Origin: a virus
Reading direction: 5' to 3' (one strand)
Virus record (IMG/VR): IMGVR_UViG_3300030329_005540
Location: 1-64,000 of that record
Length of the DNA: 64,000 nt
Shown one piece after another: positions 1-64,000 of the stretch (its first letter is position 1; each line of letters starts with the position of its first letter). The notes below the pieces were generated by a model. It ran no database searches. It was not told where the DNA came from and saw nothing but the letters and a program-made list of their open reading frames with translations. A program made the translations under genes and the position numbers.

Positions 1-83
1 CAAATCGTGGCTCTCAAATGCAAAGCCAGTTAATGCAGCAAGCCCAAATGCGCCACATGATGATGATGGGTGGCGGCATGAGA
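1..83 (+). repeat. 83-bp exact direct repeat, copy 1 (probably extends upstream of window)
   Basis: Bases 1-83 are identical to 562-644. The spacing is 561 bp (187 codons), so the duplication is in frame inside the tape-measure-like gene and encodes the same QMQSQLMQQAQMRHMMMM peptide region. The copies diverge after base 83. The left limit is unknown because copy 1 begins at the window edge. Confidence 0.95.
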
Positions 84-1598
84 CCAATGGGCGGTGGCAT
101 GGGCGTGCCGCAAGGATTTGGAGTTCCAAACCTTGGAATGTTTGCGAACATGATGTATGGTGGCATGAGCGGTTCGCTTTTAGATGATCTTTCAAATACG
201 GGCAGATTGGGAATCAACCCAATGATGATGATGGGGAATCAAAGCAATTGGGACGGCAGAAGTTGGGCTCCTTGGATTCAACAACAATGGATGCTTCAGA
301 AAATGCGTTTTGGTTTTAACCGAGGCGGATTCCGCCGTGGCGGAACCATTCCGAATTTCTGGTCACGCCAACACCATGTTCAGATCGACCCGAGCAATCT
401 AAGACCCGGACTAGACCGCAACCAACCAAGGCAACCTTGGAACATTGGTGGAAATCAAATAGTACGACCCGTTACCGGCAACCCATTCTTGAATCTACAA
501 AGCCAAGGAAACCTCACGATCTTGGGCAGAAAATATCCGCAACTGGGCGGCACTATGAATGCAAATCGTGGCTCTCAAATGCAAAGCCAGTTAATGCAGC
601 AAGCCCAAATGCGCCACATGATGATGATGGGTGGCGGCATGAGAGGAATGTCTTCAATGATGCCGTCGATGCCTTACAATAATTGGCTTTCGAGTCCGAT
701 GTCTTTGATGCCCGGAATGACAAAGAGAATGGGATACCCGATGTCGCCATTCAACGACATGTATGCAATGCAGCAGGAAATTTGGAGAAACATTCACAAA
801 CAATATTATGGAATGTACGGAACAACCATCGGGCCGCAAAACAATCCTTACATGAGAGAAAGCATGCCGCGACTAGGAAGCTTTATGCAAGGAATGCCAA
901 TGTTTGGAAACGAATTTTTCTCCTACCATAAACGCGGCGGCCTGATACCTAATTTTGCAAACTTGGAATTAGACAAAGACGGATTTGTTCAAGGAGTAGG
1001 CAAAGGAGATACCCGAAAGGGTCAATTACCTGCGGGGGCATATGTGCTTAACGGCAAGGCCGCTCAATACACGGCGCGAACCGGGGGATTGGTTCCGAAT
1101 TACGCCGAAATGCACAAAATGCAAAACGTTGCTCTTGAGCCCGGAGAAAGAGTGTACATGCCCGGTGATCCGAGAATTCCGATGGCGCAAAAATTAAATA
1201 GCGCGATAGGAAGATTTAGCTCGGGTGCAACCACTCAATATGCACAAACAGGCGGCTTTATTGGAAACGGTGACAACGCAGTGGCACAAGTAAATGGACA
1301 ACAAAGCGCTGACAATACTCGCGTTATTGAAGCCCTGCAAAACACGATTAACAATCTCACGAGCCAAATGGATGCTCAAACTGCTCAATTCGAAGAAGCT
1401 CTTACGCAACAGGGAGAAAGCTTGCGTAACTTCGGAGAGCAAATGACAGCTTGGAATCCAACGGTACAGGTTGCTGGCGAACAAACGGTAAATGTTCAGC
1501 TAAGTGACGATCTTAAAATGCAACAAAATAATCAGGCTCAAGATATCGCCGGTGTGATGAAACAGGTAGGATACAGGCCACCGCCGAAAAATATATAA
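1..1598 (+). CDS. C-terminal part of tape-measure-like virion protein (5' partial)
   Basis: The reading frame is already open at the window edge: codons before the first ATG at 18 read NRGSQ, matching the same text in a second copy inside the protein. It is therefore the tail end of a longer gene. The protein is rich in Met, Gln, Gly and Asn, with MMMMGGGM runs. It carries spaced motifs GGTIPNFW (nt ~339), GGLIPNFA (~936), GGLVPNYA (~1083) and a weaker GGFIGNG (~1250). Similar GG-x-IPNFA repeats occur, to my knowledge, in very large tail or internal proteins of aquatic phages. The last 100 residues look like a coiled coil (VIEALQNTINNLTSQM) followed by a VNVQL segment. Position at the head of the tail/baseplate genes fits the end of a tail tape measure protein. 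Function is inferred. Confidence 0.5.
   Translation, partial: NRGSQMQSQLMQQAQMRHMMMMGGGMRPMGGGMGVPQGFGVPNLGMFANMMYGGMSGSLLDDLSNTGRLGINPMMMMGNQSNWDGRSWAPWIQQQWMLQKMRFGFNRGGFRRGGTIPNFWSRQHHVQIDPSNLRPGLDRNQPRQPWNIGGNQIVRPVTGNPFLNLQSQGNLTILGRKYPQLGGTMNANRGSQMQSQLMQQAQMRHMMMMGGGMRGMSSMMPSMPYNNWLSSPMSLMPGMTKRMGYPMSPFNDMYAMQQEIWRNIHKQYYGMYGTTIGPQNNPYMRESMPRLGSFMQGMPMFGNEFFSYHKRGGLIPNFANLELDKDGFVQGVGKGDTRKGQLPAGAYVLNGKAAQYTARTGGLVPNYAEMHKMQNVALEPGERVYMPGDPRIPMAQKLNSAIGRFSSGATTQYAQTGGFIGNGDNAVAQVNGQQSADNTRVIEALQNTINNLTSQMDAQTAQFEEALTQQGESLRNFGEQMTAWNPTVQVAGEQTVNVQLSDDLKMQQNNQAQDIAGVMKQVGYRPPPKNI
562..644 (+). repeat. 83-bp exact direct repeat, copy 2
   Basis: Identical to bases 1-83, in frame with it. 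The peptide continues as GGGMRGMSSMM here and as GGGMRPMGGGMG in copy 1. No base difference is seen, which points to a recent duplication, gene conversion or selection on the DNA itself. Confidence 0.95.
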
Positions 1599-1619
1599 AT
1601 GGAAAAAGGATGAACAATA

Positions 1620-3461
1620 ATGTCAACATTAGACCTCAGTAATGCGAGTTTTTTATCTGTAAATTCTCAGAGTAGATTTCTCGGTGACAATCTAAATGTC
1701 AGCCGAGTAGAAACTATTTCTGTGCGTGGATTTATTGACAAGCGTACCGACAATGATGATTACATTGGTGTTAGAGAAGTCCTTGGCGAAATTTCTTCTA
1801 TGCTGGCCAACAACGATGATTATTGGACCGACAATCTTATCATCAACGGTCATACTTATGGCAAAGGCAGAGTAACCGCTTTAAATTTTAGTAGTTCTCC
1901 TGACGGCACAACCAACATGGTCAACCTTGGAGAATATACAGCAACAATAGAAATCTATAAACAAGGCGACTTATTCGGCTTGTCTCAAAATGAATCTGGC
2001 ATTTTGGGTCATCATTACCCCACTAAAACCGCGATGCAAAATGCGCGGCACGAATATTTACAAAATTTTAGTTTCAATACTACTTGGAATGATGTTAATG
2101 GAAGAACCACTGTAGACGAAAGGGTAAGCATATCTTATTTGTCTGGAGAGTCTAGCTTCAACCCCAAGCTGGCCGCAAGAAATTTAGCAAATGAACTTTT
2201 GGGGCATTCTTCGGGGCATTTAAATGATATTAAAACAGCAAGTATTCCAAGTAATGCAAATTGCAGAACGGGAAATTATTCTGAAGAATATGATGATATT
2301 AATTTAAATTATAATTTTGGCAGATCAATTACATTTAATGATGGTGACGTATCTTGTCCTTATGATTTAAGAACTTCTAGGTCTTTAAATTTTGACCAAA
2401 ATGGAAACATAGAGGTATCAGAAAAAGGTGAGATTTTTGGTAACAGTTTGGGTCACGGTTATATGGGCGCAAATAAATCTGGTAACGCATGGGGTCTCAA
2501 CGAGGGACTCAGAATAGAATTAAGTAATAACAATTCATATACCAGATGCAATACAATGTTCAATCAATATACGGGCTTGGCAAATCAATCAGCCACCAAT
2601 ATTTTTTCTCTTAGCTCAACTCCAATTGAAGTAGGTAAATCTGTTGATAGCGGCGCGGGAGTTGGTTCTTATACAATAAAATATACAAACAATCAAAGAT
2701 TAAGTGGTACTTTTATTAATGAATGGAATCAATCAATTTCAATGGGTGAAGACAATAATGTTTCAGTTTCGGAAAATGGAACAGTGAGAGAGTACGGCGG
2801 ATCAAGTTCGTACAGCGCAAATAAAAGGCCAGATTTTAACACATCTCCAGCCTCCTCGTATTACGGAAGAAATTATAGCGACATCGTTACGGCTTCTCAG
2901 TCTCGCGCTGAAGAGCTTTACGATAAATTCACTACCAAAATGGGCATAACTTCTTGTTCGAATAAAAATAATTTAAAATTAGTTTCCGAGAATAGAGATC
3001 ACGCATTTTTCGGGCCTCAATTTACTTATACCAGAGAATATTCCGACAATCCTTCGATCCTGAGCGATGCTGACGCCGCTACAATAGGATGGAAACAAGT
3101 TACGGTATCTGAAGATAATAGCATCGCCGTACCCAATTCTAAAGAATACCTCATTCCAAGACAAGGAGTGAATGGAGAGCTTGTGCAGATAATGGACCAA
3201 ATGTCTTTGGGAGTATTAACGATAACTGTCAACGCCATTCAGCAATCTCCTAAAAATTATTTTATTGATAACACGCCGCCAGACGCAGAAATTAAAAAAT
3301 TAATAGACAATTATGTTTTACCAGTGTGTCATGATTTTCCGGGAAAATCAACTGTAAAGATAACTCAAATGTGGATATCTGATATTAATTATACTTTTGA
3401 CAGCAATTATAATTGCACTTTAACTGCGACAATTAATTTTACTGTGGAGAATTATTTATAA
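1620..3461 (+). CDS. Tail/baseplate structural protein, paralogue of the next gene
   Basis: A 613-residue protein of no recognised family, placed among late virion genes. The start follows an AAAAAGGA ribosome site about 10 nt upstream. No signal peptide or membrane segment is seen. The composition is beta-rich with many Asn, Ser and Thr. Its organisation parallels the following 628-residue product. Both open with a sensitised beta region ending in an E-Y-T-(A/I)-x-(I/L)-E pattern (GEYTATIEIYKQGD here, VDYTISLESYPSQ there). Both continue with a serine-rich region containing an A-x-N-A/L-x-N-E/F stretch and a paired NYNF/NYEF segment. The stop overlaps the next start as TAATG, so the two are probably translationally coupled. 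A paired tail-tube, tail-terminator or baseplate role is plausible but not shown. Confidence 0.5.
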   Translation: MSTLDLSNASFLSVNSQSRFLGDNLNVSRVETISVRGFIDKRTDNDDYIGVREVLGEISSMLANNDDYWTDNLIINGHTYGKGRVTALNFSSSPDGTTNMVNLGEYTATIEIYKQGDLFGLSQNESGILGHHYPTKTAMQNARHEYLQNFSFNTTWNDVNGRTTVDERVSISYLSGESSFNPKLAARNLANELLGHSSGHLNDIKTASIPSNANCRTGNYSEEYDDINLNYNFGRSITFNDGDVSCPYDLRTSRSLNFDQNGNIEVSEKGEIFGNSLGHGYMGANKSGNAWGLNEGLRIELSNNNSYTRCNTMFNQYTGLANQSATNIFSLSSTPIEVGKSVDSGAGVGSYTIKYTNNQRLSGTFINEWNQSISMGEDNNVSVSENGTVREYGGSSSYSANKRPDFNTSPASSYYGRNYSDIVTASQSRAEELYDKFTTKMGITSCSNKNNLKLVSENRDHAFFGPQFTYTREYSDNPSILSDADAATIGWKQVTVSEDNSIAVPNSKEYLIPRQGVNGELVQIMDQMSLGVLTITVNAIQQSPKNYFIDNTPPDAEIKKLIDNYVLPVCHDFPGKSTVKITQMWISDINYTFDSNYNCTLTATINFTVENYL

Positions 3462-5347
3462 TGGGAACTAAAGGAGTAGAAGAACCACTGATCATATTTA
3501 CGACGGGTTCAGGCATAGCCACCGGCGTAAATTCATTTCAGTTGACAGGCTCGGTTGTTGTACAGCCGACGCCATACGTATCTATTTCTCGCGAGAATAT
3601 CCACAACGGCAAAAGACACGGAGCGCGAGATACAATTACGTTAGATGGTCAATTAACAGGTTATACTTGCCCGGACAGAACTAACAACTTTGATTATCTA
3701 ACAAGTTTTCAAGATCAGCTAATACAAAAATTTCAAGAAAACCAATATGGCTGGCTTAGAGTAAGAGAAAATAGCGGGGAGGTTTTTTCTGCGCCGAACT
3801 GCCGCGTTCAATCAATTAATTTTAGAGAAAGTAAACTATATAATTTAGTAGATTATACTATTTCGCTTGAAAGTTATCCTTCACAAGCTTTGGATAGTTC
3901 GTCATATGCTCACTTCGGAGTAATCAATCCAGTAGATACTTGGAACTTTTCTGAGTCTGCGGGCAAGGTTTCCTTGACTCATGAGATATCAGCTAAAGGC
4001 TTTAACAGATTTAAAAATGGTGCTGGTAAAGCTGACGCAATTTTAAACGCTAGAAACTTTGTTCATTCTCGTACTGGCTTGAGTCATTCATATGTGGCTC
4101 CGACGTTTGTAGTAAATGGAATAAATAACGCATCTCCCGACCCCGTGCTATTGAATCGTTCTGAAATCCAAAACCCAATAGAGGGTACATATTCTATTAC
4201 CGAAAACTATGAGTTTAATCGAGATGGTGAACGTAACGCGCCAATAGTTACCACCAGTTGCAATATACAATCCGGTATAAATCAAGACTTCGCTAGCGTT
4301 GATTTGAACGTACAGGTTCAAGGTGGCTGGACGGGAATTCATAGCGGCTCTGCTAACGCGCCTGACGGAGCAACAACTTACGGCAACCATTCCCCCACAG
4401 AATTAACAGACTATGTAACCGGAATATTGACCCAAAATTTAGTCAACAAAGCAAAAGCCCTGTCAAATATTAATGATTTAAATAGCAAGCCAGTTAGTTA
4501 TTCTGCGCGAGAAGATTTCAATGCCAACTTAGTAGAAATAAATGTTTCCTACGATAATAACCAATTGTTCCAAACGATATCAAACGGCAGCACTACAATA
4601 GCCAAGGACTACGCTTACTTTGATTATTCTCTTTCCACCAATAGAGACGTAATAAGCAACACGTCGAAATACACTATAGTGGGCAACATTGTAGGTAGAG
4701 GGCACTTAAAAGATAAATATCATAACGCGGTTACATTTTTAGAAAATGATATGACTCCGAATATAACTGGATATTTATACGCCTTAGCCAATGATTATCA
4801 CACCAAGCAAGACGCGGTAACACGAGAGAGTCTTAACCCAACCCCAACCACTGTGTCTATAGACAAAAATTCTATAGAAGGGTCTATTTCTGTCAGAGGC
4901 GAGTTCAACGATCTCGAAGAAGCCACCGTGACTCTTTCTGAAGAAAGCTATAAAGTATCAGACTACCTAGAGGACATAGTTTGGAATTGGGAAGTCACGC
5001 CCAGCCTCCCTCATTACTCGACCACTCCCTCTAACAATTTGGCAGGGGTTTACATGGTGTACGACGCGGGCATAATGAAAAGAATAAGATTTCAATTGTC
5101 ATTAGATTGCAGAGCAAAGAAATGCGTAAATTTCCAAGATGCCGTGAGAATCGCGGAAAAATATGCAAATTATTTAACAATGGCTCACATTGACCAAGAA
5201 TCTTATGTAGACAAAAGCGCCTCTTCCAACCAAAATCCGACAGACGGAACAATCAGAGTATCCCTAAACGGAACATGTAAAAAACACTCTAAACACAATA
5301 TAATAGATAAGGATAAAACTAAAATTATAGGAGATTATGTTAATTAA
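3461..5347 (+). CDS. Tail/baseplate structural protein, second paralogue
   Basis: A 628-residue protein that starts within the stop of the preceding gene (TAATG) and ends within the start of the next (TAATG). Its N-terminal 150 residues have the pattern of small phage tail or baseplate proteins that place a beta-sandwich on the tail axis: DTITLDGQLTG, then a helix FDYLTSFQDQLIQKFQ, then YGWLRV, CRVQSINF and DYTISLE. The remainder repeats a similar layout, with SITENYEFNRDG and later SIEGSISVRGEFND. No catalytic motif is visible. It shares its layout with the upstream gene, which suggests an old tandem duplication. The exact role is not known. Confidence 0.5.
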   Translation: MGTKGVEEPLIIFTTGSGIATGVNSFQLTGSVVVQPTPYVSISRENIHNGKRHGARDTITLDGQLTGYTCPDRTNNFDYLTSFQDQLIQKFQENQYGWLRVRENSGEVFSAPNCRVQSINFRESKLYNLVDYTISLESYPSQALDSSSYAHFGVINPVDTWNFSESAGKVSLTHEISAKGFNRFKNGAGKADAILNARNFVHSRTGLSHSYVAPTFVVNGINNASPDPVLLNRSEIQNPIEGTYSITENYEFNRDGERNAPIVTTSCNIQSGINQDFASVDLNVQVQGGWTGIHSGSANAPDGATTYGNHSPTELTDYVTGILTQNLVNKAKALSNINDLNSKPVSYSAREDFNANLVEINVSYDNNQLFQTISNGSTTIAKDYAYFDYSLSTNRDVISNTSKYTIVGNIVGRGHLKDKYHNAVTFLENDMTPNITGYLYALANDYHTKQDAVTRESLNPTPTTVSIDKNSIEGSISVRGEFNDLEEATVTLSEESYKVSDYLEDIVWNWEVTPSLPHYSTTPSNNLAGVYMVYDAGIMKRIRFQLSLDCRAKKCVNFQDAVRIAEKYANYLTMAHIDQESYVDKSASSNQNPTDGTIRVSLNGTCKKHSKHNIIDKDKTKIIGDYVN

Positions 5348-7599
5348 TGGCTGGTAAAAGGGACATATTTTTTAATAGGCTCGGGCCGTCTGGAATCAAT
5401 TGCATCCGAACAGGAGATGTAATTGGATTTTATGGTTTTCACCACTATACCGGCAGCCACGGTCAAGTTTACTTAAACGAAAAATATGACAATCCAAGCC
5501 AAGCTTCTATACAGCCCGGAGGAGTAGATACATCTACTCACCCTTTAGTTTTGTTGGGTACGGGTTCTAACCGCTCTCATATATCTGGATCGGGACACTT
5601 TGATGGGGAGACCGTGTATAGAATGGAGGATAAGTTCCCGGCGGATGATTGGTCGATGTGTATCGACTTCGGGCCGTTTGATGGTTTCCAAAATCGAGAC
5701 CAAAGCAAAGTACTCGTTAGCACAATGAGGACTTCTTCGGATACCTCTGGATTTAACGTGGGGATCAATGGCGCGAATAAAATTTATTTTGAGTATTATC
5801 ATCCTTCCGGTTACATGGAAAGAGTCACCGCTAATGAAATTGAATTATCTCGTAAAAATATAATTTCTATTGATTATAAAAAACAAAAACACATTTTAAA
5901 AACGGGTTATAATTATGATATTTCAGGCAATGTTTTATTTACTCGAAATGATTCTTATAGTCTGCCAAGCGAATTAACTATAAGACACCATAATTTAGGA
6001 AATAGACCCGCCGCCGGAGAGCAACTACTACCAAATGAAATAATTAAATTCTCAAATGTAGATACAAAAGCTTCTCAAACAATGTTTGTAGGAGATTTTT
6101 ACAGTAGTGATTCAAATTATACAGGTTATAGTGGGTATTTTAATAACGTAGTATTATTTAGCGGCGAGGGAGCCAGAGGTAATCGCGCCCCGCAAATGGG
6201 AGCCTCATTTTTTATTAGCGAATTTTCTCTTGAAACCACAGGTATTACCACAAGCTACGAATTTTTAAACACTGGGTCAGGAGTTTATCAAAGCGCGGTA
6301 ACAGGTACGGGTATAACTGGTTATTCTTCTGAAATAGATTTTGTTACCGGAAGAGACGGAACAATATCTTCGATAGTCAAGAGAACCGAGTTAACGGGAG
6401 AATTAACTGGATTAAAATTAACTTTTGCAGACTCTAATTGGGGAACTGATATAATAGTTTCTGGCAACATAGTTTATAAAAATCCACAAGTAGCAATCAT
6501 TGAAAGCGGTGGAAAGCCTTACGCTATTGGCTCTCCTTATTCCGCTTATAAGTTTCAAGGTCAATCTGGAGCAAGCGGAATTTTAAGCCCAAGCGGCGTT
6601 ACGCGAGTTAAGAAAACTTTTAAAATCCCAGAAGTCAGAAGCGGTGACGCAGAATATTCAGAAGGATACGCTAATACTAATGTAGTATTCATGAATACTA
6701 TAACAACTGGAGAGCTTTATGAAATAAAAACCAGAAAGCCCACCGAGATTCCTAGCGAAAGCTTATTCAATCCAAGGACAAATATTGTGACTCAAATTAG
6801 TCCTGAGCAAAAAACTCCAGCTAATTTACAAACAAAAACCTTTGTTGAAACCCCCGGTAAAGACCCTGAATCTTTGTCAGACAAATTTAATACAAGCGGT
6901 GGGGCCGCATTTATAAACGGACAGCTTCAAATGTCTGGAGTATCTGGAGGAGCATCTGGATTGGCTGCTGTTGATCATGGAGCTTTTTATATAGCAAATG
7001 GAACTAGGGTTTATACAAATCCGGGTAGTGGAGTTTTAACTCGCCCTACTGAAGTTTTTGGATCAAATGTAGTTACTGGAGAATTACAACTATTAGAATT
7101 TTCTACGCCAGACTATTTAAATTATGACGATTTAAACGACGACGGCATCAGTGGGGTCGATGGCTCTCAATTTATAGAGCCTTATTATAGCGGCGCGGGA
7201 GATTTAAAATTGACAGGCTCTCAATATGTTAATAACGACATTTACATGAATGGTCAAAGGCTAAATTCCGGCATCAATTATACAATTGCTTTAAACGTGT
7301 TAACCGTTAAGAGAAGCTCTTTTGAAGATATGCCTACTGGTGAAATGATTTTCTCTCCAAGTAATTTCGCCTCGGCCACCATTACCGGAACCAGCGGTTC
7401 ATTCCAAAAAACAAGCAATGCTCTTTATCAGCCTCAAATTTATTTAAATGGAATAAGACAAACCGAAGGAATCAATTACAAAACTACTTCAGACCATAGT
7501 TTATTAAATTCTCAAGTTAGAATTGAACCCCAAGATTCCATACTATATGGTAATGGAAGTGGATTTTTCAATTTTACAGGATTTACCCCCATTTTTTAA
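5347..7599 (+). CDS. Virion protein with LamG/concanavalin-like N-terminal half
   Basis: A 750-residue protein coupled to the previous gene by TAATG. Residues ~60-280 show the alternating strand pattern of a LamG/concanavalin-type sandwich. That includes WSMCIDFGPF, FNVGINGANKIYFEYY, KNIISIDYKKQKHIL and, at its end, YSGYFNNVVLFSGEG. Such domains in phage tails usually bind glycans. The C-terminal third has two similar units reading YVNNDIYMNGQRLNSGINY and QPQIYLNGIRQTEGINYK, a short beta repeat (I/Q-x-YxNGxRxxxGINY) found in phage fibre and baseplate proteins. Ser, Gly and Thr are abundant. A carbohydrate-binding baseplate or fibre-attachment protein is the best reading, but only by pattern. 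Confidence 0.45.
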   Translation: MAGKRDIFFNRLGPSGINCIRTGDVIGFYGFHHYTGSHGQVYLNEKYDNPSQASIQPGGVDTSTHPLVLLGTGSNRSHISGSGHFDGETVYRMEDKFPADDWSMCIDFGPFDGFQNRDQSKVLVSTMRTSSDTSGFNVGINGANKIYFEYYHPSGYMERVTANEIELSRKNIISIDYKKQKHILKTGYNYDISGNVLFTRNDSYSLPSELTIRHHNLGNRPAAGEQLLPNEIIKFSNVDTKASQTMFVGDFYSSDSNYTGYSGYFNNVVLFSGEGARGNRAPQMGASFFISEFSLETTGITTSYEFLNTGSGVYQSAVTGTGITGYSSEIDFVTGRDGTISSIVKRTELTGELTGLKLTFADSNWGTDIIVSGNIVYKNPQVAIIESGGKPYAIGSPYSAYKFQGQSGASGILSPSGVTRVKKTFKIPEVRSGDAEYSEGYANTNVVFMNTITTGELYEIKTRKPTEIPSESLFNPRTNIVTQISPEQKTPANLQTKTFVETPGKDPESLSDKFNTSGGAAFINGQLQMSGVSGGASGLAAVDHGAFYIANGTRVYTNPGSGVLTRPTEVFGSNVVTGELQLLEFSTPDYLNYDDLNDDGISGVDGSQFIEPYYSGAGDLKLTGSQYVNNDIYMNGQRLNSGINYTIALNVLTVKRSSFEDMPTGEMIFSPSNFASATITGTSGSFQKTSNALYQPQIYLNGIRQTEGINYKTTSDHSLLNSQVRIEPQDSILYGNGSGFFNFTGFTPIF

Positions 7600-7633
7600 C
7601 TAAAAACGTGTAATTTTAACTGGAAAAAGGAAA

Positions 7634-10600
7634 ATGTTTAGGAAAATAGAAGAAGTTCAGATAGGTGGAGAAGCACCCGGAGAAGCTTTCGGGGGCTTTA
7701 TCTACAATTTGGGATGCCAGATAGGATACAATGGCAACCCAACCACCGTGTCTGTCAACGTCGTCAGTGAAAATGGCGCGTACAATATTTCCAAACAAGA
7801 CCTTAGTACCATCGAGGGCACTTCAATCAATGTGGGCAGCGAGATAAAATTTCAAAATATGTATTTGAAAGATTATCAAATGACTTCTGACGCTAATGCT
7901 AAATTACTATCATTAAATTACATAGATAGAACCATTTTATTTAAGAAAATTTTTATTGGTTTGATTGGTGTCCACGGAAACCCTCTTTCATTAATGAACA
8001 CTAAAACTAGCAGGGTTTCAAAAGATTTTAAGCATGTTCGTTTTCCGGTTCAATGTATGCCATGCAGCTACGCTGACGATGTACCACCGCTTAAGCCCGT
8101 TGATGTTAAATTCCGCGCAAGCTCCGGTTTTGTGCATAACGTAGACCTTAAAAAAGGTGGTGCAGTTTTACTCGGTACTGAAGAATTTTCTAAAAACTTA
8201 TGCGAACAAAGACAAGTAAGTTATAGCTGGCGAGAACTTGTTTTTGTACTAAATACAATTGGTATTCAAATTCAAGCCAACCCAGATACCGGCGAACCAT
8301 CCATCACCGATAGGGGCAAAATTCACGAAAGAGAAAGATTCACGGGAACGCTTGACGAAGTAATTTCTCAATGGTGTGCTAAATTCGGATATAGCTGGGG
8401 ATTCGATCCGCAGTTAGAAAAAATATACGGAATAGATAAAATTTATCCCATTGAAACTTTACAAGAAGTTAAAGATAAAATAAATAATTTAAGCGGGTCT
8501 TCTAAGATCGTTGTAACGAGCACATCTGAGAGCGCCAGCTTAGACGGGACTATGGTACATGACCATGTTTCGGCGGTCAAGAAACCTTTCCATAGACAAA
8601 CGACATCCGAAACCGATTTCATGAGAACGTCTTTTGAAAATATAAAATTAGAAGATTTATTCGGAACCGGAGGAGAAGGAGGGCTTTATGGCGGCGGCAG
8701 AACTTTGGAAGAGTTAATGATCTCGTCTATTTTGGCTAAATATAATACTGACGCAAGAAAATTGTATAACATGCAATTGGCTCGTGACAAAGCTCAAGCC
8801 AAAGGCGGCAATTTAAATACTTCTAGCTGGACATCTAGCAAAGGAGATAATTTTTTAGAACCCTTGGGTATAACGTGTGGATATCATTTAACAGACGCGG
8901 AAAAACAACTCTATGTCAACTTGATTGCGCTCACGCCAGCCACGATGACCGCAATTAATAACTTCCAAGCTCAATATGGGGTTGACGCTGACGCTTTCGT
9001 TGGCACTTATAGCAAAGCTCTGGAAGAAAGATGGATCGAATGGGAGAAAGAGATAGCTGATTTTATAGGCAAGTATTATTGGACTCGCAAGCCCGCCGTC
9101 GATTTTTCAGACTGTAAAGCATTTTGGAAAATCAATAGGCAATTAACTGTTGAGCCCAAATCTGATCTTTATACAACTCAAGAAAATAAAAGATATCCAT
9201 ATTATAAAATATTAGAAAACCACCCCGTAACAGCGATAAGCGCCGTGGGCTCGGCCACGATTGATGTCACTTCAAACGCATGTTCTGACACAGCGCCTTA
9301 CGACGGATTTGCCCCCGTTCTGGGCGGTCCTTCTGTCCACCTAATCAGAGGTGCGACTTACGTAGTTAATTATCTAGGATGTGATCCTAAAGATACAACC
9401 TTGGCAAATCCTTCTCCAGTATATTTTAAACTCTATAAAAACGAAGATTTTACCGGGGCCGTGGCTATGGAAGTCATACCTAATCCCGGCGGCAACACAA
9501 AAGCCAACATAACTATTCCGGGGAATTTAACTGAAAACGTTCTTTATTATAAAAACGCTGCTGGCGATGCACAATCTGTTAGCGTTATTGACGACCCGAG
9601 AAAGCAAAACGGTTTGGAAGAACTATGGATTACAGAATGGCCCGCCGCCTATGGTACTGATACCACGGATATCGATAGAATGTTTATGAAAAACGGCAAG
9701 GCGGCGTTAAAAACAGCCTTGCCTCAATATCAAGAGTTAGTGGGTTTAGCTGCGAGTACATTTTTACCTTCGCTACAACAAATTTCTACTGCCGCCTACA
9801 ACGAAGCCGTTAAGCAGTCTAACGACGGATTCGATCCAGTTATTTGGATATTGCCAGAAAAACAATATATGGATGACACTTTTTCGCCGCCTACAAGCAT
9901 AGACGAGGGAGCCACCAATACCAACGAAAAAATCTTCGACACATCAAAGAAACCGGGAGTGTCTGATAATTGTAAAGACGCTTGCGACTATAGCTTGATT
10001 GAAAAACACTGTAGATGCACTGGCCGAGATTGGATTTCTGTTAGACCTACATTCGTGGGAAAAATCTCTCCTAAAGCTAGATATATTACATTCGACGTTA
10101 ATAATGAAAACCATGAAATTGTTTTACCTGTGGAAGAACGAGTACTTGGATACCACATTCAAAAACAAGACATAATTCTTGTACATAAAGCCTTGGAATA
10201 TTTCTACGGCCAAATGAGACACGGCGCAAACACAATGGGGATAAAGGTAACTACTAAAGACATAACAAACGACATAGACGAACAGATAATAGACATTAAT
10301 GATGTGCAGGAGAAAATAGATAATTATAGTTGGTCTGATAACCAACCGGGGATTCCGGGTGCGGGCAAAGTCAGAAAAGAAGGCAAAATAATTGTACCTG
10401 ATAAAAGTTGGGCTGGTGGAAAGACTACTTTTACCGCAGTACACCCATATACGTATCACCAATGGACAGATCAATCCTACGTAATATCTGAGCCCACTGA
10501 AAAATTTTCGTGTTCAGTTCTTGGTTTGGATTTTGAAGAAATAGATAGCGTCTTGACGCCCAGTAAGGGTTTGATATCTATGCAAATTAATTATAGCGCT

Positions 10601-10732
10601 GATGGTATTCAAACAGATTTGCAATTTAGTAATAGACAATTAGGAGGAAATGAAATGGCATTGCTGAAAGAAAGCACATTCCACAGACTAGAACCACTTT
10701 TAGGATTAAATAGATACGGAAGAACTTTTTAA
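7634..10732 (+). CDS. Putative tail hub / baseplate protein
   Basis: A 1032-residue protein whose ATG follows a GGAAAAAGGA ribosome site. Residues ~190-270 contain a stretch resembling the hub domain of phage tail tip proteins (gpD/gp27 type). Its text is LVFVLNTIGIQIQANP, then the segment TLDEVISQWCAKFGYSWGFD and IYGIDKIYP. There is a Gly-rich loop (GTGGEGGLYGGG) near residue 345. A Cys cluster C-x3-C-x8-C-x-C lies near residues 778-796 and could bind a metal or form disulphides. The stop overlaps the next start as TAATG. Gene order, after the paired tail proteins and before the giant proteins, also fits a baseplate hub. The call is inference from a weak pattern. Confidence 0.4.
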   Translation: MFRKIEEVQIGGEAPGEAFGGFIYNLGCQIGYNGNPTTVSVNVVSENGAYNISKQDLSTIEGTSINVGSEIKFQNMYLKDYQMTSDANAKLLSLNYIDRTILFKKIFIGLIGVHGNPLSLMNTKTSRVSKDFKHVRFPVQCMPCSYADDVPPLKPVDVKFRASSGFVHNVDLKKGGAVLLGTEEFSKNLCEQRQVSYSWRELVFVLNTIGIQIQANPDTGEPSITDRGKIHERERFTGTLDEVISQWCAKFGYSWGFDPQLEKIYGIDKIYPIETLQEVKDKINNLSGSSKIVVTSTSESASLDGTMVHDHVSAVKKPFHRQTTSETDFMRTSFENIKLEDLFGTGGEGGLYGGGRTLEELMISSILAKYNTDARKLYNMQLARDKAQAKGGNLNTSSWTSSKGDNFLEPLGITCGYHLTDAEKQLYVNLIALTPATMTAINNFQAQYGVDADAFVGTYSKALEERWIEWEKEIADFIGKYYWTRKPAVDFSDCKAFWKINRQLTVEPKSDLYTTQENKRYPYYKILENHPVTAISAVGSATIDVTSNACSDTAPYDGFAPVLGGPSVHLIRGATYVVNYLGCDPKDTTLANPSPVYFKLYKNEDFTGAVAMEVIPNPGGNTKANITIPGNLTENVLYYKNAAGDAQSVSVIDDPRKQNGLEELWITEWPAAYGTDTTDIDRMFMKNGKAALKTALPQYQELVGLAASTFLPSLQQISTAAYNEAVKQSNDGFDPVIWILPEKQYMDDTFSPPTSIDEGATNTNEKIFDTSKKPGVSDNCKDACDYSLIEKHCRCTGRDWISVRPTFVGKISPKARYITFDVNNENHEIVLPVEERVLGYHIQKQDIILVHKALEYFYGQMRHGANTMGIKVTTKDITNDIDEQIIDINDVQEKIDNYSWSDNQPGIPGAGKVRKEGKIIVPDKSWAGGKTTFTAVHPYTYHQWTDQSYVISEPTEKFSCSVLGLDFEEIDSVLTPSKGLISMQINYSADGIQTDLQFSNRQLGGNEMALLKESTFHRLEPLLGLNRYGRTF

Positions 10733-12423
10733 TGTATTTAAGAAGCGGCACATCAAATATTTTTTACTCTGGAGATAGTTATCATTCTACTGCGGAGATG
10801 GATGTCTTTTCTTTTGATGTAGCGGGATATGTCGATACTCCAACGGGGGTAGCTGCTATTAAATTTTCCGGTGACAGTGGCATATCAACATTTAAATTTG
10901 ACAAGGGTAAAATTTATGATCCTGAAAACAGATACGTTTCTTCCTATAGAAATAAAGAATCATTTTCCATATCGGGAAATATGTCTGGCGAGCACTATGA
11001 CTACTATATTAATAATACTCCCGTGTGTTTTAGCGGCGTAAAAAATGATTATAAATTACAAAGATTTATTATCGGAGCTACCGGCGGCTCTCTTGTAACA
11101 GAAAGAATAGCTTTTTATTCTAAACCTTTCGGCCACAAATTAAGCTTAGATAATAGATTTATTGTTAGCGGGAAATTAACAGGACTACTTGAGTCTACGG
11201 GAGAATACTCTAGTTCAAAATTTGAAATATTTTCAGGCATTGTTCCTAATAATGATTTAATTAATGTTAGCGGATTCCAACAAGGACCGAGAACTTCGTC
11301 TTTAATAACTTTCTCGACAACCGGGACTACGCAGCAACATTTAGATAGTGGTTTCGCCAATTATGAAAACGTTAATTTTGTTTTAAAGTTATATACGAAT
11401 TTTGGTCAAATAAATAAAGAGTTTTCCGTGCAAGCGCGGCCTGAAGAGGAAACAATCTTTTCATCTGGGGTTTCTGCCAGCAGATTTTTAATTTCAGGAA
11501 CCGGAGAACAAAAACAATCTGGAATTTACTCTTTGCGTTATGAGGTATTTGAAAACTTTAGATATCCTCTAACTTCTAAACCTTTAAAAATAAGTTTAGA
11601 TTACGCGAGTGGAGACACGGGTAATTATTATTCTTTTTCTGGAATTGATTTAACTTATTCTGGCAGCGGTTACAGCGGAGTGCCAGATGTTATATTCACA
11701 GGCGACGGATTAAAAATGTCTCCAGTGGTTACTCCTCTTATGAGTATGAAACTCACCGGAATTAATGTTACGTATTCCGGCAGCGGTTACAGCGGAAGCC
11801 CAACAATATCTATTTCCGGTGGAACTCCATCCACCGCTGCAACGGCTTCAGCAAGCACTAACATAACTGGTGGTTTATATTCTGGAATGGTAACAGGAGT
11901 TTCTGTTACGAATTCTGGAGCAGGATATGATGCAGTTCCATCGATAATTTTTTCAGGCGTAGTATACGGCGGAGGTATTCAAGCCTCGGGTACGGCTCTA
12001 ATGGGGCATGGCCAAGTTACAGGCATCACTTTAAACAACCCCGGTGGATATTTAGAGCATCAACCGGGTCTGAGCGGATTCTCTGGCGGGGGCGCTGGAG
12101 CCACGACTTTTAAAAACGCAACGGGTTCAGGAACAATTTCAGGGTACTCTAAATCATTTCTTGATTTTTGGAGTTTGAAAACAGGAGAATCAATCACTGG
12201 TGAATTAGTTGATTATACCAATAAAAATTATATAACAGGATATCAATCTGGTCATAGAATTGGTTATATGGATACGGGACACACAAATGTTACAGGCAAA
12301 AGCTATCAGGCTGTTATAACTACATCGGGTAAATATAACGATAGCGGAGCCATGTACGCTAATTTAAATTTTCATTTGTATAGTGGTAAAATTCCCAGCT
12401 TAAATATAACTGGAATAAGGTAA
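10732..12423 (+). CDS. Gly/Ser/Thr-rich virion protein with GSGY repeats
   Basis: A 563-residue protein starting inside the stop of the hub-like gene. Three successive units near residues 308, 346 and 390 read YSGSGYSGVPDVIFTG, YSGSGYSGSPTISISG and NSGAGYDAVPSIIFSG. This is a short beta repeat that recurs in tail fibres and other phage adhesins. The rest is beta-rich with many xxTGxxSG turns (SGKLTGLLESTG, SGNMSGEHYDYY). There is no enzyme motif, signal peptide or membrane helix. It is probably a fibre or baseplate-decorating protein. The host ligand cannot be read from the sequence. Confidence 0.45.
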   Translation: MYLRSGTSNIFYSGDSYHSTAEMDVFSFDVAGYVDTPTGVAAIKFSGDSGISTFKFDKGKIYDPENRYVSSYRNKESFSISGNMSGEHYDYYINNTPVCFSGVKNDYKLQRFIIGATGGSLVTERIAFYSKPFGHKLSLDNRFIVSGKLTGLLESTGEYSSSKFEIFSGIVPNNDLINVSGFQQGPRTSSLITFSTTGTTQQHLDSGFANYENVNFVLKLYTNFGQINKEFSVQARPEEETIFSSGVSASRFLISGTGEQKQSGIYSLRYEVFENFRYPLTSKPLKISLDYASGDTGNYYSFSGIDLTYSGSGYSGVPDVIFTGDGLKMSPVVTPLMSMKLTGINVTYSGSGYSGSPTISISGGTPSTAATASASTNITGGLYSGMVTGVSVTNSGAGYDAVPSIIFSGVVYGGGIQASGTALMGHGQVTGITLNNPGGYLEHQPGLSGFSGGGAGATTFKNATGSGTISGYSKSFLDFWSLKTGESITGELVDYTNKNYITGYQSGHRIGYMDTGHTNVTGKSYQAVITTSGKYNDSGAMYANLNFHLYSGKIPSLNITGIR

Positions 12424-12435
12424 GGAATAAGGAAA

Positions 12436-12930
12436 ATGAGAGAAGAAGAGCTAATAACTATCGAGCAAAGCAAGCGGGTACAAATCAAAGATATTAAAAG
12501 AGATTACCTAGTTTGCGAGATAGACAATCCTATAGACAAAGGGAAAAAGGTAGAAATTAAAGTGGCTAAACCATATAATATAAGAGCCTCTTCTTATGAT
12601 GGTAAAACAATTCAATATACTAGCTGGAGCAACGGCACTACTATAAATATCGCATATACTGCTCACGCAAGCTCAAATTATAATTCCAGAACCGCAGATT
12701 ACCAGAATGCATCTGATGTATGTACGGTGGGGGCTCACATAGAAATGTTGTATCCTCCTTACATAGTAGACGATTTTATCCTAGTGTCAGCTAATACAGT
12801 TGGCAATGAGGGTGATAACGTGCAAAACATTGGAAGTTTAGTTCATTGGGTTGATCAAAATAGAGAAGGCCGATACTGGAAAGATGATTGTGGGTCTGGC
12901 GGAGGAGGAGGTGGCTCAGTATGGGTTTGA
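12436..12930 (+). CDS. Small virion-associated protein with poly-Gly tail
   Basis: A 164-residue protein starting 12 nt after the previous stop, with ATAAGG as the ribosome site. The first 50 residues are charged, the middle is Ser/Thr/Tyr-rich (SSYDGKTIQYTSWSNGTT), and the end is a run of glycines then SVWV. The glycine codons are GGAGGAGGAGG, which also serve as a very strong ribosome site for the giant gene that starts 10 nt before this gene's stop. Family unknown. Its position suggests a small baseplate or fibre-linking component made in step with the giant protein. Confidence 0.5.
   Translation: MREEELITIEQSKRVQIKDIKRDYLVCEIDNPIDKGKKVEIKVAKPYNIRASSYDGKTIQYTSWSNGTTINIAYTAHASSNYNSRTADYQNASDVCTVGAHIEMLYPPYIVDDFILVSANTVGNEGDNVQNIGSLVHWVDQNREGRYWKDDCGSGGGGGGSVWV
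12900..12912 (+). promoter_or_regulatory. Strong ribosome binding site inside the upstream coding sequence
   Basis: CGGAGGAGGAGGT lies 8-9 nt before the ATG at 12921 and fixes that ATG as the start of the giant gene. The same frame is open from a TTG at 12888, but that would give an odd MWVWRRRRW leader and place the ribosome site inside the gene. Confidence 0.8.
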
Positions 12931-15900
12931 TACCATACATAAAAACAGGCACAAGCACATCGGCTGAATTAATGAATGACCTTTACTCGGGTCTAGACGA
13001 AGCCGTTAATCTTGTAACTAATGGAAAGTCTATGTTCTTTTTGAACACGACTGCAAATTGGTCTCTTGAAAACCCTGAAAGATATTATCACTATTATTCT
13101 GGTTACAGCTTAATTGATCCGAGTCAATGGCCTAGTTTCACCTTTGGTCAAGACGTAGGTTATCAAGCTGGAGTCCTTTCTACTCCCGTGGGCGGTACAA
13201 TTGACATGAGCCCTAGGCAATTTTGGTTTTTAAGCGGAGCTAAAAGCGGAGACTGCGATCCTAACGATACCGACAATGTCAATCGCGAACATTGCGTTAG
13301 CGGTGAATGGAAAACGCCAAGAAGAATTGACGCCACTAATGATATTGGTTGGTATTGGAAATTATATGGAAGACATTATTATTTTACTAATGCGTTAGCG
13401 GGAGGTTTATGTGGCGCGGGATGCGGATGGCAAGTCCCTCTTTATAAACACGGTTATTATGAAAAAATGGTGGATGATGTCACCATTTTTCAATATAACA
13501 CTGGGAAAAAAGCCGTAGTAGTTTTAGAAGGAGGTACGAAAACTAGTGATTATGGAAGATTTCCAAATATGTGGACAAACCCATATACAAGGGTCGAAGA
13601 AAGACAAAGAATACCTTACGTTACAGACACCGCTTGGTCTTTAGGTCAAGAATTTGACAACTCATTGCAAGTCCATAAGATATCAGGTATTCAGGGGTTA
13701 GTAGAATTTACCCGATATCAGCCTACTCAAGTTGGAACAATTGCCAACCAAGGCACGGCGACAGACTTTCACCCCGGTAGCGGCACGGGAACTCCCGCTG
13801 GCCCAACTGGCCCCACTGGCCCCACCGGCCCCGGCGGATACCCCGGAGGCGGTCCCACTGGCCCCACTGGCCCCACTGGCCCCACCGGCCCCGGCGGATA
13901 CCCCGGAGGCGGTGGAGCAAGTCCATCTTTTGATCCATATTCAATCCCAGAACAAGAAAAGTTCTCTTGGGAACAGTTCATTAAAAGTGCGGAGAAGCCA
14001 GATAGAAGTAAACATTTTTATGAACAACAAAATCGCGCAACCGCAGACGATATAGAAAAGTTTTATCAAAATAACGAGTCGAGTGAAAATTTTCGTTTTT
14101 GTTCTCATGTTACCAAAAGCGAAATTGACTTAGTTAGTCAAAACGCAAACAGAACGGGTTTAATTGGGCAATGTCAAGAGCCTTATCAATGCTGGATGGC
14201 TGCTTCTAAAAAATGGTTTTGGAACGATTTAAAAGCCGCTGTGCCGCAATTGGCAACTGCACCTCAAACCATCAATATGACTTACAGCTTTTGCCGCTCC
14301 GGTACAGATATAAATGTTGCCGGAGACACAGGAGCCGACAATTATCTAGAAACTAGTGCAACAGCTACGGGCTGGGGTCCGACAGGAGCGAATGGTATCA
14401 ACGCAAGCGGCCAGCATACCAGTTTCTCTGATTTTACGGGGGATGTTGGAATCGGTTTCGCTTACTGGAAAAGCCTCATAGAAAGGATGTACGCAAATTA
14501 TGGTACTCACTGCGGATTAGCGGGGAATGACCTAACAATAAATTTCGTAAACTTGGGAGAAGAACTAGAAGGCGCTGAAGCTTATGGAATGAATAGTCAT
14601 CTTGCTCTCGATGAGTTTGGAAATCCTGATTATTCAGTACTAGAAAATCCGGACCTAAACATAGGAAGAATCAGGCTTGCTGTTCCTAGAAGCGGAGATT
14701 GGAAAAACGATGATGTATACGCATATTCTGATTTTCCAGCCACTAATCATCCTGACGGAGCAGGAGCAGATGGGGGAAGAAATCATCCTGCTGATGGAAA
14801 TATTGTTTTTAATATCAATTTTAATTGGCAAACAGACGCTAACGTAATCACAGGAACTTGGGATAACACGGGACACGATGGTAATCCCAGCGCAGCCAAT
14901 CCACATTTACATGCTTCCATAGCCCGTGTTGCTGCTCATGAAATTGGCCATTCTTTGGGCTTCGGGCATTCATCAAGCGACAAGTGCGATAGTATCATGG
15001 GTCCGACTACTTTCTGGGGAGAGAGCTTACGTAGCGATTGGCCCACGGGGTTCACGCAAGAAACAGACGGCAAATGCGTTCATGAAATGTATGGATATAA
15101 TAGCGGGCCGGTTTGTTTTTCTGGATATTCAATGATATCTTTTGATTTAACGAGACCAGCTTGCGCTGAACATCCTGATGAATATTTAAGAGAATCTTGG
15201 TATAAAACTCCAACTCTCGGACCAGAGCCTCAACCTCATGAAGTGATATATACTTGTACTCACCCTGCAAACAAGCGCCCCGTCGTCCCTGAAAATTGGC
15301 CACAAATTGAAAATAGATTTGAAATTGCAGAATTAATATTTGATGGATACGAAACCTGTAGCACATGCGGTCAAGACCATCACGGCGAAGGAACGTTCCA
15401 AGGATATAAAAATTATACTTTTTCTAATAAATACGATAAGTACAAATTCTTCAGAATACATAATTTAAATAATTATGATATGACTCTTAAATTTGAGGCT
15501 TCGTCCATTGGCGGCGCGAGCTTCGAAGGGGCGACAAAAGTTTCTAATGGTATTTATCAAATAGGCGACACGACGGCAATGTTCGCAGAAGCCGACGCCG
15601 GAACTGGGCACACAATTGTTATTCCTAAACATGAATCACGCTGCGTAAGAAGAGACTTTGGCGAGTACACAAATGGATTTAGACATTTTCAAAAATTTAA
15701 ATCCAGCGACCATAGATATATTTTAGAGTTATCAGAAAGTTTCAAGGCTTATCCTAGATATTATGATTATCATGGCGCGGATTGGAATTGGTTTAGATAT
15801 AATCACACTAATAATGTTATCAATCCATTTCTAATTGACAGAATTATTTCTGGAATGGGTGATAGATTTATTTTAGATGAATCTGCTTGGGGCAGAACTT

Positions 15901-18900
15901 GGGACGCCTCTGGCCTTTATGCTGCACCGTTGAATTATACTGGTACTGACGGAGCCATAAAAAGTTATGAGGATTATACTCCCGGTGATGACATTGGCCA
16001 AGTTAAGAGGTTTAGAACGGATTCTACGGGTGCGTTGGTAGAGGACGAACTCGGAAGCATGATAGTACCAACTTATAATAACTCTTTTAGAACTGGAGAA
16101 AATTATAGCTGGAGTACAACTGATCCAAATACTCTTTTAGCAGACTTTATATATCATACTGGGTTTGTTTCTCAGCATTTTTTGATGACTAGTGGAGAAA
16201 GTTACCCAGCACATTTACAACAGGACGAATCCTACAAAGTAGAAACTAGCGGCCAAGCTATAAGTAAATATTGTTTGCATAAAAAAACAGTTGCTTATTC
16301 CGGCGCGAAGCATATTTATAGATTTTTGCAGGATTTAAATGTAAATCTTGTTTCTATCGAGGCTGATGGGCGAGTAACGAGCAGAATACCTAGCTCGGGT
16401 TGGGATTATGGAGTTTCAGGCATGTTCGTCGGCCACACTGGTTGGTTATCCACTTCTGCTTGGAGTGCCAGTGACATTAGTCAATTCGCAGACAGGGATC
16501 AATTGAGCGTCGGTACAGACATACTAAATACTCAATTATCTCGTGAGCGTTACGCCAAGGGCGCGACCACGGCAGAAGATGGTTTTCAGTGGGTCATCGG
16601 TCTTGACATTAAAGCGATGAACGATTCAGCGGATGGTCCCACCGGCTGGAAGCCACACGATTTATACGAATCAGGTAATAAACAGGGCAGAGCCAGAAGA
16701 GCAATGCCTTTTCCAAACGACACCCCATTTACCGATGGAATAGGTTCTGGCGCGAATCCAGACGGATGTTGTACGGGAATGTCTAGTGGAATTTGGGACC
16801 GATGGGATGCCGAAAAAGCCGCAAAAACATCAGGGATTTTGAATGACCCATTCGCTTTCTCTATTAATCAATATAATTTAACTACGAATATCTTCGGCAC
16901 AAATCACTTTCAATCTGCGATGGGCCAAATTTACCCGATGAATTGGGAAGCCGCATCCCGATGTATACCAAGCGATGCAGACCCTTGCCATAGTCGAGTT
17001 GGGGTGAATCCCAAGCAAAGATTTTATTCTAATATAGATTTTATCAATCAACAAGACCATAAATTTGGAAATGTGTGGTACGGTAAAAAACCGATTACCG
17101 GATATCTACAAACAGGTGGTTTTTATAGAGTAGGTACTTTTACCGCGAATACGGCCCAAGGCGCATATACTTATCAAGAAGCTGGTCAACGAGGGCAAAA
17201 TAATTATAAATATTATGGAATGTTTTATAGCCGAGGCAGCGATGCGCCGCGAGACGTATACGCTCACGCGCAAAACAACGCTTATTGCGGAGATGGTGGC
17301 GCTGCGGGTGGCGTGCAGGGATTTTCTGGAGCTAATCAAGTTTTATACAATTCGGGTTGGGATGATCAAGCCGACCACGGCACTGACGGACATTTCATAT
17401 ACCAAATAAGAATCACAGGCAAAGACGGAAGCTCAAGATATTCTCTTAATTATCCAACATGGCCCGGACCCCGGAGAGAATTTTTCTATTACACCAATCC
17501 AAAGTCGTTGTTGAATCTAAGACAAAATTCTAACATTGCCGATATGAAACATGGCAATAATTTAAGAATAAATTTAGATTGCGGAATATCTGACCCTTAT
17601 GACGAAGATCATATGAAAAGCTACAAATGCGAAGATAGTAGCTCATCCCCCGTTGGATGCAGTGATTCTTCTGTCGCTTGTTATAATTGCAGTGATCCAA
17701 CAGATGTAACAGAGCGTATGGACACGTATCACATCGTAGACATCATCCGCACTGGAGTAATTGATTCTGATCTTGGTCAGCCTACGGTTGACCTTCTGAC
17801 GGAAAGATGGTTTCCGTTCCACTATAGACACGACATAACAAATCATTTGGCCGCCGTGGGCTCAGAAAGTAAATACGGATTAGTAGGACAGAGTAACAGA
17901 AACAATAAAGTTGGCCCCATCGAACACGAAAGATACGGAAATAAAAAATTAGGAGGAGCCGCAAACGCGAATAAGGCGACAAATATTTGGGCTGGCAGAA
18001 GAAATTTCTTCGAAATGAAACTCGGAGATATAGATAGTGGTTTATATGAATTTAATAGAGTTGATGGAATCTGGACAGGATTCTTCAAAGTCGCCGCTGG
18101 AGAACCTGAAAAAGTTAATTTATATAGATTGCTGACAGATCATCCTTCAGGAGCAGCTTTTAAAAATCACATTATGTCATGTGATACAAATGAATTTAAT
18201 GCATACAATTATGCTTATTATTGGAATACTTATTACTCTGAGGCAACCACCGGCATTGCGCGAAACTGGCATCCTAACGAATACGAACTCGTGCAAAGAG
18301 TAACTCCGCCCATTTGGTCTCCGACTCTCACTGGGGATTTTGACGTATCAGCAACGGCGTCGTCATATGATACGGCTTCATATAAATACGACGCGGCAAA
18401 AAGCTTTGGCGCTCAAGCAACCGTGGAAGCTTATGGGCAAAAAATAAGAGACATGTTCGACAATGCTAGGCAGGGAGTCGATAATTCCGAGTTCTTTAAT
18501 TTCCAGAATTCTCCTAATGCTAAATATTATTACGGACCATATGGTGCATTGCATTATTCTTATCAAAAGAATATTAATTTAATTTACAAGATGTCCAAAG
18601 AAGTTAATAACGGAGTAATTTACACATGGAATAATAGTAAAAACTACGGTCCTCTGCAAAGAACATCTAAAGATTTTGAGCGCAGATTAGATGAAGGAAC
18701 AACCAGACCTGAACCTATATTTTTAACCGAGAAACAATATGGAAGACATGGCTCTAGCCCGGTTTTGCATAGTAGAATCACAGATAGATTAACCGCTCAA
18801 AAGATCACCTCGCTGCATGGCTTGGAAGATTATAATTACCCCAACTTGGGCTTAGACTCTGCGGGTCTAACAATTTCTTCGCCAGCTTTGGGAACCCCGC

Positions 18901-20489
18901 CGGGTGACGCTAGATACCGTTATGACGTATCTCTAGGAATAAAAGACTATACTTTTAACTCTCTTTTTCAATGCACAACAAGGGCTGGTGAACAAACCTC
19001 TATAAGAGGCCAAGCGCAAGGCCAAAACTCCAAGTTGTTTTTGGGTACATCTATAATGAATGGGGCGCTCTCTGGTTTTCGACAAGAATTATATCATCTT
19101 TCTGGAAATTTTTGGCAGCACCCAGAAATTTACAATAACGCTTATAGGAGGGGTAATGTTCATGCTGGACATTCCGGAGAATTTGGCGTAGGAGAATTTA
19201 CTAGCGACACCTATACTAAAACAAGAATAGGTTACAGAAAAGAATACGGCGCAATTGACGTACCTGCTTGGGCAGATGGAGATGTTTTCTCTCAAGATAC
19301 AGCCGCTGGTGTGCCTTTATGTAAACCCGGACCTACTTTGGTAGAGCTAGATAGACATTATAACGAATTCGGGCCTCCTGCTGACATACATAGCGTAACA
19401 GGCAGTATGATTACCGTGGGAGCCTTTAGCACGGGGAGCGGGATGTTATATTGGCCAGCCTGTAACTGGATTTTCCCAGAAGTAATGGGAGACTCCGCTA
19501 GGGCCGCTTTCACCAAATATTGCCCTCATGTAATATTTAGAAAAAAGGGTGATCCGAATTGCGGAAATTCTGATCCCGCGACAGCTTTAAGCGCAATAGG
19601 CGCTCAAGAATTATTGCCATCGGGTGTTCCTGTGATTGGTTGTTCGACCTGCTACGTTGATCAAGGAAGGGCGGGAGTTTCGGCTGGAGGCGATGATTGT
19701 TGCGCTACTAAAGACCCTTATAACGATCCTGTGCTTAAAAATATTTGGACTAATTCGGATAATGATTATCAAGTTGTAGGTATACAGTTAACTGGTGCAA
19801 TCAAAAAGGATGGAACGTTTATTTCAAAGGATGATCTTGACGGAACCGGCAAAGCGCTTTTAGAAAATTATGATATTGAAATACATGGTCCAGCAGAATG
19901 GCCTAGCGCTGAAGCAGATTTCCCAAATATACCTGCCACTATACTAAATTGTGAGCCTTGGGTTGGTCCAGCAGCAACCAAAACAGTGTCCGCTCACGCT
20001 AACGGAGATAGTGAACAATTCGCATGGTGGCACGGACCATTGCCTTATTGGGTAAACAAAAGTCTTACGACGCCGAGTCTTGGATGCGTATCTCTTGCTA
20101 GTATGATTGGCGATTCAGACAACGGCGGAGCCCGCGAAAAACTGTTTAACTGGAACGAAATATCTGGCCACGGAGCGACAGCAAAAGCCTTAAGCACAAT
20201 TAGTTACACTGGTGTAATTTGTCATGAGGGGCACGGATATAAAAATTCCGAAAATGGATATTATATGCAAGAACCGGCGGTAAGACAATATGTACAATAT
20301 AGAATGACTAATGGATGCGGTCACTCTAGCTACTATCAAAGCGATGGAGTAACTGAAGACGCGGGTCAGAGGCCGGGTTACGTCGCAAATCAAGAAGAGC
20401 ACGGCGGAGCACACGATGATCGGCTTTGGAATGTAGGTGGATTTTATGAATATCCAAATGTAAATAACACTGGTACAAATACTTGTTAA
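12921..20489 (+). CDS. Giant virion protein with collagen-like segment and matrixin-type zinc metalloprotease
   Basis: About 2522 residues, started by the strong GGAGG site above. Residues ~290-331 are a collagen-like Gly-Pro-Thr block (two 60-bp units). Residues ~480-700 form a metzincin protease. The zinc motif HEIGHSLGFGH is at 673-683, with the three His and the catalytic Glu all present, followed by a Met-turn SIMGP (Met 693). Upstream, YSDFPATNHPDG and NIVFNINFNW match the calcium/structural-zinc loop and edge strand of matrixins. The remaining ~1800 residues are Tyr, Trp, Asn and Gly-rich with scattered Cys pairs, typical of long phage fibres or adhesins. No signal peptide is present, so it acts from the virion rather than by secretion. 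Likely a tail fibre or tip that cleaves a surface or matrix protein, or that processes itself. The protease call is firm, the role is inference. Confidence 0.75.
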   Translation: MGLIPYIKTGTSTSAELMNDLYSGLDEAVNLVTNGKSMFFLNTTANWSLENPERYYHYYSGYSLIDPSQWPSFTFGQDVGYQAGVLSTPVGGTIDMSPRQFWFLSGAKSGDCDPNDTDNVNREHCVSGEWKTPRRIDATNDIGWYWKLYGRHYYFTNALAGGLCGAGCGWQVPLYKHGYYEKMVDDVTIFQYNTGKKAVVVLEGGTKTSDYGRFPNMWTNPYTRVEERQRIPYVTDTAWSLGQEFDNSLQVHKISGIQGLVEFTRYQPTQVGTIANQGTATDFHPGSGTGTPAGPTGPTGPTGPGGYPGGGPTGPTGPTGPTGPGGYPGGGGASPSFDPYSIPEQEKFSWEQFIKSAEKPDRSKHFYEQQNRATADDIEKFYQNNESSENFRFCSHVTKSEIDLVSQNANRTGLIGQCQEPYQCWMAASKKWFWNDLKAAVPQLATAPQTINMTYSFCRSGTDINVAGDTGADNYLETSATATGWGPTGANGINASGQHTSFSDFTGDVGIGFAYWKSLIERMYANYGTHCGLAGNDLTINFVNLGEELEGAEAYGMNSHLALDEFGNPDYSVLENPDLNIGRIRLAVPRSGDWKNDDVYAYSDFPATNHPDGAGADGGRNHPADGNIVFNINFNWQTDANVITGTWDNTGHDGNPSAANPHLHASIARVAAHEIGHSLGFGHSSSDKCDSIMGPTTFWGESLRSDWPTGFTQETDGKCVHEMYGYNSGPVCFSGYSMISFDLTRPACAEHPDEYLRESWYKTPTLGPEPQPHEVIYTCTHPANKRPVVPENWPQIENRFEIAELIFDGYETCSTCGQDHHGEGTFQGYKNYTFSNKYDKYKFFRIHNLNNYDMTLKFEASSIGGASFEGATKVSNGIYQIGDTTAMFAEADAGTGHTIVIPKHESRCVRRDFGEYTNGFRHFQKFKSSDHRYILELSESFKAYPRYYDYHGADWNWFRYNHTNNVINPFLIDRIISGMGDRFILDESAWGRTWDASGLYAAPLNYTGTDGAIKSYEDYTPGDDIGQVKRFRTDSTGALVEDELGSMIVPTYNNSFRTGENYSWSTTDPNTLLADFIYHTGFVSQHFLMTSGESYPAHLQQDESYKVETSGQAISKYCLHKKTVAYSGAKHIYRFLQDLNVNLVSIEADGRVTSRIPSSGWDYGVSGMFVGHTGWLSTSAWSASDISQFADRDQLSVGTDILNTQLSRERYAKGATTAEDGFQWVIGLDIKAMNDSADGPTGWKPHDLYESGNKQGRARRAMPFPNDTPFTDGIGSGANPDGCCTGMSSGIWDRWDAEKAAKTSGILNDPFAFSINQYNLTTNIFGTNHFQSAMGQIYPMNWEAASRCIPSDADPCHSRVGVNPKQRFYSNIDFINQQDHKFGNVWYGKKPITGYLQTGGFYRVGTFTANTAQGAYTYQEAGQRGQNNYKYYGMFYSRGSDAPRDVYAHAQNNAYCGDGGAAGGVQGFSGANQVLYNSGWDDQADHGTDGHFIYQIRITGKDGSSRYSLNYPTWPGPRREFFYYTNPKSLLNLRQNSNIADMKHGNNLRINLDCGISDPYDEDHMKSYKCEDSSSSPVGCSDSSVACYNCSDPTDVTERMDTYHIVDIIRTGVIDSDLGQPTVDLLTERWFPFHYRHDITNHLAAVGSESKYGLVGQSNRNNKVGPIEHERYGNKKLGGAANANKATNIWAGRRNFFEMKLGDIDSGLYEFNRVDGIWTGFFKVAAGEPEKVNLYRLLTDHPSGAAFKNHIMSCDTNEFNAYNYAYYWNTYYSEATTGIARNWHPNEYELVQRVTPPIWSPTLTGDFDVSATASSYDTASYKYDAAKSFGAQATVEAYGQKIRDMFDNARQGVDNSEFFNFQNSPNAKYYYGPYGALHYSYQKNINLIYKMSKEVNNGVIYTWNNSKNYGPLQRTSKDFERRLDEGTTRPEPIFLTEKQYGRHGSSPVLHSRITDRLTAQKITSLHGLEDYNYPNLGLDSAGLTISSPALGTPPGDARYRYDVSLGIKDYTFNSLFQCTTRAGEQTSIRGQAQGQNSKLFLGTSIMNGALSGFRQELYHLSGNFWQHPEIYNNAYRRGNVHAGHSGEFGVGEFTSDTYTKTRIGYRKEYGAIDVPAWADGDVFSQDTAAGVPLCKPGPTLVELDRHYNEFGPPADIHSVTGSMITVGAFSTGSGMLYWPACNWIFPEVMGDSARAAFTKYCPHVIFRKKGDPNCGNSDPATALSAIGAQELLPSGVPVIGCSTCYVDQGRAGVSAGGDDCCATKDPYNDPVLKNIWTNSDNDYQVVGIQLTGAIKKDGTFISKDDLDGTGKALLENYDIEIHGPAEWPSAEADFPNIPATILNCEPWVGPAATKTVSAHANGDSEQFAWWHGPLPYWVNKSLTTPSLGCVSLASMIGDSDNGGAREKLFNWNEISGHGATAKALSTISYTGVICHEGHGYKNSENGYYMQEPAVRQYVQYRMTNGCGHSSYYQSDGVTEDAGQRPGYVANQEEHGGAHDDRLWNVGGFYEYPNVNNTGTNTC
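13801..13913 (+). repeat. Two tandem 60-bp collagen-like repeat units
   Basis: 13801-13853 and 13861-13913 align at a 60-bp period with one mismatch. They encode GPTGPTGPTGPGGYPGGG units. The segment is far more GC-rich than its surroundings. Such Gly-x-y blocks in phage fibres form rigid trimeric rods and often vary in copy number. Confidence 0.9.
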
Positions 20490-20494
20490 TAAAA

Positions 20495-23400
20495 ATGAGC
20501 TACGATTACACAAGCGGTTATAATTATAATAATTATCCAGAAATCCGGAAAGAAAGCCTCGAATCCGGAGATATTGACTTTGGCCATGTTAAAAATGATA
20601 CTACCGGCGATAATGCCATGCCCATTAAATGGGATCAGCACGACAACATGGAAAAACCGAGAGCGCGTTTTAATCGCGCTCATATGAACGTTGATCAATA
20701 TAATTATCTCGCCGGTAGGGTAAATTCTATAGCGAAAGTTAGACCTCATACTTTCAACGACTATTACGAAATGTATCCTTATACTTCGGGTGAGCTTATT
20801 GTGCCCACTGGATTGTATAGCGTCGAATTTAGAATTGACCAGCCTTCGGCAGAAAAGTGGCAATGTATAGCAGACAATTTAGCCGAAGCAAAAGGTAGAT
20901 TATTAAAAACCGCCGTGACCGCTCCTTGGTCTTCAAAGCAATTGTACTTGTCTGAATCTGGTGGAGTCATAACTTGCGAGGATGAAATTGTTTATTACGA
21001 GCAACTTCAAAAAGACGGTGGCGCTAAGTTCAAAGAAAATGGCGGAGCTACAGAAAAAGATTACCTTTTCAATTTCTTAGTGATGAGCCATCAAACTGGG
21101 TGGTCGGTAAAAAGAAACCACCGTGGATACGAAGAATGGGAAGATGTAAACTGGCTTAAAGCTGATGCTGGAGGAGTGACGTATAGTTTTTTCGAAGAAA
21201 GATTTGAACCTTTATCTGGCGAAGCGGAAGACCCAAGAACTTTTGACGGCTCTAAAGTCATCGGTGTGGCTCAAAGACTCGGAATTCCAATTAAAAATCA
21301 CAACGACTTGCCGGATAATTATGTGACCGAAATGGAAAAACACGGCACAGACCTATCTGTTAAAACAAATGTTTACGATATTGAAGCTGAAAAAACTCAA
21401 TTCCCCGTAAGGAACGGCTCGGATTCCCTTGCCCCCGATACAGCTTTTGGGTCATGGTATAAAAAAGATCATTATAAAATTCGCGGTACGATGGGTAGAC
21501 TTAAAAGTGATTTTGGTTCCACCGAATTAAGTAAGTTCGGAGAAGCCGCTGGGGGAAGCGCGGGATACGCGACTAGTCAAGTTTGGTATGAAAGCGGAAG
21601 CGCGGGAAAAGAAATATCTCCCAGCACGAACATGGAAGTTTTCTTGTCTCACACAAAGACTTTCACTTTAAATACTCAGCTAGCTACAACCAGAGACGTG
21701 AGAGCGTATGCTGGATATAAACAAAGCGGTACGCATTGGGATTCTAACGACCACAGGCCACCAGATTATACATTCGCCGGGACAGGCAGAGTGTATGGAA
21801 TATGCACTGGCTTTGATGCAAACGATACTACTAACAAGATAGCCCAGCATCAAGGATACGCCAACGCTTCTAAATACATGTTTCTTGATCGCATGCCTGA
21901 TTATTTAATGAACCATCATTATAGAGCATCTTGGGGTTACGGAAACGCTGACAGTATTTTAGATGCTAATAGATGGAACGCATTTGTTTGGAGCGATTCT
22001 TTTTATACAAACAATGATCATTATATAGAAAGAGGATACGGCGCATGGAGAAAGAAGTATGACATCCCACAAACATGGCAAAGAACTTGGCCCGGATACT
22101 TAGGATATGGAGCAAGCTTAGATAAAAATTTTAGTTATATAGATATATTAACGGGATGCAGTGACGCCGCTGGCTTAAGTTGCGTGGATGATAATCATAG
22201 CAAAAATCATGCTTGGAAAAATATTTTATTTGGTTGGCAGGTAGGATACAACACTGGAGAGGTTTACGATAAAAGTATCTTGCGAGCAAGACATTTAATG
22301 ATCAATAAGAGGCAAAGTGAAAGATACAGCTTCGCCACTTATAAAGACGTTATGGCGTTAACTAGCGATAGCGAAGTCGAAAAAAGATTTTCAGAAATTC
22401 AAGATCATACTGAGACCTACGATTTTCTTCCTTATCCAGCGCAAAAAAATACTTCTTATGGCGTAGTGAATCCAACAGGAGGAGGTAGTTTAAAAGTCGA
22501 TCCGAACTATTTAAATGACCCATTTAATAGAATTACGTCTACCGATTGGGTTTCCGTAGAAGACGTTAAGGCCAAGGCTGAAGAGCTTGGGTTTTTATTC
22601 GAGTTTAGAAGATTGGCAGTTCCATTTAAATTACAACAATTTGATTTTACAGTTGGAGCCGCGAAGGGTCTTATACGACCAAGTGGAATTGTCAACTATC
22701 AAAAAGATGACGGTGATGGTCGCATGCCTCTCAGCGGTCATCCTGACATCGCTACAACTCAAGGCAATGCAGGACTAGACAACTCCTACTATTTTTATAG
22801 CGGCGTAAAAACCCCTGCTCATGCTGAAAGTACAGTTACAAAAAGAATTACCAAGCTATACCAACAATGGCCAGTGCCTAATGATTCAGCAAACACTTAC
22901 AGAAACCCTTGGCCAATAGTTAATGGAGATTCAAAAGACACAGCCTTTGCCACGGCTAAACAGCATATAAACAATATCCGCAATGGTATTTATTGGGATA
23001 ATTATTCAACATCTAATCCAGTTTATTGGATCGGAGGTTCAAATACATCTCACTTAGGAGGAGGAGGTCTGAGTAATGATGACGACGGAACAAACGCTCA
23101 ATCTATTTGGCCAGATTCAGAAACTTTTTGGTGTAGAGGCGCTGATTGTAATGCGTGTGTAGATTATCGAAATGTGTTTGGAGGAGATAATTACCAAGGA
23201 GGTGGTTGCGCTGACGGCGATAGCGATGACCTCGGAGATTGTTTCGAATGTACCGCAGCAGAAAAATTGGATGGCACATGTATTGAATGTCCTAGATTTA
23301 GCGGGAAGTTATCTACTGACGACTACAAGCTATTAAAATTAGAAGGAGACGCTAATGATGGAGAATTTAGTTTCACAACCACGGGCTATACTCCATTTGT

Positions 23401-24526
23401 TAGTTCTATGAAAACATTCATCTGGGCAGATAACAAAAGCGAAACAAATTGGGTTAAACCTGTAGGCTTGGGCACTCGCCATATTTACAGATATAGAACA
23501 GATGATTTTTACGAACTATATAAAACTGATAGGGTGAAAGAACAGTTCGTACACCCAAATTCGAGCAATCCTTACCGCGCCGAAACAGTAAGCTCTTGGC
23601 TTGGCAACTACATACATTTCCGCGATGAAAAACCGTGGCAAGGCAATAACACGATTAGTTCACCAATGAGCGGATCAAGCTATGGAACTTCTTGGGGCAG
23701 CGGATTCGGAAGCGTTGTGATGCCGAATGCTCAAGCTATCGTAAATAGAGCCAAGCGTTCTGTATATCCTTGGGGGGCAAGCGACGGCTACAATGTAGAC
23801 CATTATAAAATAGTTTGGCATTTGGGCTTATTGAATTATAGTACTCAACCATTGTTGCCCATTACAGTTGACAGCAATTCAGTTGAATATAAAGCGTGGA
23901 TGTTGAACATTCAAGAAAGACTTTTCCCCAAGCATTATATTTTCCAAGACGCTTCTCATACAGGATGGGCTGGTAACGGATCGCTACAATCAGGTCATGC
24001 TTCATTCGCTTATATAGAACCAGATGTTCAATACGGAGATTTTAATGTGTCTACGTTTACAGCCGAAAATGCGCCTACTTCCACTGGACAGTTCGTTTTC
24101 GAAAGCGGAATGATGACAAGCTCTCTTGACCTTTTTGATGGAACGGATGGAAATGAAACTGACGAAAGTTGGTTGGGGGTCAACAATTACCAAATAAGTG
24201 ATGCGGATGGAGCCAGCAAATCTCCATTGTTATGGCAAGTTGGTCAAGGGATTTACGCTAGCGAACAGCAGACTTTTGTCAAAGACAACTCTGTGCCATC
24301 TATCTATACCGACTTTATGCCCAAGCAAGAACAGCATGTCAGCGGTGGTTGCTGGGGCAAAATAACAAATCAACAATTCCTTGATTACCAAGGAACGCTT
24401 CAGGGCTACGACCCGCCGCGTGGAACAAAAATTGCATTACAATTTTATGTAAATAACACGCTTGATCGAACAGCAGGAGAGTTACGAGAAGCTGGTCCAG
24501 ACACGCTAACTTGTTGGCAGCACTAG
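20495..24526 (+). CDS. Large virion protein, probable fibre/adhesin
   Basis: About 1343 residues from the ATG at 20495, 5 nt after the preceding stop. The frame also opens at a TTG at 20483, but that lies inside the upstream stop region and is less likely. The ribosome site is weak, so coupling to the upstream giant gene is likely. Composition matches the C-terminal part of the giant protein: rich in Tyr, Trp, Asn, Gly, Ser. A Cys-dense patch (RGADCNACVDY, DDLGDCFECT, GTCIECP) lies near residues 880-935 and may bind metal or form disulphides. No enzyme motif, signal peptide or membrane helix is seen. It is the last gene of the late block and probably another long tail-associated protein. Confidence 0.5.
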   Translation: MSYDYTSGYNYNNYPEIRKESLESGDIDFGHVKNDTTGDNAMPIKWDQHDNMEKPRARFNRAHMNVDQYNYLAGRVNSIAKVRPHTFNDYYEMYPYTSGELIVPTGLYSVEFRIDQPSAEKWQCIADNLAEAKGRLLKTAVTAPWSSKQLYLSESGGVITCEDEIVYYEQLQKDGGAKFKENGGATEKDYLFNFLVMSHQTGWSVKRNHRGYEEWEDVNWLKADAGGVTYSFFEERFEPLSGEAEDPRTFDGSKVIGVAQRLGIPIKNHNDLPDNYVTEMEKHGTDLSVKTNVYDIEAEKTQFPVRNGSDSLAPDTAFGSWYKKDHYKIRGTMGRLKSDFGSTELSKFGEAAGGSAGYATSQVWYESGSAGKEISPSTNMEVFLSHTKTFTLNTQLATTRDVRAYAGYKQSGTHWDSNDHRPPDYTFAGTGRVYGICTGFDANDTTNKIAQHQGYANASKYMFLDRMPDYLMNHHYRASWGYGNADSILDANRWNAFVWSDSFYTNNDHYIERGYGAWRKKYDIPQTWQRTWPGYLGYGASLDKNFSYIDILTGCSDAAGLSCVDDNHSKNHAWKNILFGWQVGYNTGEVYDKSILRARHLMINKRQSERYSFATYKDVMALTSDSEVEKRFSEIQDHTETYDFLPYPAQKNTSYGVVNPTGGGSLKVDPNYLNDPFNRITSTDWVSVEDVKAKAEELGFLFEFRRLAVPFKLQQFDFTVGAAKGLIRPSGIVNYQKDDGDGRMPLSGHPDIATTQGNAGLDNSYYFYSGVKTPAHAESTVTKRITKLYQQWPVPNDSANTYRNPWPIVNGDSKDTAFATAKQHINNIRNGIYWDNYSTSNPVYWIGGSNTSHLGGGGLSNDDDGTNAQSIWPDSETFWCRGADCNACVDYRNVFGGDNYQGGGCADGDSDDLGDCFECTAAEKLDGTCIECPRFSGKLSTDDYKLLKLEGDANDGEFSFTTTGYTPFVSSMKTFIWADNKSETNWVKPVGLGTRHIYRYRTDDFYELYKTDRVKEQFVHPNSSNPYRAETVSSWLGNYIHFRDEKPWQGNNTISSPMSGSSYGTSWGSGFGSVVMPNAQAIVNRAKRSVYPWGASDGYNVDHYKIVWHLGLLNYSTQPLLPITVDSNSVEYKAWMLNIQERLFPKHYIFQDASHTGWAGNGSLQSGHASFAYIEPDVQYGDFNVSTFTAENAPTSTGQFVFESGMMTSSLDLFDGTDGNETDESWLGVNNYQISDADGASKSPLLWQVGQGIYASEQQTFVKDNSVPSIYTDFMPKQEQHVSGGCWGKITNQQFLDYQGTLQGYDPPRGTKIALQFYVNNTLDRTAGELREAGPDTLTCWQH

Positions 24527-25230
24527 GCGCTTTTGATCCTGCCTATAAGCTCCAGCATCTTGGGCTTTGGAATATCGTTAATGGATTCAAACGAATCGGC
24601 TTCTGGGAATTTTTCAGATATTAATTTATTTTTAATTCTGTCGAAAGAGAAACCTTTCTCTCTCATAACCGTTTGAAGCGTAGAGACAGGGCTAGCCGCG
24701 CTTGTCTCGACGGGTGCTTCAGCCAGTTTAGAGTTACCCATTTCTTCTTTAGAAACGATATTAATTTTAAGAAAATTACGAACACAACGAACAAAAGCTC
24801 TATTCTCAGCAATTGGCCCAAGAAAATGTTTGGCAAAATTGTGAGTATTGTGTGGCGCTGCGTCTCCGATTGCAGAGAAGGTGACTTCTCGACCTTCGGT
24901 TTCGAAATTAGGTATCCATTTTATACTGCAAGTTGCGACGACGTATTCTGGGTGAGGAGACACGACGTTATAAGTTACGTCAGTATAACCACGGATTTGA
25001 GCGAGTTCTTTAATACCTCCGAGTAAAATCAAAAGATCATAATCGGACAATTTAGTTACGTCTGTTTCGCTTGTGCGGTCTTTATTCGGCACAAGATATT
25101 CTGTTTTGACCATTTTTCTCCAATCAACAAATCCATCTTCATTGAAGATATAATTTACATTGGAATCAACGATCAGTCCGTGTGTGTCTCGTTTAACAGT
25201 GCGGACTTTAGTGGTAGCTTTCCTAGGCAT
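24523..25230 (-). CDS. Rad52-like single-strand annealing protein candidate
   Basis: A 235-residue protein. Residues ~85-165 contain the layout of Rad52/Sak-type annealing proteins. A strand YVVATCSIKW is followed by REVTFSAIGDAAPHNT and a helix ending in AENRAFVRCVRNFL, resembling the G-(D/E)-A...AE-x-x-A-x-x-R-A-x-R core. The last 45 residues (TLQTVMREKGFSFDRIKNKL) form a separate helical unit. It would pair complementary strands in phage recombination, alongside the RecA and nuclease genes of this block. It has its own promoter with the -10 box 6 nt before the ATG. The stop shares the palindrome CTAG with the convergent late gene. The family call rests on pattern only. Confidence 0.4.
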   Translation of the reverse strand: MPRKATTKVRTVKRDTHGLIVDSNVNYIFNEDGFVDWRKMVKTEYLVPNKDRTSETDVTKLSDYDLLILLGGIKELAQIRGYTDVTYNVVSPHPEYVVATCSIKWIPNFETEGREVTFSAIGDAAPHNTHNFAKHFLGPIAENRAFVRCVRNFLKINIVSKEEMGNSKLAEAPVETSAASPVSTLQTVMREKGFSFDRIKNKLISEKFPEADSFESINDIPKPKMLELIGRIKSA

Positions 25231-25236
25231 ATGAAT

Positions 25237-25265
25237 ATACTAACACGAGCTTTAAGGATTGTCAA
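25237..25265 (-). promoter_or_regulatory. Leaderless-type promoter of the annealing-protein gene
   Basis: Read on the minus strand: TTGACA (25265-25260), a 17-bp spacer with AAAGC at spacer positions 7-11 and TGT just before the -10, then TAGTAT (25242-25237). The -10 ends 6 nt before the ATG at 25230, so the predicted transcript starts at or within a base of the start codon. Confidence 0.75.
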
Positions 25266-26449
25266 CCCTCTTTTTTGGTTAAGATGCAGTAATTATCAAA
25301 ATCATCCCAAAAGTCGTCACAATCCAGAACAGGCGCTACTTTTTTCTCAAAAGAATTCACGGGCAAGTCCCTCTTCCAAGAAGCTTTATCGTGAAAGACT
25401 TTACCCTGACTCAAAATAAACTTATTTGATTTAAAAAATAACTTTTTATCTTTTAATTTATTATCTTTATCTATCTTGTCTTTGGTAATCTGCTCTCTAT
25501 GTACAATTACCCCGTAATCCATATAATTTCTTTTGTGCTTTGCGATTTGGTCTTCGGGTAATTCGCTGACAAGCGTGTACTGAATCGCGCTGCTCATTAA
25601 AAATTTAATAAAATTAGGTTCATTATCTTCTTTAATTAGATATACTATTTGATTAATATTCTGTTTAAGCTGAGATAATATATTAGGATTAATTGGCTTG
25701 TCAGTAACGACATTAGATTTCATTACAGATAAATTTTCTGCCATACCTTGTTCATTAAAAAGGTAATCCATTCTAATTGAAATATTATTCGGCGGCTGGA
25801 TTCCATAATGTTGAATTGAAACATCAGGTACGATGTTCATCATTCCAAATGGATATGCCGCGCCAATATACTCATAATTATACGGAGAGGTGAAATCGAT
25901 ACCCAACTGCTTACACACTGCCTCGGCCACTTTATCAGGCATGATAGTGTTTATTGTTTTAGGGTTTTCGTTTCTAGAATAAGAAGGCTTGTTCCCCTTT
26001 AGGTCAGCCATTAAATTAACACATTTGGAGTCCTCGCTCCAGTACGGGCCAGATTGGTTCGGGAGCGAGTTAGAGAACAGAGCCACGGTTGGAGTACCGT
26101 TTTTCGACGCAATATCCATTGTCATATCATCCACAGACAAATGGAGCTTGCTTTGCGATAATATGTAAGCTATTTGATTGGCTGATGTTTGTCCCAGAGT
26201 TAGATAGCAGCCGCGCAAAGGCGCATCGTCTTTATGGCCGACCTGCAAGATGCCGATCCCGTGAGAAGACAATATCGGCACGAGCAAATCAACAACCTCT
26301 TGCCAATAATCATATTTTTTAGATTCGGGAGAATTGACCGCTAATAAAGTAATATAATTATCAATAGCTATCGGAAAGAACTTTTCGTAAATGAAAGGTT
26401 CTGATATTTTTGCTCCACAGCTTGTGGCGTATGATTCTACGATATGCAT
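25262..26449 (-). CDS. C-terminal half of a GT9-type (heptosyltransferase-like) glycosyltransferase
   Basis: A 395-residue protein. Residues ~30-190 match the second Rossmann domain of family 9 heptosyltransferases: LLAVNSPESKKYDYW, then ILQVGHKDD, GQTSANQIAYILSQSKLHLSVDDMT and NGTPTVALFSN. The second domain normally binds the nucleotide-sugar donor. The first GT9 domain is missing here, but it is present at the C-terminus of the gene just upstream, whose TAA overlaps this ATG (TAATG). The two products therefore probably act together, or arise from one ancestral gene broken at the domain junction. Residues ~200-395 are of no recognised family. The substrate is likely a heptose, as heptose-activation genes lie further along the window. 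Confidence 0.6.
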   Translation of the reverse strand: MHIVESYATSCGAKISEPFIYEKFFPIAIDNYITLLAVNSPESKKYDYWQEVVDLLVPILSSHGIGILQVGHKDDAPLRGCYLTLGQTSANQIAYILSQSKLHLSVDDMTMDIASKNGTPTVALFSNSLPNQSGPYWSEDSKCVNLMADLKGNKPSYSRNENPKTINTIMPDKVAEAVCKQLGIDFTSPYNYEYIGAAYPFGMMNIVPDVSIQHYGIQPPNNISIRMDYLFNEQGMAENLSVMKSNVVTDKPINPNILSQLKQNINQIVYLIKEDNEPNFIKFLMSSAIQYTLVSELPEDQIAKHKRNYMDYGVIVHREQITKDKIDKDNKLKDKKLFFKSNKFILSQGKVFHDKASWKRDLPVNSFEKKVAPVLDCDDFWDDFDNYCILTKKEG

Positions 26450-28359
26450 TACAAATTAAGTTCGTAAGTTATGTTGTCTTTCCCGTTATGTAGATAGTCG
26501 ATAAATCTTTGCGTTCTACCGAAAGGCAGTAGAGCTATCTCGAAAAAGCCTTTGTGCTCTGCGTTGCCTTCTAGCCAAGCCCAATCCTCCATTTGGGGAA
26601 CGTAAGGAACTACTTTATGTATATGTTCATTACCATCTAAAATCTCCGCATTCTCCTGTTTGGTAGACACGTATAAATTATAATCAGGGTATTGATTTTT
26701 AAGTGATTTAAATATACTTGTAGATAAAAAGACATCACGCGGGCCATCTGGCATAACGTAGATCATTCTTTTACCTTCGTCATCTTCATCTAGAAACTTT
26801 GTAAATTCTACTTTTTCGTTTTCTGCATTTTCTTTTTGCGCGACCTGCCTGAAATATTTTTCGATGTCAGGGCGGCTCATGCCTCTGGCGATTTCATGCA
26901 TCCAATACCTGTGACCGTCATCCTTTTCGTCAACTTCTGGACGCATTAAAATATTATGATAAAGAGCTTTGATCCATTCTGAGTCATCTTCGATTTCCGG
27001 GATTTCCGCTTGGGGATTTTTCTTAACTTCCTCAAGAGAAAAGTCGTATTCGGTAAATGGAGCTTCGTCAATAAACTTTTCTATGAATCCGCCGACATGC
27101 GCTGGGGAGAAATTGTCTATCGCCCATTTACGAGCTTGCTTGCCCATCTTTTGCCTCTTGTCGGGCTTCATCTTAAACACTTTGCCCAACTGCTTGCTAA
27201 TCGATAACGGACTCGTGGAAGCTTTAATAAACTCTGTACCGTGCTCGCGATATTCAGACCAAGCCAACGGCAAAGACTCTGCTCCGTCCTGACACATTTC
27301 TTCACCGCAGCTATAATCAGTCACAAGAGTAATCAACTCTGTAAGCTTCGCTTCTTGAATGGGGATTTCTTGACCGCCAGAGGTGAACGGGTGGCAGTAG
27401 ACATCCATTAAATTATATACTTCATTAAGCTGCTCTTCAGAAACGCCCTCAGAAACGTTTGTAGTGGTGCAGGAATCCTTCGCTCCGCAGTGTCCACATT
27501 GAGTATTCAATCCGTGAAAATGCTGAACAGCATAGTTCCAACACTTTCTGCAAACGTATGTAGTGATGATGTCCTGATGAGAGACTTTATACTCATCAGC
27601 CAACTTCATGATGTTCCAGCCTTCGCCAAAATGCGTATGAAGAAGAAGCTTGGAATTAGAATTGGGATTATTGTTTTGAAATTTTTTAAAGCCCTCTATT
27701 AAATTGGGTACGGATTTCCTGAGTTGGTTTCTGAAAACGAATCCTACAATAAAAGTGTCTTCCGTTATTCCAAACTTTTGTCTAAGTTGCTTTTTAATCT
27801 GGGACGGTAATTTGTAAAAGTTCTCCCCGTCAACTGCTCCGTGCAAAGTCTTGATATGCTCGTGACCCATTTCGTTAAGAGCCTTTGTGGCGAAATCAGA
27901 CCATATCCAATAATTATCTACCTTGGGTGCGACTTGCACTGCCGCTGGCAAGATAGGCAAAGAATCAAGCGTTGTCCACAGAGCCGAGGCGACATGTTTA
28001 AACCACTTTTTTTCAACTGCAAAGTCAATCCCCCAAATGTCTTGCACCGCAATGTAAACATCAGGTTTGACCTCTTGAATAACCTTGTCTAAATTATGCG
28101 CTCCATAACTAGCTAATCGACCAACGTGGGGATCGCGGCCAAGCTCTTTTTGTTCTTGCTCGCTGTCAGGGAGAGTGCCATAGCCCTTCCAAGGCGTCCT
28201 CTGAAGCTGCGGGCTTGACCAAGGGATACCGCAGCAATAATGCACAATATCGTATTTTCCAGTATCGTATAAATAACTCAAAACGGCTTTGGCATTTCGA
28301 CCAAAGCCTGTCTTGGCTAAAGCGTAATCGCTTTGAAAAAGAAGTTTCTTTTTTCTCAT
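26449..28359 (-). CDS. Glycosyltransferase fusion: GT4 with zinc-ribbon insert plus N-terminal GT9 domain
   Basis: A 636-residue protein. Residues ~1-430 are a GT-B enzyme of the GT4 type. They open with the acceptor-side motif SDYALAKTGFGRNA and continue to VGFVFRNQLRKSVPNLIEGF, with the donor-site region CHPFTSGGQEIPIQEAKL. Unusually, a four-Cys zinc ribbon (CRKC...CGHC) interrupts the C-terminal domain near residues 275-300. Residues ~525-636 resemble the first Rossmann domain of GT9: RMIYVMPDGPRDVFLSTSIF, then SLKNQYPDYNLYVST. The protein stops where the GT9 second domain would begin, and that domain is in the next gene. Transcription probably reads through from the SSB-like gene, 1 nt upstream. 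Expected to add a sugar to host or phage glycan. Confidence 0.65.
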   Translation of the reverse strand: MRKKKLLFQSDYALAKTGFGRNAKAVLSYLYDTGKYDIVHYCCGIPWSSPQLQRTPWKGYGTLPDSEQEQKELGRDPHVGRLASYGAHNLDKVIQEVKPDVYIAVQDIWGIDFAVEKKWFKHVASALWTTLDSLPILPAAVQVAPKVDNYWIWSDFATKALNEMGHEHIKTLHGAVDGENFYKLPSQIKKQLRQKFGITEDTFIVGFVFRNQLRKSVPNLIEGFKKFQNNNPNSNSKLLLHTHFGEGWNIMKLADEYKVSHQDIITTYVCRKCWNYAVQHFHGLNTQCGHCGAKDSCTTTNVSEGVSEEQLNEVYNLMDVYCHPFTSGGQEIPIQEAKLTELITLVTDYSCGEEMCQDGAESLPLAWSEYREHGTEFIKASTSPLSISKQLGKVFKMKPDKRQKMGKQARKWAIDNFSPAHVGGFIEKFIDEAPFTEYDFSLEEVKKNPQAEIPEIEDDSEWIKALYHNILMRPEVDEKDDGHRYWMHEIARGMSRPDIEKYFRQVAQKENAENEKVEFTKFLDEDDEGKRMIYVMPDGPRDVFLSTSIFKSLKNQYPDYNLYVSTKQENAEILDGNEHIHKVVPYVPQMEDWAWLEGNAEHKGFFEIALLPFGRTQRFIDYLHNGKDNITYELNL

Positions 28360-28920
28360 TTACCAGACATCCTCATCTGAAAATTCTTCACTTTCAGTTT
28401 GAGGAGCCAGCATACTTTCTTGGGTTTCCTCAACTCTATTATATTGTACTCCTTGAGCAGACCCCTTCTCAAAAGTTTTTTGCATTACTCCGCAAAGAAA
28501 TTCTTTAAGGAGTCTACCGGCGGCATAATCCAGCCCGATATAAAAATTAATTTTATTAACCGAGTCATCTAAGAACTCTTTTTGGATACCGTAAGAGTAC
28601 CCCATGCGTTTTTCGCCCATTACCCACGGCTCGAATTTCATGCGGGTAATCTGTTTAGAGCTTTTGTGGTATCCGTCCCATCTAGCGCTTCGCTCCATAG
28701 CATCCACGATGCCAGCGGCCTCCTCGGCGCTTAGTTTGATTGTGACAGAGCCCTTGGGGTTTCCTTTATTGGCTTTAAACGCGCCTTTACCCGAAGGGCC
28801 AGACTGCTTGATGATGGTAGACATCAAGAAAAAGTCGCCAGTGTCCTTGTCGTATTGCCCGTAAAACGAGCAAGCGGAGCCAGTTTGTTTATTATTTGGC
28901 TTGTAGAATTGTAAGTTCAT
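28360..28920 (-). CDS. Single-stranded DNA-binding protein candidate
   Basis: A 186-residue protein with a compact beta-rich core (residues ~1-115: SACSFYGQYDKD, SVTIKLSAEEAAGIVDAM, ITRMKFEPWVMG). One helix follows, then a disordered end finishing in an acidic tail with a terminal aromatic residue (EEFSDEDVW). An acidic tip closed by Phe or Trp is the partner-docking tail of bacterial SSB and T7 gp2.5. Length, the tail, the strong dedicated promoter and the place between the polymerase and recombination genes all fit an SSB. No OB-fold signature can be proven by eye, and Whirly/PC4-like folds are also possible. Confidence 0.45.
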   Translation of the reverse strand: MNLQFYKPNNKQTGSACSFYGQYDKDTGDFFLMSTIIKQSGPSGKGAFKANKGNPKGSVTIKLSAEEAAGIVDAMERSARWDGYHKSSKQITRMKFEPWVMGEKRMGYSYGIQKEFLDDSVNKINFYIGLDYAAGRLLKEFLCGVMQKTFEKGSAQGVQYNRVEETQESMLAPQTESEEFSDEDVW

Positions 28921-28926
28921 GATCTA

Positions 28927-28955
28927 ATGATAATATAAGCTTTATAATTTGTCAA
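28927..28955 (-). promoter_or_regulatory. Leaderless-type promoter of the SSB-like gene
   Basis: Minus strand: TTGACA (28955-28950), a 17-bp spacer with AAAGC at positions 7-11, TATCAT (28932-28927). The -10 ends 6 nt before the ATG at 28920, so +1 is predicted at the ATG itself. Confidence 0.8.
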
Positions 28956-28958
28956 GTG

Positions 28959-31610
28959 TTAATTAGAGGTTTTTTCGCTCTTCGTTAGGTCTGCGAGACG
29001 GGTATATACGGTATTATCTTGTATGCCTATTGCGTCTGCAAAAACAACGTCATCCATTTTTCTACCTCTGACGATAACGATTTGCCCTTCCTTTGGGAAG
29101 CCGTTATTCATTTCTCTGCACTCTTCCATCTTTCCGGAGAAAATCATCACTTTAATTGATTGGGTTTCATCTCCCACAAAGAGTTTTAGATATGGTGTTT
29201 TCTTGGGCGGTCTGGATACGCCTTGGTAGGGCTTATCCTCGACTTGGCCAATAAATGTGACGTTACTGCCTTCTGGAGTTTCTACTACATCTCGCACATT
29301 AGTCAAGTCTCTGCCCTGTCTAGAAAAAATGTCAATTAAAGACACATTATAAGTATATCCTAACAAATGTTTTTCATAATACCAATTTGCAAATCGTTCA
29401 GACTTCTTATTAATATCATAAATTTCTTTGTATCTCTGACACTTTTTACGGATAGTCGCTACGCGAGTATCTTTGATTAGCGGTTTACCCTTGGAGTCGC
29501 TGGATTCCTTGAGGTTTTTAACTACTCTAACCAAATCATATTCATGCTCATGTGCAATTGGAATCGCCATCTTCTTTTCGCGGGGCGTCAAGATGCTCCA
29601 AAGCTGTGCTTCGTAAACTACCTTGGTACGAGACTGCTTGAATCCTTCCAACGCGCCAGCTTGAATCAGTGGGCATAGCGTGGACAATCCAATACCCGCT
29701 TCCTCGGCAGCTTGAAAGATTTCAAATTTATTTTCGTATTCCTTTTTGAACGAATTTAACTTACTCATTGACTTGTCAGAAATTCCTTTAATGGACAACA
29801 AGCCAAATCGAATGTTATTACCTTCAATTGAAAAATCCATTTTAGATTTGATCAAGTGAGGCTGCAATAATTTAATATCAAAATATTGAAGCTCTTTATG
29901 AATTTTGGAAATTTCATTAATCGGATCAGGCTCGTGCCTCGTCATCTTGAGAAGACTCAAAAAGAATTCCTTGGGATGTTTGAACTTGAGATAAATCGTG
30001 GTCGCGGCTAAAGCTGCGTATGCGATGGAGTGAGATTTATTGAACGAATAGTTAGCTGAATCTTCCAAGACTTTCCATAGAATGTCTGAGATTTCGGGTT
30101 CGAGTTTACTCTCCTTAACCTTTTCGCTGATTTTCTTTTTCCATTTCCTAACTTCGGAAACTTTTTTCTTGCCGACGATCCGCCTGAGAATCTCTGCTTC
30201 GTCAAGAGTAAACCCGATCTTATGAGCCATCTGCATCATTTGCTCTTGATACAAGGCTACTCCTCCTGTCGAAGACAAAATATCATCGAAGAAGGGGTGA
30301 ATTGACTGCTGGGTTCCAGTATTCGCATAGTTAGCGTACTGGTCAACGAAGGCCAACGCTCCGGGTCTCGCCAATGCAAGAACCGCACTCAACTCTTCTA
30401 AATTTTTAGGTTTAACCTTTTGACAAACGTGGAAATTGGTATCTGCTTCAATTTGAAACAACCCGTGTGGAGTTCTTAAATTCTGAAGCTCCCTGTAAAT
30501 GAAGGGGTCATTGAGGTCAATATCATCGATATTAATCCCAATGGTTTTACATGCGTCATCAACCACCGAAACGCTTCTCAAACCGAGGATATCGAGCTTG
30601 ACATTAAACTCGGAAATCCAGTTCATGTCGTAAGATGCTACGCTGCCTTTTTTGTCAGAGGTAAGCTCTGTTGGGCAGCTATCCTTCATCATGTCATACG
30701 AAATAGACACTGCGGATGGGTGAACCCCTTTGTTTTTAATCAGCCCTCTGAGCTTTAGCGCGATATTGTAAACGTCACTGTTGTCATCACACCACTCTCT
30801 AAACTCATCTACTTCTTCGTATGAGGATTCAAGACTTTTAACTTGACCAAAGACTTTGGGAATCAGCGCAGATACATTGTTCATATCTGCATCGCTGTGG
30901 TCTGCTACGATTTTACCGCACTCTTTCATCAAGAGCTTGGTACTCAAGGTGTTGAAGGTTAAAATCTTGCTGGTCTTGCCGTCGAATTTGCTTTCAAGAT
31001 ATTCGATTACCTTTTGTCGGTTATAGTAACAAATATCTAAATCAACGTCACACATAAGCGAGCCGTCAAGATATGTTACGCCATCGACAACCTTTTTCTT
31101 GGCGCGAATCTTCGAAACGAACCTTTCAAAATACAGCCCATATTTCACTGGATCGATTCTAGTAACGCCGACGAAATACAAAACCAAACTACCTGCGGCA
31201 GAGCCACGCCCAAGACCCGTGGGAATATCATTCTTCTTACAGTAGTTGACGACATCCCATACAAGAAGCACGTAATCAATGAAGCCTAACTCTTTTAGAG
31301 TATCTAGCTCGTACTTGACTCGCGAAACGTACTCGTCATACTCTTCAGTACCTTTTTTGAGATTGATTTTTTTAAACCCATTAAGACAAAGGGCTCTGAG
31401 GAAATCGTAGTTGTTTATATCTTCGCTGACTTTAGCGCGATGCTTTTCTTCAGCGGGGATTTCAAACGAGGGCAAGCGAACACCGTGTAGGTCTAGCTTG
31501 ACTCCTTTAAAATTATCTTGAAAGTTGGCTGCGCTCAAATTACCGACGACGTTTTTTGTTTTTCGACGTGGACTTTTTCGCGGGTTGGATACTTTTAAAC
31601 TCATTATCAT
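28959..31610 (-). CDS. dnaE: DNA polymerase III alpha, catalytic (Pol/thumb/OB) part of a split DnaE
   Basis: An 883-residue protein covering DnaE from just after the PHP domain to the OB fold. Residues ~133-145 have the palm motif GLGRGSAAGSLVLY. CDVDLD at 187-192 supplies the two catalytic Asp (190, 192), and VKLDILGLR supplies the third (340), so the polymerase should be active. Finger and thumb segments follow, including ALARPGALAFVDQYA and YSFNKSHSIAYA. The OB domain (VTFIGQVEDK...IKVMIFSG) ends near 870. The PHP domain is absent here and is encoded by a separate gene about 2.5 kb upstream, with an HNH gene, an exonuclease and two small genes between. The start overlaps the preceding 80-codon gene by 71 nt. 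The enzyme copies the phage genome together with the helicase and primase of the same block. Confidence 0.9.
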   Translation of the reverse strand: MIMSLKVSNPRKSPRRKTKNVVGNLSAANFQDNFKGVKLDLHGVRLPSFEIPAEEKHRAKVSEDINNYDFLRALCLNGFKKINLKKGTEEYDEYVSRVKYELDTLKELGFIDYVLLVWDVVNYCKKNDIPTGLGRGSAAGSLVLYFVGVTRIDPVKYGLYFERFVSKIRAKKKVVDGVTYLDGSLMCDVDLDICYYNRQKVIEYLESKFDGKTSKILTFNTLSTKLLMKECGKIVADHSDADMNNVSALIPKVFGQVKSLESSYEEVDEFREWCDDNSDVYNIALKLRGLIKNKGVHPSAVSISYDMMKDSCPTELTSDKKGSVASYDMNWISEFNVKLDILGLRSVSVVDDACKTIGINIDDIDLNDPFIYRELQNLRTPHGLFQIEADTNFHVCQKVKPKNLEELSAVLALARPGALAFVDQYANYANTGTQQSIHPFFDDILSSTGGVALYQEQMMQMAHKIGFTLDEAEILRRIVGKKKVSEVRKWKKKISEKVKESKLEPEISDILWKVLEDSANYSFNKSHSIAYAALAATTIYLKFKHPKEFFLSLLKMTRHEPDPINEISKIHKELQYFDIKLLQPHLIKSKMDFSIEGNNIRFGLLSIKGISDKSMSKLNSFKKEYENKFEIFQAAEEAGIGLSTLCPLIQAGALEGFKQSRTKVVYEAQLWSILTPREKKMAIPIAHEHEYDLVRVVKNLKESSDSKGKPLIKDTRVATIRKKCQRYKEIYDINKKSERFANWYYEKHLLGYTYNVSLIDIFSRQGRDLTNVRDVVETPEGSNVTFIGQVEDKPYQGVSRPPKKTPYLKLFVGDETQSIKVMIFSGKMEECREMNNGFPKEGQIVIVRGRKMDDVVFADAIGIQDNTVYTRLADLTKSEKTSN

Positions 31611-31782
31611 CCATTTCAGTTAAGGCTTCATTTACATACTCTATAGAATCTTCATCTTGAAATTTATAAAAGATATCAGCCTTTTTTTCACTTCTATCGT
31701 GTCGTAAAGTAATCAGAAAATAGTCAACTTCCTTCTCTTCCAATTCTTTAATTAAATCTAAAATTTTATCTAATCTTTCCAC
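31540..31782 (-). CDS. Small charged protein upstream of split dnaE
   Basis: An 80-residue protein starting at GTG, directly served by a consensus promoter whose -10 ends 6 nt before that GTG. The N-terminal 45 residues are helical and acidic/basic mixed, and the end is a Lys/Arg-rich tail (KKSTSKNKKRRR). It overlaps the start of the polymerase gene by 71 nt and probably couples its translation. No family is recognised. The basic tail could contact nucleic acid. Confidence 0.6.
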   Translation of the reverse strand: MERLDKILDLIKELEEKEVDYFLITLRHDRSEKKADIFYKFQDEDSIEYVNEALTEMDDNEFKSIQPAKKSTSKNKKRRR

Positions 31783-31788
31783 GGTTTT

Positions 31789-31817
31789 AATTTAGCATGC
31801 GCTTTGATTGTTGTCAA
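31789..31817 (-). promoter_or_regulatory. Leaderless-type promoter for the 80-aa gene and dnaE
   Basis: Minus strand: TTGACA (31817-31812), a 17-bp spacer with AAAGC at positions 7-11 and TGC before the -10, TAAATT (31794-31789). The -10 ends 6 nt before the GTG start at 31782. Confidence 0.75.
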
Positions 31818-31819
31818 GA

Positions 31820-32458
31820 CTATACATCTACCATCCATTTTAACTTGTTCCAGATTTTTAAATTTAATTTTAAATCTACAAGAGCATTATGAAGATTGTC
31901 GTAATCATGATCAATTTCGAACTCTTTGCCCAAGGCCGTCATATTCGTTCTGATGCCCTTTTTGCGCGTGTGGTAGACCTTGTACTGGTAAGTGATCAAA
32001 TCGTCGTCAGAACGCAATTCTAGGCCCATTTTGACCCCTCTGGCGAGGCAGTTGGTGTCGATGAACTTGCTTGTTAAATGAGTATAATCTTTACCCATGT
32101 ATTCGTAATATCCCTTAATTAAATAAATATCAAAACCAAGCACATTATGCCCGACGATATAATCAGCATTGTCTAACCAATCTTCAATTGTGGGGAACGC
32201 TTCTTCGGGAGGAATGCCCAGCTTGTCCATTGTGGCCTGACTGTATCTGGTGATACGCGCCGCACCCTCGCTGATCTTGAGGTGCGTTTTCCATTTAACG
32301 TAGAAGTCTTTTTCCGCAATACTCTTGTCGCCCTGAACCTTCAGCATTGAAACCTGCCACGGCAAATTGTTGCAGGGGTTGAGGCAGAGGTTAAGAGTTT
32401 CGCAGTCGATAAAGACTAGCGTTTTCTCTTTGTCAAATCTGAGTAAGTGTTCGTCCAT
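31820..32458 (-). CDS. DnaQ-like 3'-5' exonuclease (DEDDh)
   Basis: A 212-residue protein with all four exonuclease motifs. These are FIDCETLNL (Exo I Asp/Glu, residues ~16-24), GHNVLGFD (Exo II, ~103-110) and HNALVD (Exo III His and Asp, ~191-196). It is the size of the catalytic domain of the polymerase III epsilon subunit and lies in the same operon as both halves of the split alpha subunit. It is therefore the likely proofreader. No clamp-binding motif is obvious. It starts 3 nt after the HNH gene. Confidence 0.85.
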   Translation of the reverse strand: MDEHLLRFDKEKTLVFIDCETLNLCLNPCNNLPWQVSMLKVQGDKSIAEKDFYVKWKTHLKISEGAARITRYSQATMDKLGIPPEEAFPTIEDWLDNADYIVGHNVLGFDIYLIKGYYEYMGKDYTHLTSKFIDTNCLARGVKMGLELRSDDDLITYQYKVYHTRKKGIRTNMTALGKEFEIDHDYDNLHNALVDLKLNLKIWNKLKWMVDV

Positions 32459-32461
32459 TAT

Positions 32462-33928
32462 TTATCCTACAAATGAGTTTCTTTTATTGAGGTTTCCAAT
32501 TTTATCAAATACGCCATGAGTCTCTGCTATAGCTGTAGTCGCCCAACGAGGCTTTAAATTAGTATAATGATTTAACTTTACGACTTCTTTTATTGTTTTC
32601 GCGTAATCTATAGGAACAATATGATCTACATGCCATATCTCTCCGCGATTTTCAAGCGTCCAATGATCGTGGTCGAATTCTGGATGGTCAAATAAATATT
32701 CGATGAATTTGTCAAAGCGCAGCCCTATTATTTCTTCGGTTTTAAAGCATTTTTTAAAATCTTTCGCTCTGAAAGAGTTCCCAATCGTTATCCTCGTTTG
32801 GCGTATAAATTTAAAAACTGGGTCTTTCATCATTTTATCTATATATTTTTTATTAGAGATTCTTACCCTTTCCTTAGCTTCTTCGGCTGGAATCCAAGAT
32901 TTTCTCCCAGTTATGTCTGTTGCTCTCAGTTCCAACTCAGCCCGCTTTGACTTTATAGCTACAACTGTTCTATGAGGTAAATATTTTTCATGAAGTTCTC
33001 GATTAGATATGAGTTTGTTCAAATGCTGTATTTCCCAATCTTCCCACGGCTGTATATCGCTGCATATCGGACACCCGTACTTCGAAGAGAAAAATTTTAT
33101 ATAAATATTATCCGCGCCTTCTTGTTCTTTGTTGTATTCTGTTATTTCGTCACAATTCTTGCATTTGATCTTAAGGTATTTCTCCCAACCTAAAAAATCG
33201 GTAAGCACTTCAAGGTGCGGCAGTTCTGTTATTCTTGTGTTAAAGGTCTCTACTTCCTTCTCTAACCCACGTTTTTCTTTTCCCTCTTTTCTACATTCGG
33301 GGCAGCATTCTATTCCTCTCCTCCCGTGGTCATGTAATGTCTGAAAAAAGTAACTATTATGTTTTTTGCAAAGAATTTTTACTTTGTCTTTTACGTTGCC
33401 AGTAAATTCAATTTCGTCGTATCCGAAAGCATTATCGTGTATTTTTTCTAATTTGGTTTTTATCTCTTTGAGTCTTTTATCTTTAGAGCTATCCCATTTT
33501 GCATTCCTCGCGTCATGCATCTTTTCCATCTTCGGGTGACACGTCGGGCACTCGTCGCCTCTATTTAAGATATAATCGTTACCACTTGTAAAATGTTCAG
33601 TATGCCCACACTCCTTAAATAAAATTGTTACTGAAGGCTTTGTTTTGTGCGTTCCGTGAGTGTAGTCTACTACTTTTAAATTTGGATACTTTCCCTCAAA
33701 TTCTTCAATAAATTCTTGTTTGATTTTTTCTTTACGGACTTCTTCTCTACATATTGAACAAGGGACTTTGGCTTTAAGATGTTGTTTTCCGTGCTGAATG
33801 AATACATGGTCATGCTTTACACAACGGATTTTTAATTTTTGATATTGGTTTTCGTATTTGGTTAAATATTCATAATCATCACCAAATTTTTTTTTGGCAT
33901 CATTAATAAATTTTTTATTTCTATCCAT
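32462..33928 (-). CDS. HNH endonuclease with repeated zinc-ribbon units (homing type)
   Basis: A 488-residue protein. The N-terminal ~300 residues hold several Cys/His knuckles (CSICREE, KECGHTEHF, CPTCH, KILCKKH, CCPECR, CKNCDE, CPICSD), which look like tandem DNA-binding ribbons. Near residues ~318-355 is a helix-turn-helix-like stretch (NRELHEKYLPHRTVVAIKSK). The C-terminus carries the HNH core WHVDHIVPI followed by LNHYTNLKPRW, which keeps the His-x-Asp-His and the Asn. Free-standing nucleases of this kind are mobile and often interrupt or flank replication genes. This one sits between the PHP and polymerase parts of dnaE, which makes it the prime suspect for the split. Confidence 0.8.
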   Translation of the reverse strand: MDRNKKFINDAKKKFGDDYEYLTKYENQYQKLKIRCVKHDHVFIQHGKQHLKAKVPCSICREEVRKEKIKQEFIEEFEGKYPNLKVVDYTHGTHKTKPSVTILFKECGHTEHFTSGNDYILNRGDECPTCHPKMEKMHDARNAKWDSSKDKRLKEIKTKLEKIHDNAFGYDEIEFTGNVKDKVKILCKKHNSYFFQTLHDHGRRGIECCPECRKEGKEKRGLEKEVETFNTRITELPHLEVLTDFLGWEKYLKIKCKNCDEITEYNKEQEGADNIYIKFFSSKYGCPICSDIQPWEDWEIQHLNKLISNRELHEKYLPHRTVVAIKSKRAELELRATDITGRKSWIPAEEAKERVRISNKKYIDKMMKDPVFKFIRQTRITIGNSFRAKDFKKCFKTEEIIGLRFDKFIEYLFDHPEFDHDHWTLENRGEIWHVDHIVPIDYAKTIKEVVKLNHYTNLKPRWATTAIAETHGVFDKIGNLNKRNSFVG

Positions 33929-33932
33929 TGTT

Positions 33933-34091
33933 TTATTTCACCAAATACCCACCAATGTTTTGAGAAAGAATTTTAAGAGTATCTAATTCTTTTTTTCTCT
34001 CTTTTTCATCTTTAATTTTTTTAATTCTATCATATTCATCACAAATATAATCTACTGTAATTTTTTCTTTTACTTGTACTTTCTTAGGCAT
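33933..34091 (-). CDS. Small charged helical protein
   Basis: About 52 residues from the ATG at 34091, which overlaps the stop of the PHP gene by 8 nt. An earlier ATG at 34127 lies deep inside the PHP gene and is less likely. The sequence starts MPKKVQVKEKITV and continues as one long Lys/Glu-rich helix. Function unknown. It precedes the HNH gene by 4 nt. Confidence 0.45.
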   Translation of the reverse strand: MPKKVQVKEKITVDYICDEYDRIKKIKDEKERKKELDTLKILSQNIGGYLVK

Positions 34092-34848
34092 TTTTCTCGC
34101 TCCAGCTTTCCATGCAGAATTGGTCACTGCACATATGTTCTAGTTCGGGTTTACTCAGAGTGCTTCGGTTATTAATGCATCTGAAAGTCAAATAAGCTTT
34201 AAAATCTTTTTTATCCTTATAATAAATACTCTTAGTTTTAATTGTATTGTAATCGTTCTTCTCGCAGTAACTCTTCACCTTCTCTTCGACCAAGTAATCG
34301 AATGGCAAATCATTACTCTCCAAGAAAAACGTTGGCTCGGTAAAATCAAAGTTAGGAACACAAATAGAAGATGTTAATAGGTTCTTATAAATAAAAGAAT
34401 CATAAAAAGGAATACATAATTGTAAATCATTATTATCCCAATATTTTTCTAGAATTTGAAAGTCTACTCGCGGTACGTAATAAAAGCCTAACTTGTGGGA
34501 ATCTGAGGCGATTTTGATGAGCCGTTGATATCCTTCAGTATTCTTGCACAGAATGACATATTTAGAAGACTTGCTCACGGCGTCTTCCGATTTCTCTTCT
34601 ACCGTTGGGCAAACTGTAACTCTGAGGCCGAAAACCAGATCGATTTTCTTTTCGGATAGACTGTCGTATGCCTGTAAGAATCCAGACATAGAATCTTCCA
34701 CCATAAAAATCTTACTTAAATTATTTTCTACGGCGATATCTACAATCGAATCGGGGCCAGACTCTTCTGAAGAGCCAGCTTTTTCTAAAGTTAAGATACT
34801 TCTGCCAAGAGAGTACTGAGACTTGAACAATGGTAAAATGTCATCCAT
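34084..34848 (-). CDS. Detached PHP domain of DNA polymerase III alpha, metal site degenerate
   Basis: About 254 residues from the ATG at 34848. The frame opens at 34866, but that lies inside the -10 box. The text follows the DnaE N-terminus: LFKSQYSLGRSILTLEKAG where DnaE has the HSDYS motif, then IVDIAVENNLSKIFMVED, LVFGLRVTV, YVILCKNTEGYQRLIKIAS, and at the end TLSKPELEHMCSDQFCMES. That last part matches the DnaE stretch just before the polymerase palm. The metal-binding His and Asp of PHP motif I are Lys and Gln here, so phosphoesterase activity is probably lost. It presumably binds the separately encoded catalytic part as a structural subunit. Confidence 0.75.
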   Translation of the reverse strand: MDDILPLFKSQYSLGRSILTLEKAGSSEESGPDSIVDIAVENNLSKIFMVEDSMSGFLQAYDSLSEKKIDLVFGLRVTVCPTVEEKSEDAVSKSSKYVILCKNTEGYQRLIKIASDSHKLGFYYVPRVDFQILEKYWDNNDLQLCIPFYDSFIYKNLLTSSICVPNFDFTEPTFFLESNDLPFDYLVEEKVKSYCEKNDYNTIKTKSIYYKDKKDFKAYLTFRCINNRSTLSKPELEHMCSDQFCMESWSEKNA

Positions 34849-34856
34849 TAAAAACG

Positions 34857-34885
34857 ATTTTAGCAAGAGCTTTACGTTGTGTCAA
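34857..34885 (-). promoter_or_regulatory. Leaderless-type promoter of the PHP gene
   Basis: Minus strand: TTGACA (34885-34880), a 17-bp spacer with AAAGC at positions 7-11 and TGC before the -10, TAAAAT (34862-34857). Eight nt separate the -10 from the ATG at 34848, so the leader would be about 1-3 nt. Confidence 0.8.
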
Positions 34886-35911
34886 TCAAAAATCGAAAGG
34901 ATCATCTTGTTTTTGTGAAACTTGACAATGAGCGGGACATCCCCCGTAATGACGGAGTTCTATCTTTTGGCCGCTCTTAGGTTTTCCTAGCTCTGATTTT
35001 TCTTTGGATATTTTCAACTGCTTCCCGTTTTCATCTAAAAGCACGTGATAATCAAATGGGAATTTAAAAGAGCAGTGCCACATCACAGACCCGTCTTTTT
35101 TTAGTTGTCCGGGCTGCTTCGCAAATCCGCAGCTTAACGGCCCTCCAAAAACCTTGTCTGGCGGGTACGGTTGATGAGCCGCATAGTTGGCCTTGGCATC
35201 CTCCTCCGTAAAATTATTAATAATCTTATACAAATCCGCGAGGTAATACTCGAAGCCCGCGATTTGATCTTTCGAGATTTCTATTTCTTGCACAGGCTGT
35301 TTGGGAAACTTTAAGAATAAGAACTCTGCGATGATCTTCTTTGATTTAGGCCACAATTTTTTCGAAGCCAAAGTATATGTCATGGCTTGTAGATTAGCGG
35401 TTATCTCCTGCCCTTTGAATTTGCTTTTGCTGGTTTTGTAATCGACGAGTTTGATTTCTTTTCCGTCTTTGTAGACTATTGGCTTGTCGATAAAGCCCAA
35501 CACCTTATACTTCGGGTCTTCGCTTTCCAACAGGAATTCAACTTCGCCTGATTCCACAACGCCTCCACTATCTTCACCGAAAAAATCTTGATTTAACCCC
35601 ACGAGGATCATGGCGTCACACATTTCATAGTTCTCGTCGGTTAAGAACTGTTCTCCCTCTCTCTTAAGAGCTTTACGGACTAGCCTACATATTGCTGGGC
35701 TAGCCTCGATAGTGCTTTGCTTCACTATGGCGTCATAATGAGGCTTGTGGCGAGGGTTTAAAAGAACTTCAAATATTAAATGGCAAGCAGTTCCTCTTAC
35801 CGCTCCATCATTTTTGGGCTCCGGTAAACGAAGAATATATTTGCACCAATATTTCCAAGAGCAGTCTTCTAGAAGCTTGGCTCTTGAAGCTGATAGTATT
35901 TTTTCTTCCAT
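34886..35911 (-). CDS. RecB/Cas4-like PD-(D/E)XK exonuclease
   Basis: A 341-residue nuclease. Motifs in order are LSASRAKLLEDCSWKYWCKY and RGTACHLIFEVLL at the N-terminus, then GFIDKP, the catalytic LVDYKTSKSK and the helix motif NLQAMTYTLA. These are the D, D-x-K and Q-x-x-x-Y signatures of RecB-family nucleases. Cys residues near both ends (EDCSWKYWCKY, LSCGFAK, MWHCSF, GGCPAHC) could hold an iron-sulphur cluster as in Cas4 and AddB. It likely resects DNA ends for recombination. The ATG at 35911 is fixed by a perfect AAGGAGG site 10 nt upstream, although the gene then overlaps the primase gene by 43 nt. Confidence 0.8.
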   Translation of the reverse strand: MEEKILSASRAKLLEDCSWKYWCKYILRLPEPKNDGAVRGTACHLIFEVLLNPRHKPHYDAIVKQSTIEASPAICRLVRKALKREGEQFLTDENYEMCDAMILVGLNQDFFGEDSGGVVESGEVEFLLESEDPKYKVLGFIDKPIVYKDGKEIKLVDYKTSKSKFKGQEITANLQAMTYTLASKKLWPKSKKIIAEFLFLKFPKQPVQEIEISKDQIAGFEYYLADLYKIINNFTEEDAKANYAAHQPYPPDKVFGGPLSCGFAKQPGQLKKDGSVMWHCSFKFPFDYHVLLDENGKQLKISKEKSELGKPKSGQKIELRHYGGCPAHCQVSQKQDDPFDF

Positions 35912-36792
35912 GATAAAATTTCCTCCTTAGTCATTTCTCCAAAGTCGCAAGACCCTTCTGGGATAGCGACATGGATTTGCTCGGGATCGAAGTGTCTGGC
36001 TAATTTAGCGCAAGCTTTTTCAGCAGCTTGATTACCAGCCGAGCTTTTTTGTTCATCATTATTAAAAGCAATAAATATATGATCTATGTCAATTCTGAGA
36101 AGGTAGCTGATCACAGCTACGCTCACTTCGAGTCCGAAAGTAACCATCGTATTTTTAATTCCGCAGTCCCACAAGGCGAGCATATCTCCTATGCTTTCAA
36201 CTAGGATAACCTGTTTCTCGCTTCGTAAAATCTTATTGTTAATTTGAAGCGGGTATTTCCACTCACTTTTTACGCCTATGTGTTTCCACTTTGGGTTACG
36301 ATCTACTATCGATCTCCCAGAAACGCCAACCAATTCTTTTTTGTAATTATAAATTGGAAAAATGTACCTGTCTTTCATCTTGCCTACGCCCACAACCCCG
36401 CCTTCAAAAACAGAAACAGTATCTTCCGACACGCCTCTGTTTATCCAATAAGAATGATCTTTGCTTAATTTTAAAAGGCATTCTTTATTGAACGTTTTGA
36501 TTTGTTTGAGCGTGGGTTTGACTACGGCCTCTTTTCTTTCAGAAGAATAAGATGTATTGGACAACCATTTTTCGGCATCATTTACAGATTCGAGTTTAAG
36601 AGATAGTTGAACCAAATCTTGTAAAGAGCCTTTGATGTTACGGCTAAAGTCGATAAAGTAGCCCGTGTCCTTTCGCACACTAAGAACAGTATTACTGCTT
36701 GAGTCTCGATAAAGAGGCTTCATGCGGTAATTTCTACTGTCTTCGGTAATATTGCTATAACCGAGGCTTAATAATATTTCTTTAACGTCCAT
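35869..36792 (-). CDS. DnaG-like primase with Toprim domain and no zinc ligands
   Basis: A 307-residue protein. Residues ~20-65 follow the fold of a CHC2 zinc domain (MKPLYRDSSSNTVLSV, then GYFIDFSRNIKGSLQDLVQ), but the Cys/His ligands are replaced. Residues ~135-260 hold the catalytic core. It includes YIFPIYNYKKELVGVSGR, the Toprim Glu motif VILVESIGDML (Glu 199) and IAFNNDE (Asp 246). It is much shorter than bacterial DnaG (~580 aa) and lacks the helicase-binding C-terminal domain. It follows the helicase gene with a TAATG overlap, so the two are co-translated and presumably act together at the fork. Confidence 0.8.
   Translation of the reverse strand: MDVKEILLSLGYSNITEDSRNYRMKPLYRDSSSNTVLSVRKDTGYFIDFSRNIKGSLQDLVQLSLKLESVNDAEKWLSNTSYSSERKEAVVKPTLKQIKTFNKECLLKLSKDHSYWINRGVSEDTVSVFEGGVVGVGKMKDRYIFPIYNYKKELVGVSGRSIVDRNPKWKHIGVKSEWKYPLQINNKILRSEKQVILVESIGDMLALWDCGIKNTMVTFGLEVSVAVISYLLRIDIDHIFIAFNNDEQKSSAGNQAAEKACAKLARHFDPEQIHVAIPEGSCDFGEMTKEEILSWKKKYYQLQEPSF
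35922..35928 (-). promoter_or_regulatory. Ribosome binding site of the RecB-like nuclease
   Basis: AAGGAGG on the minus strand, 10 nt before the ATG at 35911. It lies within the coding end of the primase gene and decides the start despite the 43-nt overlap. Confidence 0.8.
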
Positions 36793-38285
36793 TAGAATTC
36801 TGTGGGGCCATCGTTTTCGCTATGGTCTACATCTTGACCGCGCTCACTTTGTTCTTCCACGATATCCCGTAAAGAACCTCTTTCTTCAACTCCGAAATTC
36901 TCACAGTTGAAGTTCAGATAATTGCTGTACCATCTTATCGTGCCGTTTTCAGAAGCTCTACGAACCAAGTCGTGATGCCCTGCGGCTTGCTGGCCCTGAA
37001 AGCGTGTTTTGAGAGGTATCAATTTGTGCGAGCCTCTGGCTTCTCCATCTTCACCAATTTCATCTAACGTCTTTCTTCTAAAGATGCCTACAAAACTGGC
37101 AAACCATTGAAGTCTATCAGACAACGAAATCGCAGATGAATCATCCACCATCGCGCCGCTAGAACCCGCTTCGCCGCTTCTGTTCATTTGCATCGCTGTA
37201 ATAAGAGGGGCGTTGATTTCTTCGGCTACCTTTTTCAGCTTGTCAACCTTGTCACCTATAGCTTGGTATTCTCCCCAGTTTTGAGCTACTCTTTCACCCG
37301 TTAGTTTCACATAATCGTATGCAATGATGCATGGATTACCTCTACCAACATGAGTTAAGTACCATCGGCGTATCAAGGACACGATTTGGTCTACGTTTTT
37401 ATTTCCTACGAAAGCGTGATAACACTGATACCCTTTTTCTTTTATAGCTTTCAATCCGCTCCGAGTTCTAGCTGTAAGCTCCTCGCTTTTGCGGAAGTTA
37501 CCCGTTTCTAAATACCAAGGGGAAACATTTGTAAACGCCGACGCCATTCTAAATTGAATGTCCATCGTAGCCATCTCTGTGTCCAGCAAAAGAACTGGAA
37601 CATTATTGAGATGTCCTGTTCTGATACATAAATTATTAATCCATGTAGTCTTGCCTTGTCCGGGTCTCGATACAATCGCGTATACGTTTCCGGGTCTTAG
37701 TCCTCCGTACAAATTGTTAAACTCTTGCCAAGGCGTTTTAAATCCAAAGTCCGTTTGGGGGTTATTGCCTCTCTCTTCAACTAATTCTTCAATTCCGTCG
37801 AACAAATCGACGGGTTCATCATCTAATGCGTATTTTCTCATATTTTCGTTATACATTTCATCGCAAGATGCGATTATTTCATCTACTCCGACATTGCCGC
37901 ATTTGCGTACAAACTCGGAAACATTACTCACTGATTCTAAAATCTCTCTTCTTATCTTATATTTTTTAAGTTCTTTAGCCGCCTCTACGGTAGCTTCTTT
38001 TGTGATATAAGTGAAAGAAATCTCATCAATGTACCTATAAATTTCAATATCGTCTTTGAAAGTAATTCCTAAATTTTGAATCTTCTCCGAAAGAAGTACC
38101 TTATCCAGTTTTTGACCTGCTGCTAGAATGCTACGAATAACACAAAATATTGTATTATGAACATCAAAGTAAAAATCTTTTTCAGTAATAAACTTCTCAA
38201 GATCGGGGAAGATAGACTCGTTGTTAATTAAACCTCCTAAAACATGCTTCTCAATCCGCTGCGAATAAATTTGTCCTTTTTCCAT
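36792..38285 (-). CDS. DnaB-like replicative helicase
   Basis: A 497-residue protein of normal DnaB length. Residues ~1-95 are the helical N-terminal domain (IEKHVLGGLINNESIFPDL). The RecA-like motor contains Walker A SRPGQGKTT at 206-214, then PVLLLDTEM, Walker B CIIAYDYVKL and the sensor helix APLITAMQMN. The last ~30 residues are acidic. It should unwind DNA at the phage fork and recruit the primase encoded by the next gene (TAATG overlap). Its own promoter lies 9 nt before the ATG, so the leader is only a few bases and there is no ribosome site. Confidence 0.92.
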   Translation of the reverse strand: MEKGQIYSQRIEKHVLGGLINNESIFPDLEKFITEKDFYFDVHNTIFCVIRSILAAGQKLDKVLLSEKIQNLGITFKDDIEIYRYIDEISFTYITKEATVEAAKELKKYKIRREILESVSNVSEFVRKCGNVGVDEIIASCDEMYNENMRKYALDDEPVDLFDGIEELVEERGNNPQTDFGFKTPWQEFNNLYGGLRPGNVYAIVSRPGQGKTTWINNLCIRTGHLNNVPVLLLDTEMATMDIQFRMASAFTNVSPWYLETGNFRKSEELTARTRSGLKAIKEKGYQCYHAFVGNKNVDQIVSLIRRWYLTHVGRGNPCIIAYDYVKLTGERVAQNWGEYQAIGDKVDKLKKVAEEINAPLITAMQMNRSGEAGSSGAMVDDSSAISLSDRLQWFASFVGIFRRKTLDEIGEDGEARGSHKLIPLKTRFQGQQAAGHHDLVRRASENGTIRWYSNYLNFNCENFGVEERGSLRDIVEEQSERGQDVDHSENDGPTEF

Positions 38286-38294
38286 ACAACGGAT

Positions 38295-38323
38295 ATGATA
38301 ACACCTGCTTTAGCTGGCGTCAA
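38295..38323 (-). promoter_or_regulatory. Leaderless-type promoter of the helicase-primase-nuclease operon
   Basis: Minus strand: TTGACG (38323-38318), a 17-bp spacer with AAAGC at positions 7-11 and TGT before the -10, TATCAT (38300-38295). Nine nt separate the -10 from the ATG at 38285. Confidence 0.8.
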
Positions 38324-38336
38324 GAGAAATTTTGAA

Positions 38337-38591
38337 TTATTCTGCTTCTTCTTCGCCTTCTTCGGGCTCGATGAAAGACGCTACTAGGGACTCCACGTTG
38401 ACTTCTTCCATAGTTTTGGACCAAGTACCTACATAGTTTTGTAGTGCGAGAAGCTCTGTCACAGTATCGCATTGCGAATGAGCAACAGGCGTACCGTCAG
38501 CATCAATAGTAAACAAAATAAATCCGCCGTTAGAACATTCATTAATTTGATCTAACGTCTTTTGTGGGAATGTAAAATTTTTATCACTCAC
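38337..38591 (-). CDS. Small acidic protein of unknown function
   Basis: An 84-residue protein starting at GTG. The middle is beta-like (GGFILFTIDADGTPVAH), then a helix (TELLALQNYVGTWSK), then a strongly acidic end (EPEEGEEEAE). Family not recognised. It has its own promoter with an overlapping inverted repeat, which suggests regulated expression, and lies between the helicase operon and a nuclease gene. Confidence 0.6.
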   Translation of the reverse strand: MSDKNFTFPQKTLDQINECSNGGFILFTIDADGTPVAHSQCDTVTELLALQNYVGTWSKTMEEVNVESLVASFIEPEEGEEEAE

Positions 38592-38601
38592 AATAGTATT
38601 T

Positions 38602-38636
38602 ACACTATTATAGTGTCACATCAAAATGCTTTTCAA
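38602..38636 (-). promoter_or_regulatory. Promoter with overlapping inverted-repeat operator
   Basis: Minus strand: TTGAAA (38636-38631), an 18-bp spacer and TATAAT (38612-38607). The -10 lies inside a perfect inverted repeat with 7-bp arms ACACTAT/ATAGTGT around one base (38602-38616), placed as a repressor would need to block the polymerase. The -35 is inside the end of the upstream nuclease gene. It drives the small acidic gene. Confidence 0.6.
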
Positions 38637-39024
38637 AGAATTCTTTGTTTAGTTTATTAAGTTCACCCTCGTTTATTTCAATTAATTTAAATCCATTTTT
38701 ATCAAGCCAAGAAGCTTTTTCAAAGTCTCGTTTTATTGCTTTCAAATACTCTAATCTAGAATTATTATGAAAGAATTTATTGAACTCTGTATGCTGACGA
38801 CCCTGAACTTCTACCGCGATTTTCTTAGTGGCGTTGAGTATATCTACCGTCATGCGTGAGCCATAAACAGGAAACTCTTCGTAAACGATATGGTTCTTCC
38901 AAAATTGTTTAAGAAATTGTTTTACTTGAAATTGTATTTTAGAACGAGATTTAGCATCCCATTTTATGAGATACTTAGTAACCTTTCGGCTTTGGGGTCT
39001 ACCGTGTATATTGATTAATCTCAT
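38608..39024 (-). CDS. PD-(D/E)XK endonuclease, Holliday-resolvase/Vsr-like
   Basis: A 138-residue protein. The core reads VYEEFPVYGSRMTVDILNAT followed by KKIAVEVQGRQHTEF, giving the E...D...E-x-Q pattern of small restriction-like nucleases (DUF559, Vsr, T7 endonuclease I type). The C-terminal segment DFEKASWLDKNGFKLIEI, with a helix before a strand, is typical of these folds. The N-terminal 40 residues are basic. It probably cuts recombination or replication junctions. It overlaps the phosphatase gene by one base. Confidence 0.65.
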   Translation of the reverse strand: MRLINIHGRPQSRKVTKYLIKWDAKSRSKIQFQVKQFLKQFWKNHIVYEEFPVYGSRMTVDILNATKKIAVEVQGRQHTEFNKFFHNNSRLEYLKAIKRDFEKASWLDKNGFKLIEINEGELNKLNKEFFEKHFDVTL

Positions 39025-39716
39025 TATTTACCCGTGAAGAAAGCTGGAGCTAAAACTTTTTCAGCTAAGTATATAGAGAAATCATTATCGCTTGGGAAAT
39101 GGACTCCTTCATAGATTCTGGAATCCGCCACCATTTTAGCGGCTTGCAAGAATTGATTCTTAAAAGCTGGATACATATTAGAGCAAATAAAAGCTGCAAA
39201 ATATGCAGATAATGTGTGTCCGCTTGGATAGGACGGAGTGCTTGCTGTGCCTTTTTGGATGGCGTCGTTATATTTTATATCGATGCCGTGATGAGGGGCT
39301 AGTTGATACGGTCTAGGTCTGTTATAATATAGTTTTAACTTCATCGCCAATGTATCAGAATCCTGCATAACTAGCCTTCTGATATCGTCATCCGGAATCT
39401 TTTCTCCAATTAGCTTTTCGTGCAGATCGTATACGAATCCAGCAGGGGCAGCATCCATCTTTTCAAGACTAGAAGTAAAATCCTTAGAATGTTTTTTTTG
39501 TTCTATGAATTTTTTAATATATAAAAGCTCCTGCTTGGTTTGCTCACTTGAATTCGAAGGTGGCGGCATTTTCAGCAGATTTTCGATGCTTATGTCTAAG
39601 TGGACGAGCTTTCTCTCGGAATAGTCTTTGCGAGGATTTTTACCATCATAAACTAACTCGTCTAGTTTTTTAGCCTTAATATCCTCAGAAAAATCTATTT
39701 CGAAATTTTGCTTCAT
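39024..39716 (-). CDS. PAP2-family acid phosphatase
   Basis: A 230-residue protein with the complete three-part PAP2 signature: KLKLYYNRPRP (K-x6-RP), PSYPSGHTLSA (PSGH) and SRIYEGVHFPSDND (SR-x5-H-x3-D). It lacks a signal peptide and membrane helices, so it resembles the soluble class A acid phosphatase/vanadium haloperoxidase branch acting in the cytoplasm. The N-terminal ~90 residues are charged and unique. The ribosome site AAAGGA lies just before the ATG. Substrate unknown. A nucleotide, a sugar phosphate or a lipid pyrophosphate are options, the last being attractive given the phage's glycan genes. Confidence 0.75.
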   Translation of the reverse strand: MKQNFEIDFSEDIKAKKLDELVYDGKNPRKDYSERKLVHLDISIENLLKMPPPSNSSEQTKQELLYIKKFIEQKKHSKDFTSSLEKMDAAPAGFVYDLHEKLIGEKIPDDDIRRLVMQDSDTLAMKLKLYYNRPRPYQLAPHHGIDIKYNDAIQKGTASTPSYPSGHTLSAYFAAFICSNMYPAFKNQFLQAAKMVADSRIYEGVHFPSDNDFSIYLAEKVLAPAFFTGK

Positions 39717-39748
39717 TTTTAATCCTTTTATAGATTTACACTTAAAAT

Positions 39749-40156
39749 TGGTGGAGGCGGCGGGAATCGAACCCGCGTCTTTAGAACCATCGGCCTAAAT
39801 ATGCTACAAGCTTATCCGGTTTAATACGATACGTGTCTGAAACCGGCAACTTCACGTAAAGTTTGGTCTATCTTTTTTTAAACTACTGGAGACTCAACCA
39901 GACTCAACCAGTGTTTTGCTCGTTATCGACGCCCTAGCTCCTTAACGAGCATCCAGAGTAGGACGGGTAGCTACGCAGCTACAGCAGCCTCTTCAGCCCA
40001 ACCAAACTGAGCGAGAATCGCATCAGCTTCGTCAAGCGAAGGAGCCATATCAACATTATTGGCAGTTGAATACCTTGATAGATGATTTAAGAGGCCGACT
40101 ATCATCCTCTGCTTGCAATTCGGCGTAAGACCCCAAATCGAATCCAGTACGCCCCC
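39749..40156 (-). ncRNA. ssrA: tmRNA
   Basis: A 408-nt RNA. The 5' end GGGGGCG pairs with CGCCTCC before an encoded CCA, with a G-U at the third pair, which is the alanine identity signal. The 3' part has a canonical T arm (GCGGG TTCGATT CCCGC). The 5' part contains GTACTGGATTCGA as in bacterial tmRNAs. A first pseudoknot is visible: stem AGAGG/CCTCT with GATGAT in its loop pairing to ATCATC downstream. A tag reading frame follows. A 10-bp tandem repeat (39891-39910) lies in the later pseudoknot region. It would rescue stalled ribosomes and tag unfinished proteins for degradation during infection. Circular permutation is not indicated. Confidence 0.93.
39971..40063 (-). other. tmRNA tag reading frame (about 30 codons)
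   Basis: From a GCC resume codon the frame reads ANNVDMAPSL...EEAAVAA and ends in TAG. The terminal AVAA resembles the ClpXP/ClpAP degron end of known tags (ALAA). At about 30 residues it is clearly longer than usual tags (8-20, rarely more). The stop is certain. The resume codon is inferred from the ANN start and its place 17 nt after pseudoknot 1. TCA at 40069 would be the same frame two codons earlier. Confidence 0.65.
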
Positions 40157-40163
40157 ATATAAA

Positions 40164-40191
40164 ATTCTACACTTATTTATTTAATTTTCAA
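40164..40191 (-). promoter_or_regulatory. Probable tmRNA promoter
   Basis: Minus strand: TTGAAA (40191-40186), 16-bp spacer, TAGAAT (40169-40164), then 7 nt to the tmRNA 5' end at 40156. Overlaps the end of the adjacent HNH gene. Confidence 0.6.
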
Positions 40192-40851
40192 TTCTTTTTT
40201 CGTTTTACGCGCAAGATCATTGTTGGCCCAAACACCATTTAATTGCTCTGGCCATTTTTCAGGATCATAGTCGTGTCTTTTTACTGAGTTTTTATGGTTG
40301 CTTATAACTTGTAAATTATCTTGATGATGCGCCCCTCCTTTGGCTAAAGGTATTATATGATCCACTACATATTTTCTACCTGCTTTAGAAGATCGGCGGC
40401 GAGCATCCTCGTAAAAGGCTTTCATTTTTTCTTCGTCTGAATCAGGCAGTATGGCGTTGATTTTTATAGCCGCTCTCTTTTTTGCCAAAGCGTTCATTAA
40501 TGGCCTATTGTTTTTTTTATAATTAGAATTATACTCGGCAACGTGATCAGCATTTTTTCCGCGCCATTTTTTCATGGACTTAGCTCGTTCTTTACTGTTC
40601 TTTTTCCTATATTCTTTTACCCTCTCTTTGTTTTTTTCACACCAAATTCGACAATATTCTCTATTTTTTTTTCTATTTTCAGGCCTTGCGTTGTACGCCC
40701 TTCTGCGGGCACGTACTTTTTCTTTTTTCTCTTCTGGTAAACTATGAAACCTTTCACGATCCTGTTTTGCTCGGCATGAGCCACAGGTCGCTCTGTGTTT
40801 TCCGAATTTCGAAGTAGGCTTTTCTTCTTTGCATCTACGACAAATCTTCAT
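40177..40851 (-). CDS. HNH endonuclease next to tmRNA
   Basis: A 224-residue protein. The start has a zinc ribbon (CRRCKEEK...CGSCRAK), the middle ~80 residues are a Lys/Arg/Asn-rich helix with YNARPEN and YRKKN text, and the end carries the HNH core VVDHIIPLAKGGAHHQDNLQ with a trailing HKNSVK. That is the D-H...N...N arrangement of a typical free-standing HNH enzyme. It lies directly upstream of the tmRNA gene and 2 nt after recA. It is probably a homing-type mobile gene that uses this region as insertion point. Confidence 0.85.
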   Translation of the reverse strand: MKICRRCKEEKPTSKFGKHRATCGSCRAKQDRERFHSLPEEKKEKVRARRRAYNARPENRKKNREYCRIWCEKNKERVKEYRKKNSKERAKSMKKWRGKNADHVAEYNSNYKKNNRPLMNALAKKRAAIKINAILPDSDEEKMKAFYEDARRRSSKAGRKYVVDHIIPLAKGGAHHQDNLQVISNHKNSVKRHDYDPEKWPEQLNGVWANNDLARKTKKELKIK

Positions 40852-40852
40852 A

Positions 40853-41947
40853 TCAAGATTTCTTTAAAGTGTCTCTAAATTTATTAAACAAATACTTGCC
40901 AATTTCTTTATTCTCTTCGAAGTATTTTCTAAGGTTATCAATACCTTGGTGCTGTTGTTTAAACTCTAAGCCGGTTTCTTGTTTGACCTCTTCGATAAGT
41001 TCTTCTGAAACAGTCACCCAAGCACCAGCCTTTTTAGCCATGTCCCAAGCGAGCATCATATCAACTACCTCGTACTCCACCCAAATACTTTTACCGCCGA
41101 CGCGGCCATAGCGAATAGGGTATCTTACTTCTATCCCCGTTTTTTCATTTGCGCTTTTACGGAAAACTACTTTACAATAATGACCAAGGTGATCGCCCTT
41201 ACCATTCGGCTGAGTAGTGATTAAATCTTTTACGTAGCGAGGCTGAAACTCTAAAATCCAATCACTGTAATGTAATATTGCGTTGCCTCCAGAAGCATTG
41301 GTCAATCTTGGGTCAGTTTTTTCATACGGGTTAATACTAACTTTGCTTCTAACTTGAGAAATCATATAACAAATATGTCCTCGGGTAGCTAAACCCAACG
41401 CCATTCTTTTTAGGAAGTCCGATGTCAAAAGAGAACCGCCAGCTACTTTAACTGCTTCGTCAGACCCTTTTTCTAAATCACCTCTGGGAACCAAAGCATC
41501 CATAGAGTCAATGATAAACATGTATCTTGTATCAGAAGGATTATCTTTGACCATCTGCCGAATAAAATCAATAACGGTTTCGTAAACATTGCATTTGAAC
41601 ACGAACCACTTATTTTCATCTGTATCTACTCCCGATCTCTCTACCATATCTGTAGACAGTCTTCCTTCGGACTTGATGTAGACGACCATAGAGTTATCCA
41701 TTTTTTGAAAGTTGCGGGCAAAGGATAACGAGCACGAAGTCTTTCCTCCTTCTGCTACTCCTGAAGCTCTAATTATTCCGGGTTTAATACCGCCGCCCAT
41801 TTCAATGTCCATTAAAAGGCTGCCGCTGGATATAGTATATTCTCTCTCTTCTTCGAAATTATAATGATCCCCTTTATGTTCTTTGAGGTACGCTTGAATT
41901 TGCTCTAGGGGAGAGGTCGATACGGTCTCTGTTTTCTTTTTTCTCAT
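40853..41947 (-). CDS. RecA/UvsX-type recombinase
   Basis: A 364-residue RecA-family ATPase. Walker A is GVAEGGKTS at 63-71. The catalytic Glu region is YIKSEGRLS, Walker B is MFIIDSMDALVP, and loop 1/2 text includes ISQVRSKVSINPYEK and TNASGGNAILHYSD. Length and order match bacterial RecA, but the N-terminus is shorter and the C-terminal ~60 residues are distinct. It performs strand exchange in phage recombination and repair. It overlaps the gp33-like gene by 4 nt and is probably co-transcribed with it. Confidence 0.88.
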   Translation of the reverse strand: MRKKKTETVSTSPLEQIQAYLKEHKGDHYNFEEEREYTISSGSLLMDIEMGGGIKPGIIRASGVAEGGKTSCSLSFARNFQKMDNSMVVYIKSEGRLSTDMVERSGVDTDENKWFVFKCNVYETVIDFIRQMVKDNPSDTRYMFIIDSMDALVPRGDLEKGSDEAVKVAGGSLLTSDFLKRMALGLATRGHICYMISQVRSKVSINPYEKTDPRLTNASGGNAILHYSDWILEFQPRYVKDLITTQPNGKGDHLGHYCKVVFRKSANEKTGIEVRYPIRYGRVGGKSIWVEYEVVDMMLAWDMAKKAGAWVTVSEELIEEVKQETGLEFKQQHQGIDNLRKYFEENKEIGKYLFNKFRDTLKKS

Positions 41948-42300
41948 TTTAAAAAGTCTAATAGATTTTTGGGTTTGGATTCTATCTGTTTATCTTCTCC
42001 TACTTTTTCGTCGCCTAACTGAAAAACGACGGGATCAAACCCTTTTAGGTCAATATTTTTTTTGTATTTAATTAAATACGTCTTACCTTCGTCGCTTAAA
42101 AACCAAGCAAGACTATTCAACTTAAAGGGAAGATACAGTTTTGTCCAGAACTTTTCTTCAGAAATATACTCAAACAACTTTTTAGCGATTGCCATCTCGC
42201 GTTTAACAACGCCGCGATTATTCCACACCTTTTCCGGCTCTTTGCAGAACTTGGAAATTAATCTTTGATATTTATTGGGCCTCCGCTTGGATTTTCGCAT
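41944..42300 (-). CDS. T4 gp33-like late transcription accessory protein candidate
   Basis: A 118-residue basic protein (MRKSKRRPNKYQRLISKF), with a helical middle (LPFKLNSLAWFLSDEGKTYL) and the C-terminal end KNLLDFLK. T4 gp33 is of similar size (about 112 aa) and ends in TLDFLL, its sliding-clamp docking peptide; gp55 and gp43 end similarly. The match in size and tail suggests a clamp-dependent late transcription co-activator. The clamp and gp55 are not in this window, and the middle is not recognisably gp33. It has a promoter inside the gmd coding end and is coupled to recA. Confidence 0.4.
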   Translation of the reverse strand: MRKSKRRPNKYQRLISKFCKEPEKVWNNRGVVKREMAIAKKLFEYISEEKFWTKLYLPFKLNSLAWFLSDEGKTYLIKYKKNIDLKGFDPVVFQLGDEKVGEDKQIESKPKNLLDFLK

Positions 42301-43361
42301 TGTAAATCATATTTTACCATACGCTTTACAAGATCGTCAAATGAAATTTTCGGCCTCCACCCTAATTCAGACATGGCTTCGCTTGGGTCTCCCCATAATA
42401 AATCAACTTCAGCGGGTCGATAAAACTCAGAATTAACCTTGACCAAGGTATATTTATGTGGCCCCGCCAATCTGACATATTTTTCCTCTAAGCCTTCTCC
42501 CTCCCAATCACATGGCCCGAATCCGGCGGCAGCAAAAGCTTTTTCTACAAATTCTCTGATAGAATGAGTCTCTCCGCTAGCTAAAAGATAATCTTTAGGA
42601 TCGTCTTGATTGAGCATCAACCAAATACCCTTTACGAAATCTTCGCTGTCGCTCCAATCTCTTTTCGCGTCTAAATTGCCTAATTCAATTGTGCTATGTT
42701 TTTTACACTGACCTTTTCTATCGCTCCAAGTTCTGCTAAAGTTGTTAATTTGAAAAAATAATTTAGCCACGCCTTTGGAAATTTTTCTAGTAACGAACTC
42801 TTCGCCACGCTTTGTGCCTTCGTGGTTGAACAAAAGGCCATGAACTGCGTACATATCATAAGACTCTCGGTATACTTTAACAAGGTGAGCCGCCGCGCAT
42901 TTAGATGCCCCATAAGGACTGCGAGGTTTCATTGGGTGCTTCATGTCTTGGGGGGAATAGTCTACGTCGCCAAATTGTTCACTGCTCCCTGCGCTATAAA
43001 ATCTACAATCTGGTTTATACTTGCGGATTGCTTCTAAGCAGCGTATGACTCCTCCGGTATTAGTGTCCAATACGTGAAGAGGCATATCCCAGCTACATCC
43101 AACAAAAGAATTTGCTGCGAAATTGATAAAATAATCAGGTTGAATTTCTTGAACTAATTTGTCTATACTAATTTCATCGGTTAGGTCTCCATAAACTAAC
43201 TGAAAATTTTCATCATCTAAGAAACTCTTACAGTTGACGAAGTTCGGGTTAGAGCTTCTTCTAATCATGCCGAATACCTTATGACCCCTATCTCTAAGGA
43301 GGTACTCGCACATATTCGCCCCGTCTTGGCCCGTTATACCTGTAACTAAAACTTTTCTCAT
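42258..43361 (-). CDS. gmd: GDP-mannose 4,6-dehydratase
   Basis: A 367-residue short-chain dehydrogenase of full length. It has the NAD(P) loop GITGQDGANMCEYLL (residues ~7-21), the FAANSFVGCSW active-site loop, and the catalytic pair in SPYGASKCAA (Tyr-x3-Lys). The substrate-specific NHEGTKRGEEFVTRKI also matches Gmd. It converts GDP-D-mannose to GDP-4-keto-6-deoxymannose, the first step to GDP-L-fucose. The next gene performs the second step. The 3' end overlaps the gp33-like gene by 43 nt. Confidence 0.93.
   Translation of the reverse strand: MRKVLVTGITGQDGANMCEYLLRDRGHKVFGMIRRSSNPNFVNCKSFLDDENFQLVYGDLTDEISIDKLVQEIQPDYFINFAANSFVGCSWDMPLHVLDTNTGGVIRCLEAIRKYKPDCRFYSAGSSEQFGDVDYSPQDMKHPMKPRSPYGASKCAAAHLVKVYRESYDMYAVHGLLFNHEGTKRGEEFVTRKISKGVAKLFFQINNFSRTWSDRKGQCKKHSTIELGNLDAKRDWSDSEDFVKGIWLMLNQDDPKDYLLASGETHSIREFVEKAFAAAGFGPCDWEGEGLEEKYVRLAGPHKYTLVKVNSEFYRPAEVDLLWGDPSEAMSELGWRPKISFDDLVKRMVKYDLQCENPSGGPINIKD
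42311..42340 (-). promoter_or_regulatory. Leaderless-type promoter of the gp33-like/recA pair, inside gmd
   Basis: Minus strand: TTGACG (42340-42335), an 18-bp spacer containing AAAGC, TAAAAT (42316-42311). Ten nt separate the -10 from the ATG at 42300, so a leader of about 4 nt is expected. The whole site lies within the 3' coding part of gmd. Confidence 0.65.
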
Positions 43362-44323
43362 ACGCTTCTTATTTTATTAATGTTATCTTTATACCAATTA
43401 TAAGTGCTGACAAGTCCATCTTCTAAAGAGATTTTATGCTTCCAACCTAATTTATTTATCCTTTGATTATCTAGTACTCTTTTAAGGGTTCCGTCAGGTT
43501 TCGATAAATCGAATGTAATTTCGCCCTCGTATCCAACTGTCTTTGCTATTAGATGGGATAGGTTTTTGATAGAAATTTCTTCTCCCGTTCCGATGTTAAG
43601 TTGAGAAATACCCTGAGAATAGATATCTTTAGCTGATACATTTTCGAGAGCGTAAACACACGCATCAGCTAAATCGTCTACATGCATAAACTCTCTCATG
43701 GCTTCGCCAGTGCCCCAAACCTCGACGCTGGGAGCGCCTGATTCTTTCGCCTCGTGAAATCTTCTGATGAGAGCCGGGAGAACGTGTGAGTTTTCCGGGT
43801 GGAAATTATCGTTCTCGCCATATAAATTCGCGGGCATAACAGAAAAGAAGTCTTTTTCGTACTGTTTGTAATAGCTCTCGCACATCTTTATACCAGCGAT
43901 CTTAGCGATGGCGTAAGGCTCGTTGGTTGGTTCGAGAGGAGACCTAAGTAAATACTCTTCTCTAATAGGCTGATCTGTAAATTTTGGATAAATACAAACG
44001 CTACCCAAAAAGAGTAGCTTTTTAACCCCTAGCTCATAACTAGAATTAATTAAATTATTTTGTATTTGTAAATTTTCATAAATAAAATCTGCGCGGTATA
44101 CGTTATTGGCGTGAATGCCACCGACTTTCGCAGCAGCGTCAATCACGATATCAGGCTGGCAACTCCAAAGATAACGATAGACTCCTTCTTGATCAAGGAG
44201 GTTAAGCTCTCCTCTAGTTTGAGTCATGACATTATTGTATCCCTTGGACTTAAGCCGTCTAAGGATAGCAGACCCCACCATCCCACGATGGCCCGCTACA
44301 AATATTTTATCTTCTTTATTCAT
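43358..44323 (-). CDS. fcl: GDP-L-fucose synthase
   Basis: A 321-residue enzyme with the Rossmann motif AGHRGMVGSAI (residues ~10-20), AAAKVGGIHANN, FLGSVCIYP with the catalytic Ser/Cys, and YAIAKIAG (Tyr-x3-Lys). These are the classic Fcl/WcaG features. It epimerises and reduces GDP-4-keto-6-deoxymannose to GDP-L-fucose. The ATGA-type overlap with gmd shows tight coupling. GDP-fucose would feed the GT11 fucosyltransferase encoded ~9 kb further on. Confidence 0.93.
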   Translation of the reverse strand: MNKEDKIFVAGHRGMVGSAILRRLKSKGYNNVMTQTRGELNLLDQEGVYRYLWSCQPDIVIDAAAKVGGIHANNVYRADFIYENLQIQNNLINSSYELGVKKLLFLGSVCIYPKFTDQPIREEYLLRSPLEPTNEPYAIAKIAGIKMCESYYKQYEKDFFSVMPANLYGENDNFHPENSHVLPALIRRFHEAKESGAPSVEVWGTGEAMREFMHVDDLADACVYALENVSAKDIYSQGISQLNIGTGEEISIKNLSHLIAKTVGYEGEITFDLSKPDGTLKRVLDNQRINKLGWKHKISLEDGLVSTYNWYKDNINKIRSV

Positions 44324-44324
44324 A

Positions 44325-45278
44325 TCAACGAGACAATATTCCTTCTATTGTTTTAACATAATTAGGTACAATTACTTCCCAACTAAAATTATCTTCTGCA
44401 TATTTTCTAATATCTTTTCTCATAGAAATAGATTTTTGTCTATTTAATGCTATTGTTTTTCGTATAAAGTCTTCGTCTTGGATTTTATCTTCTGGAATTA
44501 CATCAATAAATGGTAAATTAGTATCTAAGTTAGCCGTTGTGTATTCCGATATAACCAAACCCAACCCCGCCATCAATCCTTCTAGACATGACAATGAATG
44601 AGCTTCCCCATCGCTTAATAAAATCATGTTTGCATAATTAGTTAAATTATTATATAAATATTCTTTATCCCATTCACCTAAATATTCTGGGCTATTAATA
44701 TCAAATCTATCATCTGCATGATTTCCGGCGAAATCAATATTCATCGCCTTACCTTGGAATAAATGCTGCCTTTTTCTGTAGTCTATTTTAGCGAGGTATA
44801 TTGACGTATTTGGTTTAGAGCAGTTTTCGTCAAATCTAAACAGATCGTTTCTGGCTCCGTTGGGCGTGACAAAAACATTTTCCTCTGGTATGCCTTTGAG
44901 CAGCATAAAGGTTTTTTTAATGCCTTCTGAAAGAGCAAAAACGTAACAAGGAACTCGGTTATAATAGTTAAAGACCTGAGAATAAGCGCCGTGCTTCGCG
45001 GGCTGCTCTAGATATGCGTAATGACATGTCGCCGCTTTATGTGGACACTTCAGGTAGTCTAACAGCGGAAGATAATCATCGTATTGTAAATGTACAAAAT
45101 GAGGGTTGAAAGAATTAACATCCTTGATGACCTCGGTTAAATCAGGCTTGTTAAAGATCGCTACCTCATGCCCTAGATCGAGAAGTCCCTCTGAATAATC
45201 CCAGATTAAAGACTCAATTGCGCCCCAGCCTTTCGGCGGGATAGGCATCAGACCCGGCCCTATTATACCTATCTTCAT
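44325..45278 (-). CDS. GT4-type glycosyltransferase, tandem copy A
   Basis: A 317-residue GT-B enzyme. It begins MKIGIIGPGLMPIPPKGWGA, with the Gly-rich acceptor loop, and continues with GAIESLIWDYSEGLL, VTPNGARNDLF and IYLAKIDYRKRQHLF at the donor domain. The C-terminal half has LSDGEAHSLSCLEGLMAGLG, the E-x7-E-like donor site. It is clearly a sister of the next gene, at roughly half identity by eye. Cytoplasmic; donor unknown. Confidence 0.8.
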   Translation of the reverse strand: MKIGIIGPGLMPIPPKGWGAIESLIWDYSEGLLDLGHEVAIFNKPDLTEVIKDVNSFNPHFVHLQYDDYLPLLDYLKCPHKAATCHYAYLEQPAKHGAYSQVFNYYNRVPCYVFALSEGIKKTFMLLKGIPEENVFVTPNGARNDLFRFDENCSKPNTSIYLAKIDYRKRQHLFQGKAMNIDFAGNHADDRFDINSPEYLGEWDKEYLYNNLTNYANMILLSDGEAHSLSCLEGLMAGLGLVISEYTTANLDTNLPFIDVIPEDKIQDEDFIRKTIALNRQKSISMRKDIRKYAEDNFSWEVIVPNYVKTIEGILSR

Positions 45279-46210
45279 TTACCTAAAATCCCTTCGTATT
45301 TCTTCATGATATTAGACCAATCAAAATTATCTATTGCGTATTGTCTAATTTCTGAGCGCATTGCTAAAGAGGTCACTCTATTTTCTTCTATGGCGCTTCT
45401 CAAGTAATCAACGTCATTTACTTTTTCTTCTGGAATTACTGTGATAAATGGTAGATCGGTGTCTAAATTAGCGTGAGCAAATTCTGAAAGAACCAGACCC
45501 AAGCCCGATGCTAACGCCTCTATTCCTACTACCGGATGAGCTTCAGCAGTACTTAGCAGCACCATATTCGCGTATTCAGTAAGCCCTTCGTATATCTGTT
45601 TTTTTGTAAGCTCGCCAATATATTCACCCTCGGCGGGATTAAAGCTTTGGTCGTGTACTCCTCCTGCAAAATGGATACCCAAGCCCTTGTCCTGTACTAA
45701 GGTTTGTCGTTTGCGTGGTTCAATTTTAGCTAAATAAATTGATTTACAAGGATATTTTATATTATCTTCTTTGAAGTTGTACAGCTTCGAGTCAACCCCA
45801 TTAGGTAATACAATTACTTGATCTGAATCACACCCCCTTTCAATAAAAGCATTCTTAATCCCCTCTGAAAGCGCTACAATTTTACACCCGCTGTCCTTGC
45901 AATCAGTATAAATCCAAGTATATTGGGGCTCTGGATTTTCTAAAAAAGGATAATGGCTAGTAACAAATTTGTTTGGGCATTCAATATGATTCATCAGATG
46001 CGCGTAGGCGTCGTAATGAAGGTGAACGGCGTCGTAGTCTTTCGAATTAGCTTGTTTTACGATCTCGTTTAAGTCTTTTGTGTTGATTATGTCAACATCG
46101 TGGCCGTTCTCAACTAGCTTGTTTCTATAATCCCATATTAATATCTCTACCGCGCCCCATGAAGTCGGGGGAATAGGCATCATTCCGGGGCCAATCAGCG
46201 CAATTTTCAT
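45275..46210 (-). CDS. GT4-type glycosyltransferase, tandem copy B
   Basis: A 311-residue sister of the previous entry. It has MKIALIGPGMMPIPPTSWGA, VLPNGVDSKLY, IYLAKIEPRKRQTLV and LSTAEAHPVVGIEALASGLG. The gene overlaps its sister by 4 nt. The pair probably arose by tandem duplication and then diverged to use different acceptors or linkages in one glycan. Confidence 0.8.
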   Translation of the reverse strand: MKIALIGPGMMPIPPTSWGAVEILIWDYRNKLVENGHDVDIINTKDLNEIVKQANSKDYDAVHLHYDAYAHLMNHIECPNKFVTSHYPFLENPEPQYTWIYTDCKDSGCKIVALSEGIKNAFIERGCDSDQVIVLPNGVDSKLYNFKEDNIKYPCKSIYLAKIEPRKRQTLVQDKGLGIHFAGGVHDQSFNPAEGEYIGELTKKQIYEGLTEYANMVLLSTAEAHPVVGIEALASGLGLVLSEFAHANLDTDLPFITVIPEEKVNDVDYLRSAIEENRVTSLAMRSEIRQYAIDNFDWSNIMKKYEGILGK

Positions 46211-46211
46211 T

Positions 46212-47177
46212 TTATAAAGTTATTTTAAGCCATTCTTTTAAAATGGCTAGTTCTTTCTTTTGTACGATGTCGTGTAAGTATAAATTGTTATAAAGTCCTA
46301 ATAAATCTTCAGGTTTTTGAGGATGAAAATCTTTTAAAATTTTAATAACCTTCGGGGTGTGAAGATATACGGGGATTTCGTCAATAAAATCATCGAAAAA
46401 TTCATGAGCATTTCGTTCCTGATACACCGTAGCGTGGTTATGACCTATTCTGCCTCCGTGCATCCAAATCATTTTTTGAGCTACGTAAGAACGTAAAATG
46501 TCGCAGTATCTAAATGCGACGGTGCATGGTACATATAAATTATAGAACGTCTCTGGGCTTATCCAGATAGTATTCTGAGTATTAAACGGCGCGTAAACTT
46601 CTTCACCTAAAACAATTTGCTTTCTTGTTTTAAATTTTACTTTATTGTTTCTAGTTAGTCTATAAATTGCATCTACATCAGGCTCAATGTCCGCTAACCC
46701 CTGCCAAACATGAACGGGTGCGTCATTCTCTTCATAGACATGTCGCTGTCTCTTATTAACTAAACTTAAGTCGTACCCACGCGGCCATATTTTTTTGCTT
46801 GTAAATTCTTTTAAAGTATTTGGCCTTTCGGGTGACACCAGCACCTTGCTAGTAGAATATTTTTCATAGTTACCCCAGCTTTTATAAGGTATGTTGTCGT
46901 CATCAGTCTCCGCTATGATTTTGTATCCATTTTGAATCGCGTATAAATACCCTAAATTTTTGCGGCAATAATGATTGTTGGGTATTAACTTAGATAACTT
47001 TGAAGAGACTTCTTCTTGCTCCTCCAAGCCTAGAAAAGTTAAGTCGTTTCTTTGACGGTAGCTGCTCTCGCTTGTTTTTAAGTCTCCGACAACAATTAAA
47101 TCATATTCGCTTTTAGCGAAAGCCTCTATACATTTATTGGGCTCATTTATTGTTGTGATTATAATGCACTTTTTCAT
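46212..47177 (-). CDS. STELLO/DUF288-like glycosyltransferase
   Basis: A 321-residue protein. The N-terminal half reads IIITTINEPNKCIEAFAKS, then LIVVGDLKTS, followed by NLGYLYAIQNGYKIIAETDD with a DDDNIP acidic motif. This is the arrangement of the DUF288/STELLO family, GT-A-like proteins known from plants, animals and some microbes. The remainder contains WPRGYDLSLVNK and VWQGLADIEPDVDAIYRLTR, also family-like. The chemistry of this family is poorly defined. It overlaps the dehydrogenase gene by 4 nt. Confidence 0.6.
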   Translation of the reverse strand: MKKCIIITTINEPNKCIEAFAKSEYDLIVVGDLKTSESSYRQRNDLTFLGLEEQEEVSSKLSKLIPNNHYCRKNLGYLYAIQNGYKIIAETDDDNIPYKSWGNYEKYSTSKVLVSPERPNTLKEFTSKKIWPRGYDLSLVNKRQRHVYEENDAPVHVWQGLADIEPDVDAIYRLTRNNKVKFKTRKQIVLGEEVYAPFNTQNTIWISPETFYNLYVPCTVAFRYCDILRSYVAQKMIWMHGGRIGHNHATVYQERNAHEFFDDFIDEIPVYLHTPKVIKILKDFHPQKPEDLLGLYNNLYLHDIVQKKELAILKEWLKITL

Positions 47178-48205
47178 TTAAAGTTTATCATATGTTTCAG
47201 AACAGCTTGAGGATTTTCCACGCAGGATTCAAAAGAAGATTGTATGTCCTCTAATTCTGAATTGTTTGTGACTAAATTGATAATAGACCTATCCTCCGAA
47301 AACAGTGCAACGCATTGAGGCAGCGTCAAGTTGTTTCTCCTGACATTGATAATATCCAACTCTTTAATTCTCATTTTGTGAGGATTCAAAGACACGTAAT
47401 CTTCCGAGGGGATTCCCATTATTGCGACCTTACCCCCAAGAGAAGCGGCGGAAAAACAATTGTTAATTGTGATAGCTTTACCGGCGGCGTCGATACATAT
47501 ACTCGTACCTTCGCCATTCGTTAAGTCTTTAATCACGTCTAAACATTTTTCATCTGCGATCACTGTTTCAGTAGCTCCATAATTTTTAGCCATCTCAAGC
47601 CTACTATTTAAGGGGTCTACCATTATAACTTTTTTGATACCTACCTTCTTAGCGACGAGGAGTGCTGAGATGCCAATCATTCCTGCTCCAAAGATGGTTA
47701 TAGAATCTCCAATTTGAGGATTGACTCTATTCATGCAATGCACGGCGATGCCTATTGGCTCCATAAGGGAGGCTTCTTCAAAAGACATTGCGTCAGGAAT
47801 TTTTTCAAGCTGCCTATCGCTTAGTATCGCGTAATCTCTAAACGCGCCTAAATCTGTCGCGCCCATGAATTTTACGCTGGAGCATAAATTATGCCTTCCT
47901 TTCTCACAGCACTTGCATTTGTTGCCGCAGGACAGTCCCGGCTCTATAGCTACTCTGTCGCCCTCTTTAAATCTTTTGCTCTTACTTTCTACCACGATTC
48001 CCGCTGGCTCATGACCCATTTCCATTGGCATCTTTTGCTTAAAGCTACCTAATCCGCCATGTAGATAATAATTAAGGTCTGACCCGCATATACCAACGGC
48101 CTCCATTTTTACCAAGCAGGTCGAGTCTTGTAGAGATGTCGTAAGCGTTTGCTCAGAAAGCTCCATTCTCCCTATATCAACTAATTTCGCTACTCTAATC
48201 TTCAC
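47174..48205 (-). CDS. Zinc-dependent polyol/alcohol dehydrogenase (MDR family)
   Basis: About 343 residues from the GTG at 48205, which overlaps the preceding TGA as GTGA and follows an AAAGGA site. A GTG at 48235 in the same frame is less likely. It has the catalytic zinc ligands in GICGSD and MGHEPAG, and the structural zinc loop CGNKCKCCEKGRHNLC. The NAD-binding FGAGMIGISALLVAKK is also present. It resembles sorbitol, threonine or L-iditol dehydrogenases. It sits in the sugar operon after a sugar aminotransferase, so it probably oxidises or reduces a sugar intermediate. Confidence 0.8.
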   Translation of the reverse strand: MKIRVAKLVDIGRMELSEQTLTTSLQDSTCLVKMEAVGICGSDLNYYLHGGLGSFKQKMPMEMGHEPAGIVVESKSKRFKEGDRVAIEPGLSCGNKCKCCEKGRHNLCSSVKFMGATDLGAFRDYAILSDRQLEKIPDAMSFEEASLMEPIGIAVHCMNRVNPQIGDSITIFGAGMIGISALLVAKKVGIKKVIMVDPLNSRLEMAKNYGATETVIADEKCLDVIKDLTNGEGTSICIDAAGKAITINNCFSAASLGGKVAIMGIPSEDYVSLNPHKMRIKELDIINVRRNNLTLPQCVALFSEDRSIINLVTNNSELEDIQSSFESCVENPQAVLKHMINFK

Positions 48206-49332
48206 TGTGAATCTAGTTCCTTTAGCACCTCGCACACATAATCCGCCTCGGAATCAGTTAATTCCGGGTAAAGCGGAGGACAAATGTGCATGTCGCTTAT
48301 ATATTCTGTGTTCGGGAAGGATTCTTTTGCAAATATTTTTTCATATTTCGGTTGTTTATGCACTGGAATTTCATAAACTTGCCCTGTTAAGGATATTCCG
48401 CGTTCTTTACAGTGGTTTTTTAACCTCTTGCTTTCTTTGCTGCTGGCGTGGCCCCATTTACCGACTTTTAAAATTAATTTATAATAAGAACAAAAACCTG
48501 TTTCTTGTTTTACTACTTCATAATTAGTCTTTTTTAAATTCCTTTCATATATTCTGACTAAATGGTTTCTTCTGCGTATTCTTTTCTTTACTCGTTGTAA
48601 TTCTAAGTGGCCCATGAGTCCTGTGAACTCGCTAACCTTGTAATTGTTTCCGTCTGGATTTACGCATAAGATGGAGCCATCACTGGGTCTGCCGAAGTTT
48701 TTAATCGACCTCATCTTTTCGTAAAGCTCGGAGTCGTTAGTCGTGATCATGCCGCCTTCCCCGGTAGTCATTACCTTGGTCGGGAACATGCTAAAGCATC
48801 CAACTGACCCGATGGAGCCCGCCGTATAGCCGTCTATGTTAGAACCGTGGGCGTGGGCTGCATCTTCAACCAGCGGGACATTATTCTTCTTGCATATCTC
48901 TACGATTCTTTTAATGTACGGCGAGATTATGCCTCCTATATGCACTAGGACAACCGCTCCAGTTTGCTCGGTTATCTTTTCTTCTAGCGAGCTTGGAGAC
49001 ATGCAGAACGAATCTAGCTCGGCGTCAACCAGAACTAATTCGCCGCCAGCATTTTCTACGGCTAAAGCAGTGGCGAAAAAAGTATTGGATGGAATTATTA
49101 CTTCTTTACCTTTAACACCGATGGCTTTGAGGGCGACTTCAATGGCCGTGGTTCCTGAAGATATAGCTAGAGCGTGTTCGGCGTTGCTTAATTTAGCAAA
49201 ACCCTTCTCGAACTCTCTAACGTATTTGCCTTCGCTTAATAAATTATTACCTGATAAAATTTCAGTGCTTAATTTATTCCAATCGTAAATAAATTCATCT
49301 TCGAACTCAAGTTTGAAAATTGGTATATTCAT
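48202..49332 (-). CDS. DegT/DnrJ/EryC1-type sugar aminotransferase
   Basis: A 376-residue PLP enzyme of normal length. It shows LSEGKYVREFEKGFAKL, AISSGTTAIEVALKAIG, IPSNTFFATALAV, the cofactor Asp in VEDAAHAHG and the Schiff-base Lys in SMFPTKVMTTGEGGMI. Such enzymes transaminate 3- or 4-keto nucleotide sugars to amino-sugars. A keto-sugar could come from the epimerase/dehydratase or dehydrogenase genes of the cluster. It overlaps the neighbouring genes by 4 nt on both sides. Confidence 0.88.
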   Translation of the reverse strand: MNIPIFKLEFEDEFIYDWNKLSTEILSGNNLLSEGKYVREFEKGFAKLSNAEHALAISSGTTAIEVALKAIGVKGKEVIIPSNTFFATALAVENAGGELVLVDAELDSFCMSPSSLEEKITEQTGAVVLVHIGGIISPYIKRIVEICKKNNVPLVEDAAHAHGSNIDGYTAGSIGSVGCFSMFPTKVMTTGEGGMITTNDSELYEKMRSIKNFGRPSDGSILCVNPDGNNYKVSEFTGLMGHLELQRVKKRIRRRNHLVRIYERNLKKTNYEVVKQETGFCSYYKLILKVGKWGHASSKESKRLKNHCKERGISLTGQVYEIPVHKQPKYEKIFAKESFPNTEYISDMHICPPLYPELTDSEADYVCEVLKELDSQ

Positions 49333-50219
49333 TTAAGAATCTTGCTATATTTGCTGAGTATTATATTTATCTGTTCTTTAATAACTCCTGAGTATTTTTC
49401 AGATGGGTCTCTCCTGCTGGTGTCACAATGCAAGAGCATCACTTTGGAGAATTGTTTTTCGTATGAATTCTTGCCCCAGAAATTTCCATCTTGAAAAATT
49501 AAAGGCATATGCTCATCACCCATAAAGCAGTGGTTTATTGCCCCACTTAATAAAATGGCTTTATCTTTGTTTTGAACAACATGACTAAAGAAAACCTCAT
49601 CGGTTAAGCCTTGAATATATTCGTCATCAGAAGAATAAACATCGTCGTAAATTTCTAAAACTTCTCTAAAAATTTCCTTGTTGTCTTCAGTGGTTTCAAA
49701 TACGAAGCATCCCCCCGTAAGTAAAAAGTGCTTTTCATTTAACCCTATTCTTTCTTTTACCTCTTGAAACGCCGCCTTGTTTCCCGCAGGGACAGCCATC
49801 GCTTCAAAATGGCGAAGCGTAGGAACCCAAAAGTGGGGAGACGCGCCGACTTTACCGTTTAAATCTTTTACTATTAGAGGCAGCGTATTGTTTATGAATA
49901 AAGTATCCGTATCTACATACGCGCCAAACTTGGTTTCAATCTCTAACGCAGCTTTGTATTTTTGCTTCCAGAATAAATAGCCTTTCTTTCCGGGTTTTTC
50001 AAAGTCTATTTCATTCGGCTTGTGATGCACCGTTATTTTGTTGGAGATTTGATACTTCGATTGTATCTCGTCTGAACTTAGAGTTTCCCCTATCTCCCAA
50101 ATCAAAAACTCTCCACTGAACCCTACGTCTGTAAGACTAGTCATGCTAGCTAGCATGTTTTTGTAGTGCTGCTGGTCTCCCCCAACCACGTAATAAACTG
50201 TCGTATTAGAGTTTCTCAT
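49329..50219 (-). CDS. GT-A glycosyltransferase, GT8-like
   Basis: A 296-residue protein. It has VYYVVGGDQQHYKNMLASM at the N-terminus, FWKQKYKAALEIETKFGAYV leading to the metal motif DTDTLFI (D-x-D), later LLTGGCFVFET, LTDEVFFSHVV and LHCDTS with a His. This order (DxD, then TDEVFF, then a metal-binding His) is typical of GT8-type retaining enzymes. Donor and acceptor unknown. Confidence 0.65.
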   Translation of the reverse strand: MRNSNTTVYYVVGGDQQHYKNMLASMTSLTDVGFSGEFLIWEIGETLSSDEIQSKYQISNKITVHHKPNEIDFEKPGKKGYLFWKQKYKAALEIETKFGAYVDTDTLFINNTLPLIVKDLNGKVGASPHFWVPTLRHFEAMAVPAGNKAAFQEVKERIGLNEKHFLLTGGCFVFETTEDNKEIFREVLEIYDDVYSSDDEYIQGLTDEVFFSHVVQNKDKAILLSGAINHCFMGDEHMPLIFQDGNFWGKNSYEKQFSKVMLLHCDTSRRDPSEKYSGVIKEQINIILSKYSKILK

Positions 50220-50982
50220 ATTTTACATCAGCCTTTTTCATTAAGTTGTCGAATTCTTCTTTATCTAAGCGCTTTAACCCAGCCCATTCCATAGTAGAAT
50301 TAAAGGCGTCTACATCCTTGAGTAAAAGTTCGATTCCGATGTTATGCGTGTCATCGTCTTCCTCTAAAAATGGTGGACAATAATAATAGTCTCTCAGCTT
50401 GCCCGTAAATTCCTCACAAAACCATCTACCTGAAGGAGAGTTATGTTTCCTACCGCTTTTTTCTTCTCTTTCTAAAAATAAAAATTTAGGTTTTTTAAAT
50501 GCTAGTTTCCACAAGGGGATCGCCGCAGAATTTCTTGGGTCTTTCCACCCCCAAGGCTTAGAGTAGTCTGGTTCTCCTCCCCAGAATTCGCTTAAGCATT
50601 TTTCTAATTGTACATTTCCCCACGCTGGGTTAACGCCGCCCATAAGTTGACTAGCGTTAAGACCATCACCTGACAATCTCTCAAATACTATCTTGATCGC
50701 ATCAGAGTTCTCTAAAACAGATAAATAAAAATTCCATGTGCTGAGATGCATCATCTCGGTGTCGTTTGTATAAGGCAGGAAATTTTTTAGCGCAGTACAA
50801 TTAATTTTAACCATTGCGTCTGACTCGTGCAATACTCGCTTGCCTTGCTCGTCGTCTCTTTTGCCTAGCGCATCCCCCGCGTCAACCCCGGCAAATAAAC
50901 CATTCAAGCGTAAAACTTTAGTTGCAAGAGAAGTTCCTCCCCCGTGTGCTCCGCATACGATAATTGGATTTTCAAATTTCAT
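50206..50982 (-). CDS. Sulfotransferase-like protein
   Basis: A 258-residue protein. The N-terminal P-loop-like segment VCGAHGGGTSLATKVL matches the 5'-phosphosulfate loop of sulfotransferases, and GWKDPRNSAAIP matches the 3'-phosphate loop region. The remaining text (FLFLEREEKSGRKHN) also fits. It would move sulfate from PAPS to a glycan. It overlaps a second sulfotransferase gene by 11 nt. Confidence 0.6.
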   Translation of the reverse strand: MKFENPIIVCGAHGGGTSLATKVLRLNGLFAGVDAGDALGKRDDEQGKRVLHESDAMVKINCTALKNFLPYTNDTEMMHLSTWNFYLSVLENSDAIKIVFERLSGDGLNASQLMGGVNPAWGNVQLEKCLSEFWGGEPDYSKPWGWKDPRNSAAIPLWKLAFKKPKFLFLEREEKSGRKHNSPSGRWFCEEFTGKLRDYYYCPPFLEEDDDTHNIGIELLLKDVDAFNSTMEWAGLKRLDKEEFDNLMKKADVKYEKL

Positions 50983-51562
50983 AATTAAAAATCTTATAAT
51001 CTTTTTTGTAAATTCTTTTGATTATATTTTCTGCTTCTTTACTAGCTTTATATTCTTTCACCCCCTTGTTTTCATGTCTTAAGTTGTTATCTACTCCAAG
51101 TTTATCCGTAATAAATTTGTAATCTTCTTCAATTGTTTCTAATTTACCAAGATAATCGACTATAACTTTCTCTTCTTCATCACATAAGAAATAATACTGG
51201 GGAGCTAAATGATCTATCAACTGCAATGGATCAGACTTGTTTAAAAAATTAATACAAAACTCATCAAAATTATCAGAGTTATCTACAGCAGAAAACACAT
51301 CCTCATCAACAGACTGTCTTTGAAATGTTTTAGAATTTTTAAAATAATTATACGCCGAAATAGCGCGAGCCAAAGGGTTTCTACAGAACCCAAAAACAAA
51401 ATATTCTTCGTATATTTTTGGATACGCAGACTTTAAGAAAAGAGCGGGGAAGTGCCCTCCGTAAGTGAGTCGATCCCATCCTAGGGATTCAGCTACGCTG
51501 CGACCAGCAACCTTGGGTACGTGTACGAAAATGCATTTTTTATTGTGACAAATATGTTCCAT
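50972..51562 (-). CDS. Carbohydrate sulfotransferase (Sulfotransfer_2 type)
   Basis: A 196-residue protein. It opens with CIFVHVPKVAGRSVAESLG, the PAPS 5'-phosphosulfate loop of glycan sulfotransferases, and continues with FGFCRNPLARAISAYNYFKN, the 3'-phosphate loop (R-N-P...S). LAPQYYFLCD and a terminal NKG follow as in the family. It is short but complete for bacterial members. It probably sulfates the phage-directed glycan. Confidence 0.8.
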   Translation of the reverse strand: MEHICHNKKCIFVHVPKVAGRSVAESLGWDRLTYGGHFPALFLKSAYPKIYEEYFVFGFCRNPLARAISAYNYFKNSKTFQRQSVDEDVFSAVDNSDNFDEFCINFLNKSDPLQLIDHLAPQYYFLCDEEEKVIVDYLGKLETIEEDYKFITDKLGVDNNLRHENKGVKEYKASKEAENIIKRIYKKDYKIFNYEI

Positions 51563-52389
51563 TACTTAGCTAACGTCGGTTTTCTATTCTTGAAATCTTC
51601 GTTATTAATATCGTAAATTTTAGCTAAATCATCGATAGTAAAATCAATTTGAGTTTTATCAGGGTCAAGAGAAGCGAGGTTCGCGTTTAGTGTTTTGACA
51701 TGGCTTTTGTCGTAATCATTCCACTGGATATAGTTACCTTTAATGAGAAGGTCTTTTTCGAATTTAGAAATAACGTTCTCCACGGGTACAAAATTTTTAT
51801 ACACGGGGTCTCCTTGCTCCGATCTAACCTTGTCTTCAGCAGGGCCAGTGCGACTGTTTCTAGTGGCGATATTTTGAAAGATTAATTGTTTCCTAGGGAA
51901 TAATTTGTAACAAGCGTACATGGCGTACCACATTGATTTACCGGAGCTATGAAATATAGCGGGGAACATTACCTCTGCGAAGCTCCTAGAAAATATATGA
52001 ACGCATAAATCGTAGCACGCGATAGGGTGAACAGGCTTATCTGTTTGAACTTTTGATAAATGCCATCCGGGTCCGCCTAAAGTTCCAGAGACAGGTTTGT
52101 ATTCGTCGAAATTATCCGCAATAGTTTGAGCTATGTTTTCCCCGTAGAATAAAACATCGTCATCTATAAAAATGTAATATTCGTACTCGTCCATTATGTG
52201 ATCGTATAAGATGCTTCTACCCTCGGTCCAACAAGCGTCAGGATGACAAACTTGAGCATTTGGGTCATCAAGTTCTTTCCAATTCAATCTATAGAAATCA
52301 CTAACCTCGGTATTAAACTGAGACTTATGCTGAAGGGTGAAATCATCGTTGATGGTTTTGCCTTGTTCTAGAACACAGAACTTTTTCAT
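51562..52389 (-). CDS. GT-A-fold glycosyltransferase-like protein
   Basis: A 275-residue protein. YYIFIDDDVLFYG carries a metal-type DDD motif after a strand, and SGTLGGPGWHLS, CYDLCVHIFSR and IFHSSGKSMWYAMYACYK follow. The layout (strand, DDD, then a region closing over the donor) matches GT-A enzymes, although I cannot name the family. It overlaps its neighbours by 4 and 1 nt inside the sugar operon. Confidence 0.5.
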   Translation of the reverse strand: MKKFCVLEQGKTINDDFTLQHKSQFNTEVSDFYRLNWKELDDPNAQVCHPDACWTEGRSILYDHIMDEYEYYIFIDDDVLFYGENIAQTIADNFDEYKPVSGTLGGPGWHLSKVQTDKPVHPIACYDLCVHIFSRSFAEVMFPAIFHSSGKSMWYAMYACYKLFPRKQLIFQNIATRNSRTGPAEDKVRSEQGDPVYKNFVPVENVISKFEKDLLIKGNYIQWNDYDKSHVKTLNANLASLDPDKTQIDFTIDDLAKIYDINNEDFKNRKPTLAK

Positions 52390-53117
52390 TTTTCACCTCC
52401 TCTAAATCTTGGGAATTGCTCCATGTTCTTATCGAGATGGACTATCGTTTTTTCAACAGGCATAGTCCAATTTTGAGGGTATGCAAATCCTGCATGTAAG
52501 GTAGAAACTAATTCGTCGTTCTCAGAAAAGTATCTGTTTAGATGTGACTCATCATGCCACGCGGCGATAACTCCATTTTCCAAATCCTTTTTCACGCAAA
52601 CGTGAAGCTCTTTTATCATTTGACTTATGTGAGGGTTTTTACCTCCCCAAAAACATCCCTGCCTGTATTTAACACCATGCTCTTCTGTTTTGGGAGTATA
52701 AGCCGTAGACTGCTTGTTACTTTCGTACTCGCATATTCCAGAGCCGTACATAAATTGCCCCGGATGATGAACCCCGAAGAAGTGATCATACCTATTCAAA
52801 AACGAACTAGGAATAAGCTTACTCACTACCATGTCCGCATCTAAGAAAATGACATCGCTAAATTTCTCAAGCTCATCAATGACTCCGTACATGTACTTGA
52901 ATCGCTTAAGAGTGATATACGGCCAAGGCTCATGCTCTATTTTTCGAACCGCTACGTTGTCTTTTTTAAAGACTTCGTTCTCTACGTCGTCTGTAAACGC
53001 ATATATAACCTTCTCTTCATCCGGAAGAAAAAGGCTCATAACTCCGTCGTAGTAGTCGTCGAAAAAATCTACGTACTTGTTAGTTCCAATAAATATAAAT
53101 GCTATCTTCTTTTCCAT
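52386..53117 (-). CDS. GT6-family glycosyltransferase (alpha-1,3-Gal/GalNAc type) with DxD
   Basis: A 243-residue protein of the ABO/alpha-galactosyltransferase family. Motifs are IAFIFIGTNKYVDFFDDYYD, KRFKYMYGVIDE, the metal site FLDADMVV, KYRQGCFWGGK and WHDESHLNRYF, plus LHAGFAYPQNW. Family knowledge: most bacterial GT6 enzymes have NxN instead of the metal-binding DxD, while vertebrate enzymes and a cyanophage homologue keep DxD. This phage enzyme keeps it (DAD). It would add galactose or GalNAc alpha-1,3 to a glycan, often to a fucosylated acceptor, and the next gene is a fucosyltransferase. Confidence 0.85.
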   Translation of the reverse strand: MEKKIAFIFIGTNKYVDFFDDYYDGVMSLFLPDEEKVIYAFTDDVENEVFKKDNVAVRKIEHEPWPYITLKRFKYMYGVIDELEKFSDVIFLDADMVVSKLIPSSFLNRYDHFFGVHHPGQFMYGSGICEYESNKQSTAYTPKTEEHGVKYRQGCFWGGKNPHISQMIKELHVCVKKDLENGVIAAWHDESHLNRYFSENDELVSTLHAGFAYPQNWTMPVEKTIVHLDKNMEQFPRFRGGEK

Positions 53118-53956
53118 GACTCTGGGATTATATCATCTAAATAATTTTCTCTGTATTCTTTAGGACAAATAAGCTCTAAGTGTTGTGGCGTGAACCACTT
53201 ATCAGGAGCAAAGACCTGTTTATCATCATTGCTGTTTAGCCATGCCGCCCACCAACTATATGTAGAATTAGATATAATGTTTGTGCGACATCTACTCATT
53301 AAAAATAACTCGATTAAATCTTCTTTAAAATATTTAGGCGCATCTACTTCTGCGGTTTTAGTATCGCTAATTAAACTTAAATCATGTGCTCTTTCAGAAA
53401 TAAAAAAAGAATTTTCAACTTCATTGGAAAAAATATTTTTACAGTGATTTATATCATCCGAAAAGAAGAGGACTTTCGACGCGCCGCTCTCTTTAATGCA
53501 CGATAGAAAGTAATCTTCGTTTAATGGGTGATATACAGTAGATAAAAGTCTATAATCGCCGCATCTAATATGAACCGATACGGTATCCTCTTCGAAGACG
53601 AATCCGTATTTTTCTTCTATGATTTTAGATATCTCGTCGCTGGGAGTGAGATAGTTCCGAATCTCTTCCTCGCTGTCTTTGAAATACTTTTCTGATTGAA
53701 AATACCCAGATAAATCTATAGACACTTCTCCAGAGCATTCTAAATCAAATCCTTCATAAGTGCAGCCACTCTCTTTTATTTGCAAATCCGCATGTTGAAA
53801 TCCTGTGGGAATTTTATTTTTTAGATGTTTGTTAACCGCCCACTCTGGGAAGCTATAACTGTGACCGTTTTTATTGGCTATACCTATGGTGGAGGCGACT
53901 TGAAAAAACTGGTTTCCAAGTCTGCCCATGTTTCCTAATCGAGAAAATGTAATCAT
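53102..53956 (-). CDS. GT11-type alpha-1,2-fucosyltransferase
   Basis: A 284-residue enzyme with the family blocks GRLGNQFFQVASTIGIA at the N-terminus, VSVHIRCGDY (H-x-R-x-x-D) mid-protein, FFSDDINHCKN, and NIISNSTYSWWAAWLN near the C-terminus. It uses GDP-fucose, which gmd and fcl of the same cluster make. Its gene overlaps the GT6 gene by 16 nt, matching the biochemical order fucosylation, then GT6 action, known from H/ABO-type antigens. Confidence 0.88.
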   Translation of the reverse strand: MITFSRLGNMGRLGNQFFQVASTIGIANKNGHSYSFPEWAVNKHLKNKIPTGFQHADLQIKESGCTYEGFDLECSGEVSIDLSGYFQSEKYFKDSEEEIRNYLTPSDEISKIIEEKYGFVFEEDTVSVHIRCGDYRLLSTVYHPLNEDYFLSCIKESGASKVLFFSDDINHCKNIFSNEVENSFFISERAHDLSLISDTKTAEVDAPKYFKEDLIELFLMSRCRTNIISNSTYSWWAAWLNSNDDKQVFAPDKWFTPQHLELICPKEYRENYLDDIIPESWKRR

Positions 53957-53957
53957 T

Positions 53958-54917
53958 TTATTTTGGGGAATTTATTGCGATCCACCTAAATAGTTCGTGC
54001 TCGGGCTCCCAGCCTAGCTCTTTTTTTGCTTTCGTAATATCCGCGCATGTAGTTTTAGGCTCAAAGCGCGGCTCGATGTGTTTGATTTCGTTGTGTATAT
54101 ATTGCGCTATTTTTTTAATAGAGTGTTTTTCTCCAGAGCCAATATTGTAAATGTGGTGTCCGTCTGGCAAATCTGTTTCGGCAGCCTTTACGTTGGCTCT
54201 CGCTACATCTTTGACGTTTACAAAGTCTCTTTCTTGCAGCCCGTCACCAGTGAGAGATAAAGACTGGCCGCTTAACAACTGTCGAAAAAATATTCCCATT
54301 ACTGGAACGTATGATCCTTGAGTCGGCTGTCCTTCTCCGTAAACGTTAAAATACCGAAGCGATACGCTATTTAATCCGTAAAGTTTTGAAAACAATTCTA
54401 AGTACTGTTCTCCTACCAGCTTGTGCAATGCATATGGACTCATAGGGTCTAGCCTTCCATTTTCGTCAGTAGGTGTGAATTCAGGATCGCCGTAAACTGA
54501 TGACGACGAACTGAATATAATCTTTTTTACGCCAGCGTTTTTACACGCCCAAAACAAATTCAAACTTCCATTAATGTTTTCCTCATGATATTTGATGGGG
54601 TCTTTGATAGAGGGGTCAACCCTCGGATGCGCGGCTAAATGAAAAACATATTCAACATCCTTTAAAACTTCGACTAGCTGATGAGAAAAAATAACGTTCT
54701 TTCTAATAAATTCGACACTAGGTAAATTTTTATTTCCGCGTACCTCGTTACCGAATCTAAAATTAAACGGTAAAGTGGAATCGCCGGGGGAAGCCGCTCT
54801 TTCCGTAGTTGAGCAGTCGTCAACAACCGTTACGTCATAACCGCTCTTTAAAAGAGCTTCTACAACGCTACTCCCGATAAACCCTAGTCCTCCCGTAACT
54901 AATACTTTAGTTTTCAT
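53958..54917 (-). CDS. NAD-dependent nucleotide-sugar epimerase/dehydratase
   Basis: A 319-residue extended short-chain dehydrogenase. It has TGGLGFIGSSVVEALL, FHLAAHPRVDPS, FSSSSSVYG, the catalytic YALHK, RYFNVYGEGQP and FVNVKDVARAN. It resembles GalE-like and UDP-glucuronate-type 4-epimerases, but the exact substrate cannot be told. It probably supplies UDP-galactose or a related sugar for the nearby GT6 enzyme. Confidence 0.8.
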   Translation of the reverse strand: MKTKVLVTGGLGFIGSSVVEALLKSGYDVTVVDDCSTTERAASPGDSTLPFNFRFGNEVRGNKNLPSVEFIRKNVIFSHQLVEVLKDVEYVFHLAAHPRVDPSIKDPIKYHEENINGSLNLFWACKNAGVKKIIFSSSSSVYGDPEFTPTDENGRLDPMSPYALHKLVGEQYLELFSKLYGLNSVSLRYFNVYGEGQPTQGSYVPVMGIFFRQLLSGQSLSLTGDGLQERDFVNVKDVARANVKAAETDLPDGHHIYNIGSGEKHSIKKIAQYIHNEIKHIEPRFEPKTTCADITKAKKELGWEPEHELFRWIAINSPK

Positions 54918-55644
54918 TTTTTTCTTTTTCCTTTTCGTATATCCTTTTTCTCAAATTGCTGGAAGAATAAGAATGCGTACTCCTGTCGTGAAAATATTCT
55001 TCTTTAGCTATTCCTTTACCCGTGTATTCCTTGCCTTCCCAATCGGTTCCCAATACTCTTATATCGGGTTTGACAGTTAGTAGTAATTCAATTAAAGATT
55101 TCTCGGTATCGTATAATCTAATTTCATCAACATACTTGCACGCCGACAAAGACTCTCTTCTTTCTTCTAGAGATTGAATAGGTTTATTTTTTTCTGGCCT
55201 GTCAATAGTCGGGTCTGTTTGAAGCCCCGCAATAAGCTTGTCACATTTTGACCTTGCGTCTTTGAGCATTATAAAGTGCCCAGCGTGTAAAAGATCAAAG
55301 CAGCTACAAACGAAGCCCGTCCTTTGTTCGGGAGGCGGTTGGGGAACCAACTCATTACGCAAAGCTTGAGTGTTTTGAGCATTGGTGCTTATAAGTCTAT
55401 CGCAGTCAGGTATTCCTTCGTTGATTAATTCGTGATATTTAACCTCCCAATCTTTCAACCATATCTTGTTATAGTTACTCCAATCCTTTCCTCCAGCTTT
55501 TGAGCGAGTGCTGTAAATTTTAATTACATGCCCTTGCTCGTATAATTTATTAATATGATCAATCATGTAAAGATAAGGCTTTGCGTCGGGGAAAAATTCT
55601 TCCTCTGTGCAAATAGTCCCATCTAATTGAAAGCAGTAAGTCAT
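54907..55644 (-). CDS. HAD phosphatase fused to a cytidylyltransferase-like domain
   Basis: About 245 residues from the ATG at 55644 (ATGA overlap with the kinase gene, GGAG site upstream). Residues ~1-100 are HAD-like: FQLDGTICTEEEFFPDA, then IKIYSTRSKAGGKDW and KYHELINEGIPDCDRLI, as in capsule-operon phosphatases. Residues ~110-245 are a nucleotidyltransferase with GFVCSCFDLLHAGHFIMLKD (H-x-G-H motif), QSLEERRESLSACKYVDE and YSSSNLRKRI. With the heptose kinase gene this gives the later steps of heptose activation: dephosphorylation and NDP transfer. Such fusions vary, so substrate is inference. Confidence 0.75.
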   Translation of the reverse strand: MTYCFQLDGTICTEEEFFPDAKPYLYMIDHINKLYEQGHVIKIYSTRSKAGGKDWSNYNKIWLKDWEVKYHELINEGIPDCDRLISTNAQNTQALRNELVPQPPPEQRTGFVCSCFDLLHAGHFIMLKDARSKCDKLIAGLQTDPTIDRPEKNKPIQSLEERRESLSACKYVDEIRLYDTEKSLIELLLTVKPDIRVLGTDWEGKEYTGKGIAKEEYFHDRSTHSYSSSNLRKRIYEKEKEKNEN

Positions 55645-56597
55645 AACTCCGTTGCGCTTGCGCCGTACCAATCACAGGCAATTTTAAAAGTGATTTTATT
55701 CAAGTCTTCCTCCTGCTTTAGATCATAATTTTTATCAGTAAATACTAAAAAGTATCCTCCACCACCAGCGCCGCATAGCTTGTGAGCTTTAACTTGGCTA
55801 AGTTTATCCAATTTCTCATCTATTTCAAGTATTTTTTGATTTGATGCAATAGAATTTGACGTTTCCTTCTTTCTCGCCCAGCCTTCGTTGATAATTTCGA
55901 AAAAATCGTCAGGCTTATTTCTAGTAATTGACTTTTCCATTTTTTGTACCAGAGGTAAAAGCGCTTCGACTTTTTTAAGATCGAGGGTTTTTAGTATATC
56001 TGTAGACTTCCTGCTGACTCCGGTATAAACGAGATACTTATTGTAATCTTCGATAAAACTCTTACCGAAAATCTTACATCTGATTTTATTATTTGGGTAA
56101 AAATCTAATTTTTTAAACCCGCCAATCCCGCAGCCATAAGAATCTTGGTATCCGGTTAATGGGTTAAAATTTCTCTCTAGCTCTAGCGCGATTTCACATA
56201 TTTGCCCTTGGCTTAGATTCAATTGATTCTGCAAACTGGCAGCTTTTATCAGAGCTATTAAATAAGCCGAGGAGGACGCTAAACCTGAACCGTGTGAGAA
56301 GATATCAGAAAAGAATGAAATGCTCGTAGGAGGCAATTTGAAGCGATCTAGACACTCTCTAGCGATGTCATTATGAATCTCTGAAACAGAAGAGACTTCC
56401 TCTTTTTGGGAATATTTTATAATATATTTATCATCAACTGCATTATAGCCATTTTTATCAGTAAATAGAGTTACGTATGAATATAAATTACAAGGAAAAC
56501 TAATTACTGATCCGCGCCCTTTATAATCTATAAACTCCTGTAAGTCGGTTGAGCCTCCAGCAATAGAGACTCTTAATGGACATCTGGAAATTATCAT
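55641..56597 (-). CDS. GHMP kinase, D-glycero-D-manno-heptose 7-phosphate kinase type
   Basis: A 318-residue kinase. It has RCPLRVSIAGGSTDLQEF at the N-terminus, the ATP loop SHGSGLASSSAYLIAL, NPLTGYQDSYGCGIGG and the C-terminal KLCGAGGGGYFL. The sequence style is that of HddA and its relatives, which phosphorylate heptose 7-phosphate at C1; fucokinase/galactokinase-type members are alternatives. It is followed at once by the phosphatase/nucleotidyltransferase fusion, which supports the heptose pathway. Confidence 0.8.
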   Translation of the reverse strand: MIISRCPLRVSIAGGSTDLQEFIDYKGRGSVISFPCNLYSYVTLFTDKNGYNAVDDKYIIKYSQKEEVSSVSEIHNDIARECLDRFKLPPTSISFFSDIFSHGSGLASSSAYLIALIKAASLQNQLNLSQGQICEIALELERNFNPLTGYQDSYGCGIGGFKKLDFYPNNKIRCKIFGKSFIEDYNKYLVYTGVSRKSTDILKTLDLKKVEALLPLVQKMEKSITRNKPDDFFEIINEGWARKKETSNSIASNQKILEIDEKLDKLSQVKAHKLCGAGGGGYFLVFTDKNYDLKQEEDLNKITFKIACDWYGASATEL

Positions 56598-57565
56598 ACA
56601 AAATTTAATCTTACTTTATTTAAAAAGTCCATCGTAGCTAAATATCTTTCGTCTCCCTCTAATCTCCAATTATCATCAGTCAACTCTCCTCCGTTTTTGT
56701 CCACCATGAATTTCCATATTTGATTAAGGTGGAAGTTTTGAAAGTGGAACTGGAGACCGTATCTAATCACGTCGGCGGCGTCAGCCTGATTACCTTCGTT
56801 CCAGAGGTGTTTGGCGTATTCGCCTATCTCTTCGGCGGGGCGATAGAAATTTAATTTGTTAACCCAAAATCTAGACTTCTCTTGCTGCCTTATTCTCACG
56901 AGCCTTCCAACGCAAGTGTATTGGTCATCGTTGTGGAAAGCTAGCATTTGATGGTTGTGCGAAATCTTAAACCCTGAGTCGCGACACTTCTGAGAAAAGT
57001 CGGTATCTTCATTATGCTTACCTTCTTCATAATCTTTTAGAGATTTCATGTTGGCGCGTTGTAAGCCTGTCGAATACTCAGTGTTCCACTTGCATTTTTC
57101 AAAAACGTACCTTTTCATTATCCAAGCTTGACCACCTGACATATAAAGATAAGGATCATCTTCATTCTCGTTTAGAACGCAGTGGCCGTATTTAGGACTT
57201 TGATAGCATACGTGATCCCAGAAGCGAGTACCGTCAGGGAGCCTGACTTGGGAAGTTAGGATATCGTAATCTGATTTATAATTTAATAAATTTTTATACC
57301 AATCTGGTGATAAAATCATATCATCGTCTAAAATTACGATCTTTTCCCCTTCAGAAGCTTCGCAAGCCCGATTTCTCATCTCTCCGAGAAGACCTTTTTT
57401 GGCTGCTGATTTAGCTGAGACTAATGTATATCCCTCTCCTTTGGGGTAATCTCCAGCGATTAGAATTTCATAACTGTCAATTTGTTGGCAATGTATTGAT
57501 TTTAAAACAAGGTCAGTTATTTCTTGTTTTTTGCCATTTGATACTATTACAAAAGAAAAATCCAT
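56594..57565 (-). CDS. GT2-type glycosyltransferase
   Basis: A 323-residue GT-A enzyme. It has FSFVIVSNGKKQEITDLVLK and AAKKGLLGEMRNRACEASE, then the metal motif VILDDDMILSPDW. YMSGGQAWIMKR and NEDTDFSQKCRDSGFKI (E-D, catalytic base region) follow. The C-terminal 70 residues are an extra helical tail. First gene after a separate promoter at the head of a long minus-strand sugar operon. Donor unknown. Confidence 0.8.
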   Translation of the reverse strand: MDFSFVIVSNGKKQEITDLVLKSIHCQQIDSYEILIAGDYPKGEGYTLVSAKSAAKKGLLGEMRNRACEASEGEKIVILDDDMILSPDWYKNLLNYKSDYDILTSQVRLPDGTRFWDHVCYQSPKYGHCVLNENEDDPYLYMSGGQAWIMKRYVFEKCKWNTEYSTGLQRANMKSLKDYEEGKHNEDTDFSQKCRDSGFKISHNHQMLAFHNDDQYTCVGRLVRIRQQEKSRFWVNKLNFYRPAEEIGEYAKHLWNEGNQADAADVIRYGLQFHFQNFHLNQIWKFMVDKNGGELTDDNWRLEGDERYLATMDFLNKVRLNFV

Positions 57566-57577
57566 ATACAGTCATAA

Positions 57578-57606
57578 ATTATAGACCATATATGGATATG
57601 ATTCAA
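57578..57606 (-). promoter_or_regulatory. Sigma70-like promoter of the sugar operon
   Basis: Minus strand: TTGAAT (57606-57601), 17-bp spacer, TATAAT (57583-57578), then 12 nt to the ATG at 57565. It lacks the AAAGC spacer motif of the replication promoters. The spacer contains CCATATATGG, a 10-bp palindrome. Confidence 0.6.
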
Positions 57607-57607
57607 C

Positions 57608-57892
57608 TTAATTTTTAAGAGCGTCTAATTTTTCCTCCAAACGATCAAATCTATCGTTCATTCTCTCGGAGAACATCTTGAAATCTTCTCTGCTAACGTA
57701 TTTTTCGGGAAGCGAGACGACCAGATCGGTATACTTTTCTTTAATTTTGTCCACATCTTCATGGTGTTTAACCATTAAGCCGTGGTGTTCCTCTTTAATC
57801 TCATTGATGTGGCCAATGATCATCTTAAAGACCCAACCGCCCATCAGTGTAACAACACCGACTGCAATATTGACAAGTATTTGGTAGTCCAT
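57608..57892 (-). CDS. Small membrane protein with C-terminal coiled coil
   Basis: A 94-residue protein. Residues ~7-27 (VNIAVGVVTLMGGWVFKMII) form one membrane helix. A His/Lys/Glu-rich linker and a coiled coil follow (MNDRFDRLEEKLDALKN). Small phage proteins of this layout include holin- or spanin-associated and membrane-anchor proteins, but nothing here singles out a function, and no lysin gene is near. Confidence 0.55.
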   Translation of the reverse strand: MDYQILVNIAVGVVTLMGGWVFKMIIGHINEIKEEHHGLMVKHHEDVDKIKEKYTDLVVSLPEKYVSREDFKMFSERMNDRFDRLEEKLDALKN

Positions 57893-57940
57893 GTCATATA
57901 TTACACATAAACTATCTGTACTTTTTTAAAAAAATAAAAG

Positions 57941-57954
57941 TGTAATTAATTACA
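57941..57954. repeat. Perfect 14-bp palindrome in a divergent promoter region
   Basis: TGTAATTAATTACA reads the same on both strands and ends on the A of the plus-strand ATG at 57954, in the 61-nt gap between two divergent genes. It is a candidate operator for a dimeric regulator, though AT-rich palindromes also occur by chance. Plus-strand AT-rich runs and a minus-strand TAATAT 5 nt before the start codon at 57892 lie in the same gap. Confidence 0.5.
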
Positions 57955-58196
57955 TGCATTTTTACGCATGTCCATATTGCTGGCCGAAGCAACGCGGTAG
58001 AGAAGGTAAGCTGATTGTGGTAAAATCAGCAGGGGTTCCTTGCGACCATAAGGGGGGCTTTTTTGATAAGGAAAAAGATTGCAGGGCTGAAAACTACAAG
58101 TGTAAAGAGGTAATGCACTGCACTTACTGCTCTACCGAGTTCAAAATAACTGAGGAGTTTCTATCTCAGCAAAAAAGAAAAATTAAAGACGGCTAA
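57954..58196 (+). CDS. Small zinc-ribbon protein, lone plus-strand gene
   Basis: An 80-residue protein with Cys/His pairs fit for one or two zincs: ACPYC at the start, PCDHKGGFFDKEKDC and HCTYCSTEF. It is the only plus-strand gene in ~39 kb of minus-strand genes. No ribosome site is visible before the ATG. The stop overlaps the stop of nrdB in CTAA. Function unknown; a regulator or nucleic-acid-binding role is possible. Confidence 0.6.
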   Translation: MHFYACPYCWPKQRGREGKLIVVKSAGVPCDHKGGFFDKEKDCRAENYKCKEVMHCTYCSTEFKITEEFLSQQKRKIKDG

Positions 58197-59203
58197 AAAT
58201 CTTCTTCTAACACTCCAGAATTCTGATAGTCTTTCACCTTCCTTTCAAAGAAATTGGTCATCGCTCCCGTATCAACAACTTCGGAAAGCCAAGGAAATGG
58301 ATTCTGATCACTGTCAAAACGGAAGTCGATGCCAATTCCTTCAAGGCGTCTATTGCCGATGTATTGCATATAGTCTACAAACATTTCGGCGTTCAGTCCC
58401 AAGATACCCCTTGGAAGAACATCTGAAGCGTACTGAACTTCAAGTTCTACTGCTTTTTTGATGTGCTCTACTGTTTCAGCCTCGAATTTTTTTGTCCACA
58501 CCGATGGATACTGTTCTTTAATTGTGTTGATTAAATACGTGCCAAACTGAATATGGAGGCTTTCATCTCTCAATGTGTATCTAATTTGATCTGAAAGTCC
58601 GGGGAGTTTGTTTTGACGACCTAACGCAAGCAGCATCGCAAACCCACTAAAGAAAAACGTTCCTTCGCAGACAATATAGTATGTGATTAAGTTCCTTAAG
58701 AATTCTCTTTTACCCTCGATTGTTTTAGTTGAGAATCCTTGCCTATTTACATCAGAGGTAATTTCCATCAGGAAATCATCCTTCGCCTTGATAGAAGGAA
58801 TATTTATATACGCCTCATATACTTCTCCGACTTTCAAAGAGTAAGAATCGCAGCAAGTTACCACTGTCCAGTTATGAAGAGACTCCTCGTAAGCTTGGCG
58901 TAAAATGTATTGGCGACATTCTGGATCAGTCACCCATTTAGCAACAGTGAGTAAAAGGTTGTTACCTACTAAGGATTCGCTACCCGCGAAAAAACCGAGA
59001 CACCTTTTAACTAAAAGTTTTTCGTCTACGGACAGCGTGTCTCCTTTCCATTGGTCTATGTCATCGGTCATGTTTATCTCTGAAGGGCTCCAGTTATTAG
59101 CTACGCCCTTTAGAAACAAATCCCAAACGAATTCGTGTTTGTGTGGCAGGATTTGATTCACTCCTGCGATTTCTTCTCCTAAGATTAATCCTTCTTTATT
59201 CAT
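58193..59203 (-). CDS. nrdB: Class I ribonucleotide reductase small subunit, class Ic-like
   Basis: About 336 residues from the ATG at 59203, set by a GGAGGG site 4 nt upstream; a GTG at 59215 opens the same frame but overlaps that site. The metal ligands are present: Glu 76 in SESLVGNN, Glu 107 and His 110 in EESLHNW, then EGTFFFSG and RDESLHIQFG. The radical Tyr of standard class Ia proteins would be at 114, where Val is found. The first ligand is Glu, and text such as SIKAKDDFLMEIT closely resembles the Chlamydia class Ic protein, which uses a Mn/Fe site and no Tyr radical (Phe there). It makes dNTPs for phage replication with the nrdA product. Confidence 0.92.
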   Translation of the reverse strand: MNKEGLILGEEIAGVNQILPHKHEFVWDLFLKGVANNWSPSEINMTDDIDQWKGDTLSVDEKLLVKRCLGFFAGSESLVGNNLLLTVAKWVTDPECRQYILRQAYEESLHNWTVVTCCDSYSLKVGEVYEAYINIPSIKAKDDFLMEITSDVNRQGFSTKTIEGKREFLRNLITYYIVCEGTFFFSGFAMLLALGRQNKLPGLSDQIRYTLRDESLHIQFGTYLINTIKEQYPSVWTKKFEAETVEHIKKAVELEVQYASDVLPRGILGLNAEMFVDYMQYIGNRRLEGIGIDFRFDSDQNPFPWLSEVVDTGAMTNFFERKVKDYQNSGVLEEDF

Positions 59204-59218
59204 AGTTCCCTCCACCCA

Positions 59219-61693
59219 TTATTGGCAACTTTCACATGTTGGGTCTAAGATACTGCAAGCTGTTGAAGCAGAAAGAGTATCATTAGAATCACTTGAGTTA
59301 ATATCACCACTGTCACTAGCAGCTTCAGTTTGTGTAGATTTTTCGATTTCACTCGCGCTCTTATTTCTGAGGTAATACGTGCTCTTTAGCCCTCTGTCTC
59401 TAGCATGCATGTAAAGATCGTTTAAATATTTTAAGGAACTTTTATTATTAAAAAGATTTAAAGATTGCCCCATGTCGATCCATTTTTGTCGTGCAGCAGC
59501 GCAGTCGATAAGTAGGAACTGGTCATGGTCAAACGCGGTTTTATACCTATTTTTAATTTCTGGTGGCAAATCACCGTTTAACCGCAGGACATCTCCATTG
59601 ACGGCTTTGATCATGTCTACTAGTCGTTGATCCCAAATACCCATCTCCTTGCACTCTTTGACAAACCATTCGTTTGTGATCATGAGGTTTCCGGATTTAT
59701 TTTCATATACGAATAGAACTGAAAAATCTGGCTCCACGCTTGGACTACATCCTTGAATATAAGAAATTGTGGCGGTGGGAGCAATAGCCATAGTATTGCT
59801 ATTTCTCATGCCGTGAGACTTGATATGACTCCTCAACTCTTTCCAATCAACTTCTTTGCAATACTTTTTACCTCTGTGGATAATTGGTTTTTGCCCTAAG
59901 TATTCCATCAGATTTTTGTAAGTGTCTATTGGCAGTACGCCCTTATCCCATAGAGAATCCTCGAAGGAAGAGTAACTGCCTCTCTCTTTAGAAAGCTTGG
60001 AGGAATTAAGCAAACAGTGGTAAGAAATGAACTCGTATAATTCATCTGAAAATTTAACTGTTTCCTCATCGGAAAAGCCGAGCTTGTAGCTGTGAAACAC
60101 GTCAGCGAGCCCCATAACTCCTGCACCCACGGGCCGATGAGTTAAGTTGGCTTGGCGAGCTTCTTGAGTTGGATAAAAATTAAGGTCAATAACATTATCC
60201 AGCATTCTCATTTGCGTGGCGATTGTTTTAGCTAGAAGTTTAAAATCGAGCTTTCCATTTACTTTCAAATGTTCTTTGAGATTAACTGAGCTTAAATTAC
60301 ATACTGCGGTTTCTCCAACCTCAGTTTTTTGACCATGCTCGTATTTCGATGAGCGAGTGTGCAGGAAAATTTCCGTGCATAGATTAGAGCTATTGATTAT
60401 CCCTACGTGAGAATTAGAATACCTCAAGTTGGCATTATCTTTAAAAGTCATCCAAGGATGCCCTGTTTCAAATAACACTCGAAGCATCTTCTTCCATAGT
60501 TCTTTGGCTTTTATGATTTTGAAATTAGTGATTTCTCCCTTATCCGCCATCTTGCAATAAGCGGAATACCTCTTGTCGAACTCGTCACCCCAATGATTAT
60601 GGAGATCAACATCGCTTGGGGAAAATAAATACCAATCTTGATCATCTCTCACTTTCCGTAGGAAAAGATCGGGTAGCCAGTTTGCTGTGTTTATATCGTG
60701 ACAGCGACGACGTTCATCGCCAGTGTTTTTCTTTAAGTCTAAAAAATCTTCAATGTCAAGATGCCAAGGTTCGAGGTAAGCGCATCCTGCTCCGGGGCGC
60801 TTGCCGCCTTGGTTTACAGCTACTAATAAATCGTTAAAAATTTTCAACCAAGGCACGAGGCCGCTTGAAGTACCATTCGTGCCTTTGATATGTGAGCCAG
60901 CCGATCTAAAGTTCGTAACATCAAAACCTAAACCTCCTGCATATTTCGACTTGCGAGCCTCTTGCCAAGCTCCTTCAAAAATTCCATCAATGGAATCCTC
61001 AAATGTATTTAAGTAACATGAACTAAGTTGACTCCTAACGCTGCCACTGTTGAACAGCGTTGGCGTGGAGCAGCACATTCTGAAAGAGGAAAGAACTTCG
61101 TAAAATTCAATCGCTTTTTGTTCTCTGTTCTCTTCATTCAGGGCTAGCCCCATTGCTACGCGCATCCAAAAAGATTGAGGAGATTCTAATCTACGCCCAT
61201 CGCTATGATGAAAGTAACGATCATATAGAATTTGTAATCCAAGATATTTGAATTTAAAATCTCTTTCTAGTTTGAGCGCTTCGGATAATTTTTTGAGATC
61301 GTACTTTAAAAGGTCTTCGTTTAAAATGTTTTTATCTACAAGAAGTTTTACGTTCTTGATAAAAGACAATCTGTATTGATGATCGAATGCGTCTTTGTCT
61401 ACGCTGCTTCCAAAAACCTCTTTGTGAATATTTCCTAAAAGTAATTTCGCCGCGACGTGAGAGTAATTTGGTTCTTTGTCGATCTTGGTTCGCGCCGACA
61501 TGATCAGAGCTTTGTCGATTTCCACGGTGGTAATCTTTTCGTAAAGCTGAACGTTGGCATCCAGAACCACTTCACTAGCGGAGACATCTTCTAGGTCAGC
61601 ACATGCTCGCTCAACACATAAATTAATTTTGTTGATATCGAGTTTTTGAAGCCTACCATTCCTTTTCTTAACGTGTGCGACCTTAGTATTCAT
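59219..61693 (-). CDS. nrdA: Class I ribonucleotide reductase large subunit
   Basis: An 824-residue protein. The N-terminal ~90 residues form an ATP cone (VKKRNGRLQKLDINKINLCV...VEIDKALIMSA), so activity is probably allosterically controlled. The core has CCSTPTLFNSG (first redox Cys), NLCTEIFLHT (catalytic Asn, Cys and Glu), IAPTATISYIQGCSPSVEPD and a Tyr pair in STYYLRNKSA. The C-terminus ends CESCQ, the redox-exchange Cys pair. It reduces ribonucleoside diphosphates and pairs with nrdB 16 nt downstream. Confidence 0.95.
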   Translation of the reverse strand: MNTKVAHVKKRNGRLQKLDINKINLCVERACADLEDVSASEVVLDANVQLYEKITTVEIDKALIMSARTKIDKEPNYSHVAAKLLLGNIHKEVFGSSVDKDAFDHQYRLSFIKNVKLLVDKNILNEDLLKYDLKKLSEALKLERDFKFKYLGLQILYDRYFHHSDGRRLESPQSFWMRVAMGLALNEENREQKAIEFYEVLSSFRMCCSTPTLFNSGSVRSQLSSCYLNTFEDSIDGIFEGAWQEARKSKYAGGLGFDVTNFRSAGSHIKGTNGTSSGLVPWLKIFNDLLVAVNQGGKRPGAGCAYLEPWHLDIEDFLDLKKNTGDERRRCHDINTANWLPDLFLRKVRDDQDWYLFSPSDVDLHNHWGDEFDKRYSAYCKMADKGEITNFKIIKAKELWKKMLRVLFETGHPWMTFKDNANLRYSNSHVGIINSSNLCTEIFLHTRSSKYEHGQKTEVGETAVCNLSSVNLKEHLKVNGKLDFKLLAKTIATQMRMLDNVIDLNFYPTQEARQANLTHRPVGAGVMGLADVFHSYKLGFSDEETVKFSDELYEFISYHCLLNSSKLSKERGSYSSFEDSLWDKGVLPIDTYKNLMEYLGQKPIIHRGKKYCKEVDWKELRSHIKSHGMRNSNTMAIAPTATISYIQGCSPSVEPDFSVLFVYENKSGNLMITNEWFVKECKEMGIWDQRLVDMIKAVNGDVLRLNGDLPPEIKNRYKTAFDHDQFLLIDCAAARQKWIDMGQSLNLFNNKSSLKYLNDLYMHARDRGLKSTYYLRNKSASEIEKSTQTEAASDSGDINSSDSNDTLSASTACSILDPTCESCQ

Positions 61694-61708
61694 TGACTTT
61701 GTAAGACA

Positions 61709-61737
61709 ATATTACATCAAACTTTGGCCTACGGAAA
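61709..61737 (-). promoter_or_regulatory. Weak candidate promoter of nrdAB
   Basis: Minus strand: TAATAT (61714-61709) 15 nt before the ATG, with AAAG at spacer positions 7-10 as in the replication promoters, but the -35 slot holds TTTCCG, a poor match. It may need an activator or be a false hit. Confidence 0.3.
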
Positions 61738-61762
61738 GAAAAAAATGTTATAAACGAAAAAA

Positions 61763-62110
61763 TTATCGTTTCGGATCGTCTTGATGCTTCATACCGTTTC
61801 TTTTTTCGCTATATTTTTTGAAAAAGTCTTTTTTAAGTGGATCGTGACCCATTTCTTTTTTTCTTTTTTCACTCGCAGCGGCAGACTCATCCCATAGCTG
61901 ACCCATCGTCATACCCTTGTCTCTAGTTTTTTCAACAAAGTCTCTTGGTGAAAAAGCGTCCATCTTACCGTCAACCACGGCGGCGGGGGAAGTAAAAATT
62001 CTATTCCATTTAACTCCGCAGTCATCGACGTAAACGTGTTCGTCGGTCATTCTCTGAAGAACTTCTTGAACCTCTTGGGTTTCTGGGTGTTGATATAAAT
62101 AAAAAGGCAT
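61763..62110 (-). CDS. FmdB-like protein that has lost its zinc cysteines
   Basis: A 115-residue protein starting MPFYLYQHPETQEVQEVLQ, with RMTDEHVYVDD and WNRIFTSPAAVVDG. This is the outline of the FmdB/CxxC regulatory ribbon (MPxYxYxCxxCG...), but the Cys positions are His/Thr and Asp/Gly. The C-terminal half is charged and unique. The ribbon fold might be kept without metal. Function unknown. It overlaps the capsule-like gene by one base. Confidence 0.5.
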   Translation of the reverse strand: MPFYLYQHPETQEVQEVLQRMTDEHVYVDDCGVKWNRIFTSPAAVVDGKMDAFSPRDFVEKTRDKGMTMGQLWDESAAASEKRKKEMGHDPLKKDFFKKYSEKRNGMKHQDDPKR

Positions 62111-63141
62111 TATAAAAAATAAGTTTTATATTCTATTGTCTCGAATGATAGTTCTCTAACTCTATCTATGGCGGAGGCTTGATCAAAAAAGCAATACTCT
62201 TCCATATACCAATACAAAAATTTTCTGTTAGATTCTCTGTTATACCATGATAAGTCTACGGCTCGATTAATTTCAACTAATTTTCTTAAATCGTAAGTTA
62301 CCCAATGGTACTCTGGGTGGCAAAATGAAATAATCGGCTTGTCATACATCATCGCCTCGAAGCCCGCGCCAGAATTGCCGACAACCACACATTTACAATG
62401 AGGTAGGAAAGCATGAATAGAAGTAAAATCATCATAGACAATAACATTATTTGATATAGATTGTATTCTTTGTTTTAGCGGAGTTTTAATATCTGGGTTG
62501 TTCTTCTTGTGCATTGGCCCATTTGTATATGGGTGTAGTTTAACAATTATTTTATCCGTGGTAACTTTGGATAACTCTTCGACCACCGCACACAGCTTGT
62601 CGAAATATCCACCAAAGTCTTGCCTTGTAACTACTGAATCTCCACTACATTGCCCAACAACTAAGTAAAAATTACGATGAGGGATATCTCCCTCGTGAAA
62701 ATGTTTAGCTCCCCACTTGGAAGAAAGGTTCTCCTTCCAGTGCTTTACTTTAGTGTTAAAAAAATGATCCACGTTTACAGCAGGAACGTTTTCGTAGTCT
62801 GGTCGGTCATAAGTTATCGAAGAAAACGAACCGTATCCTAACTCATCCAAAGTAGATTGGTTTAAGTCGGGTACTGTAGGCTTGAAGAACCATCGAGTTT
62901 CAACTTCGGGAGAGAAATCTTCTCTTAAAGATTCATAATAATCACAATGATTATAGATAGCTACATCGTATTTTATTTCCGTGGAGTGAAGGCGTGTCCC
63001 ATCGAAGTGGTTTTTGAAGTCTGAGTGCTTATAGGTTTCATAACCAACCTCTTCGAGAGCGTTGGCGATCCATTGCATCCTTACTAGCCAATCCGTATCG
63101 AAATCATCATATCGGTAAGGGCATATTAATGCACGTTTCAT
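62110..63141 (-). CDS. Capsule-biosynthesis-type (Capsule_synth/KpsC-S-like) transferase
   Basis: A 343-residue protein. FYLVVGQCSGDSVV and KIIVKLHPYTNG in the middle and CVVVGNSGAGFEAMMYDKPI near the C-terminus are the typical blocks of capsule synthesis and related GT-B enzymes (H-P, then the S-x-x-G-x-E-A donor site). The N-terminal third is variable, with DYYESLREDFSPEVE. It would add or start a sugar on a capsule-like glycan. It overlaps the adjacent genes by 1 and 4 nt. Confidence 0.65.
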   Translation of the reverse strand: MKRALICPYRYDDFDTDWLVRMQWIANALEEVGYETYKHSDFKNHFDGTRLHSTEIKYDVAIYNHCDYYESLREDFSPEVETRWFFKPTVPDLNQSTLDELGYGSFSSITYDRPDYENVPAVNVDHFFNTKVKHWKENLSSKWGAKHFHEGDIPHRNFYLVVGQCSGDSVVTRQDFGGYFDKLCAVVEELSKVTTDKIIVKLHPYTNGPMHKKNNPDIKTPLKQRIQSISNNVIVYDDFTSIHAFLPHCKCVVVGNSGAGFEAMMYDKPIISFCHPEYHWVTYDLRKLVEINRAVDLSWYNRESNRKFLYWYMEEYCFFDQASAIDRVRELSFETIEYKTYFL

Positions 63142-64000
63142 TTAAGGCTTTCTAAGTGCTCTAGAATTTTATCGAGTGTCTTAGAGTAGCTGAATTCATT
63201 ACCTGTTTCGATTCCTTTTTGATTTACTGGATCATCCTTGACTCGTTGAATCGCTTTTTCGCAAGCCTCTAAGAAGTCTTCGTCTTTAAAGTCGAAAATA
63301 TTCCCTTGATTAAACGGCGCTCCTTGTTGAAAAAATCTTCCATCAACAGCAGGAATTTTGCCGTTTGGTTTAACTAACACGGAGTTGTCCGCGTTTGCCC
63401 AAGACTTATAACCGTTGCAATCTAAAATAACCGAGTGCTTACCCAAGCAAACGGATTGGAACTCTGGGAGACCCCATCCTTCGCCGCCAGACATTCCTAT
63501 TACAATGTTTCCAGCGTTTAGATAATCATTGTACAACTCGTTTTGAGGCATGTAGCTCAATAAATTAATATTAAAATACCGGCGACCATCTAGGGCTTGG
63601 TTGATTATAGAGGAGTTTTCCTCGGGGCTTAGGAAGTGGTTGTAAAGAGAGCAGTTTAAAAAGTATTCTTTCTTGTCTCCGTATTTTTCAGCCCAAAGTT
63701 TTAAAATTCTATGATGATGCTTTCTCTTCTCGAATTTACCAACTAAATTAAATGTAATTCTTCCGTCGTTAAAATATTTTTTATTAGTGGGGTAAAAGTT
63801 GTGAGTGTCAAACCCTACGGGAAGATATTCTGTTTCAGCACCGTTTTGATTAAAAACGTCACAAGCATATTGAGACGAGAATAATGTTTTGGCGTTATTC
63901 TTTGCGATGTTTACTTCGTAAGGAGTAGGAGAATCTAGCTCATAGTAAGTTAAGAGAACCTGCTTTTCGCTGTATGATTCAAGAGAACCGTTTAGATGCC
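63138..64000 (-). CDS. GT4-type glycosyltransferase (5' end beyond window)
   Basis: Read on the minus strand, the frame is open without stops to the window edge, giving 286 codons plus more upstream. A TTG or ATG near 63560-63551 could be mistaken for a start, but upstream text LVGKFEKRKHHHRILKLW and PVGFDTHNFYPTN are GT-B donor-domain motifs and belong to the protein. Further on are GMSGGEGWGLPEFQSVCLGK (the E-x7-E donor site) and KTLDKILEHLE at the end. It is one more cytoplasmic glycosyltransferase of the cluster. Confidence 0.8.
   Translation of the reverse strand, partial: HLNGSLESYSEKQVLLTYYELDSPTPYEVNIAKNNAKTLFSSQYACDVFNQNGAETEYLPVGFDTHNFYPTNKKYFNDGRITFNLVGKFEKRKHHHRILKLWAEKYGDKKEYFLNCSLYNHFLSPEENSSIINQALDGRRYFNINLLSYMPQNELYNDYLNAGNIVIGMSGGEGWGLPEFQSVCLGKHSVILDCNGYKSWANADNSVLVKPNGKIPAVDGRFFQQGAPFNQGNIFDFKDEDFLEACEKAIQRVKDDPVNQKGIETGNEFSYSKTLDKILEHLESLK

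Follow-up and report, generated by a model that had tools for sequence, protein, structure and literature searches.

A near-invariant spacer word in sigma70-type promoters of an uncultured phage and its replacement in related phages

Gene setting and promoter sites

The window analysed here comprises the first 64,000 bases of G000, an 85,675-base IMG/VR viral contig of an uncultured phage, and the contig-wide motif counts given below cover all of G000 (85.7 kb), window included. Phage-type replication genes are present in the window (DnaE, a PHP gene, DnaB, a Toprim primase, a PD-(D/E)XK nuclease and RecA), together with a class I ribonucleotide reductase, a tmRNA and a large sugar operon. The genes that matter for the promoters are:

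24523-25230, minus strand: 235-aa gene of unknown function, target of promoter 25265; its G176 ortholog is 47% identical
28360-28920, minus strand: 186-aa gene of unknown function, target of promoter 28955, followed by glycosyltransferase genes
28959-31610, minus strand: DNA polymerase III alpha, DnaE-type, with the PHP domain encoded apart
34084-34848, minus strand: PHP-domain protein, 254 aa, target of promoter 34885
36792-38285, minus strand: DnaB-type replicative helicase, target of promoter 38323
40853-41947, minus strand: RecA-family protein, downstream of the doubtful site 42340
42258-43361, minus strand: GDP-mannose dehydratase gene, whose 3' coding end contains site 42340
59219-61693, minus strand: NrdA, with a possible further family member upstream

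DNA polymerase III alpha appears split in this phage, the PHP domain (34084-34848, minus strand) being a gene separate from 28959-31610 (minus strand). The phage-borne tmRNA (39749-40156, minus strand) has an unusually long predicted tag (ANNVDMAPSLDEADAILAQFGWAEEAAVAA).

The initial annotation had described a family of six promoters sharing AAAGC in the spacer, and each of the six sequences was found where it had been placed. They are given here with one possible further member:

25237-25265, minus strand: promoter 25265, TTGACA-ATCCTT-AAAGC-TCGTGT-TAGTAT, ATG at 25230, 6 nt past the -10
28927-28955, minus strand: promoter 28955, TTGACA-AATTAT-AAAGC-TTATAT-TATCAT, ATG at 28920, 6 nt past the -10
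31789-31817, minus strand: promoter 31817, TTGACA-ACAATC-AAAGC-GCATGC-TAAATT, GTG at 31782, 6 nt past the -10
34857-34885, minus strand: promoter 34885, TTGACA-CAACGT-AAAGC-TCTTGC-TAAAAT, ATG at 34848, 8 nt past the -10
38295-38323, minus strand: promoter 38323, TTGACG-CCAGCT-AAAGC-AGGTGT-TATCAT, ATG at 38285, 9 nt past the -10
42311-42340, minus strand: site 42340, doubtful, TTGACG-N7-AAAGC-N6-TAAAAT with an 18-bp spacer, ATG at 42300, 10 nt past the -10
61709-61725, minus strand: possible member upstream of NrdA, AAAGT-N6-TAATAT with no recognisable -35, ATG 15 nt past the -10

Five members in the window are solid, but site 42340, which precedes a 118-aa ORF and then RecA, is counted as doubtful because it sits within conserved coding sequence and alone has an 18-bp spacer. 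It falls inside the C-terminal coding sequence of the GDP-mannose dehydratase gene, where TTTGAC, GTAAAG and GTAAAA are codons of the protein motif ISFDDLVKRMVKYD, which is conserved in the more distant relatives of the phage, so that coding constraint probably explains the site to a large extent.

The proposal that all of these promoters drive replication and recombination genes holds for the units of DnaB, primase and PD-(D/E)XK nuclease (promoter 38323), of the PHP-domain gene and an exonuclease (34885), and of an 80-aa ORF followed by DnaE (31817), but not demonstrably for promoters 25265 and 28955 with their targets of unknown function. Contig-wide it is only partly true, because targets elsewhere include a non-coding RNA and, among others, nucleotide-sugar genes. 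As had been reported, AAAGC is absent upstream of the tmRNA, the sugar operon and the small-acidic-gene.

The distance from the end of the -10 to the start codon at the six window sites is only 6, 6, 6, 8, 9 and 10 nt, leaving no room for a Shine-Dalgarno sequence, with the start codon near the expected start site; an exception in the contig is the plus-strand site 68711, at 17 nt. Very short gene junctions are filled by these promoters, and at promoter 25265 the TGA stop codon of the preceding gene even overlaps the TTGACA -35. Since transcription initiates approximately 6-7 nt after the -10, the window mRNAs would, judged from this spacing, be leaderless, a feature missed in the earlier description.

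The spacer word across the contig and in related phages

A whole-genome search for TTGAC-N7/8-AAAGC-N6-TAnnnT, as had been proposed to check the family, returned nine matches in the contig against 0.025 expected (mean of 200 first-order Markov simulations, maximum 1). AAAGC occurs in nine of the 18 TTGAC-N17/18-TAnnnT sites of G000, and the gap to the -10 is exactly 6 in all nine. The members beyond the window are:

64557, minus strand: strict site
66703, minus strand: strict site
68711, plus strand: strict site
71307, plus strand: near member, AAAGA
74508, plus strand: near member, TTGCCC at the -35

They precede genes of 95, 284 and 87 aa (the last a short way upstream of the sigma-like gene P0001), a structured non-coding RNA and a nucleotidyltransferase/phosphomannomutase pair. 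The non-coding RNA of approximately 380 nt follows promoter 66703 (L008:2280-2669, contig ~66280-66669, minus strand), ends in a GC-rich terminator and folds better than shuffled sequences (z -3.35); an orthologous RNA is present in the related phages G176 and G177, and no Rfam family was found for it.

Tabulating ten G000 sites by position, we observed AAAG at -23 to -20 in all ten, C at -19 in nine and T at -24 in nine, the base before AAAGC being a pyrimidine in every case, while positions -29 to -25 and -18 to -16 vary. The element given previously as AAAGC is better written as TAAAGC. TG, noted before the -10 in four of the six window sites, occupies -15/-14 in seven of the ten, as in extended -10/TRTG promoters, a similarity that does not explain the word at -24 to -19. 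The -35 is intact and the -10 is weak (TAnnnT, never TATAAT), and the two elements, 17 +/- 1 bp apart, are of sigma70 type (TTGACA-like and TAnnnT). The word may be phased to the -10 in preference to the -35, although in G000 the doubtful 18-bp site 42340 is the sole support for this. Across the genome TAAAGC is not enriched (74 observed, 74.7 expected), which argues for a promoter part and against an operator scattered over the genome.

G001, the single close relative (19.3 kb, at 74-78% nucleotide identity), carries GAAGC, AAAGC, AAAGC, GAAGT and AAAGT in the slot at five syntenic promoters, that is RAAGY, and neighbouring spacer bases have drifted between the two phages; the orthologs of promoters 38323, 28955 and 31817 have GAAGC, GAAGT and AAAGC, respectively. 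The more distant cousins G176, G177 and G179 (~35-65% protein identity) keep the promoters but not AAAGC, and the same slot carries another fixed word, [AC]AGAA, found as AAGAA (four times) and CAGAA (once) in G176 and as CAGAA (three times), AAGAA (once) and CAGAC (once) in G177. Followed through orthologous promoters, the slot words are:

PHP gene: AAAGC in G000, AAAGC in G001, AAGAA in G176, CAGAC in G177, CAAGG in G179
24523-25230 gene: AAAGC in G000, AAAGT in G001, AAGAA in G176, CAGAA in G177 (there beside a non-TA -10)
non-coding RNA: AAAGC in G000, AAGAA in G176, AAGAA in G177
NrdA: CAGAA in G176 and G177

The conserved position of the slot, together with a sequence changed in concert, implies a trans-acting reader, and the word is, on this comparison, probably read by something that starts transcription.

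Recurrence in an unrelated phage and in bacterial promoters

G182 is a 68-kb tailed phage with a terminase, a portal-like protein, RIIA and ThyX, for which blastp against G000 at E 1e-5 gave no match. Even so, 11 of its 20 TTGAC-N17/18-TAnnnT sites carry AAAGC (seven) or AAAGT (four), with a gap of 6 in all, and its word-bearing promoters are mostly leaderless. A scan of viral sequences with a stricter motif returned 64 stretches, with several only from G182 and two at only a few other loci. A promoter family with a spacer element beyond the sigma70 consensus, as first suggested for the window, is thus well supported: it lies above chance, is conserved in the close relative, recurs in G182 and is replaced in the cousins. 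Chance or a selection effect of the reader, to which the probable coding constraint at 42340 would lend something, has a negligible probability, as nine matches stand where 0.025 are expected and the slot is conserved in G001 and found again in G182, and is already refuted for the sites other than 42340.

The idea that leaderless phage promoters in general require AAAGC was rejected, with none among 123 strong ones in an unbiased viral sample, selected for TG and TAT around the -10; in addition, the 19 leaderless promoters in 14.8 kb of L445 have neither AAAGC nor any other fixed word. Other leaderless phages fix spacer text elsewhere, e.g., L262 (TTGACA(A)ATTAGA) and L500. Such cases, and the pyrimidine-purine step, A-run and G shared by all ten G000 sites, would suit a word that only sets DNA shape or curvature; alternatively, the word could reflect recent copying of one promoter, in either case with no direct reading. 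We regard this as very unlikely, because the sites have entirely different spacer flanks, which speaks against recent copying, and because a pure shape effect would call for neither GC at -20/-19 nor a single fixed word in each lineage.

Bacterial promoters were compared in clades that are candidate hosts and may not include the host of G000. In unbiased samples, which were restricted to promoters with TG and TAT around the -10 and are therefore a close but not identical comparison to the G000 sites, the exact word stood in the slot in two of 134 strong leaderless promoters of Saccharimonadia and, among the matches listed, in about one of ~150 in Microgenomatia and none of 62 in Omnitrophota. 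The strict pattern gave 47 matches in 147 Saccharimonadia genomes against three for a reversed control, ~35 against nine in Omnitrophota and 21 against ~6 in Patescibacteria at large; reversal controls poorly here, since apparent enrichment is to be expected for any 5-mer that lies within a genuine promoter. A host-wide motif was rejected on the rarity of the word in the unbiased samples. The best NrdA matches, to Saccharibacteria (37%) and Arcicella (38%), were too weak to name a host.

Some Saccharibacteria loci, e.g., L147, L166, L206 and L223, have rare promoters of the form TTGACA-N6-AAAGCTTATGCTAnnnT. These are fully or almost leaderless, precede hypothetical genes that are mostly confined to the lineage, and may form a small regulon. 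A conserved promoter family at Lachnospiraceae loci (e.g., L137, L155 and L231) also contains AAAGC, and the sequence downstream of it resembles rRNA operon leaders.

Candidate readers of the word

Sigma genes in G000 and in G182, where the protein is RpoD-like, mean that a phage-coded reader is available. The two of G000 lie beyond the window (both in L008):

74939-75670, plus strand: P0001, sigma70-family, ECF-like
64558-65157, minus strand: P0002, sigma70-family with regions 2 and 4, conserved in G176 and G177

A phage-encoded sigma, instead of that of the host, might recognise the whole promoter including the word. The RpoD-like sigma of G182, with its canonical region 4.2 (LTRERIRQI), could read TTGACA, and G000 carries its two sigma-like proteins; however, neither is an obvious TTGACA reader, P0001 being ECF-like and region 4 of P0002, by inspection, being without the TTGACA-reading residues of sigma70. 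Moreover, the sigmas of the two phages differ in type, and phage sigmas usually read non-canonical promoters, so that we consider this explanation improbable. A search of viral contigs for relatives of P0001 returned none, and P0002 is conserved across the phage family at ~33-35% identity.

We favour a reading in which these are leaderless sigma70-type promoters whose word is a Z-element-like contact of the initiating RNA polymerase, a strong -35 offsetting a weak -10, and we put its chances at about even. The Z-element (Yuzenkova et al. 2011, per PMC10911233) lies at -22 to -18 and overlaps the G000 word at -23 to -19 in four positions; it has a loose AACCT consensus, has been linked to beta' Y47/R48 and, with an intact -35, is reported to make promoters usable whose -10 is weak (review, PMC10911233). 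In an open complex with sigma-H, the beta' zinc-binding domain contacts -23 and the beta' zipper -20/-19 (PMC6411747). The word spans these beta'-contacted positions and the promoters combine a strong -35 with a weak -10, which is why a Z-element-like contact is favoured; by its position the word would suit contacts of the core enzyme (zinc-binding domain and zipper of beta') more than contact by sigma. Such a promoter would have four parts, namely an intact -35 (TTGAC), TAAAGC from -24 to -19, TG at -15/-14 in most sites, and a -10 that is weak. The word would be read by the initiating polymerase, most likely through the beta' zinc-binding domain at -23 and the beta' zipper at -20/-19, letting the strong -35 compensate for the weak -10, and transcription would start ~6-10 nt past the -10, at or beside the start codon, giving a leaderless mRNA.

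Like the Z-element, the phage word begins with A's and stands in promoters with an intact -35 and a weak -10, but the Z-element follows a loose consensus and does not keep to one sequence throughout a promoter family, whereas the phage word is strict in each lineage. Nor is AACCT matched, as positions -22 to -18 read AAGC plus a variable base in G000 and AGAA in the cousins. Against the Z-element-like reading also stand the rarity of the word in strong leaderless promoters of the candidate host clades and the published contacts themselves, which are to the backbone and by themselves do not explain sequence specificity. The availability of phage sigmas as readers and the reliance of the -10 phasing in G000 on site 42340 count against it as well. 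Because G000 and G182 have the word in common without shared proteins, a host-side reader is favoured, and the different word of the cousins would then reflect different hosts; a lineage-specific word would mirror the host polymerase that is met, or a polymerase carrying a phage sigma.

Another possibility, plausible at somewhat less than even chances, is a strict third promoter slot at -23 to -19, with a word that is fixed per lineage and switched in concert by a co-evolving reader, be it a polymerase beta' variant, a phage sigma or a phage cofactor, amounting to a lineage-specific promoter code. If true, such a code could keep phage and host transcription apart. Of the promoter spacer, it is generally the length that is considered important, its sequence effects being seen as loose, and a strict word, its same-slot replacement in cousins and the independent case of G182 together offer a comparative system for asking whether the core reads the spacer in a sequence-specific way. 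In uncultured viruses, leaderless units of phage transcription may be recognisable by the word, which could possibly also link phages that share a host.

Middle promoters of T4 have a MotA box, TGCTTTA, near -30. TAAAGC is the reverse complement of GCTTTA, and in both cases a phage word replaces or adds to sigma contacts, yet the G000 word has the opposite orientation, lies ~8 bp further downstream (at -21) and leaves the -35 intact. A search for a MotA-like protein, run without a positive control, found none.

This bears on a phage-encoded regulator (an activator, repressor or sigma-associated protein) that would read the word and switch the promoters together, its specificity having drifted by lineage, a tentative explanation that we hold to be rather unlikely. 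It accommodates the concerted change of the word at orthologous promoters (24523-25230 gene, PHP gene), its rarity in the host samples and the conservation of the sigma-like P0002 across the family, and has a precedent in L5-type repressors, which bind asymmetric promoter sites as monomers (PMC9283540). However, G182 has the word without any detectable shared protein, 5-6 bp is short for a dedicated operator, the word exceeds chance only in the promoter slot and not as scattered operators, and the MotA-like search was negative. L5-type operators and stoperators are likewise short, asymmetric, oriented and tied to promoters, with lineage-specific variants, but they measure 13 bp and also occur in intergenic DNA away from promoters (PMC9283540). 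The G000 word, which is not contiguous with the -35, shows no such excess at non-promoter intergenic sites, as the genome-wide count of TAAAGC indicates. The viral contig L579, of another leaderless phage, carries a fixed spacer text, TTGACATCC, that by contrast resembles a stoperator.
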